The notes under the pieces are model-generated. The model was given only the letters and a program-made list of their open reading frames with translations. It was not told the origin of the DNA and made no database searches. This document shows, piece after piece, positions 1 to 45,670 of a stretch of 45,670 nucleotides of DNA. The translations under genes were made by a program, and so were the position numbers. This stretch comes from Nostoc sp. B(2019) (lineage in GTDB: Bacteria; Cyanobacteriota; Cyanobacteriia; Cyanobacteriales; Nostocaceae): the NCBI RefSeq assembly GCF_010091925.1, contig NZ_WVID01000015.1:193805-239474 (forward strand), in the 5' to 3' direction. Numbering within the stretch: position 1 is the stretch's first letter; each line of letters opens with the position of its first letter.

Positions 1-78
1 CCGTCAACGAGTATTTGAACTGGATGAATCCACCTCTGAACTCCGTTGACGAGTATTTGAACTGGATGAATCCACCTC
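1..78. repeat. 42-bp tandem direct repeat, two copies visible
   Basis: Positions 1-36 and 43-78 are the same 36-nt unit with two differences near the start (CCGTCAACGA versus CCGTTGACGA). They are separated by TGAACT, giving a 42-nt period. The array touches the window edge, so more copies may lie upstream. The period is 14 codons and some frames stay open across both copies. No start codon or recognisable protein is present, so I call it a repeat and not a gene. Confidence 0.8.
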
Positions 79-130
79 GAAGATTGAAATGTTTAGCCCT
101 GGCGAAGGTTATTCGGGGCTATACAGACAA

Positions 131-207
131 AACCCATCTTCGTGGGTTCCAAATTCTTTGAGTCCGCGCAGGCGGACTTGGTTTGTGTAGCCGCGATTTC
201 TAATCGC
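131..207. repeat. Cluster of three short hairpins (dispersed-repeat type)
   Basis: Three inverted repeats follow one another: AACCCA/TGGGTT (131-148), AGTCCGC/GCGGACT (161-178) and GCGATT/AATCGC (193-207). The block is GC-richer than the DNA on either side. Its sequence style matches the multicopy structured repeats common between genes in Nostoc-type genomes. That resemblance is from memory and was not searched. Confidence 0.6.
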
Positions 208-746
208 CAGGTATATTTGCAAAAGTAAGATGCTCCCCTTCCACACACCAATAGAATAAAACATTTACTATGAGCTATAGCTATATTTAGAAACGTATGC
301 ATACATACAGACAGCAAATCCTAAAAGAAAATAAAGAAACTTGTTTTTTGCCTAACCAAATAATAAGATACTAATAGTAATACGATATACAGAATATTGA
401 TTTTTAGTTTCATCTACCTCATATTTGAGTGCATCTGAGTACAGCTTAATATATTGCAAAATATCTTGCTTAAATGTTTTCAAAGTCTTACAGGTAAAGT
501 TTCTTGTAGCGAGTACAGAAATTCTTAAACCCTATCCCAAAAATACTAGTACCCCCATCATTAAACACTAGCACCCCTACCCCAAGACAAATTTTAAATT
601 TATCTTAAGTCGGGGTTTGGGCGTTTGAGTACAACCTTAATCAATTCAATAAATCCAATCGGCATTGGGTTTGCTGTCTAGTTGGAAGTCGCCTGATATA
701 AGCATAAAAATAGCAGATGGCTCTTTTAACCAGATAGACAGTACCG
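208..746. other. AT-rich leader region before cysE, no gene seen
   Basis: About 540 bases without a convincing reading frame. The minus-strand frames here (93-317, 641-874) have no family resemblance or ribosome site. The only signal I could pick out is the GTA-N8-TAC box at 377-390. The stretch probably holds the promoter and a long leader for cysE. Confidence 0.5.
377..390 (+). promoter_or_regulatory. Candidate NtcA-type box upstream of cysE
   Basis: GTA ATACGATA TAC is an exact match to the GTA-N8-TAC consensus of the nitrogen regulator NtcA. It lies about 357 bp before the cysE start. A clear TAN3T -10 hexamer at the usual 22-nt distance is not evident, the nearest being CATATT around 420. 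A match of this length can occur by chance in AT-rich DNA, so this is only a candidate. Confidence 0.3.
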
Positions 747-1508
747 ATGCAACAGTCCTTTGACAGTATCAGCGATCGCCAGACTATCAAAACGCAGAAT
801 TCTGCACATACATCCCTGCTGAAAAATCTCCTCTCTGGCGTTTTTTTTGAGCCATTATTGAGTGATTTTCGCATTATTTTTGAGCGCGATCCCGCAGCAC
901 GTAATTGGCTAGAAGTCGTGTTTTGCTACCCTGGATTGCACGCATTATGTTTGCATCGTCTCGCTCACTGGTTACACTGTCGCGGAGTGGGTTTCATCCC
1001 TCGCTTAATTTCTCATATCGGGCGGTTTTTGACGGGAATTGAAATTCACCCAGGTGCAGAGATTGGTCAGGGTGTGTTTATCGATCACGGGATGGGTGTT
1101 GTGATTGGCGAAACTGCGATCGTGGGAGACTACACACTGATTTACCAAGGCGTCACCCTTGGCGGAACTGGGAAAGAAAGCGGTAAACGTCATCCCACCG
1201 TGGGCAAAGATGTTGTGATAGGCGCGGGTGCAAAGGTTTTAGGAAATATACAAATTGGCGATCGCGTCCGTATTGGTGCTGGCTCAATTGTTTTACGCGA
1301 AGTCCCCAGCGATCGCACTGTTGTAGGGGTTCCGGGGCGGATTCTTTCCCGCAATGACGCCAGTCTCAATCCCCTAGAACACGGAAAGCTAACCGATTTA
1401 GAAGCAACTGTGATTAGCTCGTTGCTCTCGCGCATTGAGCAACTTGAACAACAACTACAAACCTTAAGAGTCAAGAGTCAAGAGTCAAAAGTCAAAAGTC
1501 AAAATTAA
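747..1508 (+). CDS. cysE: Serine O-acetyltransferase
   Basis: Transfers acetyl from acetyl-CoA to L-serine, the committed step of cysteine synthesis. The 253-aa protein has the SATase helical part ([16 protein letters not shown], from residue 39) and then the left-handed beta-helix of hexapeptide repeats. The catalytic region [18 protein letters not shown] and [16 protein letters not shown] are present. The ATG at 747 has a weak ribosome site; a TTG at 858, just before SDFRIIF, is an alternative start that would match shorter family members. The last dozen residues (about from RVKSQESK to the end) are encoded by a 7-bp tandem repeat and are probably not ancestral. The gene lies upstream of nifVZT in the same direction and may feed sulfur to Fe-S cluster synthesis. 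Identity is sure; the start is less sure. Confidence 0.95.
1468..1502 (+). repeat. STRR heptamer array (GAGTCAA/AAGTCAA x5) inside the 3' end of cysE
   Basis: Five head-to-tail heptamers: three GAGTCAA followed by two AAGTCAA. They encode the repetitive tail of CysE. Related motifs (GGACTTTTGAC, GACAAAGGACAAATG) continue after the stop codon up to about 1572. Confidence 0.85.
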
Positions 1509-1578
1509 TTACTCTGGACTTTTGACCGTGGACTTTACCAGGCGTGAATCAAGAATTTTTGACAAAGGACAAATGATT

Positions 1579-1833
1579 ATGTTATCACCTTGTAGTTCTG
1601 ACGCATCAGGCGATCAAGTTTTGCAGATTCCTTTGAGCGATCGCTGGCGAATATATCACCGTTTGCAAGAGTTAATGATTAAAAGTTCCTGTCACCCCGA
1701 TGGTTCTTTGCGAGTGCAAGTAAATAATTTGCAAGAAGCAATTCTGATACGCAGTACAGTTATGCAATTTCTTGCGGCTCGCCACGAATTAGTGGACTGG
1801 CTAGAGCGGTGCTGGAATTACAGTGCTGAGTAA
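1579..1833 (+). CDS. Small conserved cyanobacterial protein of unknown function
   Basis: An 84-aa soluble protein with no catalytic motif that I recognise. The sequence (DRWRIYHRLQELMIKSSC, then LRVQVNNLQEAILIRSTV and a WLERCW end) looks like a compact alpha/beta fold with two tryptophan-rich helices. I chose the ATG at 1579 because AAAGGA at 1564-1569 is well spaced for it; an ATG at 1573 is also possible. The frame extends upstream to 1522, but that part is heptamer-repeat DNA. It sits between cysE and the nif genes in the same direction, so it may share their transcription, but no function should be inferred from that. Confidence 0.75.
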   Translation: MLSPCSSDASGDQVLQIPLSDRWRIYHRLQELMIKSSCHPDGSLRVQVNNLQEAILIRSTVMQFLAARHELVDWLERCWNYSAE

Positions 1834-2145
1834 TGAGTAGAACAGGAAAGATATTTTATTGAGTGTTTGGTGATAGCTAATCCACACACCATTAAGACTA
1901 AATTCATGATGCAAGCATTATTCCTCTTTGCACAGATGCATGAACCTCTAATAGATTCAGAAGTTGAAGTTACTGTCTGCTAGCAAATTTTGTTGCAGAC
2001 TGATAAAGGTTAACTTAATTTCGGATTTTGTCTAGTCTACTAAATCTGAAATTCTCATGACATATCCCGACGATTAAAAAAGCAAAATTACCAAGTAAGA
2101 CTTGGAATTTAAAGTTTTTAATTCTTACCTAGCTCAATAATTTGA
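1834..2145. other. 312-base intergenic stretch with an inverted repeat
   Basis: No gene is seen. It contains an imperfect inverted repeat of 12-nt arms, AATTTCGGATTT (2017-2028) and AAATCTGAAATT (2042-2053), with one mismatch. No T-run follows it, so a role as terminator is weak; an operator or a messenger leader structure is possible. Confidence 0.5.
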
Positions 2146-2352
2146 ATGTCCTATATGGCAACTCGTAACAGCGATATAAAATTCATTACTTTTTTGCACA
2201 ATGAACTCGAACTTACAAAAGCTGATATTGCTGTGGCGCTGCGACACCGTGAGTTAAATAATGGGCCGTTACCAATGCTCCTTTGGCAGTATGGGCTAGT
2301 TGACTTAGAGCAACTAGGACGAATTTTTGATTGGTTAGCCGAACAAGTTTAG
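2146..2352 (+). CDS. DUF2949 family small protein
   Basis: A 68-aa protein (65 aa if the second ATG at 2155 is used) with the pattern FLHNELELTKADIAVALRH followed by LPMLLWQYGLVDLEQLGRI and DWL. I recognise this as the cyanobacterial DUF2949 family, short helical proteins of unknown role. The second ATG (MATRNSDIKF) gives the more typical N-terminus. It precedes nifV in the same direction, an arrangement that I recall from other heterocystous cyanobacteria. No enzymatic motif is visible. Confidence 0.8.
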   Translation: MSYMATRNSDIKFITFLHNELELTKADIAVALRHRELNNGPLPMLLWQYGLVDLEQLGRIFDWLAEQV

Positions 2353-2434
2353 CTAATTTGCAACCTTGAGCTTTGAAGTGCATTTTCCTGGTTAGACTAC
2401 ACACCAATTATCTAGAAACTATGAGGTTACAACA

Positions 2435-2554
2435 ATGATTTCCACTTTAATTGCTGGATTTAGTCTTTTGCTTTGTTCAGGACTTATTAATAGCTACATC
2501 AGTTGCTTGCTACTCGAACAAATTTCAACTGACAACAGTAAAAAGAATTCGTAA
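2435..2554 (+). CDS. Very small predicted membrane protein (39 aa)
   Basis: ATG at 2435 opens a 39-codon frame ending with TAA at 2552-2554. It begins MISTLIAGFSLLLCSGLINS and has one hydrophobic helix of about 25 residues followed by a short polar tail ending in KKNS. A GAGG stretch lies 9-12 bases before the start. It sits between the DUF2949 gene and nifV on the same strand. A TM peptide with a ribosome site is plausible, but nothing else supports it and I do not recognise a family. Confidence 0.4.
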   Translation: MISTLIAGFSLLLCSGLINSYISCLLLEQISTDNSKKNS

Positions 2555-2724
2555 ATTATACCAGGTTTTGGTTCTTTGTCATACAGATGTGGTGTTCCTA
2601 ATTGGATAATAATTAAGAATGAAGAATACTGCATTATGAGTTGTGATATTTTTAGCATTTACCATCATTAGGAATTGTAGAGAGAAAGAATATTAGGAAA
2701 CATTCCGAGAGAGGGAAGTTTGCA

Positions 2725-3858
2725 ATGAATCAAATCATAATTAATGACACTACATTACGTGATGGCGAACAAGCAGCAGGTGTTGCCTTTAACTTACAAG
2801 AGAAAGTAGCGATCGCTAAGTTTCTTGACGCCATAGGTATTCCCGAATTAGAAGTCGGTATTCCGGCAATGGGTGAGGAAGAAATCCGCGCGATCTGTGC
2901 AATTTCTGACTTGGGTTTGCAAGCCAAACTCCTAGGCTGGAACCGCGCTGTCATATCAGATATTAAGGCTTCCGTAGCCTGCGGTCTGAACCGAGTGCAT
3001 ATTGCTATTCCCGTTTCTGGTATCCAAATCGCCGCTAAATTTCACGGTCAGTGGCGAGTAAGTTTGCAAAAACTCAAAGATTGCATCAGCTTCGCTGTCG
3101 ATAAAGGTCTTTGGGTAGCAGTAGGGGGAGAAGATTCCTCTAGAGCAGATGAAAACTTCCTCTTAGATGTAGCACTTTATGCCCAAGAATGGGGTGCATC
3201 AAGGTTTCGCTTCTGCGACACCGTAGGAGTTCTTGACCCTTTCACCACCTACACAAAAGTCAAGCGACTCGTATCAGCTTTGTTGATACCTCTAGAAATC
3301 CACACCCACAATGATTTTGGTCTAGCAACTGCTAATGCTTTGGCTGGTATTAAAGCTGGAGCTTCATCTGTTAATACCACAGTTAACGGCTTGGGCGAAA
3401 GAGCTGGCAATGCAGCCTTAGAAGAAGTTGTCATGGCTATCAAACGCATCTATGGCGTCGATTTGGGTATTGACACTCCCAGTTTGCTGGAATTATCTCA
3501 ACTCGTTGCTTCAGCATCCGGTGCTGACGTACCACCTTGGAAAGCGATCGTTGGTGAAAATACCTTTGCTCACGAGTCTGGTATTCACGCTCATGGCGTA
3601 ATGCAAAACCCCATCACCTACGAACCATTTGCACCCGAAGAAGTAGGTTGGGAACGGCGTTTAGTAGTAGGTAAACATTCTGGTCGGCATTTAGTATCTA
3701 GCCTGCTACAACAGCATGGTATTTTCTTGAACCCACAAGAAACCCAGTCTGTTTTAGACGCAGTGCGCCACCAGTCTGTACAGAAAAAACGCAGCTTGAC
3801 TACAGAAGAACTTTTGAATTTGGTACGAGAACAGAGGTATTCTCATGCAACGCGATGA
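2725..3858 (+). CDS. nifV: Homocitrate synthase NifV
   Basis: Condenses acetyl-CoA with 2-oxoglutarate to homocitrate, the organic ligand of the nitrogenase FeMo cofactor. The 377-aa protein is a TIM-barrel member of the HMG-CoA lyase/isopropylmalate synthase family. It shows the N-terminal [15 protein letters not shown] motif, the metal-binding [16 protein letters not shown] and the [16 protein letters not shown] signature, plus a C-terminal GKHSGRH segment. The length is normal for NifV, which lacks the LeuA regulatory domain. The start has a strong GAGGGAAG ribosome site at about 2711-2718. Its end overlaps nifZ by 14 bases, indicating one operon (nifV-nifZ-nifT). Confidence 0.96.
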
Positions 3859-4132
3859 ATTAGAGCTTAACTTACCACCCGCTTTTGAAATCGGTGAAAA
3901 AGTCAGAGTTCGCAAACTGCTAAAAAATGATGGTACGTTTCCTGGTAAAGAAGTCGGACAAGTTTTAGCAAACAAGGGAGATATCGGCTACATAGCAAGT
4001 ATCGGCACATATTTGCAGACTTCCTATATCTATGCCGTGCATTTTTTGGAAACGGGGTTTGTCGTCGGCTGTAAGAAAAAAGAACTAGAATCTGTTGAGG
4101 GATCTCATGAAAGTAATGTTACGGATGAATGA
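3845..4132 (+). CDS. nifZ: Nitrogenase maturation protein NifZ
   Basis: NifZ helps form the second P-cluster of the MoFe protein in diazotrophs. The 95-aa product has the family pattern [20 protein letters not shown], then [23 protein letters not shown] and a [11 protein letters not shown] end, an SH3-like beta-rich fold. The start ATG lies inside the last codons of nifV and the end overlaps the start of nifT by 26 bases. This argues for translational coupling of all three genes. The short C-terminal tail ([13 protein letters not shown]) is encoded by the overlap region. Confidence 0.93.
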
Positions 4133-4310
4133 TGCCGGCAATTTAGTTGTCTATGTTGCTAAAAAAGACTTAGAGGAAGAAGTAGTTAAACAAACAGAAG
4201 GAAATGAGGGGAAAATTCTCACTTTAGCAAATGGCTGGGAATTAGAATTTCGTGATTTGCCAGATGCAGCAAATTTACCTCAAACTGTAGAAGCTAAACG
4301 CCTGGCATAA
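4107..4310 (+). CDS. nifT: Nitrogen fixation protein NifT
   Basis: A 67-aa protein matching NifT/Fix[25 protein letters not shown], later LTLANGWELEF. Small nif-cluster proteins of this family have no firmly assigned biochemical role. I chose the ATG at 4107 and not the in-frame ATG at 4095, because GAGG at about 4096 is the ribosome site and MKVMLR is the usual NifT beginning. It overlaps nifZ by 26 bases and is followed by a terminator-like hairpin at 4389-4406. Confidence 0.93.
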   Translation: MKVMLRMNDAGNLVVYVAKKDLEEEVVKQTEGNEGKILTLANGWELEFRDLPDAANLPQTVEAKRLA

Positions 4311-4388
4311 AATTTTGATCCGACAGTAAAGAGAGAAGGTAAAAGATAAAAAACAGATTTTTCCTTCTTTCTTTGGATGAGCGAAATT

Positions 4389-4412
4389 ACCCCATTAGAT
4401 TGGGGTTTATTA
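4389..4412 (+). terminator. Candidate terminator after nifT
   Basis: Stem ACCCCA (4389-4394) with TGGGGT (4401-4406) and a 6-nt loop, followed by TTATTATTTTAT. It is about 80 bases after nifT and just before the next gene start at 4426/4435, so it could also act as an attenuator for that gene. Confidence 0.5.
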
Positions 4413-4434
4413 TTTTATATTTTGAGTGACGAAC

Positions 4435-4971
4435 ATGGGTGACAAATATCTGACTTTATCGGAATTAAATGTTGAGGGACAGTTATTAGGTTTTGTTGGT
4501 GATGAACCAGGAAAATATAAATACTTACAATTAGCAGTTCCATCTGGAAGTGTGCAAGTTAAACTTCCTAAAGAGTTACGCCGTTCTTTGACATCGTTAG
4601 TACCTGGTGAGCAAATTCGCGTTTGTGGTCATAGTAAATTAAATCCACACACAGGTAAAATTAAACTTAAAGCTTATCGGGTAACATCAATGGGTGTTTG
4701 CCCAATTCCAGATTTGCCACCTCAGCCCAAAGCCAGGATTATGGTGTGTCAAAAGTCTGGTTGTATGAAGCGTGGCGGCAAAGGGTTATTATCAGAATTA
4801 GAGAAAACTTTGTGCGATCGCGGTTTATTAGATAAAGTCAAAATTGAACATACAGGTTGTCAAAAATGCTGCGGTAGCGCCCCTAATTGTGTTTTGCAGC
4901 TTGGTAAAAAGAAATACAAAAATATTCATCCAGACGCGATCGCATCTTTGCTAGAAAACCACTTCACTTAA
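4435..4971 (+). CDS. Two-domain protein with C-terminal thioredoxin-like [2Fe-2S] ferredoxin domain
   Basis: About 178 aa from the ATG at 4435; a GTG at 4426 (181 aa) is the alternative. The N-terminal half (about residues 5-90) is beta-rich with VPGEQIRVCGHSK, resembling an OB-like fold. The C-terminal half begins MVCQKSGCMKRGG and later has GCQKCCGSAPNC, the four-cysteine spacing of shethna-type thioredoxin-fold [2Fe-2S] ferredoxins as found in HoxE/NuoE-like domains. It is therefore a likely electron carrier or redox sensor. It follows nifVZT in the same direction, which suggests a link to nitrogenase electron or Fe-S traffic, but this is inference. A hairpin terminator follows at 5002. 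Confidence 0.8.
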   Translation: MGDKYLTLSELNVEGQLLGFVGDEPGKYKYLQLAVPSGSVQVKLPKELRRSLTSLVPGEQIRVCGHSKLNPHTGKIKLKAYRVTSMGVCPIPDLPPQPKARIMVCQKSGCMKRGGKGLLSELEKTLCDRGLLDKVKIEHTGCQKCCGSAPNCVLQLGKKKYKNIHPDAIASLLENHFT

Positions 4972-5001
4972 GTTGCAAAGATAATTGTAATTTAATTTTA
5001 C

Positions 5002-5037
5002 AGGTGGAAGGGGTTAGCTCCTATTCCACCTATTTTT
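5002..5037 (+). terminator. Rho-independent terminator
   Basis: AGGTGGAA (5002-5009) pairs with TTCCACCT (5024-5031), with a further GG/CC pairing inside the loop, then ATTTTTAG. It is 30 bases after the stop of the [2Fe-2S] protein gene. Confidence 0.8.
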
Positions 5038-5085
5038 AGTGTAAAAGGTTAAGATGCAAATAACTCTACATATTCCGTAGTTGTT

Positions 5086-5697
5086 ATGAGCCTAACCACT
5101 GCTAAACGCTTTACCATAGCTGAATATCACCGGATGGCAGAACTCGGCTTCTTTAAGGAGGATGATCGAGTTGAGCTAATTAAGGGTGAAATTTTTTACA
5201 TGGCAGCAAAAGGTACACCACATTCAGTTTGTGAAACACTTCTGTTTAAGGCGTTAATCCAACTTTTGGTAGACCGCGCCTTAGTGCGAGGGCAACAACC
5301 AATTATTATCCCTGAGTACAGTGAACCTGAACCAGATTTAGCCATAGTTCGTAATGTCGATGATGACTACCTTTCTGCTCATCCCAGCCCATCTGACATA
5401 TTACTCTTAATAGAGATTGCTGATTCCTCCTTGAAATATGACCAAGAGGTAAAATTACTTCTTTATGCAGAAGCGAATATCTCTAATTATTGGATATTTA
5501 ATTTAGTAGATAATTCTTTGGAATGCTACAGTGAGCCTTATCAAGATTTGCAGGGTAAATTTGGTTATCGCAGCAAGTTAATTAATCTGCCCAATGAATC
5601 AATTAATCTGCCATTTTTCCCTGATTTAGTTCTCGATTTATCTAAAGTTTTTCCAGGAGATGTCAGAGGCAATCGCTTAAATATACATAACACATAA
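5086..5697 (+). CDS. Uma2 family (DUF820) putative restriction-type endonuclease
   Basis: A 203-aa PD-(D/E)XK nuclease-fold protein. The N-terminus (FTIAEYHRMAELGFF, DDRVELIKGEI) and the core (PEYSEPEPDLAIVR, then LLLIEIADSSLKYDQEVKLL LYAEA and NYWIFNL) match the Uma2 family, which is greatly expanded in filamentous cyanobacteria. Predicted active-site residues are D84, E110 and K123. The target and role of these proteins are not established; many copies are stand-alone, as here. It has its own promoter region after the terminator at 5002. Confidence 0.88.
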   Translation: MSLTTAKRFTIAEYHRMAELGFFKEDDRVELIKGEIFYMAAKGTPHSVCETLLFKALIQLLVDRALVRGQQPIIIPEYSEPEPDLAIVRNVDDDYLSAHPSPSDILLLIEIADSSLKYDQEVKLLLYAEANISNYWIFNLVDNSLECYSEPYQDLQGKFGYRSKLINLPNESINLPFFPDLVLDLSKVFPGDVRGNRLNIHNT

Positions 5698-5906
5698 TTC
5701 ATCAAAAAATCAGGTTTTTTATTCTGTAGCTTACTTCCCCTAATATGTTACATATCCTGCGATAAACAAGCTATGTGCAGCGTCTCGCTCTACAAGAAAG
5801 AATCTCATAGATGTTTCGCTAACCTTTGGGAACGCTTTCAGCGATCGCTCAACATGATATTAGAACTCTTGCATAAATAGTGCTAATGCTTAATTAAATT
5901 TATTCT

Positions 5907-6812
5907 TTAGGATTTCTCTATCCAATTATCAATAAAATTGGTGAGTTCTGAACTTTCATCTTTAAACTTTCTTGCAAATAGCATCTCACCACTTCCATAG
6001 ACATTATTTTCTATAATTTTATCCATCTTTTTCAACCTCTGTAACTGTTCCATATTGATGAACCCTGGATGTTCAACACTTTTCCACTCTGTAAAAGTCA
6101 AATTCATTGCAACTTTTGTTCGGAATTGTGAATTACCTATAATTGTATGAAAAAATGTTTCATCAGGTGTCAATGTATTTTTGAAAAACTTCACTATTTT
6201 GGGATTTGTTTCGATGAACCATAAGATATGGTGACATGCATCTGCTGATAACGCCCACCATTGACTTCCTGCATAAGGCTTGAGATTTCCCAGAGCTTTT
6301 TTGTAATCACGTTTCCAACGTAGAACTTTGTTGATTACAACTGCAAATATTCTTATTACTGTGCGATAAAAGCTATTCTTATAAAGAGTCTGTGGGTTGT
6401 ACTTATAAAGTCTATCTAGAAGCTTGCCTACTTCTTGATTTGGCATTTCAACTAAATTGATAAACTCCGTTCCAGACCTTTGGCTAAGATAGTCATTTAT
6501 ATAGTTTGCGCTCTTTAAAGGATAATCACTGCCACTAATTAAAATTAGATAATCAAATTTATTTTGACTACTCAACGCTTCTCGGATTAAGTTTATAGTA
6601 GCCTGTACTATAGAAAACTCACCCCAATAAATAGATACCCGGTCTTGAATAAACGTCACATTTTGATAATTAATTTTTTCTTTAAAGAGTGAGTTGTCAC
6701 TCTTGCGATCTATATGTATGAAGAAATGAACATTAGGGCTATTAAGAGCATCAATCAACTTGCATAAGTGGTTGGGCGTATTATGTGCCAATACCAAGTA
6801 AGCTAAATTCAT
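5907..6812 (-). CDS. GT14 (core-2/I-branching type) beta-1,6-N-acetylglucosaminyltransferase-like protein
   Basis: A 301-aa protein beginning MNLAYLVLAHNTPNHLCKLI and followed by FFIHIDRKSD, VSIYWGEFSIVQATINLI and LILISGSDYPL. These are the hallmarks of the Branch family (GT14). The segment GSQWWALSADACHHIL and TPDETFFHTII complete the conserved core. Bacterial members probably add sugars to exopolysaccharide or cell-surface glycans; acceptor and donor cannot be read from the sequence. It is isolated, on the minus strand, with nearby DNA rather AT-rich. The substrate assignment to GlcNAc is by family name only. Confidence 0.85.
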   Translation of the reverse strand: MNLAYLVLAHNTPNHLCKLIDALNSPNVHFFIHIDRKSDNSLFKEKINYQNVTFIQDRVSIYWGEFSIVQATINLIREALSSQNKFDYLILISGSDYPLKSANYINDYLSQRSGTEFINLVEMPNQEVGKLLDRLYKYNPQTLYKNSFYRTVIRIFAVVINKVLRWKRDYKKALGNLKPYAGSQWWALSADACHHILWFIETNPKIVKFFKNTLTPDETFFHTIIGNSQFRTKVAMNLTFTEWKSVEHPGFINMEQLQRLKKMDKIIENNVYGSGEMLFARKFKDESSELTNFIDNWIEKS

Positions 6813-6969
6813 GATATTTCCTTATAAATGACTTCTTATTAAAGCATCCATAGAAGTATACAGGCATCGCACTGAGATTATAAACAAAATTTGTATTAGA
6901 AGCATTATGTGGCAAGACGAATACTAAATATGTTAAATTTAGGATTTTCTTCAATACAAAGCGCTATGA

Positions 6970-6992
6970 ATGGTGAGAACGAACCTCACCAT
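6970..6992 (-). terminator. Hairpin after the acyltransferase gene
   Basis: ATGGTGAG (6970-6977) pairs perfectly with CTCACCAT (6985-6992), with a 7-nt loop, directly behind the minus-strand stop at 6998. No good U-run follows on the minus strand, so efficiency is uncertain. Confidence 0.45.
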
Positions 6993-6997
6993 CCTAA

Positions 6998-8386
6998 TTA
7001 AATCAAAGCTTCCAACGCCTGCTGCAAATCATTAGTCACCTCAGCAACAGATTGCTTTGCACTCAAGCGATTTTCTTTATATACAGGATAACGCTCAGAA
7101 ATAGATATGGGTTTACCGACAGTTATTTTTACCTGTTGCTTACCCAACTGCGGACGCTGAAAAGCTTTGTTACCCTTGATACGAGTAATCATCTGCCATA
7201 ATATTAAAGTTGTCTCAGCAAACCTTTCTACTGTCGGTTTTTCACGGATGTAATTACCGGAAACTGCAACAAAACTTTCTACTAAGCGCATGTGCCACAT
7301 CCGCGCATTTGCTTCTTCAGCAACGCGATCGCCTAAAGCACGTTCTATAGAAGATAATGCTTTTATATCCTTAAATTCTTCTCTAAATATATAATTCCAA
7401 CCAGCTTGCTCTACCCGCCGACAGCGGTCATTTAAATTGCCTCTTGGCTGCAAATCAAAATACTGCTCTGATATTAATAATGCTACATTCAACAAAGCTT
7501 GCAATCGATGTGCTAGTGCTTCATTTCTATCTTGAATTTCCCCAGTTACAATCTTGGCATCTGGCAGTTTTTGATGATAAAACCGTGTGTAAAATTGTTC
7601 CATCAGCGAAAGTAAATGTTCTGCCAAAGTCAATAACTGGGGATAAAGCGACTCCACAGAAGCAATATTGCTTTGTTCCTCTGGATTCACAGGTAAACCA
7701 CTGGCCGCTTCCAATTCACTTAAAAGCTGAGCGATCGCTTCCCAAGGAGCATCAACGTAACTATACTTAATCCCAACTGGTACAATTAAAACCTGCTGGT
7801 CGCGTCCAGCTTTGTGCAAGTCTTCAGCACACCAAAAGCCTAATTGGGCGATACCAGGTTCCAGGGGGCTAATAATCTCCGATAGACCATTAGTAGCACC
7901 TTCTGGCGCAGCAGCCATCGGGAATTTCCCATTGGCAAACAAATCACGCGCCGAACGTAACCCCGTCCAGTCAGCCTTACCCCGCTGAATTGGCGTACCA
8001 CCTAAACGAGAAGCAATCCAACCAACATGGGAACCTGCCCATAGAGGAATGCCGCGATCGTAGATAAAATGAGCATGAACCGGAAGTTGTAGCGCTGTCC
8101 CCTGTCGTGCTACCTTTGGCACGAGTTGAGAAAACAAGTAGCTCAAACAAAATGGATCGTCAGTTTTGGGATGGCGAAATGCCAACATAAAACGGAGCTT
8201 ACCTTCCTGAAACTGGCGATAGAGATCTACCAAAACCTCTACGTTGTCTGCTTCAATTTGGGTAATAGATGTTTGCCAGTTTATCCAACTGGGTAGTAAC
8301 AGATGGACTACTTTTAATACCCACGGGTTAAACGCCGGAGGAATAAATTCTAAGGGTGCTTGTGCTTGATAAATCACATCTGACAA
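6998..8386 (-). CDS. PlsC-type 1-acyl-sn-glycerol-3-phosphate acyltransferase
   Basis: A 462-aa protein with the acyltransferase block I motif H72-P-K-T-D-D77 (HX4D, in FRHPKTDDPF) and block III PEGATNGLSE (about 161-170). It is expected to acylate a glycerolipid intermediate at the membrane. It is longer than ordinary PlsC (about 250 aa): residues 230-400 form an alpha-helical extension that I recall from a cyanobacterial/plastid group of these enzymes. The start at 8386 is set by MSDVIYQAQAP. It is divergent from proS, with 82 bases between the two starts. Confidence 0.85.
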   Translation of the reverse strand: MSDVIYQAQAPLEFIPPAFNPWVLKVVHLLLPSWINWQTSITQIEADNVEVLVDLYRQFQEGKLRFMLAFRHPKTDDPFCLSYLFSQLVPKVARQGTALQLPVHAHFIYDRGIPLWAGSHVGWIASRLGGTPIQRGKADWTGLRSARDLFANGKFPMAAAPEGATNGLSEIISPLEPGIAQLGFWCAEDLHKAGRDQQVLIVPVGIKYSYVDAPWEAIAQLLSELEAASGLPVNPEEQSNIASVESLYPQLLTLAEHLLSLMEQFYTRFYHQKLPDAKIVTGEIQDRNEALAHRLQALLNVALLISEQYFDLQPRGNLNDRCRRVEQAGWNYIFREEFKDIKALSSIERALGDRVAEEANARMWHMRLVESFVAVSGNYIREKPTVERFAETTLILWQMITRIKGNKAFQRPQLGKQQVKITVGKPISISERYPVYKENRLSAKQSVAEVTNDLQQALEALI

Positions 8387-8468
8387 AGTAGTTTTCTCCT
8401 AAAGTTGCGATTAGAAATTTTAGACTAACCGATTTTAGAAATTAGCGATTCTGGAAAGGGAATAAACG

Positions 8469-10283
8469 ATGCGACTGTCACAAATGTTATTCGTTACACT
8501 GCGGGATGATCCAGCTGATGCTGAGATTCCTAGCCATAAATTATTACTCCGTGCAGGTTATATTCGTCGCATCGGTAGCGGTATTTATGCTTATTTACCA
8601 TTGATGTGGCGGGTACTGCAAAAAGTTTCCCAGATTGTGCGAGAAGAAATGAACGCTACAGGCGCACAAGAATGCCTCCTACCGCAATTACAACCCGCTG
8701 ATTTGTGGAAAGAATCGGGACGCTGGGACACTTATACCAAAGCTGAAGGGATCATGTTTTCTCTAATTGATCGCCGTGAGCAACAATTAGGATTAGGCCC
8801 AACTCATGAAGAAGTAATCACAGCGATCGCTCGTGATATGATTCGCTCTTATCGCCAGCTACCGTTGCATCTCTACCAAATTCAAACCAAATTCCGCGAT
8901 GAAATTCGTCCCCGTTTTGGCTTGATGCGCGGCAGAGAATTTATTATGAAGGATGGTTACTCTTTTCATACCGATGAAGCCAGCCTTAAGGAAACTTACC
9001 AAGATATGTACAAAGCCTACAGCAATATGCTGCGGCGTTCTGGTTTAGCTTTTCGAGCGGTAGAAGCTGATTCTGGTGCAATTGGTGGTTCTGGTTCTAC
9101 AGAATTTATGGTGTTGGCGGAAGCTGGTGAAGATGAGGTTTTATTCACCGAAGATGGCAAATATGCCGCCAATGTGGAAAAAGCTGTTTCGTTACCAGTT
9201 AATGCCGAACCCTCACGGTTTACAACCTATGAAAAACGCGATACACCTAGATCAGAAACGATTGAAAAGGTGTGTCAATTCCTCAATTGTTCTTCCACGC
9301 AAGTGGTGAAAAACGTCCTTTACCAGACAGTTTATGACAATGGTATGACGGTGTTAGTTCTGGTGAGTATCCGAGGCGATCAAGAAGTTAATGAGGTCAA
9401 ATTACAGAATGAATTGACCAAACTAGCTTCTAACTACGGTGCTAAAACTATTATTAGTTTGAGTGTACCAAATGCGGAAGCGCAGCAAACATGGACAGCT
9501 AAATCTCTACCATTAGGCTATATTGCACCTGACATCGCAGATGATTATATAACTAAGAATAAACAAATCCATCCTCAGTTTGTGCGCTTGGTGGATCAAA
9601 CAGCCGTTGATTTAAAAAATTTCGTCACAGGCGCGAATGAAACTGGCTATCACGTCGTGGGCGCTAATTGGAATGAGCAATTTCAGTTACCACATACTAT
9701 AGTAGATATACGTAAAGCTAGACCAGGCGATCGCGCGATCCACAACCCAGAACAAACCTTACAAAGCGCCCGTGGGATCGAAGCAGGTCACATCTTCCAA
9801 TTGGGTACTAAATATTCTCAAGCAATGGGTGCAACTTATACCAGCGAACAAGGTGAAGAAAAGCCGCTATTTATGGGTTGCTTTGGTGTAGGTGTGTCAC
9901 GACTGGCACAAGCTGCTGTAGAGCAATCTTACGATAAAGATGGGATTATTTGGCCGGTAGCGATCGCACCCTATCACGCAATAGTCACAATTCCTAACAT
10001 TAATGATGCTCAACAAGTCGCAATTGCCCAAAAACTCTACGCAGAACTTAACCAAGCGGGAATTGAAACCCTACTGGATGACCGGGATGAACGGGCTGGA
10101 GTCAAATTCAAAGATGCCGATTTGATTGGCATACCTTACAGGATTGTAACTGGACGAGCGATCGCCAACGGCAAAGTAGAAGTTGTGGAAAGAGCAACTC
10201 GTAAATCTCAAGAAATTGTCATTGACGAAGTTACAACTACACTTAAACAGTGGATCACTTCAGCGACAGAGGTTAAAAATTAA
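8469..10283 (+). CDS. proS: Prolyl-tRNA synthetase
   Basis: Charges tRNA-Pro with proline. The 604-aa protein is the bacterial class II form. The order is an N-terminal catalytic part ([20 protein letters not shown], then [27 protein letters not shown] and [19 protein letters not shown]), a YbaK-like editing insertion (about 230-410, with [10 protein letters not shown]), the class II motif 3 ([16 protein letters not shown]) and a C-terminal anticodon-binding HGTP domain (about 490-590). The ATG at 8469 is eight bases after AGGGAA. Length and motifs are complete. Confidence 0.97.
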
Positions 10284-10583
10284 ACTGGATGTACGTAGGG
10301 ATTGGGAAGATTCTGTTTTTTAGCTCTTTCCCAATCCCCAATCCCCAATCCCCAGTCCCCAGTCCCCAAAAACGATTAGATTTACATAATTGGGCAGGTG
10401 ACGGACTATAAGCGCAAATTCTAAAATTGAGTAAGAGACCAGCAAAATTACGAATTATAAGATTTTGAAGCAGAGAGCTTCCTCTAGCAGGTTTTGGGAA
10501 ACTCTCCACTTGTAAGTATCGTCTTTAACCAGGCTGCTCCTCATATAAAGACTATTCAGCCCTCAGTCAGGAAGGTTTTGAAC
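10284..10583. other. 300-base intergenic stretch with STRR heptamers
   Basis: No gene seen. It contains the heptamer array at 10330-10367. The frame that runs through the end of this stretch (from 10494) is an upstream extension of the GerMN gene without its own ribosome site. Confidence 0.6.
10330..10367 (+). repeat. STRR heptamer array (CCCAATC/CCCAGTC)
   Basis: Just over five head-to-tail heptamers: three CCCAATC-type units followed by two CCCAGTC-type units. It begins 47 bases after the proS stop codon. Such 7-bp tandem repeats are a known feature of heterocystous cyanobacterial genomes. Confidence 0.9.
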
Positions 10584-11198
10584 ATGAAAGACCAACAAGG
10601 ATCTAACCGTATAACTCCAGGTGTAATTGCAGTTGTCTCAGCAGCGGTTTTAGCGGTGGGTGGTGGTGTAGCTTGGGTTACTTCAAACTCTAATAATTCT
10701 CCTACACCGTCAAGCTCCTCTCAAAAAATAACCCAGCCAGGACAGCAACCATCAACCACCCAACCAGGTAATGAGCAAACCCCTAGCGTTTATTGGCTCA
10801 GGCCAAAAGATAAAAATATAAATTTGGTTCCCCAGCCAGTTAGAGTAGCTACTGCACAGCCTAACCAAGCTTTAGAAGCAGCTTTCCAAAGTTTGTTAGC
10901 AGGCCCAACAGAAGGGACAGATTCGACGACCATCCCCAAGGGAACCAAATTATTGGGGCTGAAAGCAGACAATAATGAGGTTCACGTTAATTTATCTGAA
11001 GATTTTACCAGCGGTGGTGGTAGTTCCTCAATGATGGGTCGAGTGGGACAAGTTGTTTACACTGCAACAACTTTAAATCCAAAAGCCAAGGTGTACATTG
11101 ATGTGAACGGTAAACCCTTGGATGTTTTGGGTGGTGAAGGTGTGGAGTTACAACAGCCACTAACTCGCGAAAGTTTTCAGAAAAATTATCCGCTTTAG
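10584..11198 (+). CDS. GerMN domain protein, membrane-anchored
   Basis: A 204-aa protein. It opens MKDQQGSNRITPGVIAVVS and has one N-terminal membrane helix (about residues 11-30), then a Ser/Pro/Gln-rich linker (about 35-70) and a GerMN domain (about 71-200). The domain shows VYWLRP, LVPQPVRV, AFQSLLAGPTEG, GTKLLGL and VHVNLSEDF. GerMN domains occur in spore germination proteins and in many non-sporulating bacteria, where they are thought to act at the envelope. The ATG at 10584 is preferred because GGAAGG lies 8-13 bases upstream. Confidence 0.85.
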   Translation: MKDQQGSNRITPGVIAVVSAAVLAVGGGVAWVTSNSNNSPTPSSSSQKITQPGQQPSTTQPGNEQTPSVYWLRPKDKNINLVPQPVRVATAQPNQALEAAFQSLLAGPTEGTDSTTIPKGTKLLGLKADNNEVHVNLSEDFTSGGGSSSMMGRVGQVVYTATTLNPKAKVYIDVNGKPLDVLGGEGVELQQPLTRESFQKNYPL

Positions 11199-11674
11199 TC
11201 ATGAGTCAAAGGTCAAGGGGAGCCACTGTGGTCTTCTCCCAAGGGGAGCCACTGCGGTCTTGGGGTCTCCCCAAGGGGAGCAAGTGGCGTGAGACGCAAT
11301 CATGCGATGGGGTCTCCTCAAGTGGAGCAAGTGGCGTGAGACGCCCACCGTAGGATGCCCAAAGGGCTGTAGGGCGATAGCGCAGCGTAAAGCCTTCTCT
11401 ACGAGAGGCTGCGCCAACGGCATAGCTTCGCTTAGAGCGAGTCCGCGAGCGAACTGCCGTTAGCGATAGCGTACCCCTACGGGGAAGCAAGCTACAAAGC
11501 AGCGTCTCGTAGAGAGGAACGAGCGTCCGTAGGAGCGTCAAGGGCTTCCCAACTTGTACCCCTACGCTTAAGCCAAGCTATAAAGCAGCGTCTCCTTTAA
11601 AAGAGGCGACTGGCGTTCAATAGTCAAGGTCAAAAATATGTAGGATTTTAGACTTTGGACTCTGGACTTTGGAC
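11199..11674. repeat. Intergenic element A: 400-bp mosaic of nested repeats and hairpins
   Basis: The element spans about 11217-11619. It starts GGGGAGCCACTG and ends GACTGGCGTTCA, flanked on both sides by GTCAAGG-type heptamers. Inside are a 19-nt direct repeat (11217-11235 and 11243-11261) and a 36-nt direct repeat (11262-11297 and 11309-11344). There is also a 21-nt direct repeat (11488-11508 and 11574-11594, one difference) and hairpins at 11417-11460 (ACGGCA/TGCCGT with TTCGCT/AGCGAA inside) and 11474-11484 (CCCC/GGGG). Minus-strand frames here have Arg/Ser/Leu-rich composition and come from the repeat itself. Confidence 0.8.
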
Positions 11675-12019
11675 TCACCGCTTGCCATTTAACACGCGAA
11701 AGTTACGGGCTTGCTGTTCTAACCTTGTGGCAAGGCGATCGCAAACCCGGTTGCATAAATCAAAAATCATTTGATCTTCCACCCGGTAGTAGGCGCAAGT
11801 TCCTTCACTACGACGGCTAAGAATTCCTGCTTGCCACATTACCTTCAGGTGCTTCGACACATTTGCCTGAGAAGTCTGTGTTGCCTCTACCAACTCTTGC
11901 ACGCATTTTTCTTCATCCCGCAGCAAGTGTAGCAGCCGTAGACGCATCGGCTCACTTAACATGCTGAAGTATTCAGCTACTTGTTGCACCACTTCTGGTA
12001 CAGGCAACGCTTGTTTCAT
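11675..12019 (-). CDS. ArsR/SmtB family winged-helix transcriptional regulator
   Basis: A 114-aa repressor-type protein. It has the dimerisation/winged-helix layout: EYFSMLSEPMRLRLLHLL (helix 2), CVQELVEATQTSQANVSKHL (recognition helix about 45-60), then GILSRRSEGTCAYYRV (wing). Cysteines are C39, C75, C89 and C93. The classic ArsR CVC(D)L triad is not complete because only C39 stands in that position. Metal, persulfide or redox sensing are all possible; the ligand cannot be assigned. The stop codon lies within a GGACTTTGGACTC repeat. accB and efp lie upstream on the same strand, 57 bases away, but a shared transcript is not shown. Confidence 0.88.
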   Translation of the reverse strand: MKQALPVPEVVQQVAEYFSMLSEPMRLRLLHLLRDEEKCVQELVEATQTSQANVSKHLKVMWQAGILSRRSEGTCAYYRVEDQMIFDLCNRVCDRLATRLEQQARNFRVLNGKR

Positions 12020-12076
12020 CAGGATTAACCCGCAAGGATTGAAAGTATATGACTCATTTCATATATAGATTAATAC

Positions 12077-12628
12077 TTAATCAGGGTTAATTCGCATTAA
12101 AGGCTGACCATATTCTACCGGTTCACCATTTTGAACGAGAATTTCCATTACCTGTCCTGAGACTTCAGCTTCGATTTCATTCATCAGCTTCATGGCTTCA
12201 ATTATACAGACTGTTTGACCGCTACGGATGCGATCGCCAACTTCTACAAATGGCGCTTCCCCAGGTGCAGCAGCACGATAAAACGTTCCCACCATTGGAG
12301 AAGGTACTTCTACTAATCTTTGGTCAATTGCTGAGGGAGCTACTGACAACTGTAGTTGCGTTGCAGTGGCGGCATTGTCAAAAACGCGATTTGTTCCCAC
12401 CTCCGGTACTGGAGTTGATGCTGCTTGGGGTGCGGGTGAAACCGATGTCAATCCCGAACTAACCACACCACCACCAGATGCTTGACCTACCGACAACATC
12501 TGAGTACTAACGCTCACAGCTTTACGTACCGTTAGTTCAAAATCATTGCTTTTAAGCGTTACTTCTGCAATATCTGTTTGTGCGATAGTTGCTAGGAGTT
12601 GGCGGATTTCATTAAAGTCCAATGGCAC
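12077..12628 (-). CDS. accB: Biotin carboxyl carrier protein of acetyl-CoA carboxylase
   Basis: Carries CO2 on biotin between AccC and the carboxyltransferase for fatty acid synthesis. The 183-aa protein has an N-terminal helix (LDFNEIRQLLATIAQT), a Ser/Ala/Pro-rich linker (about 45-95) and the biotinyl domain (about 108-183). The biotin site is the lysine in EAMKLMNEIEAE. The thumb-containing form, VPSPMVGTFYRAAAPGEAPF, matches bacterial and plastid AccB. It follows efp on the minus strand with a 105-bp gap, an order commonly seen in cyanobacteria. Confidence 0.95.
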   Translation of the reverse strand: MPLDFNEIRQLLATIAQTDIAEVTLKSNDFELTVRKAVSVSTQMLSVGQASGGGVVSSGLTSVSPAPQAASTPVPEVGTNRVFDNAATATQLQLSVAPSAIDQRLVEVPSPMVGTFYRAAAPGEAPFVEVGDRIRSGQTVCIIEAMKLMNEIEAEVSGQVMEILVQNGEPVEYGQPLMRINPD

Positions 12629-12733
12629 AGTTTTTCTTACCTCGACCTATCAGTAAATTAGAATCTTAAGTGTGGCAGGGATTTAATCCTTTGTAGGGAT
12701 TGAAATCGGAAGACACCTCAGTAGATAACAAAG

Positions 12734-13291
12734 TTATTCTCTACCTTGGTATTTATCGTCACGAGTATCAATGCGGATGCGTTCACCCTGGGAAATAAAC
12801 AAGGGAACCATTACACTTGCCCCAGTTTCTAGAATTGCTGGTTTTGTGCCGCCTGTAGCAGTATCACCTTTGACACCTGGGTCTGTTTGCACAACTTCTA
12901 AAACCACGGAGTTGGGCAGTTCTACTTCTAGCACTTGCTCACCCCAACGTACAACGTTAACTTCCATACCTTCTTTAAGGTACTTGACGCGATCGCCAAT
13001 TTGCGCTGCACTCAATCTACCCTCTTCATAAGTTTCCATATCCATAAAGACGAACTCATCGCCCTCTTTATAGGTATGCTGCATGGTGCTTTTTTCTAGA
13101 GTGGCTTGGGGTACTGTTTCCCCAGCCCGGAATGTTTTTTCTACCACGTTCCCATTCTGAGCATTTCTCAGTTTTGTCCGCACAAAGGCAGAACCTTTAC
13201 CGGGCTTAACGTGGAGGAATTCTATCACCCGCCATACAGACCCATCTAATACAATTGAAACACCGGGTCGAAAGTCGTTACTGGAGATCAT
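12734..13291 (-). CDS. efp: Translation elongation factor P
   Basis: Relieves ribosome stalling at polyproline stretches. The 185-aa protein begins [17 protein letters not shown]. The frame extends 16 codons upstream, but that part is not conserved in the family, so I place the start at 13291. The KOW-like domain I has [17 protein letters not shown] with the tip lysine in PGKGS; the OB domains include [17 protein letters not shown] and a C-terminal [17 protein letters not shown]. No dedicated modification gene (epmA/epmB, earP) is visible nearby. It lies upstream of accB on the same strand. Confidence 0.96.
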
Positions 13292-13624
13292 GAAGCTTTC
13301 AATTTTTGGAAGACAATCGGCATTTATTGTACCCTTCAAGCGGAGTAATTAGTCAGTTGACATTTGTCATTTGTCATTGGTCAAGGGTCAAGAGGAGCCA
13401 GTGCGTTGGGGAGATACTGCGTTGCGCGGGTTAAGAGCGTTGAAGCAAGTGTCGTCGGCGGAGCCGACTTGTTCGCTCTTAGCGTTCCCGCTTTCTTAGC
13501 AACTGGCGTTCAAAAGTCAGTATTTATTCCCCTTGTGCTTCCCTGCTCCCTCAGCACGTAACGTGGGAAGATTATTGATGGGTTACGTCCAGTTAACAAT
13601 TTGATGCTGCATTTGAGCCATGCC
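13292..13624. repeat. Intergenic element B (119 bp) inserted in heptamer-repeat DNA
   Basis: The element runs 13394-13512, from GGAGCCAGTGCGTTG to GCAACTGGCGTTCA. GCCAGT and ACTGGC form terminal inverted repeats. Inside are nested stems: GCGGG/CCCGC (13426-13430, 13487-13491), AAGAGCG/CGCTCTT (13433-13439, 13474-13480) and GTCGGC/GCCGAC (13454-13459, 13463-13468). The left flank carries TTTGTCA/TTGGTCA/AGGGTCA heptamers. It sits between the divergent starts of efp and the cyclophilin gene. Confidence 0.8.
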
Positions 13625-14731
13625 ATGTTTAACTTTTTAAAATCCTGGCTGAAGAACAGCCTCATGACAATACTGCTGGTAGCAATATTTTTAGGCATAA
13701 CTACATCTGGGTGGACTCCTTCCAGTAACGCCGCTCTGCCAGCTGGAAATGCAATTACCGACGGCAAAGCTTTGTTGCGGTACGCACTTCCGATAGATAA
13801 TAAACCTGTGCGGCAACTGCAAGCCAGCTTAGAAGATATATCTGCCCAGCTGCGGGCGAATCGGCGGTGGGGTGCTATCTCCAAAGACCTCAGCCAAGCA
13901 TCGCGGATTCTCGATAAACCCTCCCAAATCTTAACAAGCGTTCCCGAAGAACGCCAACCCCAAGCCGAAGCTTGGATTGCAGAATTAAAATCTGGCGTGG
14001 GTAAATTGCAAGAATTGGCGAACGTCAAAGATAAAGAACACGTTCTACAAGAAAGAGCCAAACTACTAAATATCGTTACTCAGCTAGAAGAATCGATGGT
14101 GAAGGGATTCCCCTTTGAAGTACCTACCCAGTACAGTAACCTACCTCAACTTAAAGGTCGTGCCACCGTAGAATTCAAAACCAACAAAGGCAACCTGACT
14201 CTTGTAGTAGACGGTTACAGCGCCCCTGTCACTGCTGGGAATTTTGTAGATTTGGTACAACGCGGTTTTTATAACGGCTTAGAATTTACCCGTTCTGAAG
14301 AATCTTACGTGCTACAAACTGGAGATCCACCAGGAAAGGAGGCGGGTTTCATTGACCCAAAAACAAACAAATATCGCGCCATCCCTTTAGAGATTTTAGT
14401 TGAAGGCGACAAGCAGCCTACCTATGGCATTACTCTAGAAGAAGCTGGACGTTACATTGATATGCCAGTTTTGCCTTTTTCTGCCTTTGGTGCATTGGCT
14501 ATGGCTCGTCCCGAAAGTGAAGTGAATGGTGGTTCTTCACAATTTTTCTTCTTCCTGTTTGAGCCAGAACTCACTCCCGCAGGACGCAATTTATTGGATG
14601 GTCGCTATGCTATTTTTGGCTATCTCACCGAAGGTAAAGAAGTTTTGGATAAACTCAAGGCGGGTGACAAAATTGAATCAGCAACAGTTGTGCAAGGTAT
14701 AGAAAATTTGGTTGAGCCGCAAGCAGCGTAA
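13625..14731 (+). CDS. Peptidyl-prolyl cis-trans isomerase, cyclophilin type, exported (TLP40-like)
   Basis: Catalyses proline isomerisation in exported proteins. From the ATG at 13625 it is 368 aa. It has a basic N-terminus and one hydrophobic segment (LMTILLVAIFLGITTSGW) with a likely cleavage near SNAALPA, a helical region (about 50-170) and a C-terminal cyclophilin domain (about 175-365). The domain shows TNKGNLTLVVDGYSAP, NFVDLVQRGFYNGLEF and GSSQFFFFLFEPELTPAGRN. This layout resembles the thylakoid lumen cyclophilin TLP40. In-frame starts at 13601 (TTG) and 13604 (ATG) would lengthen the N-terminus by seven or eight residues. Confidence 0.9.
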   Translation: MFNFLKSWLKNSLMTILLVAIFLGITTSGWTPSSNAALPAGNAITDGKALLRYALPIDNKPVRQLQASLEDISAQLRANRRWGAISKDLSQASRILDKPSQILTSVPEERQPQAEAWIAELKSGVGKLQELANVKDKEHVLQERAKLLNIVTQLEESMVKGFPFEVPTQYSNLPQLKGRATVEFKTNKGNLTLVVDGYSAPVTAGNFVDLVQRGFYNGLEFTRSEESYVLQTGDPPGKEAGFIDPKTNKYRAIPLEILVEGDKQPTYGITLEEAGRYIDMPVLPFSAFGALAMARPESEVNGGSSQFFFFLFEPELTPAGRNLLDGRYAIFGYLTEGKEVLDKLKAGDKIESATVVQGIENLVEPQAA

Positions 14732-15147
14732 TCAATTGCAGAATAAACTTGAGTCTGTGTTAGCTATGCGATCGCTCAGCTACCAGAGCGTTGTATAATC
14801 TCCAAATTAGGGTAGGCATCTTGCCTGCCCTCAAAATTTCAGGGATCAGCGCTATTAACTAAGATTGCCGGCAGTAAAAATCTGATCAACAGCGTTCACG
14901 AAGTGTACCGTAGGTATCGCTAATTCTGGAAAAGTCCTCGATACAGTTTGCTAGTTACTTGTAAAAACTGTCTCTTCGTACAGCACCTCTTCCAGTAATA
15001 AAACTGAAATCTTCGCTTCTAGTGGGTCTACAATTCAATATTCAGGAACTTCTAACGCCGCATATTCAGATCGCTTATAACGATTATTTGATAACCGTAA
15101 AGCAAATCATCAGTTTTCTTATAACTTTGCAACACGGAAAACCGATT
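14732..15147. other. Intergenic region before thiL with repeat fragments
   Basis: About 416 bases with no gene seen. A 9-bp hairpin at 14810-14830 (GGGTAGGCA/TGCCTGCCC, one G-T pair) may end cyclophilin transcription but lacks a good T-run. At 14892-14920 there is a degraded copy of a GCGTTC..AG..GTATCGC repeat of a type frequent in Nostoc genomes. The upstream extension of the thiL frame (15022-15147) is probably not translated. Confidence 0.5.
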
Positions 15148-16182
15148 GTGAATAGTGAATTATCTTCCCTACAAATACAAGATATTGGTGAACAAGGACT
15201 TTTAGAAAGATTACAGCGATTCTGTCCCCCAGAAATAATTGGGGATGATGCAGCGGTGCTAATGACAGAACCAGAACAATCTTTAGTAGTGACAACGGAT
15301 GTCCTGGTTGACGGCGTACATTTTAGTAACGTCACTACTTCCCCAGAAGATGCTGGTTGGCGAGCAGCAGCAGCCAATTTATCAGATTTAGCAGCAATGG
15401 GTGCTTCACCTTTAGGAATCACTGTCGGACTGGGACTCCCTAGTGAAATGAAAGTGAGTTGGGTTGAGCGGTTGTATCAGGGAATGACACAATGCCTGCA
15501 AAAATACAATACTCCAATTGTCGGGGGTGATATCGTGCGATCGCCTGTTACCACTCTGGCAATTACTGCTTTCGGTCAAGTTCGCCCTAGTCAAATTATC
15601 CGCCGTTCTGCTGCTCAAGTGGGGGATGCGATCGTCGTTACAGGCGTCCACGGAGCCTCCCGTGCTGGTTTAGAATTGCTCTTACATCCTCAATTAGAAC
15701 AAAACCTCAGCAACACAGAAAAGACGGCTTTAATCAAAGCACACCAACGCCCTCAACCACGATTAGATGTCTTACCGATCCTCCAAAAAATCTTAGCATC
15801 CTACTCTCCCACTCCTCCTCTACTCTCCATCGCTGGTATGGATAGCAGCGACGGTTTAGCAGATGCAGTTATGCAAATCTGCCGCGCCAGTAGTGTCGGT
15901 GCTATCCTAGAGCGCAACCAAATTTCCTTACCAACAGCTTTTGATCACTGGCTGACAAAAGAGCAAGCACTGGAATACGCTCTCTATGGTGGTGAAGACT
16001 TTGAATTAGTGCTTTGCTTGCCACAAGAACCAGCCCATAACTTAGTACAACAACTAGGTCAAAGTGCAGCTATTGTGGGCAGGATTACATCGGAATCAAC
16101 AGTAATATTGCACGACAAGAAAGAAAAATTCCCCGACCAAGTTCTGAGTCTTAGCCAGGGATTTCAACATTTTAGTCATTAG
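15148..16182 (+). CDS. thiL: Thiamine-phosphate kinase
   Basis: Phosphorylates thiamine monophosphate to the active cofactor thiamine diphosphate. From the GTG at 15148 the protein is 344 aa, the usual ThiL length, and opens VNSELSSLQIQDIGEQGLL. The AIRS/PurM-like fold shows GDDAAVL, TTDVLVDGVHF, AAANLSDLAAMGA, GGDIVRSP and a late GMDSSDGLADA and YGGEDFELVL. An in-frame start at 15022 would add 42 residues that do not look conserved. The last codons and the TAG stop lie inside the left arm of a 17-bp convergent hairpin shared with gap2. Confidence 0.93.
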   Translation: MNSELSSLQIQDIGEQGLLERLQRFCPPEIIGDDAAVLMTEPEQSLVVTTDVLVDGVHFSNVTTSPEDAGWRAAAANLSDLAAMGASPLGITVGLGLPSEMKVSWVERLYQGMTQCLQKYNTPIVGGDIVRSPVTTLAITAFGQVRPSQIIRRSAAQVGDAIVVTGVHGASRAGLELLLHPQLEQNLSNTEKTALIKAHQRPQPRLDVLPILQKILASYSPTPPLLSIAGMDSSDGLADAVMQICRASSVGAILERNQISLPTAFDHWLTKEQALEYALYGGEDFELVLCLPQEPAHNLVQQLGQSAAIVGRITSESTVILHDKKEKFPDQVLSLSQGFQHFSH

Positions 16183-16212
16183 TCCTTTGTCCTTCGACAA
16201 AGGACTAATGAC
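16175..16212. terminator. Perfect 17-bp bidirectional hairpin between thiL and gap2
   Basis: GTCATTAGTCCTTTGTC (16175-16191) is exactly complementary to 16196-16212, with a CTTC loop. The arms are built from the TCATTAG/TCCTTTG heptamer vocabulary of the intergenic repeats. The thiL stop codon (16180-16182) falls within the left arm and the gap2 stop is four bases beyond the right arm. Confidence 0.85.
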
Positions 16213-16215
16213 AAA

Positions 16216-17229
16216 CTATTGCCACTTCTGGGCTACTAATTCTGCCAAATCCAGAACTCGCTGGCTGTAACCCCACTCGTTGTCATACCACGCCATAACT
16301 TTTACTAGGTCATTGCCCAAGACCAAAGTCAAGGCAGCATCCACAATCGAAGAAGCATCACTACCTTGATAATCGGACGATACTAGTTGTAGTTCGCTGT
16401 AGTCTAAAATGCCTTTGAGTGGGCCTTCAGCAGCATCTTTGAGAGCTTGGTTAACTTCTTCCGTAATAGTACGCTTCTCAACCTGAACCACGAAATCTAC
16501 CATTGAAACGTTCGGGGTAGGTACACGCAGGGCAACGCCATTCAGCTTGCCCTTAAGGTCTGGAATTACCAGCGCCACTGCTTTTGCCGCACCAGTCGAG
16601 GTGGGTACAATGTTTATGGCTGCTGCTCTGGCCCGTCGCAAATCCCGGTGAGAAGCGTCTAGCAAGCGCTGGTCGCCGGTATAGCTGTGGGTGGTGGTCA
16701 TTGTACCTTTAATGATGCCGAATTTATCGTTCAACACCTTGGCGATGGGAGCCAAGCAATTAGTGGTACAGCTGGCATTACTGATGATGTGATGTTTGTT
16801 GTGGTCATAGTCGTGATGATTCACACCAACCACAAACGTGCCATCCTCATTTTTACCAGGGGCGGTGATCAGAACCTTTTTGGCTCCAGCATTCACATGC
16901 TTCAGCGCTCCTTCTTTGCTGGTAAATACTCCCGTCGCTTCGATGATTAGGTCAATTTCCCACTCTTTCCAGGGCAAGTTTTCTGGGTTGCGATCAGACA
17001 CGCACTTAATGGTCTTACCATTAACGATGATAGAGTTATCATCGGCAGTAATGTCAGCACCCTTTATCTTCCCTAGCATCGAGTCATATTTCAGCAGGTG
17101 AGCGTTGGTTCTAGGGTCTGAGGTGTCGTTAATAGCGACAAGGTCAATTTGGCTATTTTCTCTGCCCACCCAGCAGCGCGCAAAGTTACGTCCGATACGC
17201 CCGAAACCGTTGATTGCAACTCTGATCAC
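16216..17229 (-). CDS. gap2: Glyceraldehyde-3-phosphate dehydrogenase, Gap2 type
   Basis: The Calvin-cycle/gluconeogenic GAPDH of cyanobacteria, able to use NADPH. From the GTG at 17229 it is 337 aa and begins [20 protein letters not shown]. The catalytic cysteine is in [12 protein letters not shown], and [29 protein letters not shown] and [12 protein letters not shown] are all present. [20 protein letters not shown] is typical of Gap2 and not the glycolytic Gap1. A longer frame to 17280 adds 17 residues that are not conserved. It converges on thiL; nadD lies upstream on the same strand. Confidence 0.95.
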
Positions 17230-17345
17230 AGTGTCTTGCCCTCTGTATTTATGCTTATAAGTTGATATCGTTGACCCCAATCATATCGCAAAGGGGGGGA
17301 GCACTCATAACCACAAAGTGTCGGATCAATAAAAAAACACATAAT

Positions 17346-17972
17346 TTATTCAGATTTGCTTGAGTAAAGGTTGTTGTTAGTGATGTATGCTCTGACCGAT
17401 TCCGGGACTAAATAGCGAATTGACTGGCGTTCGTAGCAAAGTTTGCGAATTAGACTTGACGAAACTCCTACTAAAGGTATATTCAAGAATTGCCAGTGAA
17501 TGGTAAATGACTGCTCACTCAGTTGTTGTTCCACTTGCTTGCAGATTAACTCGCTTTGAGCTATAGTCTCACCACCTAGCAGTCGGGGTGCGATTAACCA
17601 ATCACACATTTGTGCTAGTTCGTGTCCACGGTACCAACGAGGTAAGGTTTGGAAAGCATCCAAACCCAAAATCCAGTACCAGTGAGTATTTTGGTAAAAA
17701 GCAGATAAGTCGATTAGGGTATTGATGGCAAAAGAAACCCCAGAGTGATTTACCTCCACCAGTGAGACAGTAAACGCAGGGTTATCTTTTGTAGCTCTTT
17801 GCAGCATTTCCACGCGATGCTCAAACAAAGCTGCTTCTTTATGAGGAGGATTTAGCGATGGCACCCAAATTACCTTTTTTAGTGGTACTTGATGCAAAGC
17901 TGTTTCGGCTATGAGCAGGTGTCCCCAATGAATTGGATCAAATGTGCCACCAAAAATTGCTAGTTGCTGCAT
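17346..17972 (-). CDS. nadD: Nicotinate-nucleotide adenylyltransferase
   Basis: Adenylates nicotinate mononucleotide in NAD synthesis. The 208-aa form starts MQQLAIFGGTFDPIHWGHLL, which holds the nucleotidyltransferase GGTFDPIHxGH signature. WVPSLNPPHK, WILGLDAFQTLPRWYRGHEL and the C-terminal VSSSLIRKLCYE (SxTxxR-like) with VRAYI complete the family pattern. The frame extends to 18020, but the extension overlaps an imperfect direct repeat and I consider it untranslated. It is upstream of gap2, which uses the same nicotinamide cofactors, with 116 bases between. Confidence 0.9.
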   Translation of the reverse strand: MQQLAIFGGTFDPIHWGHLLIAETALHQVPLKKVIWVPSLNPPHKEAALFEHRVEMLQRATKDNPAFTVSLVEVNHSGVSFAINTLIDLSAFYQNTHWYWILGLDAFQTLPRWYRGHELAQMCDWLIAPRLLGGETIAQSELICKQVEQQLSEQSFTIHWQFLNIPLVGVSSSLIRKLCYERQSIRYLVPESVRAYITNNNLYSSKSE

Positions 17973-18376
17973 CCAGTCACGCCTGGGTTTTACGCAATTG
18001 AAAAATAGTTTCATTACCAATGTACTATTGAAGTCAATTCGCGCCTAGGCTTGATGCAATTTAAAATCAGTTTCGCCAACATTGTGCGATCGCAGCCAAT
18101 TCCAGTAAGGTAACTAAAAATATGTATTTGACATTACAAGAATTTCTTTCCCGATGCAGCAGAAATTTTCAGAATAATCTTAACAACAGTTCAGAAATAG
18201 CAAAAACCTCCAACCAAGGTAAAATCATTCTGAATAAACAAAGCCAGAGCAGAAAAGTCAACTTGGCATCAAATATAAACATGATGTACGAACAGTTACG
18301 GTAAAAAATCAAATTCCTGTTATGATACGCGTGTCATTTGTGATTATGGTGTGGTGTGGTGTAAGAGGAGCAATAA
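17973..18376. repeat. Imperfect 43-nt direct repeat next to nadD, in a 404-base gap
   Basis: Segments 17981-18023 and 18043-18085 align without gaps at about 72 percent by eye (12 mismatches in 43). Both start GCCT.GG and contain .GCAATT.AAAA..AGTTTC. A small frame of uncertain reality (18122-18304) occupies the rest of this gap. Confidence 0.5.
18122..18304 (+). CDS. Possible small protein, no family recognised
   Basis: A 60-aa frame starting MYLTLQEFLSRCSRNFQNNL, rich in Asn, Ser, Gln and Lys, with no membrane helix or motif. A TAAGGT stretch about ten bases before the ATG could serve as ribosome site. It stands between nadD and murC in the murC direction. Composition is that of a random AT-rich frame as much as of a small disordered protein. 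I give it less than even odds. Confidence 0.35.
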   Translation: MYLTLQEFLSRCSRNFQNNLNNSSEIAKTSNQGKIILNKQSQSRKVNLASNINMMYEQLR

Positions 18377-19840
18377 ATGAGTAATTCTGTAGATTTTAGT
18401 GGTAGACCATTTCATTTCATTGGGATCGGCGGCATAGGGATGTCTGCTCTGGCATACGTTCTTGCCAAACGCCAATTTCCAGTATCAGGTTCGGATCTTC
18501 GTCCCAACCACATTACGCACAAGTTGGAATCTATCGGAGCTCATATTTTTGGTAGACAAGAGGCAAGCAATCTCGAATTCTTTCGCCCTCAGATATTGAC
18601 TAATGAAGTAGCATTAAACTCACAAGAACAATTGCCTACTCCTACTAAATCAATACTGCCTCAAGTCATTTGTTCAACAGCGATTAACACTAATAATTTA
18701 GAATACAAAGCAGCGTTGGAATTAGGTTGTCCGGTTTTACATCGTTCAGATGTACTAGCAGCCTTGATTGCCGATTACTACAGTATTGCAGTGGCAGGAA
18801 CACACGGCAAAACCACAACCAGTAGCATGATTGGCTACATGCTTCTGCAAGCAGGTTTAGACCCAACGATTTTGGTAGGTGGGGAAGTAAATGCTTGGGA
18901 AGGCAATGCTCGATTGGGGCAAAGTCGATATTTGGTAGCAGAGGCAGATGAATCAGATGGTTCTCTAGTCAAACACGCCCCTGAAATTGGCATTATTACC
19001 AATATTGAACTCGATCATCCTGATCACTACGATACGTTAGAAGAAGTAGTTGACATCTTCCAGACTTTTGCCAAGGGTTGTAAGATATTGATAGGTAGTA
19101 TTGACTGTGCTACAGTACGCGATCGCCTGCAACCAACAATCAGCTACAGCTTACACTCTGATACTGACGCTGACTACACTGTCACCAATGTTGACTATCG
19201 TGCTGATGGCACTACAGCTCTAGTTTGGGAACAAGGCAAAGCTTTGGGCGTGTTGAAATTGCGGCTGCTTAGTCGGCACAATCTCAGTAATGCCCTAGCA
19301 GCGGTAGCTGTTGGCCGAGCCTTGGGCTTAGAATTTGGAGAAATCGCCAAAGGGATTGCTACTTTTGAAGGGGCAAGACGCCGCTTTGAGTTCCGGGGTG
19401 AAGTTGATGGTATTACCTTCATTGATGATTATGCCCATCATCCCAGCGAGATTCGCGCTACTCTCGCCGCAGCACGTTTACAGGCAAGACCAGGACAAAG
19501 AGTTGTTGCCATCTTCCAACCCCATCGCTACAGCCGCACACTTACCTTTTTAGAAGAATTTGCCCAATCTTTTACTCATGCTGATTTAGTTGTACTGACT
19601 GATATTTACAGTGCAGGCGAACCAAATTTAGGGCAAATCAGTGGTGAACAGCTGGCAGCGGAAATTGCCAAGCAGCATTCGCAAGTAGTTTATCAACCAA
19701 CTTTACCCTTAGTGTGCGAATTCTTGTTGCAAACACTGCATCCAGGCGATTTGGCACTTTTTCTAGGAGCTGGGAACTTAAATCAGGTGATTCCCGAAGT
19801 AATCACAACACTTTGTGAGCCGGCTAAAGCCACATCCTAA
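18377..19840 (+). CDS. murC: UDP-N-acetylmuramate--L-alanine ligase
   Basis: Adds the first amino acid of the peptidoglycan stem peptide, using ATP, in the cytoplasm. The 487-aa protein has the Rossmann domain (FHFIGIGGIGMSALAYVL), the ATP P-loop GTHGKTTTSSM, the central EADESDGSLV and NIELDHPDHYD motifs, and the C-terminal DDYAHHPSEIRATLAAAR and FQPHRYSRT. A GAGGAG ribosome site lies nine bases before the ATG. murB follows after a 114-bp gap, together a small cell-wall operon. Confidence 0.97.
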   Translation: MSNSVDFSGRPFHFIGIGGIGMSALAYVLAKRQFPVSGSDLRPNHITHKLESIGAHIFGRQEASNLEFFRPQILTNEVALNSQEQLPTPTKSILPQVICSTAINTNNLEYKAALELGCPVLHRSDVLAALIADYYSIAVAGTHGKTTTSSMIGYMLLQAGLDPTILVGGEVNAWEGNARLGQSRYLVAEADESDGSLVKHAPEIGIITNIELDHPDHYDTLEEVVDIFQTFAKGCKILIGSIDCATVRDRLQPTISYSLHSDTDADYTVTNVDYRADGTTALVWEQGKALGVLKLRLLSRHNLSNALAAVAVGRALGLEFGEIAKGIATFEGARRRFEFRGEVDGITFIDDYAHHPSEIRATLAAARLQARPGQRVVAIFQPHRYSRTLTFLEEFAQSFTHADLVVLTDIYSAGEPNLGQISGEQLAAEIAKQHSQVVYQPTLPLVCEFLLQTLHPGDLALFLGAGNLNQVIPEVITTLCEPAKATS

Positions 19841-19954
19841 GTTACGAGGTCTGATTTCTAAGCAAAGCACCCGTCTACCAACGATTCCATTGGTTTATGC
19901 TATTGCCGTATTATTACGGTAAAAAATGTAAAAATTTTACCTATTAAAGTAAAG

Positions 19955-20941
19955 ATGACAATTTCCCAGGCAGCTGGAAACGTCTGCACACCTTCTGCTT
20001 TGAATACAAAGAAACAGGAAACAACTAATTCAGTCAATAGTGAGGTAATTTATTTACCTGGTACTGATTGTGCGATCAAGTCCCAGGCTTACTTGTCAGC
20101 GTTTACTTCCTATAGAGTTGGGGGAGCAGCCCAATGGTACGTTGCTCCCCGAAACTTAGAAGCGCTACAGGCAAGTCTCAACTACGCAAAAGAACATGAT
20201 TTAACAGTAACAGTACTGGGAGCAGGTTCTAACTTGTTAGTAAGCGATCGCGGTATACCAGGCTTAGTCATTGCTACTCGTCATCTCCGTTACAGCTACT
20301 TTGACTCCAAGACAGGTCAATTAACCGTTGCCTCTGGAGAATCAATTCCCAGCTTGGCATGGCAGGTAGCAGAACTAGGGTGGCAGGGATTGGAGTGGGC
20401 TGTTGGTATCCCTGGAACTGTTGGGGGCGCTGTTGTCATGAATGCAGGGGCACATAGTAACTGTATCGCAGATATGTTAGTTAGCGCCCAAGTACTTTCG
20501 CCCGATGGTACAGTAGGAACTCTTACATCTGAACAGCTAGGTTATAGCTACCGAACTTCATTATTACAAGGTGGCGATCGCATAGTCACTCAAGCCACAC
20601 TCCAACTTGAGCCAGGTGCAGATCCAGCACAAGTTGTAGCCATTACCAAGCAGCACAAAAAGCATCGCTTGACCACCCAGCCCTACAACTTCCCTAGTTG
20701 TGGCAGTGTGTTCCGCAATCCCAAACCTTACACCGCTGGATGGTTAATCGAACAAACTGGTCTAAAAGGTTACCAAATTGGTGGAGCACAAGTAGCACAA
20801 CTCCACGCTAATTTTATTGTCAACCGTGGTGGGGCAAAGGCTAATGATGTCTTTTGTCTTATTCGTCATATCCAACAACAAGTTCAAGAACGTTGGTCTA
20901 TTTGGTTAGAGCCAGAAGTCAAAATGATCGGAGAGTTTTAA
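19955..20941 (+). CDS. murB: UDP-N-acetylenolpyruvoylglucosamine reductase
   Basis: NADPH/FAD reductase that makes UDP-MurNAc for peptidoglycan. The 328-aa protein has an N-terminal extension of about 40 residues, then [62 protein letters not shown] and the C-terminal SCGSVFRNP (catalytic serine) and [15 protein letters not shown]. It lacks the extra loop of the type I enzyme, so it is the type II (IIa) form. The preceding gap holds short hairpins (CCGTA/TACGG at about 19905-19918). Confidence 0.95.
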
Positions 20942-21334
20942 AGTGCTTGTTGAAACTTGCAATCAAACGGATGGGGACTGAAGAAGCAGGGGAGCCAGCG
21001 CTGTGCAAACAGAAGTCGGAGTGATGGCTATGCTTTCCTTTAAGAGTGAACAGAACAATCAGAGTTCCCCGGCTTATTCGCTCTAAGAGTTCCCGTTTTT
21101 TTAGCAAGTGGTGTGCAATTAACTGCGTAGTTAGATAGTAAAGAAGATGAGGGTAGAGGGAAAAGACTTACTACAACTTCCCCTCTGCTTTCCTTCTTCT
21201 TTTCCTAATGTCCAATGCCCAATGCCCCATGCCTTATGCCCAGCATTAATTATTGGTAAAAAAAGAGGCAAATTGCCCACCGCATCTATAATTGAATTTG
21301 ATTTGTTATTCAACGCACACGCGAACAATCAATT
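20942..21334. repeat. Intergenic region with degenerate element C and a heptamer array
   Basis: Element C (about 20991-21117) starts GGGGAGCCAGCG and ends TTAGCAAGTGGTGTGCAA, a diverged version of the element ends seen at 13394 and 21703. Inside, TAAGAGTGAA and TTCGCTCTAAGAG recall the AAGAGCG/CGCTCTT stem of element B. Farther on, 21207-21241 is a five-unit heptamer array (AATGTCC, AATGCCC twice, CATGCCT, TATGCCC). No gene is seen; small frames on both strands here are repeat-derived. Confidence 0.6.
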
Positions 21335-21682
21335 ATGACAGGAAAAGGACAGGGATTCGGCTTTGGCTTAGGAAAAATGAAAGAATTAGCCGAGGCTTTT
21401 AAAAAAGCACAGCAAGTTCAAGAAGGTGCAAAGCGACTCCAAGAAGAATTGGAGCAAATGGAGATTCAAGGAGAGTCTGGCGGTGGTCTGGTTAAGGTAA
21501 TTGTCAGTGGCAACCAAGAACCTAAGCGAGTGGAAATTTCCCCAGATGCTTTAGGAGAAGGTGCAGAAGTACTTTCTGATCTTGTGGCAGTGGCAATGAA
21601 AGACGCCTATAACAAATCCACAGCGACAATGAGGGAACGTATGGAAGATTTGACAAGTGGACTGGAACTTCCTGGATTTTAG
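21335..21682 (+). CDS. YbaB/EbfC family nucleoid-associated protein
   Basis: A small DNA-binding protein, 115 aa, thought to bind DNA as a dimer and influence nucleoid organisation and gene expression. After a short Gly-rich start it shows the long helix [20 protein letters not shown], then the beta hairpin [21 protein letters not shown] and the helix [16 protein letters not shown]. This is the typical length. It is preceded by repeat DNA and followed 20 bases later by element D. Confidence 0.92.
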
Positions 21683-21702
21683 TTGTTAGTCATTGGTCAT
21701 TA

Positions 21703-21751
21703 GGAGCCAGTGCGTTGCGGGGGTTCCCCCCGTTATAGCAACTGGCGTTCA
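21703..21751. repeat. Intergenic element D (49 bp), minimal form
   Basis: GGAGCCAGTGCGTTG at the left and GCAACTGGCGTTCA at the right, with GCCAGT/ACTGGC as complementary ends. The interior is only a CGGGGG/CCCCCG hairpin (21718-21732). Both flanks are heptamer-like: GTCATTGGTCATTA before it; GGTCAATA, GGACAAATGACAAATGACTAAGGACAAA-type units to about 21808 after it. It is the shortest member of the family in this window. Confidence 0.85.
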
Positions 21752-21817
21752 TTAGCCCTTGGTCAATAACTATGGACAAATGACAAATGACTAAGGACAA
21801 AGGACAATCAAATATTT

Positions 21818-22303
21818 ATGCATTATAAGCTGCTGTTTGTCTGCTTAGGTAATATCTGCCGATCGCCATCGGCAGAAAACATTATGGTTTACTTAATTGA
21901 GCAGGCTGGCTTGAGCGATGGCATCTTTTGCGACTCCGCTGGTACCTCTAGTTACCATATTGGTAGTCCACCTGACCAACGCATGAGTGCTGCGGCTGCT
22001 ACAAAGCTTTTAATTAAACTGCGTGGTCGAGCACGCCAGTTTAAAGAATCGGACTTTCAAGATTTTGATTTAATTTTGGCTATGGATCGAGAGAATTATC
22101 GGGATATCCTCTCTATTGATCAAACTGGGCAGTATCACCACAAAGTGCGTTTGATGTGCGATTTTTGCTCTCGACACACTCTCAAGGAAGTTCCAGATCC
22201 TTATTACGGTGGTCTAGAAGGATTTAATCAGGTGATAGACCTACTTGTCGATGCTTGTGAAGGTCTGCTCACATACGTTACTAGCCAGCAATCAATACAG
22301 TAA
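21818..22303 (+). CDS. Low-molecular-weight protein-tyrosine phosphatase
   Basis: A 161-aa enzyme with the P-loop CLGNICRSPSAENIM near the N-terminus (CX5RS) and the general acid in DPYYGG (about residue 128). DLILAMDRENYRDIL is also characteristic. In other bacteria such proteins dephosphorylate tyrosine kinases that control exopolysaccharide export, or arsenate. A Wzc-like protein is encoded at 33609, but the two are not linked in an operon, so that pairing is only a possibility. A convergent terminator lies at 22314. Confidence 0.93.
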   Translation: MHYKLLFVCLGNICRSPSAENIMVYLIEQAGLSDGIFCDSAGTSSYHIGSPPDQRMSAAAATKLLIKLRGRARQFKESDFQDFDLILAMDRENYRDILSIDQTGQYHHKVRLMCDFCSRHTLKEVPDPYYGGLEGFNQVIDLLVDACEGLLTYVTSQQSIQ

Positions 22304-22313
22304 TGTAGAAAGT

Positions 22314-22353
22314 ATAGAAGCCAGGACTTTAAGGCTCCTGACTTCTATTTTTA
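22314..22353. terminator. Bidirectional terminator between phosphatase and response regulator genes
   Basis: ATAGAAGCCAGGA (22314-22326) pairs with TCCTGACTTCTAT (22336-22348) with one mismatch, then a T-run on the plus strand. The response regulator stop codon overlaps the T-run. Confidence 0.75.
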
Positions 22354-23034
22354 TTCCACCAAACCATGCTTAATTGCAAAACGCACTAACTCTGCTCTGT
22401 TGCTAGTTGAGGTTTTTCTCAATAAACTGCTAACGTACTTTTCCACAGTTCGAGGACTAAGGTGTAACTGATGGCCCATGTCGGCATTAGAAAGACCATG
22501 AGTCAATAGCTCTAAAACTTCCTGTTCTCTATGAGTTAGGGCTGAGAACAGTTGGGATTGCTGAATCTGAGTGAACAGAGAATTATGGGCGTCTACTGCT
22601 TTTGTTGGAGCAGAAATACCCAAATTCTCTTTATGAGAAAAGCGGTACTCCGATTGAATGATTTGCGATCGCTCTAAAAGATTGCGAATTGCTGCTGCTA
22701 ACTCTTCTAGTTCAAAAGGCTTGGGCAAATATAAATCACACCCTGACTGATAGCCCAGAATTCTTTCTTGGGTTTTAGTTCGTGCTGTTAACAAAATTAC
22801 AGGCAATAAACGGAACGCTGGTTTTTGACGCACTTGTCGCACTAGTTCATAGCCGTTCATCCGTGGCATGACAATATCCGTAACAATCAAATCAGGATGG
22901 TACTCGTCCACCATCGCCAAAGCCTCTTGACCGTCATTAGCCATGATTACCGAGTAGCCAGACAGTTCAAGATAATCGCTAATAGACAGACGAGTGCCCA
23001 GGTCGTCATCCACTACAAGGATCGTCAAGGGCAT
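22351..23034 (-). CDS. Response regulator, receiver plus LuxR/NarL helix-turn-helix (Ycf29-like)
   Basis: A 227-aa two-component regulator. The receiver domain (about 1-120) has acidic residues D9/D10, phospho-acceptor D53 (VTDIVMPRMNG), T83 and K105 (LPKPFE). The output domain (about 160-227) shows LTHREQEVLELLTHGLSNAD and LSPRTVEKYVSSLLRK. I start it at 23034 (MPLTILVVDDD); the frame continues to 23106 without conservation. This type is carried as ycf29 in red-algal plastids; partner kinase and targets are not evident. No kinase is adjacent. Confidence 0.9.
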   Translation of the reverse strand: MPLTILVVDDDLGTRLSISDYLELSGYSVIMANDGQEALAMVDEYHPDLIVTDIVMPRMNGYELVRQVRQKPAFRLLPVILLTARTKTQERILGYQSGCDLYLPKPFELEELAAAIRNLLERSQIIQSEYRFSHKENLGISAPTKAVDAHNSLFTQIQQSQLFSALTHREQEVLELLTHGLSNADMGHQLHLSPRTVEKYVSSLLRKTSTSNRAELVRFAIKHGLVE

Positions 23035-23621
23035 GGACAGTAGACCCCTAGCATTTTTTTTAGTAAGAAATTTGCTTTTATGAGCACTATCAATGAACAC
23101 AGGCAAATATTAGTGTTCTTATGTTTCATACTATGACAGGATTACCAGCTAATAACTGTCTTAGGGTCAATTTATAAAGAAAATCTTAAATCATTAAGAA
23201 GTGTTAACGAAGTTTAACCCACTTCAGCTTTATAGGCTTAGAAGAAATCAACAGCTTTACAATTCGTAACAAATTACCAAAAAGCTAGAGTAAATACTCA
23301 CCATAATATAAATTAATATTGACTTATAACAATAATTTCCTAGAAACTAAGTAAGTAAACACAAATAAGCCTATACACAAAGTTATTACCGTCAATAGTG
23401 TTTACTTGTTTTTGGCAACACTTAACTGACAAACTAAATGATTATGTTTACAGACTCTAAATGACTTGAAGTTACTGAAAAACTTTAAATTTAAACTTAG
23501 AAAAGCTAAATTAGTGATATACAGTTCAGCATTTATAGTAGTTTAATCTCCCCTCAAAAATTCACAAAGTCAATCCAAACCATTTTTTAGGTACATTTAA
23601 CGCATCCAAAATTATCAATCA
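23035..23621. other. 587-base AT-rich divergent intergenic region
   Basis: Lies between the divergent response regulator and smpB genes. No reading frame, no RNA gene and no strong hairpin was recognised. It is clearly richer in A and T than the flanking genes and probably holds both promoters. Confidence 0.5.
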
Positions 23622-24089
23622 ATGAGTGAAAAGAGCGAAGGTTACAAAGTTATTAGCGACAACCGTCAAGTCCGTTATTTGTATGAAATATTGGAAACCT
23701 ACGAAGCTGGAATTCAGTTGACAGGAACCGAAGTCAAATCGATTCGGGCGGGTAGAGTCAATCTTCAAGATGGCTATGCTTTACTTCGCAATGGCGAAGC
23801 CTGGTTGATCAACGTGCATATCTCTCCTTACACTGCCAGTGGACAATATTTTAATCATGAACCGCGGCGTACACGCAAGCTGCTGCTACATCGCCAAGAA
23901 CTCCGCAAGCTAATTGGCAAAGTCGAACAGCAAGGTTTAACTTTAGTCCCTTTGAAAATGTATCTTAAAAGAGGCTGGGTGAAAATCAGTATAGCTCTTG
24001 GCAAAGGTAAAAAGCTCCACGACAAACGAGAAGACCTGAAAAGACGCCAAGACCAGCGCGATATTCAGAGGGCAATGAAAAATTATTGA
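23622..24089 (+). CDS. smpB: SsrA-binding protein
   Basis: Delivers tmRNA to stalled ribosomes in trans-translation. The 155-aa protein has the beta-barrel signature YEAGIQLTGTEVKSIRAGRV NLQDGYALL, the HISPY and FNHEPRRTRKLLLHRQE segments and the basic C-terminal tail GKGKKLHDKREDLKRRQD that becomes helical on the ribosome. Complete length. The tmRNA gene itself (ssrA) is not recognised in this window. Confidence 0.96.
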   Translation: MSEKSEGYKVISDNRQVRYLYEILETYEAGIQLTGTEVKSIRAGRVNLQDGYALLRNGEAWLINVHISPYTASGQYFNHEPRRTRKLLLHRQELRKLIGKVEQQGLTLVPLKMYLKRGWVKISIALGKGKKLHDKREDLKRRQDQRDIQRAMKNY

Positions 24090-24263
24090 GTGTGAGTATT
24101 GCCATACTACACTAGGGTGAGAAATGGATTGTAGTAGAAAGCGTGTTGTATGTCCTCAGCGTGAGTTGACAAAATGCCCAGTTTATAGCCACAGGTTGAT
24201 TTTACTAACTTTTAAACTCGATACAGTTGTGAATAACTTCGGATGGCATGAGGAACTTTCACG

Positions 24264-24542
24264 ATGAAACGCAATTTCACCAAAGCTGTTGGCGCGGGCG
24301 TGCTCACCTTGAGTATGGGAATTATGCCCTTAACTCTACCTGCACAAGCCCAAACAACTACTGACCCCGGAGTCAATACAGCCCCCAGGACAATAACTTA
24401 TGAGCGCAATGATTTTGATTGGGGTTGGCTGGGATTAATTGGTCTATTAGGTCTAGCTGGTTTAGCAGGTAGAAAGCGTGATGACGAACCAACACGTTAT
24501 CGTGACCCCAATACCCCTGGGGCTACTACCTACAGAGACTAG
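24264..24542 (+). CDS. WGxxGxxG-type small exported membrane protein
   Basis: A 92-aa protein with a signal peptide (MKRNFTKAVGAGVLTLSMGI up to about AQAQ at residue 30), a short spacer and the DFDWGWLGLIGLLGLAGLAG hydrophobic segment followed by RKR. This is the WGxxGxxG domain of small cyanobacterial/actinobacterial surface proteins of unknown role. Unlike a minimal C-terminal sorting tail, it continues for about 20 polar residues (DDEPTRYRDPNTPGATTYRD) after the basic cluster. It may be membrane-bound at the periplasmic face. It is followed by a strong terminator. Confidence 0.8.
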   Translation: MKRNFTKAVGAGVLTLSMGIMPLTLPAQAQTTTDPGVNTAPRTITYERNDFDWGWLGLIGLLGLAGLAGRKRDDEPTRYRDPNTPGATTYRD

Positions 24543-24560
24543 ACAATTAAAAATTCAAAA

Positions 24561-24607
24561 ACAGTCAATAGTTCAGTCATTTTTTACTGACTATTGACTG
24601 TTTTTTA
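24561..24607. terminator. Strong hairpin terminator
   Basis: ACAGTCAATAGTTCAGT (24561-24577) pairs with ACTGACTATTGACTGT (24586-24601), with one bulged base, followed by TTTTTT. It separates the convergent WGxxGxxG gene and the IctB-like gene and can serve both; the loop strand also holds a T-run. Confidence 0.85.
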
Positions 24608-24624
24608 TTTGATACTGCTACTTC

Positions 24625-26052
24625 TCAGGTAGGTGAATTTAGTTCTTGAGTACGGTTTTGAGCTAAAGGTGTCCAATAGCTAGCAATTAAGGCAACCATT
24701 AGCCACCAAAGGGTATTAACTTCAGGACGGAACCAGATAGTATCTACCATTCCATGAGTCAGCATACCCAGCAAAGTGGCGATCGCTCCAATCAACCAAA
24801 ATCCCTCAACACTTCTCAATTGTCGCAATCGTCTCACTTGCATCAATCCTGTATTAAAGGTAACAATTATTAACCAGAGAAAGCAGGTTAAACCAATGAA
24901 GCCAGTTTCTACAGCTACCTCTAACAAAATCGAATAGGCACTCAAAGCAGTATAACGAGGGCGTTGGTAGAGGGGATAAATCTTGTTAAAAGAGTTGTGT
25001 CCGGGGCCAATACCGATAATTGGGCGATCGCGAATCATCTCAAATACAGCATCCCATACATTCCTGCGAAAATTATTACTGCTATCTTTGCGATCGGCAA
25101 AAATGCTGAACACCCGCAGACGTAATGGCTCTATAAAGAGCACCGCCAGCACCAATACCCCAATCAAACCCCCCAAGACAATTGGCAGCGACCAAGTACG
25201 CCAAAAAGGGGGCATTTCTATACTTCTCCAATAAACTAGCAATGCCATCACACTTAAAACTGCCGCGACTAGTCCAATCCAGCCGCCACGACTAAAAGTC
25301 AAAACCAGGCAGGCAGTATTGACAATCACCATAGTTAATGCTAGCGCTTTTTTAATCCAGCTTTGCCATGCAAAAACTGCTACTAAGCTAAAAACTACTG
25401 CTGGCAGGAGATATCCAGCTAATAAGTTGGGATTTCCCAAATAACTATAGACTCTTGTAGTTTTAGACAGGGGAGATTCTGGGTCAACCCAAGTTGCTAG
25501 TGCTGTAGCTCCAAAAAACCATTGCCGTAGTCCATATACGCTGACAATGAGCGATATATGTAAGTAAAGGATGATTAGCCAAGAACGCAGCCGAGGCAGC
25601 CTCAGTACCCTAGCACAAAGAGCAAATAGCAGTAAATACAGCGTCAACGTTGCCAAATCGCTAAGCGCCGCCCTTTTCACTGGTGATAACGCTGTTGCTA
25701 CTACGGCAATCACCCAGTAGAGCAATACCAGCAGGTGAATAGGCGTAACTGACGTGGTATTTGCTGGTGTTGCCTCATCAGATAAAGTCAATAAAAGCCA
25801 AAATCCAACACAAGCCACCAGCAACAAACCCACTAAGGTGCTTGAAACAAAAGGTGCAAGGGCATACACCAAGCTGAGTAAGGCAGCCGCAATTGTTTCT
25901 CCCCACTGTATCAAGACGCTGGTTTGCCGCCAGGAACGCAACAGTCCTACTAGAGAACGGTGCAGGTAACTGGTAGCAAGATATTCTTTAATCGGTAAAG
26001 ATGATAAAGTAAATCGTTGCCAGACTAAATTCATAAAAAACGATGTGATCAA
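24625..26052 (-). CDS. IctB-like O-antigen ligase family membrane protein
   Basis: A 475-aa protein with about ten to twelve membrane segments and the Wzy_C/O-antigen ligase region (VLTFSRGGWIGLVAAVL, then GIGPGHNSFNKIYPLYQRPR). Proteins of this type were named IctB for a supposed role in inorganic carbon accumulation, but their domain is that of WaaL/Wzy glycan ligases and polymerases. An envelope-glycan role is therefore equally likely. The N-terminus (LVWQRFTLSSLPIKEYLATSY) matches the cyanobacterial group. It is a single gene with no obvious operon. Confidence 0.85.
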   Translation of the reverse strand: MITSFFMNLVWQRFTLSSLPIKEYLATSYLHRSLVGLLRSWRQTSVLIQWGETIAAALLSLVYALAPFVSSTLVGLLLVACVGFWLLLTLSDEATPANTTSVTPIHLLVLLYWVIAVVATALSPVKRAALSDLATLTLYLLLFALCARVLRLPRLRSWLIILYLHISLIVSVYGLRQWFFGATALATWVDPESPLSKTTRVYSYLGNPNLLAGYLLPAVVFSLVAVFAWQSWIKKALALTMVIVNTACLVLTFSRGGWIGLVAAVLSVMALLVYWRSIEMPPFWRTWSLPIVLGGLIGVLVLAVLFIEPLRLRVFSIFADRKDSSNNFRRNVWDAVFEMIRDRPIIGIGPGHNSFNKIYPLYQRPRYTALSAYSILLEVAVETGFIGLTCFLWLIIVTFNTGLMQVRRLRQLRSVEGFWLIGAIATLLGMLTHGMVDTIWFRPEVNTLWWLMVALIASYWTPLAQNRTQELNSPT

Positions 26053-26230
26053 TTAGCATGTCGCCACAGAACTTGGACTTAATCATAATGCGGGTAGCTA
26101 TAAAAAGGTAATAATGTAGATTGCAAATTGGTAATTTGTGATGGCACTCTTGTTAGTAGCCCTCAGCTATTACCTATAATCTCAAAGCATTGCAGGCATT
26201 ACTAATTGAAGACAGCTATCGGGTTTGTCA

Positions 26231-27790
26231 TCAGACATCACTAATTGCTTCTGAGGGAGCAGCTAGTTGTAATGGCAAAGAAAGGACGTAACGATATCCT
26301 GATTCTGGTGAACCTTGAATCGAAATTTGTCCACCATGCAGTTCTGCTAGCTGACAGCTAAGCAACAGACCTAAACTTTCGCGGGAGAGACTTCCATGTG
26401 GTTTAGTTAAATCTATACCTGAAGTCACAGCAAAGATACTTGAGTGAGCATCACTCAAATCTTTTGATTTCTCTACTGCTATTGGTGAGACATCTGGTTG
26501 ATCCTGAGCTTCTAGATGAGTACTATAAGTTACTGTCTCACCAGAGAGATCCAGTCTCGACAAAGGATTAAACCGAAAATAGGGATCGACCTCAGTCATA
26601 CCGTCTCCCAGCCAGGGATGCGAAACCCAGATAGTAATGTGAAGCGTATCTTCCTTGTAAGAGACATGAATACGAACAATACTACCTGTCGCAGAAAGTT
26701 GAATCACGCTAAAAACTAGGTGATAGAGAATTTGCCGCACCTTGTCTTTATCCAAAGGACAAATGCGATTACGTCCCGGCTCTATAGATAGGCGAATATC
26801 TTGCTCGCGGCGGTTAGCCACTTCTTCTAGAGTATTGATAGCTTGTTGACATAGCATTTCAATATCTACAGGAGCTAGATTCAGCACATCTGAGTTTTGA
26901 TCTAGAGTACCAAGTTCGGTAATTTCGTTTACTAATGAAAGTAAGTACCGACCACTGTGTTGGATAATCTCTACATATTCTCTCTGCTTAGTTGTCAAAG
27001 GCCCGTAAATCTCACGCCCCAAAACACTAGCCATGCCTAGCACAGATGTTAAAGGTGTACGCAACTCCTGAGTTAGCTGTTCCAAAAGTTCTAGTTTCAG
27101 TTGCTTGGTAGAAACAGAGTCTTGGTCTAAAGTGGGTGGGGTTATTCTAAGGTCAGCAGTATGGTCGTCATTATATGACAGTATGGGAGCGCTCTTAGAA
27201 GGGCTTGTTTCTAGTTTTCCTTGCAGCAGTCGGTTGCGCTCAAATTCACTCATGCTCCAACGAGCGATGATTTGTAAAAACTCAATGTCTCGATTTGTAA
27301 AATTGCGCGGCACTAAATCCATCACTGCCAATGCACCCAAACAATTTCCCGAAGCATCAATCAGTGGCGCTCCTAAATAAGCACGAATCCCATAATCTTG
27401 TACCAACTTACTGCTAGCAAGTACTGAATTCGTAAGCTTTTGCGTATCATTAATTACAAATATTTGATAACTCTCTACTACCTGTGTGCAAAAAGATTCC
27501 CGGCGTAAAAGTTGACGGTTTTGTGCCAAATGATTCATTAATCCCAGCCTGGATAAGCCTATCGCCGACTTGAACCAGTGACGTTCTTGATCTACAAATC
27601 CCAAAATGGAAATTGGTGCTTCCAAAAAGTGGGCAGCAGTTTGAGTGGCTTCTTCAAAAACCGGAATCGTTTCTGGTTGCCGCAAACCTAATTCAGACAA
27701 AGCTTTGAGGCGTTGTTGTTCTCTTGTTTCCTGAGAAGTCCAACCATCCTTTAGGGCAAATAATTTGTTTTCAGGCTCTACCATTGCCAC
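26231..27790 (-). CDS. GAF-domain sensor with degenerate histidine kinase core (probable pseudokinase)
   Basis: A 519-aa protein. Residues about 25-190 form a GAF domain (FEEATQTAAHFLEAPISILG, YLGAPLIDASGNCLGALAVMD); residues about 232-300 match a HisKA helix pair, and 340-510 a HATPase-like region. The H-box reads LTQELRTPLTSV, so the phospho-accepting His is replaced by Gln241. The N-box reads VRQILYHLVFSVIQLS with no Asn, and the G1 box (HPWLGDGM) is disrupted; only SLGLLLSCQLAELHGG of G2 survives. It is full length with no stop or frameshift, so it seems maintained as a non-catalytic sensor or scaffold. A partner is unknown. Confidence 0.85.
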   Translation of the reverse strand: MAMVEPENKLFALKDGWTSQETREQQRLKALSELGLRQPETIPVFEEATQTAAHFLEAPISILGFVDQERHWFKSAIGLSRLGLMNHLAQNRQLLRRESFCTQVVESYQIFVINDTQKLTNSVLASSKLVQDYGIRAYLGAPLIDASGNCLGALAVMDLVPRNFTNRDIEFLQIIARWSMSEFERNRLLQGKLETSPSKSAPILSYNDDHTADLRITPPTLDQDSVSTKQLKLELLEQLTQELRTPLTSVLGMASVLGREIYGPLTTKQREYVEIIQHSGRYLLSLVNEITELGTLDQNSDVLNLAPVDIEMLCQQAINTLEEVANRREQDIRLSIEPGRNRICPLDKDKVRQILYHLVFSVIQLSATGSIVRIHVSYKEDTLHITIWVSHPWLGDGMTEVDPYFRFNPLSRLDLSGETVTYSTHLEAQDQPDVSPIAVEKSKDLSDAHSSIFAVTSGIDLTKPHGSLSRESLGLLLSCQLAELHGGQISIQGSPESGYRYVLSLPLQLAAPSEAISDV

Positions 27791-28754
27791 TGCTACCTTG
27801 ATAATTGCTCGATACTGTAATTGATATAACCACTATTTTTGAGTTATCAATTGCTATTTTTAAGCATTCCCTAATTTCGCCTCTAATAAACAACTTTAGG
27901 GCAAAAATTTTTCACCCTCAGCCTTAAGCAGGCGATGCAGTCTCCAATAGTTCCTATCCACTGGTGCTGAATGTTCTACTCAGCACTGGTGTCATCTGTA
28001 TTGCTTGATATTTTGCAAACAGACAGCGTTAGTTTTGGATTCAGTCAGGGTAACATAACGCTAAGGATACAATACAAAAGGGTATCATTCTTATGCATAG
28101 AAGGGAAAATTATTGTCTGTACACTCAACGTAAATTTACTGAAAATAACTATTTTGAGATATTTTTATGTAACCATTTTTACTGAAAACAGCTAACACTG
28201 ATTGTTGGCAATTTTTAGATATTTCATATAACTCTTCATCTGATAGATTAAGCATGTTACAACTTCAAACTGCAAATTATGTAGACTGTTTGGTTTTTCT
28301 CTTATTAAAAAGTTATCGTAGTTACCAACAGTAATTTAAAATTTAGTTAAAGATATACAAATTATTTATTAATAATTTTTCTAGTATTAAAAAACGCACT
28401 ATCAAGATTTATAGTATTTTTTTTATAAAAATCAGATAAAAAATAACCTTTATTTGAATGCTATTAGTTTATAAATAGTTAATTTATAGATAATCACTAT
28501 TCTATATTTTTTAGATATTTTTTAAAGCTAGATTCAGGCAAAAATATTTTAATTGTCTCGTTGACATAAGTTAAATATATTCGGGCATTATATCCTAATT
28601 ATTGCTAAACCACGTTTTACTAGTTTATTATTTTTTTATCAAGGATTTCATAATTTTTAGTAAATATATTTAGTCCGATATTTACGGGTAAGTAAAAATA
28701 GATTAGCTTTGATAAAGCAGAATTTTAATATTTGAATTTTGAGGAAAAATAGTA
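27791..28754. other. 964-base AT-rich gap before the envelope locus
   Basis: Nothing resembling a conserved gene was found. A 74-codon frame at 27971-28195 has no ribosome site, odd composition and no motif. The part from about 28260 is very AT-rich (runs such as ATTATTTATTAATAATTTTT). It may hold the promoter or a long leader of the DegT gene, or be a recombination scar; I see no terminal repeats to support the latter. Confidence 0.5.
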
Positions 28755-29945
28755 ATGAATAAAATGACTATTAGAATTCCTTTTGTAGACCTTAAGTTAC
28801 AACATCAACCGATTCAAACGCAACTACAACAAGCAATTCAGATTGTATTAGAACAGGGAGATTTTATTTTAGGGCAAGCACTATCAGATTTTGAAGCAGC
28901 TTTTGCAGCAACATCTGGGACAGAATATGGAGTTGGTGTTGCATCAGGAACCGATGCGATCGCCCTCGGATTGCAAGCGTGTAATATTGGGGCTGGCGAT
29001 GAGGTGATTTTACCAGCCAACACCTTCATAGCAACTTTGATTGGGGTGCTACGTGCTGGTGCAAAGCCTGTTCTTGTAGATTGCGATCCCCAAACAGCTT
29101 TAATTGACTTAGAGGCAGCAGTAAGGTCAATTACACCACAGACCAAAGCAATTATCCCTGTACATCTCTATGGTCAGATGGTATCACCACGGCAGCTATT
29201 AGACTTTGCCGATACCTATAAACTGCTAATTTTTGAAGATGCAGCACAGGCACATCTAGCACAAAGAGAGGGATTTCACGCTGGTTCAGTAGGAATAGCA
29301 GCAGCTTTTAGTTTTTATCCCAGCAAAAATTTGGGCGCATTTGGGGATGGGGGGATGTTGTTGACGCGAGATTCCGATGTAGCCCAGAAAATGGGGCGTT
29401 TACGGAATTATGGTGCATCACAAAAGTATTTTCATACTGAATCAGGAACGAATAGTCGTTTGGACACCATGCAAGCCGCTGTCTTGCATCATAAACTACC
29501 ATATTTGCCACAGTGGAATAGCGATCGCCTGAGTATTGCCCAGCAGTACGATATGGAACTAGCACCCTTAGCAACTGCTGGCATCATCCCGATACAAAAT
29601 CAAAGTGGTACAGGACACGTTTATCATCTTTATGTCATCAGAGTTGACGATACTTGCCCTACAGAACGCCAGCAACTCCAAGAAAAACTAACAGCAGCAG
29701 GAATTCAGACTGGCATTCATTACCCAATTCCCTGCCATCTCCAGCCGGCATTCAACAGCTTAGGCTATCAGCAAGGAGACTTTCCGCAAGCAGAAAAGCT
29801 GTCAAAGCAAATATTATCGTTACCGATGTATCCTGGTTTGAGTAGTAGCCAGGTCAAAGAAGTTGTAGCAGCGATCGCTGATGTAGTTTCAACAGGTTCT
29901 CATTCAGATCCATCTCCTGCTGTCGTTGGCAGTATAGCAGCATAA
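28755..29945 (+). CDS. DegT/DnrJ/EryC1/StrS family PLP-dependent sugar aminotransferase
   Basis: A 396-aa aminotransferase of the family that converts keto-sugar nucleotides to amino sugars for surface glycans. It opens IRIPFVDLKLQHQPI and shows GVASGTDAIALGLQA, DEVILPANTFIATLIGVLRA, IIPVHLYGQM, FEDAAQAHLA, the PLP lysine in FSFYPSKNLGAFGDGG and LRNYGASQKYFH, then RLDTMQAAVL. GAGGA ten bases before the ATG sets the start. It leads the group of exosortase and Wza/Wzc-like genes, suggesting a modified exopolysaccharide sugar, but the substrate cannot be read off. Confidence 0.92.
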   Translation: MNKMTIRIPFVDLKLQHQPIQTQLQQAIQIVLEQGDFILGQALSDFEAAFAATSGTEYGVGVASGTDAIALGLQACNIGAGDEVILPANTFIATLIGVLRAGAKPVLVDCDPQTALIDLEAAVRSITPQTKAIIPVHLYGQMVSPRQLLDFADTYKLLIFEDAAQAHLAQREGFHAGSVGIAAAFSFYPSKNLGAFGDGGMLLTRDSDVAQKMGRLRNYGASQKYFHTESGTNSRLDTMQAAVLHHKLPYLPQWNSDRLSIAQQYDMELAPLATAGIIPIQNQSGTGHVYHLYVIRVDDTCPTERQQLQEKLTAAGIQTGIHYPIPCHLQPAFNSLGYQQGDFPQAEKLSKQILSLPMYPGLSSSQVKEVVAAIADVVSTGSHSDPSPAVVGSIAA

Positions 29946-30047
29946 ATCGCAGATTGATATTAGCGATCGCTACTTTGGTTGAGCAGGGGTTGACTTCAGG
30001 AAAGCTCTTGTCTTCTATAGGTATGGTTGGATAATAACGCACACTTT

Positions 30048-30068
30048 GCGTAGGCGTAGCCCGCCGTA
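30048..30068. repeat. Fragment of a GCGTAGGCGTAGCCCGCC-type dispersed repeat
   Basis: GC-rich 21-nt island in AT-rich DNA between the DegT and exosortase genes, resembling a palindromic repeat often seen between Nostoc genes (from memory). Confidence 0.4.
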
Positions 30069-30146
30069 TGAAACTTTTCAAGACAGACATCGTATCAGCT
30101 AATAGTTTTTGAGTTGTTAATTTATAATCTTGAATTGCTTAAAATC

Positions 30147-31040
30147 ATGGCATTCCAACAACAGGTTAAAAACAGAAACGCGCCAGCCATTTTCAGCCTA
30201 GCTATCTTAGGCGTTTTGGTGCTGCTTTATGCTCCTGTATTACTACATTGGTTGGATGGTTGGCTGCACAAAAATATCAGTACAGAGCACGAATATTTCA
30301 GCCACGGTATTATTGGTCTACCATTTGCTGCTTACCTGGGGTGGTTGAACCGGAAACAGTGGAGACGATTGCCAGATATTACCCATCCGTTGGGCGCTGT
30401 CTTCTTATTATTAGGGGGAGTTTTTTATCTTAGCGGTGTTACAGAGTGGGTTAACATTTCCTTGCCTGTTATGCTGGCAGGATTGTGTTTGTGGTTTAAG
30501 GGAATACCAGGTTTGCGATCGCAAGGATTCCCCCTGTTGTTAGTATTTCTGGCAACCCCGACAGCAATACCCTACCTCATTGCACCCTATACCCTGCCTC
30601 TGCAAAGCTTCATAGCTGGTACAGCGGGCTTCATACTGAATCAGTTTGGTATGGAAGTAACCGTTGATGAGATAAATTTATACGTAGGAGGAAGAATTGT
30701 AGAAGTTGCCCCCTACTGTGCTGGACTGAAAATGTTGTTTACTACTCTCTATGTCAGCTTGATGCTGCTTTATTGGACGGGTGCTTTGTCTTCACGTCGC
30801 ACAACTATTTGGTTTTTATCCATTGCGATCATCATTAGCATTAGTGCCAATATTGTTCGCAACACTTTACTTACCTACTTTCACGGCACAGGTCAAGAAG
30901 CAGCCTTTCAATGGCTGCATGAGGGTTGGGGTGGAGACTTATACTCTGCTTGTATGCTGCTGTTATTAGTGCCTTTGCTAAATCGGATTAATAGCTATTT
31001 TTCAGCATCTCCAGAAACTCAGCAACAAGAGGAAAGTTAA
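30147..31040 (+). CDS. crtB: Cyanoexosortase B (exosortase/archaeosortase family)
   Basis: A 297-aa membrane protease/transpeptidase thought to process proteins carrying a C-terminal sorting tail (PEP-CTERM type) during export to the outer envelope. About eight membrane helices. The catalytic triad is visible: C191 in VEVAPYCAGLKM, R238 in ANIVRNTLL and H258 in FQWLHEGWGG. The ATG at 30147 is chosen over a TTG 11 codons upstream. The next gene encodes the matching partner protein, which supports the B subtype. The gene symbol follows the exosortase naming and should not be confused with phytoene synthase crtB. Confidence 0.88.
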   Translation: MAFQQQVKNRNAPAIFSLAILGVLVLLYAPVLLHWLDGWLHKNISTEHEYFSHGIIGLPFAAYLGWLNRKQWRRLPDITHPLGAVFLLLGGVFYLSGVTEWVNISLPVMLAGLCLWFKGIPGLRSQGFPLLLVFLATPTAIPYLIAPYTLPLQSFIAGTAGFILNQFGMEVTVDEINLYVGGRIVEVAPYCAGLKMLFTTLYVSLMLLYWTGALSSRRTTIWFLSIAIIISISANIVRNTLLTYFHGTGQEAAFQWLHEGWGGDLYSACMLLLLVPLLNRINSYFSASPETQQQEES

Positions 31041-31187
31041 AAGGAAGTCAGAAGCCAGGGGTCAGAATGTCTTTTGTCCTGACTCCTCTGCCAAAACAAT
31101 TAAGATCAGGGTACATTGTCAATATTACTGAACTCATGGTGTCATTTTATAAAGTAAAATTTTGCCTAAGTATTGCAAATTTTACTG

Positions 31188-31910
31188 ATGATTTCCTTAT
31201 TCAAGTTTTTCAAGGAAAACCAATTAAGTCAGGTAGCAGCACTTTTGTTATTGCTACTACTATTAGCGATGGGAGGGATTCCCGGATATCTGACAGGACG
31301 CTGGCAATGGAAACAGCCGCCACCTGTTGCAAGCCTTAATGAATTAAGACACATACGCAAGACTGGGTTAACTCTTCCTGGTTGGCAAACTATTGAACAA
31401 GCGGAACAACAAATTGGCGAGCGAAAATGGTCATTGCAGGTAATTAAGAAACAAGGGTCTGAATCCCAGGCTATCCTGCTTTTGCTGCCACAAAATGGCC
31501 CTATGGATCAACCAGAGGTGGAGTGGACGGAGCTTAATGGTTGGGGAAGATCACGCTGGAGAAAGTGGGACATAGCTCAATATCGCTCCGCCGAATTTAC
31601 TGTGAACCAGCCTCCAAAGTTAGGAGCTAATACCGAAACAAAAGTAGAAGCTAGGTTTTTTCGTGCCTCTACACCACAGCAAACCTTCGCTGTTTTGCAA
31701 TGGTACGCTGTGCCAGAAGGTGGCAATCCATCACCTTTATACTGGTTCTTGGCAGATCAATGGGCACAGTGGCATAAGAAACGTACCCCTTGGGTGGGCG
31801 TAAGTATTATCATTCCGATGGAGCCTTTGGGGCAGGTAGAAAAATCTTGGTCTTTAGCACAGTCTCTTGGAAAAACAGTGCAAGCTGCATTGATGGCAGA
31901 TGCTTTTTAA
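31188..31910 (+). CDS. Cyanoexosortase B system-associated protein
   Basis: A 240-aa protein that always, in my memory of such loci, sits right after cyanoexosortase B. It has one N-terminal membrane helix (VAALLLLLLLLAMGGIPGYL), then a soluble periplasmic-type domain with LTLPGWQTIEQ, WTELNGWGRSRWRKWDI and AVLQWYAVPEGG NPSPLYWFLADQ. This is comparable to EpsI-like partners of other exosortases. Its role in sorting is not established. ATG at 31188 follows upstream in-frame TTG and CTG codons. A weak GTCAG-type hairpin (31057-31087) separates it from the exosortase gene. Confidence 0.82.
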   Translation: MISLFKFFKENQLSQVAALLLLLLLLAMGGIPGYLTGRWQWKQPPPVASLNELRHIRKTGLTLPGWQTIEQAEQQIGERKWSLQVIKKQGSESQAILLLLPQNGPMDQPEVEWTELNGWGRSRWRKWDIAQYRSAEFTVNQPPKLGANTETKVEARFFRASTPQQTFAVLQWYAVPEGGNPSPLYWFLADQWAQWHKKRTPWVGVSIIIPMEPLGQVEKSWSLAQSLGKTVQAALMADAF

Positions 31911-32059
31911 AGTAAGTCATAGCTGTGCTTGTGCAGATATTAAGTCAATATTCATCCTTTTTCTTGTAAATACTTGCAGAGAAAAGAGACATTGAGGGTA
32001 TTTACAGAGTAAAATAACGACTCGGCGCAACCGATTCTTAGTTCAGCATTACTGCACCG

Positions 32060-33418
32060 ATGTTTATAGCTCCCAATTCTCATATACGTGCGTTCAGCGC
32101 TCTGTGTTTTGTCAGCCTTCAGATAAGCGCTTTTTTAACAACACCCATCCAACTTGTTGTTGCTCAGCCCCTACCATCTCAAGGACAATCGCCAGGGCAA
32201 CCCCCCTCACCTCCCCTAGGTGTTGAAGTTGTACCACCAGGGGTAAATGACGAAGTTTCCCCCCAACTTAGCCGTTATCTTTTAGGGCCAGGAGATGTAA
32301 TTGGCGTTGCACTTCAGCGTCCTCCTGGACCCTACCGTTTAGGAATAGGAGATGCAATTAGCGTTGCGGTTCAGCGCTTCCCGGATTTGAGTTTTCAAGC
32401 TGCAATTAATCCAGAAGGTAACATTGTGGTGCCGCTACTAGGAACCGTGTCCCTACAAGGTTTAACTTTGGAAGAAGCACAAGCAAAAATCCGCTCTGGC
32501 TTAAATCGTTATGTAATTGATCCAATCATAGTTTTATCACTAGTAGGGCAGCGTCCAGACTTTAGTTTTCAAGCCGCAATTAGTCCAGAGGGTAACATTG
32601 TAGTGCCGCAACTAGGAACTGTGTCCTTACAAGGCTTGAGTTTAGAAGAAGCTCAAGAAAAAATTCGCTTAGGCTTGAGTCGCATTTTCATTGATCCGAT
32701 TGTGGTAGTATCCTTGACAGGGACGCGACCAGTGCAAGTTACCATTAGCGGAGAAGTATTTAGACCAGGAATTTATCCTATTAATTCGGGAACACCTCGT
32801 GTTGCTGATGCCCTATTGATAGCTGGTGGTTCAACCTTAACCGCAGACCTGCGGCAAGTGCAAGTACGTCGAAAGTTGATGGATGGTTCTGTGGTTTCAC
32901 AAACTATTGACCTGTATGCAGCCTTGCAAAATGGCGGATCAGTACCTAATCTACGCTTGCAAGATGGGGATGCGGTAACTGTGCCACGTCGTGAAGTCGG
33001 GACTGATGATGGTTACGATCGCAACTTGGTAGCACGTTCATCATTGGCTGTACCGCAGATTAGAGTCCGAGTTTTAAACTATGCTGCGGGAGGAATTGCT
33101 ACACAAGCACTGCCTAATGGTAGTACGTTTGTAGATGCTTTGGGAGGAATAAATCTCGACACAGCTAACCTCCGGGAAATTGCCTTAGTCCGCTTCGATC
33201 CTGAACGAGGCAAAGCTGTCACACAGAAACTTGATGCGAAAAAAGCTCTCGGAGGTGATGCGTCTCAAAACGTGCCGCTTCAAGATAATGATGTTATTGT
33301 TGTTGGTCGTAACCTCATCGCTAAAATCACTAATGCCATCGGTACAATTACTCAACCATTCTTTAATATTCAGAGCTTTATCCGCTTCTTTGAATTCTTT
33401 ACCGGTGGTGGTGATTAG
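32060..33418 (+). CDS. Wza-like polysaccharide export protein with duplicated Poly_export domain
   Basis: A 452-aa outer-membrane-directed protein of the polysaccharide biosynthesis/export family. A signal sequence (about 10-36, ending VVAQP), a Pro-rich linker, then Poly_export (PES) and SLBB domains (VTISGEVFRPGIYPI and later IRVRVLNYAAGGIA). The PES segment is duplicated: residues about 106-163 and 164-221 are near-identical (SFQAAINPEGNIVVP / SFQAAISPEGNIVVP). A third, shorter similarity, GPGDVIGVALQR and GIGDAISVAVQR, precedes them. It likely forms the exit channel working with the Wzc-like protein encoded next. Confidence 0.9.
   Translation: MFIAPNSHIRAFSALCFVSLQISAFLTTPIQLVVAQPLPSQGQSPGQPPSPPLGVEVVPPGVNDEVSPQLSRYLLGPGDVIGVALQRPPGPYRLGIGDAISVAVQRFPDLSFQAAINPEGNIVVPLLGTVSLQGLTLEEAQAKIRSGLNRYVIDPIIVLSLVGQRPDFSFQAAISPEGNIVVPQLGTVSLQGLSLEEAQEKIRLGLSRIFIDPIVVVSLTGTRPVQVTISGEVFRPGIYPINSGTPRVADALLIAGGSTLTADLRQVQVRRKLMDGSVVSQTIDLYAALQNGGSVPNLRLQDGDAVTVPRREVGTDDGYDRNLVARSSLAVPQIRVRVLNYAAGGIATQALPNGSTFVDALGGINLDTANLREIALVRFDPERGKAVTQKLDAKKALGGDASQNVPLQDNDVIVVGRNLIAKITNAIGTITQPFFNIQSFIRFFEFFTGGGD
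32375..32722 (+). repeat. 174-bp in-frame tandem duplication inside the Wza-like gene
   Basis: Bases about 32375-32548 and 32549-32722 align at a constant 174-nt offset. Long blocks are nearly identical at DNA level (for example GGTAACATTGTGGTGCCGC versus GGTAACATTGTAGTGCCGC). The unit equals 58 codons. Confidence 0.85.
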
Positions 33419-33514
33419 TTACTCTAACCTCATTGCTCCTTGTCGCTGGATAAGGGAGATGAAGGAAATGAGGGAGCAGGGGAAGAGAGGGAATAACTAC
33501 TGACCAATGACTTT

Positions 33515-33565
33515 TGAACGCCACTTGCTTCAAGTCGGCAGAGCCGCCCAACGCAGTGGCTCCCC
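33515..33565. repeat. Intergenic element E (51 bp), inverted orientation
   Basis: TGAACGCCACTTGC at the left and GCAGTGGCTCCCC at the right; read on the minus strand it is GGGGAGCCACTGC ... GCAAGTGGCGTTCA. The complementary ends are GCCACT/AGTGGC, and the interior carries a CGGC/GCCG hairpin (33536-33546). Flanks are TGACCAATGACTTT and CTTGACTCTTAACAAATGACTAA, both heptamer-like. It lies between the Wza-like and Wzc-like genes. Confidence 0.85.
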
Positions 33566-33608
33566 TTGACTCTTAACAAATGACTAATAAGTAATATATG
33601 CATCTGCC

Positions 33609-35783
33609 ATGACCCCACCAATTGTTAAACGCTATCTTATTGCTTTTGATAAGTACAAGTGGATTGGATTAGCTAGTTTTGGTTTAGTTGTAGCGGGGTC
33701 AACAGTGGTAGCTGTGCAACCAGAACCACCCGCTAGCTACGTAGCATCTGCCGCACTTACCTACACTGGGCCGCCAGTGTCTTTCTCTGCAACTGGTAGC
33801 GAAATTCAGCAGCAAGGGAAGGAATTGAACGAGCAAGTTTTACTATCCGACCAGATAATTGAAGCTGTGGCAGCGAAGGTAAATATTAAACCAGCAAAGA
33901 TCGGTACAAGTGTTGCCCTCACTGTGCCTAAAAAAAATCCCAGGACTGGAGAATTAGAATCTACAATCCTGGAAATGAAATATAAAGATACTGACGCCAA
34001 GCGAGCTACAGAGATATTGGTCGAATTGATGCAAGCAATGATCAAGTTGAGTGGTGATATTAATACTGGGCGATTAAAAGCGATTATTCAAAAAATTGAC
34101 GAGCGCTTACCACAGGCTAAACGAGAACTACAAGTTGCTGAGCAGAAACTAGAACGGTACGATCGCGTAGAGCGAACAGCAATATTAGCTGCTGAAAATG
34201 GCAGTTTGTTAAACGGAGTTACTGCTAGCCAAAATCTACAACGGCAGATTCAATTAACTGTTTCTGGGGTCGATGCCCAAATTCGCTCTTTAGAAGGTAA
34301 GTTAGGTTTAACAGTTGGGCAGGCTTATGTTTCTTCTGCTTTAAGTGCTGATCCAATTATTGGCAACTTACGAGCGCAAATTTATCAAACTGAGGCGCAA
34401 ATAGCCCTTTTCAGGAAAGATTTACGACCTGAACATCCAAATATGATTCAGTTGCAGCGTCAAAAACAAGCTTCTGAGGAGTTACTGCAACAACGTGCGG
34501 CTGAGGTGTTGGGTGGTGGTGGTACAGCGGCTCCACTTCGGGGTGATATTGCAGGTATTCGCACTCAAAGCAGCTTAGACCCAGCACGACAAGAACTGGC
34601 AAATCAGATGGTGGCTTTGCAGACCCAACGGGAGACGCTGCAACAACAACTAGCTCAAGAAATCCAACAAGAGGCGCGATTACGGCAAGAGTATTCTTTA
34701 ATACCTAATAAGCAATTGGAGCGATCGCGCTTAGAACAAGAAGTTGCACTGAAAAAAGCCGTTTATGACCAAATGCAGACAAAGCTCACTGATTCTAAGA
34801 CCGCAGAGGCGGAAACCATCAGTAGCCTCAGCGTTGCCAGGCTTCCCACCGTTACAGCCGACATTAAACCCCCTAAAAGCGTGCCTGTTACCCTAGGTGT
34901 TGGTGGTTTCCTGGGTTTGTTAGTTGGTGGTGGGGTGATATTCTTGCTGGGGTCATTGGAAGGTACTTACAAAACCAGGGAAGATATCCGCGAAAGCCTC
35001 AAGCAACGGGAAGTGGCACTTCTGGGAGAGTTGCCGTTAATGCTAGTTGATGATTTGGATAAAGAAGCAGTTCCAGTGGTACTTTCCCCGGATTCTCCTT
35101 ATTTGGAATTTTACGAGAAGTTCCGCAGTAATTTGCGCCGGATTGGTGGTAGAGACTTGAAAGTGGTGCTGGTTACTAGCACCGATAGTCAAGAGGGTAA
35201 GACGGTAAGTGCTTATAATTTGGGCATAGCTTCTGCGCGTGCTGGCAAAAGAACCTTAATTATTGAAACAGATTTGCGATCGCCTTCTCATTGTGCATCC
35301 CTAAAAGTAACCGCTGACCCCGATGCTACTATTGAACCCCTGCGTTATTACGCCAGCTTGAGTGAATGTATCCGTTTGGTTCCTGATGTAGAAAATTTAT
35401 ACATCATTCCCAGCCCTGGGCCTGTGCGTCAATCTGCTGCTATTCTTGAATCAAGCGAAATGCGACGACTAATGGAAGATGTTCGCGAACGTTATGATTT
35501 GGTCATTTTAGATACTAATCCCCTGAGCTTATCCAATGACCCTTTGTTAATCCAACCCTACAGCGATGGTATAGTGCTTGTGGCGCGACCAAACTTTACA
35601 CAAGAAAATATGCTAGGTGAAGCTATTGATCAATTGGTTGAATCTGAGTTGGGGCTATTAGGAGCAATTATCAATGGTGCTGATATCACGGTAGCTATGC
35701 CTGAACCAATTTCACCACAAACCGCTTCACCTCAAGCAGACACGGAAATTGAAGAAGTTTCAGCGGGCGTCAGTAAAAACTAA
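33609..35783 (+). CDS. Wzc/GumC-like polysaccharide co-polymerase with BY-kinase-type ATPase domain
   Basis: A 724-aa inner-membrane protein that controls chain length and export of surface polysaccharide. Order: N-terminal membrane helix (about 17-34), Wzz-like periplasmic region, long coiled coil (about 140-420), second helix (VTLGVGGFLGLLVGGGVIFL), then a cytoplasmic P-loop ATPase. Walker A reads STDSQEGKTVSA (about 523-534, Ser in place of the usual Pro/Gly), Walker A' is IIETDLRSPS (about 550) and Walker B is VILDTNPL. The C-terminus (SPQTASPQADTEIEEVSAGV) has no tyrosine cluster, so autophosphorylation on a Tyr tail seems unlikely. It follows the Wza-like gene with a 190-bp repeat-bearing gap. 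Confidence 0.9.
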   Translation: MTPPIVKRYLIAFDKYKWIGLASFGLVVAGSTVVAVQPEPPASYVASAALTYTGPPVSFSATGSEIQQQGKELNEQVLLSDQIIEAVAAKVNIKPAKIGTSVALTVPKKNPRTGELESTILEMKYKDTDAKRATEILVELMQAMIKLSGDINTGRLKAIIQKIDERLPQAKRELQVAEQKLERYDRVERTAILAAENGSLLNGVTASQNLQRQIQLTVSGVDAQIRSLEGKLGLTVGQAYVSSALSADPIIGNLRAQIYQTEAQIALFRKDLRPEHPNMIQLQRQKQASEELLQQRAAEVLGGGGTAAPLRGDIAGIRTQSSLDPARQELANQMVALQTQRETLQQQLAQEIQQEARLRQEYSLIPNKQLERSRLEQEVALKKAVYDQMQTKLTDSKTAEAETISSLSVARLPTVTADIKPPKSVPVTLGVGGFLGLLVGGGVIFLLGSLEGTYKTREDIRESLKQREVALLGELPLMLVDDLDKEAVPVVLSPDSPYLEFYEKFRSNLRRIGGRDLKVVLVTSTDSQEGKTVSAYNLGIASARAGKRTLIIETDLRSPSHCASLKVTADPDATIEPLRYYASLSECIRLVPDVENLYIIPSPGPVRQSAAILESSEMRRLMEDVRERYDLVILDTNPLSLSNDPLLIQPYSDGIVLVARPNFTQENMLGEAIDQLVESELGLLGAIINGADITVAMPEPISPQTASPQADTEIEEVSAGVSKN

Positions 35784-35805
35784 GGAAATAGGGCATTGGG
35801 TACTG

Positions 35806-35920
35806 GTAGTTTGCTTGCGTGAGCTTGGTGGGGTAAAGGAAAAGGTGTTTTATCCGTTTTGCCCTTTCCCCTTTAACCTTTCCCCAACCTCACCCAGCAA
35901 TGCAAGGGTTGGCAAACTAC
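35806..35920. repeat. Long-range inverted repeat in the convergent gap
   Basis: GTAGTTTGC (35806-35814) and GCAAACTAC (35912-35920) enclose about 100 bases containing CCCTTTCCCC-type runs that partly pair with GGGGTAAAGG. It lies between the Wzc-like gene and the first rhomboid, which converge. It may act as terminator or be another worn repeat. Confidence 0.45.
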
Positions 35921-35968
35921 TAGGTACGGCAAAGCATTCAGTCCCCAGTTCCCTGTGCCCCATTACCA

Positions 35969-36640
35969 TTAGTCACGCTTAAAAAGCCCAAACAATGGCC
36001 CAAGCATTACCCCGAAAACAAAGCCGCCGATGTGGGCCCAGTAGGCGACTCCACCTGTTTCCACGCTCATATTTGCGGCTGCTTGCAGGCTGGCAAAACC
36101 TGATATCACATTCTGCACAAAGAAAATCCCGATTATTACCAGTGCCGGAACGCTAATTGTAGTCACGAAAAAACCCAAGAAAATTAGGGTCATAACTCTA
36201 GCGTGAGGGAAGCGGATAATATATGCACCCAGAACCCCAGAAATCGCACCACTTGCCCCTAAAGAAGGAATAGCAGAATTCATGCCAATAAACCATTGGC
36301 ACGCGGCGGCTAAAGCACCACATGCCAAATAAAAAATCAGATATTTTAAATGACCTAGGCGGTCTTCAATATTGTTACCAAAAACCCAGAGAAATATCAT
36401 ATTTGATATTAAGTGCCACCAACCGCCGTGTAAAAATTGCGATGTAATTAAAGTTGTCCACTCCCCGGCAAAGTTGGTGGTTAGTTCTCGTGGGACTACG
36501 GCATATAGCTGGAAAAACTGCTCTAATTGTTCATTGGACAGACTCACTTCGTGAAGAAAAACTAAAATGTTCATCCCAATCAACCCATAGGTGAAATACG
36601 GGGTGATTCGCGTCGGATTTTCGTCGTAGAGGGGAAACAC
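35969..36640 (-). CDS. Rhomboid family intramembrane serine protease (copy 1)
   Basis: A 223-aa six-helix membrane protease that cleaves substrates within membrane segments. It starts MFPLYDENPTRITPYFTYGL and contains SQFLHGGWWHLISNMIFLWV (the HxxxN region), the catalytic serine in GASGAISG and the catalytic histidine in YWAHIGGFVFG. Complete. A closely related rhomboid gene lies directly upstream on the same strand (36755-37474), with 114 bases between them. Natural substrates are unknown. Confidence 0.92.
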   Translation of the reverse strand: MFPLYDENPTRITPYFTYGLIGMNILVFLHEVSLSNEQLEQFFQLYAVVPRELTTNFAGEWTTLITSQFLHGGWWHLISNMIFLWVFGNNIEDRLGHLKYLIFYLACGALAAACQWFIGMNSAIPSLGASGAISGVLGAYIIRFPHARVMTLIFLGFFVTTISVPALVIIGIFFVQNVISGFASLQAAANMSVETGGVAYWAHIGGFVFGVMLGPLFGLFKRD

Positions 36641-36754
36641 AGGTGTTTTTCCTAATTATCGATTAACTGCAATATATCCTGTGTGGCTGGCAGTTGCGAA
36701 GTTTAGGTAATCTCACCTATGAAATATTTGAAGTCATTATGATACCTTGGAGGG

Positions 36755-37474
36755 CTACCCATACCAAGATTCTTCCTTAGATTTGTCGCTAAATAAACCC
36801 AACAGCGGGCCAAGAATCGCCCCAAAGATGAAACCACCTGCGTGGGCCCAGTAGGCGATACCGCCGCTTTCCATGCCAATGTTGGTAGGTGTTTCTAAAC
36901 TGGCAAGTCCATAGAAAGATTGTTGGAGAAACCAGAATCCCAAAAAGAAATATGCTGGGACACGGAAGGTAGGGAAGAAAAACCCTAAAGGTACTACACC
37001 CATAACTTCGGCGTTGGGAAAGCGAAGAATATATGCTCCCATGACGCCAGCGATCGCACCACTTGCACCCAAAGAAGGAATGCTAGAATTCTGGGCAAAG
37101 TACCACTGGGTCAACGATGCCAAAATACCGCAAGACAGATAGAAAAGCAAATATTTGGCATGACCCAACTTATCTTCAACGTTGTTACCAAAAATCCAGA
37201 GGAACAACATGTTACCACCTAGGTGCAACAAACCCCCGTGTAAAAACTGGGAGGTAATCAAGGTTGCCCATTCTGGCACTGGTTGATTGAGAGAGATGCC
37301 GCCAAAGCTTAAAGTGAGTTCTCGTGGCACTACAGCCGCAAGATGCAAAAATCCATTTAATGCTTGCGGTGGAAGACTTGCTTCATAAAGAAAAGCGAGG
37401 ACATTGGCAGCAATCAGTCCAAAAGTAACATAAGGCGTGATTGTTGTAGGATTATTATCTCTAATTGGAACCAC
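36755..37474 (-). CDS. Rhomboid family intramembrane serine protease (copy 2)
   Basis: From a GTG at 37474, 239 aa, opening VVPIRDNNPTTITPYVTFGL like its neighbour. Motifs: SQFLHGGLLHLGGNMLFLWI, catalytic GASGAIAG and YWAHAGGFIFG. It carries a ten-residue insertion relative to copy 1 (FGGISLNQPVPEW versus FAGEW). The frame extends to 37510 with a non-conserved lead. The two genes are a tandem duplication; the sequences have diverged enough that the duplication is not recent. Confidence 0.92.
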   Translation of the reverse strand: MVPIRDNNPTTITPYVTFGLIAANVLAFLYEASLPPQALNGFLHLAAVVPRELTLSFGGISLNQPVPEWATLITSQFLHGGLLHLGGNMLFLWIFGNNVEDKLGHAKYLLFYLSCGILASLTQWYFAQNSSIPSLGASGAIAGVMGAYILRFPNAEVMGVVPLGFFFPTFRVPAYFFLGFWFLQQSFYGLASLETPTNIGMESGGIAYWAHAGGFIFGAILGPLLGLFSDKSKEESWYG

Positions 37475-37652
37475 AGACGATTTTCCTGATTTTTGAGCAA
37501 CTAGCCTCACAATACTGAATTTTGCAAGTAGTTTCTTCTACCTCATGGACAAATTTGGATTTAGTCGTTGGTACTTGAAGTATAGAGAAATATTTGTATT
37601 TAACTGAATTCATCCCATATTTATGCAATGCCATAATGTGTTGTTAACATTG

Positions 37653-38672
37653 TTATCGCCGATACTCGTCGCCACAATCGCCGATAAGCTGGTACAAATC
37701 TCGTGATTGGCGAGATACTGCATTGATGCGATCGCGATCGTCATCATCTAGACTAAAACTAAATACTTTGGCGTTATCTTCTATATGTTCAGATACACCA
37801 AGTCTTGCACCAACTATCACACCTCCAACACTTGGCTGATCTAAGATGTAACGCACTGCCACATTAGAGATGCTAAGTTTATGCTTATCAGCAATTTCTC
37901 TGAGAATAGCAAGCAACTCTTGAAATAATTGCCAACCACCCCATCCATCGACCATATTCTTATATTTTCGTAAGCTCACAGTAGACAATTCAGAACCTCG
38001 TGGTTCAGGTTTTCCCAAGTACTTTTCTGATAGCAATCCGCCGCAAACTGTGCCGTAAGTAAAAAGTTTTATATCCTGCTGTTGACAAAATTGAATCATA
38101 TTAACTTCAGGACGGCGATCAACTAGAGAAAATTGCACTTGATTGGAAACAATTCTGATCCCGGCTTCAGTAATAATTTTTAGGTGTTCAGTATCAAAGT
38201 TAGTCAAAGCTAAATGCTTAATTTTTCCCTCAGTTTGCAGTTCTGCCATATACTTGAGAGCATCCAGGTAGTTTTTATCCTGATATTCCCACCAGTGGAA
38301 TTGCATCAAATCTAAGGATTCTACATCCATCCTTCTTAAAGAGATATTAATATTTTCCTCAACCAGTTTTTTCGTCATTTTTCCAGGACGAGGAACCCAC
38401 TTAGTGAAAGCTTGGATGTTTGATAAAGCCTCTTTCCCACGTGTAGCAATTAGTTGACGCCGGAATTCACCAATCAAGTCTTCGGCTGGGCCGTAATGGT
38501 CTGCTAAATCCCAAGTGGTAAAGCCTGCATCCAGATATTTAAACATAGCTTGAATGGCAGCTTTTGGGTCAATGCGTCCGTGTCCACCAGACACTTGCCA
38601 CATTCCATTTAAAATCCGGCAAATGTTTAAATCGGGTGTAAATTGAAGACGACTTGCGGTTGGTAAGTTCAT
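37653..38672 (-). CDS. Aldo/keto reductase
   Basis: A 339-aa NADPH-dependent TIM-barrel oxidoreductase. The catalytic tetrad can be placed: Asp in TTWDLADHYG, Tyr four residues later, Lys in AFTKWVPRPGK and His in LMQFHWWEY. SNQVQFSLVDRRPE and GVIVGARLGVSEH mark the cofactor side. The substrate is not predictable. It lies 18 bases downstream of the cytochrome c6-like gene on the same strand, so the two may be co-transcribed. Confidence 0.9.
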   Translation of the reverse strand: MNLPTASRLQFTPDLNICRILNGMWQVSGGHGRIDPKAAIQAMFKYLDAGFTTWDLADHYGPAEDLIGEFRRQLIATRGKEALSNIQAFTKWVPRPGKMTKKLVEENINISLRRMDVESLDLMQFHWWEYQDKNYLDALKYMAELQTEGKIKHLALTNFDTEHLKIITEAGIRIVSNQVQFSLVDRRPEVNMIQFCQQQDIKLFTYGTVCGGLLSEKYLGKPEPRGSELSTVSLRKYKNMVDGWGGWQLFQELLAILREIADKHKLSISNVAVRYILDQPSVGGVIVGARLGVSEHIEDNAKVFSFSLDDDDRDRINAVSRQSRDLYQLIGDCGDEYRR

Positions 38673-38690
38673 ATTTTAATTGTTAATTGT

Positions 38691-39029
38691 TTAACGCCAG
38701 TTTTTTTCAGCTTGTTCGAGTACGTAAGCCGCAACATCTTGAATTTCCTGTTCAGAGAGGCGGTCTTTATAGGCTGACATATTATTTTTACCATTAGTCA
38801 CAATGGATGTAACTGCCTCTATTGAATCCATACCATATTTCTTCAGCGCTTGCTTTTTGAGATTCTTACCTCGCCTGATAATGTTACCGCCATTAATATG
38901 ACAACCAGCACAATGAACGCTGAAAATTTGTGCGCCATTAGCTATATCTGCTGCACTAGCAGGTAAAGCGAAAGTACTTATCAATAACCAAGATGTTACT
39001 AATACTAATTTGAGTAATTTTTTCACCAA
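38691..39029 (-). CDS. Cytochrome c6-like protein (probable c6B/c6C variant)
   Basis: A 112-aa exported c-type cytochrome with a signal peptide ending near PASA|ADIANG. Haem is attached at C40-A-G-C43-H44, and the sixth ligand is probably M84 (NGKNNMSAYK). It resembles cytochrome c6 (PetJ), the lumenal carrier between cytochrome b6f and photosystem I. However, the residue corresponding to the conserved Gln of c6 (AQVTNGK) is Ile76 (SIVTNGK). That change is known to lower the redox potential in c6A and in mutants, and fits the c6B/c6C groups. Function is therefore uncertain. Confidence 0.85.
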   Translation of the reverse strand: MVKKLLKLVLVTSWLLISTFALPASAADIANGAQIFSVHCAGCHINGGNIIRRGKNLKKQALKKYGMDSIEAVTSIVTNGKNNMSAYKDRLSEQEIQDVAAYVLEQAEKNWR

Positions 39030-39083
39030 GCTTCTCCCAATTTTGTACTAGTTTTTTATATAAGTTAAATGTGAGAAATAATA

Positions 39084-39308
39084 CTACAAAGATTCAAAGT
39101 CGGCTGTAAAGCCATCAAATTTTGCACAATCTTCCTGAAACGCTTCTGCATCACTAACATCCTCAATTTTATATGCCATGATCCGTGTACCATCGGGCAT
39201 TTTTTTAGAACTAATCAATTCGCCTTGATATTTCTCTGCCATTGTCTTAAAGTCAATGGCATAACGCTTCCAGGCATCGCCGGAGCAAGTAATATTTACT
39301 CGCCACAT
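39084..39308 (-). CDS. Small conserved-looking soluble protein, unknown function
   Basis: A 74-aa frame starting MWRVNITCSGDAWKRYAIDF and continuing MAEKYQGELISSKKMPDGTR IMAYKIEDVSDAEAFQED. The predicted alternation of strand, helix, strand, strand, helix resembles a small ferredoxin-like or ACT-like alpha/beta fold, but I do not recognise the family. It is 54 bases upstream of the cytochrome gene on the same strand. Codon use and balanced composition suggest that it is real. Confidence 0.65.
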   Translation of the reverse strand: MWRVNITCSGDAWKRYAIDFKTMAEKYQGELISSKKMPDGTRIMAYKIEDVSDAEAFQEDCAKFDGFTADFESL

Positions 39309-39374
39309 ATCTTACTCTCACTTACTAGTAGTAAATATTAATCATCCCACAAATAAGTAACATGGTATCACCTT

Positions 39375-39407
39375 AGATTCCCGACTTCTTAAAGAAGTCG
39401 GGAATCT
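39375..39407. repeat. Perfect 16-bp inverted repeat
   Basis: AGATTCCCGACTTCTT (39375-39390) is exactly complementary to 39392-39407, with a single base between arms, followed by TGTTGTTTG. The AAGAAGTCGGGAATCT unit recurs in filamentous cyanobacterial genomes, as I remember. It lies between divergent genes, so it is more likely a repeat than a terminator. Confidence 0.8.
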
Positions 39408-39527
39408 TGTTGTTTGTAGTTTTCTATCTAAAGGAAGTGCCTGACCAAAGAAGCCTACGCCATAATGTGTATATAGCATCATGTCTATAAATGTTTATCC
39501 AAATTAGTTAAATCCCAAGAGTTGAAG

Positions 39528-40328
39528 ATGGCTAACAATATCAAACAACAAATTCAAGCAGATCTGCAACAAGCTAAAGAAACCGGACAGTTAAGAACTG
39601 AGAGAGTTAGAGAAATTGTCAAAGCCGCAGTTTCTCAGGTAGCTTCTGAGTTTAAAGAAGGTTCAACTGAACTTCGTGGACTTGTTAAAGATGCTGTATC
39701 TGCTGTAATTGAGAACTTTCAAGAAAAAGGTACTGAACTCAAAGAAGAAGTGACAGCTTCTATTGAAGGTGCGCTAGAAGGGATTAATAGTAAAAGACAC
39801 GAAGCTATTGTTAAAACTCAGACAGATTTGAAGAGACTACAAGCTCAATTAGATGGCGAAGAGGAACAACTCCAACAAGAGGTTGATGTAATTTTGGCAG
39901 AGATTGAAGAGACGGGTAAAGAAAGAAATGATGGCACAAAAACTGCAATTGATTCTGCTGTTAATTCCATCAAAAATAGTGAAGAAGTAAGCTTGTTAAA
40001 GAAACGCTATGCTCAACTGCAAGCGCAACTAGCGATTGTTCGAGCTAACTTAGCCGCACGTTATGGCGGACGTTCTGGAGAAGTTACAGATTATCTAGAC
40101 GAGGCTAAAAAGTGGTATGAGCAAGCTCGTCCGCAGGCTGAAACTATGGCTACACAGGTAGAGCAAAAGCGATCGCAGTTAGAAGATAAACTTGGTGAAG
40201 CTGGTACATCTATAGCGAGAAAAGAGCGCCAGATTAAACAAACGCTCAGAGAGTTACTCCTCACTGCTGCTGACTTGTTCAAAGAAAAAGAACCTGCTGA
40301 TAAAGAGCACGATATTGTTCGCAAGTAG
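39528..40328 (+). CDS. Helical coiled-coil protein, unknown function
   Basis: A 266-aa protein (start ATG 39528, MANNIKQQIQADLQQAKETG), rich in Glu, Lys, Gln and Ala, almost wholly alpha-helical. The first 90 residues contain amphipathic repeats (VREIVKAAVSQVASEFKEGS; LRGLVKDAVSAVIENFQEKG) with an approximately 28-30 residue spacing, followed by coiled coil (about 90-235) and an acidic end. No membrane helix or signal. It resembles apolipoprotein- or LEA-like helical proteins, suggesting a role at membranes or under stress, but this is only by composition. It has a terminator behind it. Confidence 0.8.
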   Translation: MANNIKQQIQADLQQAKETGQLRTERVREIVKAAVSQVASEFKEGSTELRGLVKDAVSAVIENFQEKGTELKEEVTASIEGALEGINSKRHEAIVKTQTDLKRLQAQLDGEEEQLQQEVDVILAEIEETGKERNDGTKTAIDSAVNSIKNSEEVSLLKKRYAQLQAQLAIVRANLAARYGGRSGEVTDYLDEAKKWYEQARPQAETMATQVEQKRSQLEDKLGEAGTSIARKERQIKQTLRELLLTAADLFKEKEPADKEHDIVRK

Positions 40329-40689
40329 ACTGCATCTAAAAATAACCTGACATGGTGTTTGTCACGAGAAATGCACACAAAGGTAACATTAACTTAGCCG
40401 GTAGCATAAGAAAGTAGGGTGGGGATTACCCACCCTATTTTGCTTGAGAAGAGATTTTAAAAAATTCATAATTCATAATTATGTAACAAAAATGGGATTT
40501 AAACCACATCTAAAACATGACTGCATTGCATATAGAGGCAGAGGAATCAAACCCTTTTTAATTAGGAATTAATAATTATTAATTAGTTAGGTTAAATACT
40601 AAATTTAAGAACTTATGCTGTAATTACAAACAACAATCATAAATGGGTAATGGTTATAGTACTCCCATTACCCAAATTAACATTGGTTA
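40329..40689. other. 361-base gap: terminator then AT-rich DNA
   Basis: After the hairpin at 40415 the DNA is very AT-rich with short repeats (AATTCAT twice, TAATTA-type palindromes around 40560-40585). No gene seen. Confidence 0.5.
40415..40442 (+). terminator. Rho-independent terminator
   Basis: TAGGGTGGG (40415-40423) pairs with CCCACCCTA (40429-40437) around a GATTA loop, then TTTTGCTT. It serves the coiled-coil protein gene ending at 40328. Confidence 0.85.
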
Positions 40690-40881
40690 TTAGTAAGTAC
40701 CTGGCTGTCTATCAAGTTGTTCTTCATGCTTGGCAATTACCCAAACTGCATGAATACTACCAGGAAGCCAACCCAAAAGCGTGAGTAAAACGTTAATGAT
40801 TAGCGTTGGGCCAACACCAACTGTAAGAAAAACGCCTAAAGGAGGCACTACCAAACCCAAAAGAAAACGAACTAGTTTCAT
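40690..40881 (-). CDS. YqaE/Pmp3 family small membrane protein
   Basis: A 63-aa proteolipid with two membrane helices: FLLGLVVPPLGVFLTVGVG and LIINVLLTLLGWLPGSIHAV, then WVIAKHEEQ. This is the Pmp3/UPF0057 pattern (PPLGVFL...GW.PG.IHA). Family members in plants, yeast and bacteria respond to salt and cold stress and influence membrane potential. Stand-alone gene. Confidence 0.93.
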   Translation of the reverse strand: MKLVRFLLGLVVPPLGVFLTVGVGPTLIINVLLTLLGWLPGSIHAVWVIAKHEEQLDRQPGTY

Positions 40882-41035
40882 GATGTTACAACTTTGTGAT
40901 TTTGTTTAATTACATTCTCTTGAGAATACCGAATTAGAGAATCCATCTAATGAATTATCTTGATTCGGAAATTTTATTTTAGGAGTAGAGACATAACGAT
41001 ATAGATATATTTAGTGTTTCTACTCCCATTCATAT

Positions 41036-41434
41036 TTATCTGGAGGGTAATTCACCTTGGGTTTTTACATCACTACTGCTGCTTAACAGATTTTTTTCAA
41101 CAAAGTAGTTGTTAATGAATGTGTTAGCAAAAGTTAGAATTACTGGCCCGAGAAGAAAACCGATAATTCCATTAACTGAGAACCCAGGAACTAAAACCGC
41201 TGCTAACCAAAAACATAAACCGTTGATGACGAGCGAAAATGCTCCAAACGATAAAAAATTCAGTGGTAGAGACAACGCAGAAAGAACCGGCTTTACTGAA
41301 CCGTTAATCAAACCAACTACTAAAGCAGCAATCATAGCTGCTGGAAAGTTAGCAATGTTAACGCCCGGAACAACTAAATCAACAATCAACAGGCTCAAGG
41401 CTGTAGCTAGCGCGGTTAAAAATGGTGTCAACAT
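41036..41434 (-). CDS. Phage holin family 4-type (PF04020) membrane protein
   Basis: A 132-aa protein with four hydrophobic segments: LATALSLLIVDLVVPGVNI, AAMIAALVVGLINGSVKPVL, LPLNFLSFGAFSLVINGLCF and a last one ending LTFANTFINNYF. The NGSVKPVL and LPLNFLSFG elements are typical of this widespread YvlD-like family. Despite the name it is a housekeeping bacterial membrane protein of unknown function; there is no prophage here. Confidence 0.88.
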   Translation of the reverse strand: MLTPFLTALATALSLLIVDLVVPGVNIANFPAAMIAALVVGLINGSVKPVLSALSLPLNFLSFGAFSLVINGLCFWLAAVLVPGFSVNGIIGFLLGPVILTFANTFINNYFVEKNLLSSSSDVKTQGELPSR

Positions 41435-41756
41435 CCTTTTTACCTAATAACTAAAGAGATTTACTTTGTAAGGTGCTTATCTCATCTTCAGCTATATGCT
41501 AGGCTTTAACCTCTCTTGAAAGATAGAATTTGCTTCTACCATTTGGCCGATTATTGAGAAAATGGAGTCTTTAAACTCACATTATCATTATTACGATTTT
41601 TGTAAGGTGGGCATTACCTATATTTAACTCAAAGGTTGGTTCTACCGTTGGTAGTAATGACCGACCTACACTTGTTGAGAATGATGAAAAATTGTATTAC
41701 ATTTGTTGAACGCACACAGCAAACTTTAAGATTAATTTAATAAAGCAGTGCGTAAA
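41435..41756. other. 322-base intergenic stretch with one hairpin
   Basis: No gene seen. A two-level hairpin at 41633-41667 has AGGTTGGT/ACCGACCT outside (one G-T pair) and CTACC/GGTAG inside. No T-run follows on the plus strand. Confidence 0.5.
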
Positions 41757-42098
41757 TTACTCAGATTTTCCGGCTTCAGGTTTATAGTAAAGGGCTGATT
41801 TATACAACACTTGTTCTTGATGAGTTTCTAAAGTGCAATCAGATAAGGGGTAGGTTACACAACTAACAACATAACCAGCCTGCATTTCATTTGAGCGCAG
41901 AAATTTTTGCTCACTTTGATCAACATTACCACTAATGAGTTTGGCAACACAAGCAGAACATTCGCCTTGCTTACACCCAGATGGTAGACGGATACCAGCT
42001 TCTTCTGCTATGTCGAGAATATATTGATCGTCTGGTACTTGAATTGTGCGATCCAATCCAAGTGCAAGATTGATGAGTCGAACTTGATAAACTGCCAT
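41757..42098 (-). CDS. Plant-type [2Fe-2S] ferredoxin
   Basis: A 113-aa electron carrier. Cluster ligands follow the chloroplast-ferredoxin spacing: SGCKQGECSACVAKLISGNV gives C-x4-C-x2-C, and the fourth is in GYVVSCVTYP. It resembles PetF (VDQSEQKFL, YVVSCVTYPLSDC) but has a C-terminal extension (LYKSALYYKPEAGKSE) and a different N-terminus (MAVYQVRLINLALGLDRTI). It is probably a secondary ferredoxin and not the main photosynthetic one. The first of two adjacent ATGs (42101) would add one residue. It lies downstream of tex on the same strand. Confidence 0.9.
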   Translation of the reverse strand: MAVYQVRLINLALGLDRTIQVPDDQYILDIAEEAGIRLPSGCKQGECSACVAKLISGNVDQSEQKFLRSNEMQAGYVVSCVTYPLSDCTLETHQEQVLYKSALYYKPEAGKSE

Positions 42099-42148
42099 CA
42101 ACTGTTTCTAAGTAAGTTAATATCATTAGCCTAAAGATATTTTACGGC

Positions 42149-42187
42149 TTGTAGTTAGCGCTATCTTCGCTAAAGCACTAACTACAA
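42149..42187. terminator. Hairpin between tex and the ferredoxin gene
   Basis: TTGTAGTTAG (42149-42158) pairs perfectly with CTAACTACAA (42178-42187), with a GCT/AGC pairing inside. It stands 12 bases behind the minus-strand tex stop. The following U-run is weak. Confidence 0.6.
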
Positions 42188-42198
42188 ACTTTATAAAC

Positions 42199-44358
42199 TT
42201 ATTGTTTAACTGCTTTCATCGACAAACTAATCCGCTTGAGTTTTTCGTTAACTTCTAACACCTGTACTTTGACAACTTGTCCAACTTTGACAACTTTTTT
42301 AGGATCATCTACGAATCTGTCTGCTAGTTGGGAGATATGTACCAAACCATCTTGATGCACGCCGATATCAACAAACGCGCCGAAGTTGGCGACATTCGTG
42401 ATGATTCCCTCTAGTTCCATTCCCACTTGCAAATCGGTAATTTCCTTAATTCCTTCTTTGAAGGTGGCATACTTAAACTCTGCACGAGGATCTCTACCTG
42501 GTTTTTCCAGTTCGCTGAGAATGTCGCGCAGTGTGGGTTCACCAACGGTATCGGTAACGTATTTCTTCAGGTTAGTCTTTTTAAGTTTTTCGGCAATTTG
42601 TGTGACTTGATTTAATGGCACACTCAAATCTGATGCGATCGCCTCTACTACAGAATAACTCTCTGGATGTACCGCTGTATTATCCAACGGATTATCACCG
42701 CCGCGAATTCGCAGAAAACCCGCCGCTTGTTCAAAGGCTTTTGGCCCCAACTTCGCAACCTTTAAGAGTTGACGGCGATTTTTAAAGGCTCCATGCTGGT
42801 TACGATAGGCGACAATGTTATTAGCAACGGTTGCTGTAATTCCAGAGACGGAAGTTAAAAGTTCCTTAGAAGCAGTGTTCAAATCCACACCAACATAGTT
42901 AACGCAGCTTTCTACAGTTTCATCCAACTTCTTTTTCAACAACTTTTGATCAACATCGTGCTGATATTGTCCCACGCCAATCGATTTGGGATCGATTTTC
43001 ACGAGTTCCGCCAAGGGATCTTGCAATCGACGACCGATACTAATAGCGCCGCGCACGGTAACATCTAAATCGGGAAACTCTTCTAGTGCTACTTTGCTAG
43101 CAGAATATATAGATGCGCCAGATTCATTCACCATCACTTTAACGGGTTGGCGTTCTGTAGTTTGCAGCAGTTCGGTAACAAATTCTTCTGTCTCGCGGGA
43201 TGCTGTACCGTTACCAATAGCAATTAACTCAATTTTGTACTTTTCAATCAAATTTTTGATAGTTTGTGCAGCTTTCAATCTTTGTTCAGCCGCTTGGTGA
43301 GGAAACACCGCCTGGTATTCCAAAAATTTCCCCGTTTGATCGAGTACTGCAACTTTACACCCAGTTCTAAATCCGGGATCTATTGCTAGGGTTGGTTTCA
43401 TCCCTGCTGGTGCAGATAGCAGCAACTCCCGCAGATTCGCTTCAAATGTCTTGATGGATTCAATATCTGCATAGGTTTTTATCTCAGAAATCACCTCCCC
43501 CATCAAGGAAGCTTTCATCAGTCGGTTGAACGCATCTTTCAACATTGCTTGATAAAAATCTCGAACTGTACGAACTTTTGTTTTTACCTCTTGCGATTCT
43601 AGATACGAAAGTACTACATCCTCATTAAAGGTAATTTCAAAGTTTAATACTTTCTCGGTTTCACCTCGACATAACGCCAGCATATTGTGAGGAGCAATAT
43701 TTTTTACCTTAATTTGATAGTTACGGTACATCTCAAATTTGGTTGTACCTTCGGGATAATCATTTTTAATTCGGGAGACGAATACACCTTCATCTAGAAG
43801 GTACTCGCGGATATATGCGCGTAATTCAGCTTTTTCTGCGACTTCTTCTGCTAAGATGTCAGCAGAACCTTTGAGCGCTTCATCTGCTGTTTTAACTCCT
43901 TGAGCTTCTGAAATATACTTGGCTGCTTCTTCAGTCAATGATGCCGACACAGCATTTTTCGCATTCAGTGACTTAATCAACTCCGCCAGAGGTTCGAGTC
44001 CTTTTTCTCTAGCGATGGTGGCGCGGGTGCGTCGCTTTGGTCGATAGGGTAAGTATAAATCCTCAAGTTCAGTTTTTTGTAAACAGGATGTGATTTTCGC
44101 TTTGAGTTCATCTGTGAGTTTACCTTGTTCGGCGATCGCATTTAAAATCGCCGATTTCCGTTCTTCTAGTTCTGTTAAGTAAGTATACCTATCAGCCAAG
44201 TCACGCAGTTGCACTTCATTCATTTCATTGGTGCGCTCTTTGCGGTAACGTGCAATGAAGGGAATTGTTGCACCCTCCGCAAAAAGTTCCAGCGCGTTTT
44301 GCACCTGATGGGGTTTGAGATTTAGTTCAGTTGCGAGTAAGTGAGGAATGTTCAGCAT
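42199..44358 (-). CDS. tex: Tex family RNA-binding transcriptional accessory protein
   Basis: A 719-aa protein with all Tex modules. An N-terminal helical part (LNIPHLLATELNLKPHQVQN, VPFIARYRKERTNEMNEVQL-like region), a YqgF/RNase H-like fold (LAIDPGFRTGCKVAVLDQTG, IGNGTASRETEEFV), helix-hairpin-helix segments (LNTASKELLTSVSGI) and a C-terminal S1 RNA-binding domain (about 640-712, GIITNVANFGAFVDIGVHQD). It is the bacterial relative of eukaryotic Spt6 and is implicated in transcription and, in some bacteria, toxin or stress gene expression. Complete and probably essential or near-essential housekeeping. Confidence 0.96.
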   Translation of the reverse strand: MLNIPHLLATELNLKPHQVQNALELFAEGATIPFIARYRKERTNEMNEVQLRDLADRYTYLTELEERKSAILNAIAEQGKLTDELKAKITSCLQKTELEDLYLPYRPKRRTRATIAREKGLEPLAELIKSLNAKNAVSASLTEEAAKYISEAQGVKTADEALKGSADILAEEVAEKAELRAYIREYLLDEGVFVSRIKNDYPEGTTKFEMYRNYQIKVKNIAPHNMLALCRGETEKVLNFEITFNEDVVLSYLESQEVKTKVRTVRDFYQAMLKDAFNRLMKASLMGEVISEIKTYADIESIKTFEANLRELLLSAPAGMKPTLAIDPGFRTGCKVAVLDQTGKFLEYQAVFPHQAAEQRLKAAQTIKNLIEKYKIELIAIGNGTASRETEEFVTELLQTTERQPVKVMVNESGASIYSASKVALEEFPDLDVTVRGAISIGRRLQDPLAELVKIDPKSIGVGQYQHDVDQKLLKKKLDETVESCVNYVGVDLNTASKELLTSVSGITATVANNIVAYRNQHGAFKNRRQLLKVAKLGPKAFEQAAGFLRIRGGDNPLDNTAVHPESYSVVEAIASDLSVPLNQVTQIAEKLKKTNLKKYVTDTVGEPTLRDILSELEKPGRDPRAEFKYATFKEGIKEITDLQVGMELEGIITNVANFGAFVDIGVHQDGLVHISQLADRFVDDPKKVVKVGQVVKVQVLEVNEKLKRISLSMKAVKQ

Positions 44359-44604
44359 CGGGTGTCTAATATATAAGTTGAAAATGCTACTCCTAAAGGT
44401 AATATGCTAGATCGTTCTTTTGGCGCAAGCCTCAAGTTTTAAACTAATCTACCAAATGATTGCATAATCTAGAATAATTACATTGTTATTTCAAATGGAG
44501 TATTGTAGCTAAAAGCTTCTTGGAGGTAAAATAAACCACGATTCTCCAAACAGTATCAATCTGTTTGATAAACCCTTCGGACTTTAGTTCAGAGGTTGTT
44601 ATAA

Positions 44605-44850
44605 ATGCCTTTGTTTTTTTTGATTCCACTGTGTACTGCTTTAGTAACTGGCTATTTATTTAAAAAGCGTACTGATGAAATTGCATACCTTGCGGATGTG
44701 TTTGCAGTTATTAGCTTGATTTTGAGTTTGGTCTTAGCACCTTGGCAAATCCAGCTTTTGCTGTTGATTGTTGTACTCATCAGTACTAACAGACTTTTGC
44801 GAAAAAATGAATACAAACAAACTGAAGCTACAGGAAAACCACCAAAATAA
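44605..44850 (+). CDS. Small two-helix membrane protein, unknown function
   Basis: An 81-aa protein starting MPLFFLIPLCTALVTGYLF. It has two or three hydrophobic segments (about 2-18 and 30-62, the latter with VFAVISLILSLVLAPWQIQL) and a polar tail (RLLRKNEYKQTEATGKPPK). I do not recognise the family, but similar short membrane proteins are common in cyanobacteria. A weak AGAGG lies 11 bases before the ATG. It is divergent from tex. Confidence 0.7.
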   Translation: MPLFFLIPLCTALVTGYLFKKRTDEIAYLADVFAVISLILSLVLAPWQIQLLLLIVVLISTNRLLRKNEYKQTEATGKPPK

Positions 44851-45116
44851 ACTAAATAATACTGGCTACTACGAGCTAATTCTTTCTTAAGCTTAAACTA
44901 CTGGAATGAAATTATACGTAAGTAAGCGGTTTTAGCTAGGAAGCTGAATTTACTAGGGGATAAATTGCGGTAAACGTTAAAGAACAATCACCACATTTGT
45001 AATAGTAATGGATGTACGGTGATAATTATCGCAATTAAGTAATCTAAGAGACTGTATCTACCAAAAATTACTCGTGTACTGACAAAGCAAGGCGATCGCC
45101 CTTTTTTTGTATAGTT
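44851..45116. other. Intergenic, no gene seen
   Basis: A HIP1 palindrome in GGCGATCGCC (45090-45099) followed by a seven-T run sits at 45090-45107 and could act as a weak terminator. Otherwise nothing was recognised. Confidence 0.4.
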
Positions 45117-45254
45117 TTAATAGCCGTTGATGCTGCTTTTCTGATCGTTACTAACCATACCCAATACTTTCATTTGAGAAGTTTTTAGGTTATCTAAAGC
45201 TCGCCCCAGCACAGAGTATTTTGTTTTATCAATCCTCACCACCAGTAAGCAGCC
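45117..45254 (-). pseudogene. C-terminal remnant of a BY-kinase/Wzc-type exopolysaccharide protein
   Basis: Read on the minus strand, 45254 to 45117 gives GCLLVVRIDKTKYSVLGRAL DNLKTSQMKVLGMVSND and ends NGY before a TAA stop. This is the end of a Wzc/CpsD-type P-loop kinase: the LVVR strand, the helix ..L..ALDNLKTS and VLG.V.N. The intact gene at 33609 has the same layout (IVLVARPN...LLGAIING). The open frame reaches back only to 45347 and is bounded by a stop at 45348-45350. It has no start codon, and the Walker motifs are absent, so it is a decayed fragment. Confidence 0.65.
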
Positions 45255-45670
45255 ATACAATACCCAAAAATGCTTTATTAAAGCTAATCTCAACAGAGCT
45301 TTGATTAAAAGTTCAATGTGCTGTTGAAACTTACCACTTATTTGCTCTTATATTTATAATATTAAATACCAAGAAAGGTAAAATTTATCCCACATAAAAA
45401 TTTATATATAACAGAATATCTATTTTGTGAAGATTTTGTTTAAAGATATTATTAATAGATAAATTTTTGATGAAGTACAACAGTCAATTTGAAACATTGT
45501 TTTCTCGTGGTAATCTAGTAGATAATTATATGTAACAATAAATTTTAAACATAGTTCTCTAGTCAAAAATTATATGTAATGAGAAAAAATCAATCAGGGT
45601 AAGCGCATCTAATTTTGTAGTAAAGAATACAGATTATTTTGCACAATTGTAAGTTGTTAGAGACGATTTA
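45255..45670. other. AT-rich end of window, no gene seen
   Basis: Strongly AT-rich with short direct repeats (AATTATATGTAA at about 45526-45537 and 45568-45579). No coding, RNA or mobile signature was recognised. Confidence 0.5.

Follow-up and report, generated by a model that had tools for sequence, protein, structure and literature searches.

A 45-bp hairpin family of Nostoc that nests in repeats and in itself, probably a non-autonomous mobile element

The small dispersed repeats (SDRs) of Nostoc punctiforme and its relatives, reportedly described by Elhai et al. in 2008 (Genome Res 18:1484), are said to measure 21-27 nt, to sit in heptamer repeats, to nest in themselves and to carry compensatory changes. 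The ends of IS200/IS605-type elements are hairpins, with insertion 3' of a short motif and no duplication, while Rickettsia palindromic elements (RPE) are palindromic repeats able to sit in frame within coding genes. To our knowledge, what mobilises the very small repeats of cyanobacteria has yet to be settled. SDRs are put at 'some 20 bp' in passages of papers that cite them, and SDR5 inserts precisely between bases 3 and 4 of HIP1 according to an excerpt of PMC4390886; heptamer repeats are treated in part of PMC2670836. REP/REPIN sequences with their RAYT (TnpA-REP) are presented as short, extragenic, non-autonomous hairpins in excerpts of PMC3116915, PMC3733652 and PMC6006769, the second of which also mentions RPE. 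Tiny mobile repeats are an already known kind.

The window analysed here is a 45,670-nt stretch of the genome of Nostoc sp. B(2019), for which a first-pass annotation had proposed five related intergenic elements (A to E). All five are present in the sequence and form one family, in the places proposed; the unit proved smaller and stricter than the proposed extents, at 45 bp, with A and B nested and C decayed. Judged from sequence, there are about three chances in four that the family is a non-autonomous 45-bp mobile element that works via its fold.

The unit, its fold and its nests

The unit (GAGNCANTGC...GCNANTGNCGT) has two helices and a one-base bulge. Its ends are GAGNC..GNCGT, with the preceding G and the following TTCA or TCA read as target, and the hairpin that it can form runs from an 8-bp outer helix, which carries the bulge, through an internal loop to a 7-bp inner helix capped by a triloop. 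Model R1 recognises four units within the window (D, E and the inner units of A and B), which are listed below with the remaining features.

11220..11337, + strand: element A, first part, a host 45-mer split into 11220-11235 and 11309-11337
11246..11290, + strand: inner A, an intact 45-mer inside a 28-nt module (11236-11245, 11291-11308); R1 62.0 bits
11338..11616, no strand assigned: rest of A, other dispersed repeats in a mosaic that has a right end of the family type (11605-11616)
13395..13509, + strand: element B, a host 45-mer split into 13395-13410, 13456-13471 and 13497-13509
13411..13455, + strand: inner B, a 45-mer within the B host 45-mer, after GCGTTGGG; R1 47.4 bits
13472..13496, + strand: module in B, 25 nt, SDR-like, TTCGCTCTTAGCGTTCCCG...
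20992..21114, + strand: element C, a decayed compound relative with head GAGCCAGCGC and tail GCAAGTGGTGT
21704..21748, + strand: element D, an intact 45-mer with stem GCCAGT/ACTGGC and inner helix GCGGGGG/CCCCCGT; R1 70.4 bits
33518..33562, - strand: element E, an intact 45-mer with stem GCCACT/AGTGGC; R1 68.2 bits

The window copies sit between larger ORFs.

Elements A and B are nests of inserted units. Joining the two pieces of the A host restores a 45-nt sequence that has the family fold and is identical to intact copies at 43 of 45 positions; the three pieces of the B host likewise join into 45 nt with this fold (41/45 identical). Three pairs in the inner helix of the inner B unit are non-standard, and the junction of this unit in its host agrees with intact copies at k=0, where k is the number of duplicated target bases. 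Among the loci examined, modules similar to the 25-nt module of B were found at 17 distinct places, 13 of which precede a family-type tail after TTG. Element A had been proposed as a single element; its right end (..GACTGGCGT, ending at 11616) does not pair with the left end GCCACT, no partner of that right end (11605-11616) was found, and the stretch 11338..11616 has many partial matches elsewhere within the genus. Element C falls below R1 detection at E<=1, its ends pair only partly, and it possibly holds a remnant of a 24-nt-type module. Length is set by nested insertions (45 + 24/25, 45 + 45, 45 + 28 + 45) and not, as first proposed, by a freely varying interior.

The genome-wide model search that the annotation had suggested returned 106 R1 matches in Nostoc sp. 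B(2019), 90 of them exactly 45 long, a length that R1 favours because it was built from 45-mers; among the other lengths, 69 (45+24) occurs four times and 90 (45+45) once. With a free-gap pattern, 116 of 144 cyanobacterial matches were 45 long (among the matches listed). The sequence GGAGCCASTGCGTTG occurs exactly 44 times in the Nostoc sp. B(2019) genome vs. 0 times reversed, far above chance. Within the same taxonomic family 78 of 99 genomes have a pattern match and the reversed pattern has none in any of the 99, while across the phylum a match was found in 30 of 244 genomes (22 of the same family, 8 of the same order). Genome G015 has 58 heads but 4 two-ended units, and G016 has 21 heads and 0 two-ended units. 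Some copies evidently spread as passengers of larger repeats, as seen from the identical flanks of the copies at L012, L030 and L035. Strand clustering on the G061 chromosome was not significant (40 of 43 places typed, 35 after neighbour collapse, 13 runs, p = 0.08). Element E had no match in phage records, the window had none in an Rfam search at gathering thresholds, and in a literature search with sequence pieces and repeat terms none of the papers listed describes, judged from its listing, the 45-bp element.

Paired changes at the ends, proposed from the window copies, are borne out: among the matches listed, pairs 4-42 and 7-39 are Watson-Crick in 112/112 and 107/112 distinct 45-bp cyanobacterial copies, respectively (four 45-bp copies found in two records each were counted once), vs. 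8 and 6 of the 33 chance matches listed for the same pattern in a non-cyanobacterial control. Counts taken from the scan of named genomes are likewise counts among the matches listed. Because the search pattern fixes 17 bases, the constancy of those columns, of G at -1 and of six outer pairs out of eight is no evidence; the pattern leaves free the whole inner helix (seven pairs) together with pairs 4-42 and 7-39. In 83 distinct copies both helices show paired changes, with covariation at 7/7 pairs of the inner helix. Pair 14-30, at the base of that helix, is G.U in 60 of the 83 copies and A.C or C.A in 1; elsewhere in the inner helix (six pairs) G.U/U.G (10) is about as frequent as A.C/C.A (7). 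Strand specificity would thus rest on pair 14-30 only, its conserved G.U marking the folded strand.

Insertion sites and target duplication

At each of the five sites presence differs among genomes of one genus, and the sites lacking the element that the annotation had wished to see in sister strains were found in same-genus genomes. Elements D and E are each absent from 4/4 same-genus genomes (for E, the flanks are cleanly comparable in G001 and G003), and the element C stretch is absent from 4/4 sister genomes. At the element B site G001 and G004 have nothing, G002 has a truncated element-like piece at another place in the gap, and G003 has a different element at another heptamer. On these comparisons the elements are insertions.

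Most non-tandem sites show no target duplication: of 55, k=0 alone gives the best fit at 40, k=1 alone at 6 and other or tied values at 9, where the matched empty sites are mostly other copies of the host repeat rather than orthologous positions, and sites in the same repeat are non-independent. Among tandem sites, 7 of 48 fit best at k=7 alone, and at site D a 7-bp duplication fits better (54/56 at k=7 vs. 42/46 at k=0); heptamer slippage is the likely cause of k=7 in both. A 7-bp target duplication as a general rule was rejected, the convincing cases being tandem arrays and k=0 winning outside arrays. No duplication appears in the comparisons of element E with G001 (k=0, 47/52), of G004 with G001 (47/51), or of Nostoc sp. 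B(2019) copy C54 with G002 (53/56).

Elements A, B, D and E lie within TCANNNG heptamers and C outside them, as the annotation's four of five implied. Its suggestion that heptamers are the target stands insofar as insertion into heptamer tracts is seen; these are only one target class among several, the others being GTAG-type hairpins, other repeats and the 45-bp element itself, and the position within the target is often fixed. At most non-tandem targets the unit lies 3' of an (A/T)G(A/G)G-like motif, and ten of 125 sites, in 10 loci, share the left flank GTAGGTTGGG up to the junction. The window units begin GGAG; collection copies were preselected with GGAG and are uninformative on the 5' side, and G at -1 is found in 13 of 18 further sites chosen without the search pattern. 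The base after CGT at 100 non-heptamer sites is G in 42, C in 30, T in 21 and A in 7. Empty targets (76 sites) fold at -14.2 kcal/mol vs. -10.1 kcal/mol for 1094 WGRG windows (p = 8e-10), controls that are only roughly GC-matched (0.515 vs. 0.538 in the empty targets), and this bias may only mirror the fact that intergenic repeats are hairpins. One copy lies in frame inside a polyketide synthase gene.

Mobilisation and competing explanations

We propose that one folded strand, either RNA or single-stranded DNA, is what an enzyme supplied in trans would recognise, copy and insert. At most non-tandem targets the unit enters 3' of the (A/T)G(A/G)G-like motif with no target bases duplicated. Since units also land in earlier copies and in other small repeats, nests grow by 45, ~24-25 and ~28 nt, and this step-by-step build-up from a few kinds of hairpin would explain part of the mosaic intergenic DNA of these genomes. 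A bolder version, which we put forward tentatively and think improbable, takes the folded 45-nt strand itself as the mobile unit, inserted without duplication into hairpin stems by an enzyme outside the Y1 transposases and the known types of reverse transcriptase, perhaps one of host repair or RNA processing, with self-insertion growing mosaic intergenic and even coding sequence.

The hairpins might instead be REP-like or IS200/IS605-derived ends served by a Y1 (HuH) transposase, which would excise them as single strands and insert them 3' of a short motif without duplication. This would suit the lack of target duplication at most non-tandem sites, the bulged base of the hairpin, the short left-flank motif and the strand mark; 11 of 12 high-copy genomes tested have a PF01797 match of some kind, and an excerpt of PMC6006769 gives cyanobacteria TnpA-REP classes and long or double-foot REPs. 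However, the unit is one hairpin and not a REP doublet, and none of 30 Y1 loci (of 37 matches) in five same-genus genomes has its gene between two element ends, with the end patterns searched; a single copy lies within ~330 bp of the Y1 loci L170 and L181, which we read as chance. Of the 21 genomes that carry 20 copies or more, 10 lack a match to the RAYT-like gene of G004 at E<=1e-8. G063 (30 copies) has no PF01797 match, later loss being possible, and the sole match in G064 (51 copies) scores 25.5 bits in a 68-aa frame; the one match in G106 (66 copies; 33.8 bits, 197-aa frame) may be a RAYT-like gene. We consider this reading unlikely, the unframed loci, the RAYT-like absences and G063 speaking against Y1/RAYT as the obvious enzyme. 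The REP-type Y1 enzyme raised by the annotation keeps its agreement with the absent target duplication and loses ground on the 30 unframed genus loci and G063, while the statement that no transposase lies inside the elements is supported. The reverse transcriptase family RVT_1 has no match in G106 (66 copies), where past loss is possible, and matches 15 of 17 genomes tested, some of which carry the element and some not. The high-copy genomes in which no match was detected may make both enzyme classes less likely.

An ordinary MITE, with terminal inverted repeats and the DDE transposase of a resident insertion sequence, is very improbable. GCCAST is read inwards at both ends, the family is multicopy with sites that lack the element, and D shows a 7-bp difference, all as expected of a MITE; yet no constant target-site duplication was found (k=0 alone at 40/55 non-tandem sites), a few orthologous non-tandem empty sites show zero duplication, length is mostly 45, and the inner helix covaries like the outer although end recognition would not need it. 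Slighter still is the chance that these RNA or DNA structures serve the host (as terminators or mRNA stabilisers), being maintained by selection and multiplied through gene conversion rather than transposition, a reading that accords with the strong fold, the covariation and the position of window copies between larger ORFs but not with presence differing at all five sites within one genus, the absence of a conserved orthologous position at these sites, exact-point insertion into other repeats and into itself, or the in-frame polyketide synthase copy.

Comparison with described systems

The non-autonomous mobile element favoured here is now defined well enough, in its unit, ends, fold, target motif and usual lack of duplication, for direct tests. 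Like REP/REPIN sequences as excerpted above, the family consists of short extragenic, non-autonomous hairpins; the 45-mer differs from them in being a single hairpin and not a REP doublet, without GTAG or a fixed CGTC tag, and no RAYT gene lies between two copies at the loci examined. The GTAG-type repeat is a target of the 45-mer and not its tag. The bulged hairpin and insertion 3' of a short motif without duplication (site D being an exception or a slipped array) recall IS200/IS605, from which the family differs in being one hairpin, in having no tnpA between two ends at the loci examined, and in G063, which is without a Y1 match. RPE share the palindromic form and the in-frame location, for the 45-mer in one gene only, and differ in sequence and host.

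The SDRs are reportedly also very small, dispersed in heterocystous cyanobacteria and their relatives, found in heptamer tracts, self-nesting and marked by compensatory changes, and the excerpt on SDR5 adds precise insertion. What sets them apart is their reported length, 21-27 nt against 45 nt, and the 24-25 nt module inside B is itself SDR-like in length. We read the family as non-autonomous mobile hairpins like the SDRs, and it is best filed beside the SDRs of Nostoc.

The repeat unit and its fold

The family of five sites proposed in the first-pass annotation is real: its head, GGAGCCASTGCGTTG, is matched exactly at 44 places in the genome of Nostoc sp. B(2019) (GCF_010091925.1), and the reversed pattern at none. 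The sites are as follows.

11217-11619: element A
13394-13512: element B
20991-21117: element C
21703-21751: element D
33515-33565, inverted: element E

The head is present in 27 of 60 relatives, with a single match to the reversed pattern over all 60 (in G042), and a two-ended pattern in which two stem pairs were left free is positive in 78 of the 99 genomes of the family, its reversal in 0 of 99. Based on structural scans and a covariance model (R1) built from an alignment of 83 distinct copies (A1), the unit is 45 bp, GAGNCANTGC ... GCNANTGNCGT. The ends first assigned were too wide, and the flanking bases, G on the left and TCA on the right, are now read as target.

There are at least 106 R1 matches in the same genome among 150 scored of 2734 candidates. 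Exactly 90 of the 106 are 45 long, a length to which R1 is biased because it was built from 45-mers; the other 16 include four at 69 (45+24) and one at 90 (45+45). With a free-gap pattern, which leaves length unconstrained, 116 of 144 cyanobacterial matches are 45 long among the matches listed, while the 33 non-cyanobacterial chance matches listed are scattered from 36 to 62. R1 recovers four units in the window (D, E and the 45-mers nested in A and B); element C, which has no R1 match there, is a decayed relative. Separately, a 174-nt direct repeat at 32381-32728 (two copies, 77% alike) lies inside the ORF at 32060-33418.

RNAfold predictions for 56 distinct copies mostly give one common overall shape, in which an 8-pair outer helix with a single-base bulge leads through an internal loop to an inner helix, at most 7 pairs long, that closes on a small loop. 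Standard pairs occupy 93.3% of 1245 cells in A1, where six of the eight outer pairs were preset by the search pattern, and 86.2% in the inner helix, which the pattern does not constrain. Two-sided changes occur at 9 of 15 pairs (176 cells). The covariation score is 0.353; shuffles score 0.087, with 0 of 500 reaching the real value, and sliding the partner gives 0.052-0.101. The plain count of pairs with two-sided changes was equalled by 22 of 500 shuffles. The earlier proposal that the end pairs change together is upheld: at the two stem pairs left free, Watson-Crick pairing holds in 112 and 107 of the 112 distinct 45-bp cyanobacterial copies among the matches listed, vs. 8 and 6 of the 33 non-cyanobacterial chance loci listed, which serve as a natural control. 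At pair 14-30, 60 of 83 copies have G.U and 1 has A.C or C.A, an excess that marks one strand as the folded strand; the remaining inner pairs have no such bias (10 vs. 7). At columns 16/28, also an inner pair, some copies have G.A (22/83) or A.G (11/83) in place of a standard pair, a pattern that would fit a purine mismatch maintained by swapping sides.

Insertion, targets and nesting

Filled and empty sites were compared in four same-genus genomes (G001-G004; matching stretches 87-97% identical), and every one of the five sites differs between genomes. Element D, the stretch with C and element E are absent from all four, with the flanks of E cleanly comparable in two. Site B has no element in G001 and G004, only an element-like fragment, truncated and at a different position, in G002, and a different element at another heptamer in G003. 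Site A holds a different element sharing the same outer ends in G003, heptamers only in G002, and other sequence in G001 and G004, that of G004 carrying its own 45-mer.

For 143 distinct insertions, the flanks were joined minus k bases (k from -6 to 12, the target bases assumed duplicated on insertion) and matched against all DNA examined. An empty-site match was obtained for 103; these are mostly other copies of the respective host repeat, with some weak ones being filled sites, and form a tally rather than independent orthologous tests. For the 55 non-tandem sites, k=0 alone gives the best fit at 40, k=1 alone at 6, and some other value or a tie at 9. For the 48 tandem sites, the best fit is at 0 alone in 30 and at 7 alone in 7, with 3 tied between 0 and 7 and 8 having other values or ties. 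Individual comparisons at k=0 gave 47/51 for a G004 site against G001, 47/52 for element E against G001, and 53/56 for the C54 copy of the Nostoc sp. B(2019) genome against G002 (the same place as judged by flanks), for which a shorter window favours k=7. Element D favours k=7 (54/56), and a real 7-bp duplication is possible there. From these sequence comparisons we conclude that the 45-mer usually inserts without target duplication, and that heptamer arrays gain and lose units on their own.

Targets (n=125) include TCANNNG heptamers (25), a GTAGGTTGGG| left flank (10), AAGGG|GGATTT (5), TGCTGAG|TGCTGAG (5) and the element itself (5). At the 100 non-TCANNNG sites, position -3 is G in 83, -2 is A/G in 91 and -4 is A/T in 85; G at -1 was imposed by the search pattern; among 18 sites picked without that constraint, 13 have it. 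The GTAGGTTGGG| flank is a GTAG-type hairpin repeat with an identical insertion point in ten loci, one of which (L286) has the right flank of a 45-mer host.

L154, L156, L212, L224, L252, L259, L286, L297, L299, L311: GTAGGTTGGG| loci

Predicted folds are more stable for 76 non-tandem empty targets (-14.2 kcal/mol, GC 0.538) than for 1094 WGRG windows taken from those loci (-10.1 kcal/mol, GC 0.515), a difference that may simply stem from the hairpin nature of intergenic repeats.

Element B consists of a 45-mer in three pieces, interrupted by another 45-mer (after GCGTTGGG) and by a 25-nt module; its host pieces, when joined, give 45 nt with the family fold and match intact copies at 41/45 positions. 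In A, the first part is a 45-mer split in two (joined, 45 nt, 43/45 identical to intact copies), enclosing a 28-nt module that itself encloses another 45-mer.

11236-11245 + 11291-11308: 28-nt module in A, CTCCCAAGGG + GAGACGCAATCATGCGAT, with a 45-mer in its middle
13472-13496: 24-26 nt module in B, TTCGCTCTTAGCGTTCCCG...; also in L001, L051, L062, L156 and others

Since the nests resolve into 45-mers and modules, size varies largely by whole units, and not by a free interior as first supposed. Flanks like those of the 28-nt module also surround a 45-mer in G004 (L025, L030, L035). The 24-26 nt module, in most cases at a single position within the 45-mer, occupies 17 distinct places among the loci examined; 13 of the 17 lie between TTG and a family-type tail, a share biased by the many loci chosen for carrying the head motif, and at least one stands alone.

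Altogether, a mobile, non-autonomous 45-nt hairpin, usually inserting without target duplication and growing by nesting, is well supported. That the family is instead an ordinary DDE-type MITE seems very improbable; the unclean B site in G002 and the mostly non-orthologous empty sites make it slightly stronger, and the hairpin explanation slightly weaker. For the hairpin, we infer that the moving form is a folded single strand.

Distribution and candidate enzymes

In a phylum sample, at least 30 of 244 genomes have R1 matches (22 in the family of Nostoc sp. B(2019), 8 in its order), counts that are floors with 25 candidates scored per genome. Seventeen plasmid records, all cyanobacterial by name, contain a D-like match, and phage records contain no match to E. 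One copy is in frame within a gene:

L322:1323-1367: in-frame 45-bp copy, type I polyketide synthase gene, Gloeocapsa sp. PCC 7428 plasmid pGLO7428.01

Its 15 extra residues fall between the ketosynthase and the acyltransferase, in a stretch that includes a gap in both solved relatives shown. Frames +1, +2, +3, -1, -2 and -3 are open in 39, 81, 47, 79, 68 and 79 of the 83 distinct copies, respectively (shuffles, ~52-57). Two relatives have many exact heads and few two-ended units (G015, 58 vs. 4; G016, 21 vs. 0), so a lone head may also be part of something different. In G016, an assembly of many contigs, 19 of the 21 heads are on the forward strand.

Lack of duplication and the bulged hairpin led us to consider Y1 transposases. 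The suggested Y1 gene with matching ends did not emerge: among 30 loci examined, of 37 Y1 matches listed in five same-genus genomes, none is framed by two element ends under the end patterns searched, and two have a single copy near the gene. Of the 21 genomes that carry 20 or more pattern copies, 10 give no match (E<=1e-8) to a RAYT-like gene from G004. PF01797 is matched in 11 of 12 genomes tested from these 21, with no match in G063 (30 copies, 2 contigs, 99% complete) and one each in G064 (51 copies; 25.5 bits, 68-aa frame) and G106 (66 copies; 33.8 bits, 197-aa frame); the G106 frame may be RAYT-like. RVT_1 is matched in 15 of 17 genomes tested, with no match in G106. Neither Y1 nor RVT_1 is matched in all high-copy genomes of the sample, and each missing match could be a later loss.

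Relationship to small dispersed repeats

The nearest known kind is the small dispersed repeats (SDRs) of Nostoc. Elhai et al. 2008 are said to have described SDR families of 21-27 nt, within heptamer repeats and their own copies, and reportedly found compensatory changes and suspected an RNA intermediate. The 24-26 nt module has the length reported for SDRs. Two citing papers (PMC2884548, PMC4390886) give the title of Elhai et al. 2008, put the SDR size at some 20 bp and describe SDR5 as precisely inserted in HIP1. No description of a 45-nt unit was found in the passages covered by the search, from a largely open-access literature. The 45-mer and the SDRs are alike in behaviour but differ in length (45 nt vs. 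the reported 21-27 nt), and the 45-mer may already be described in Elhai et al. 2008.
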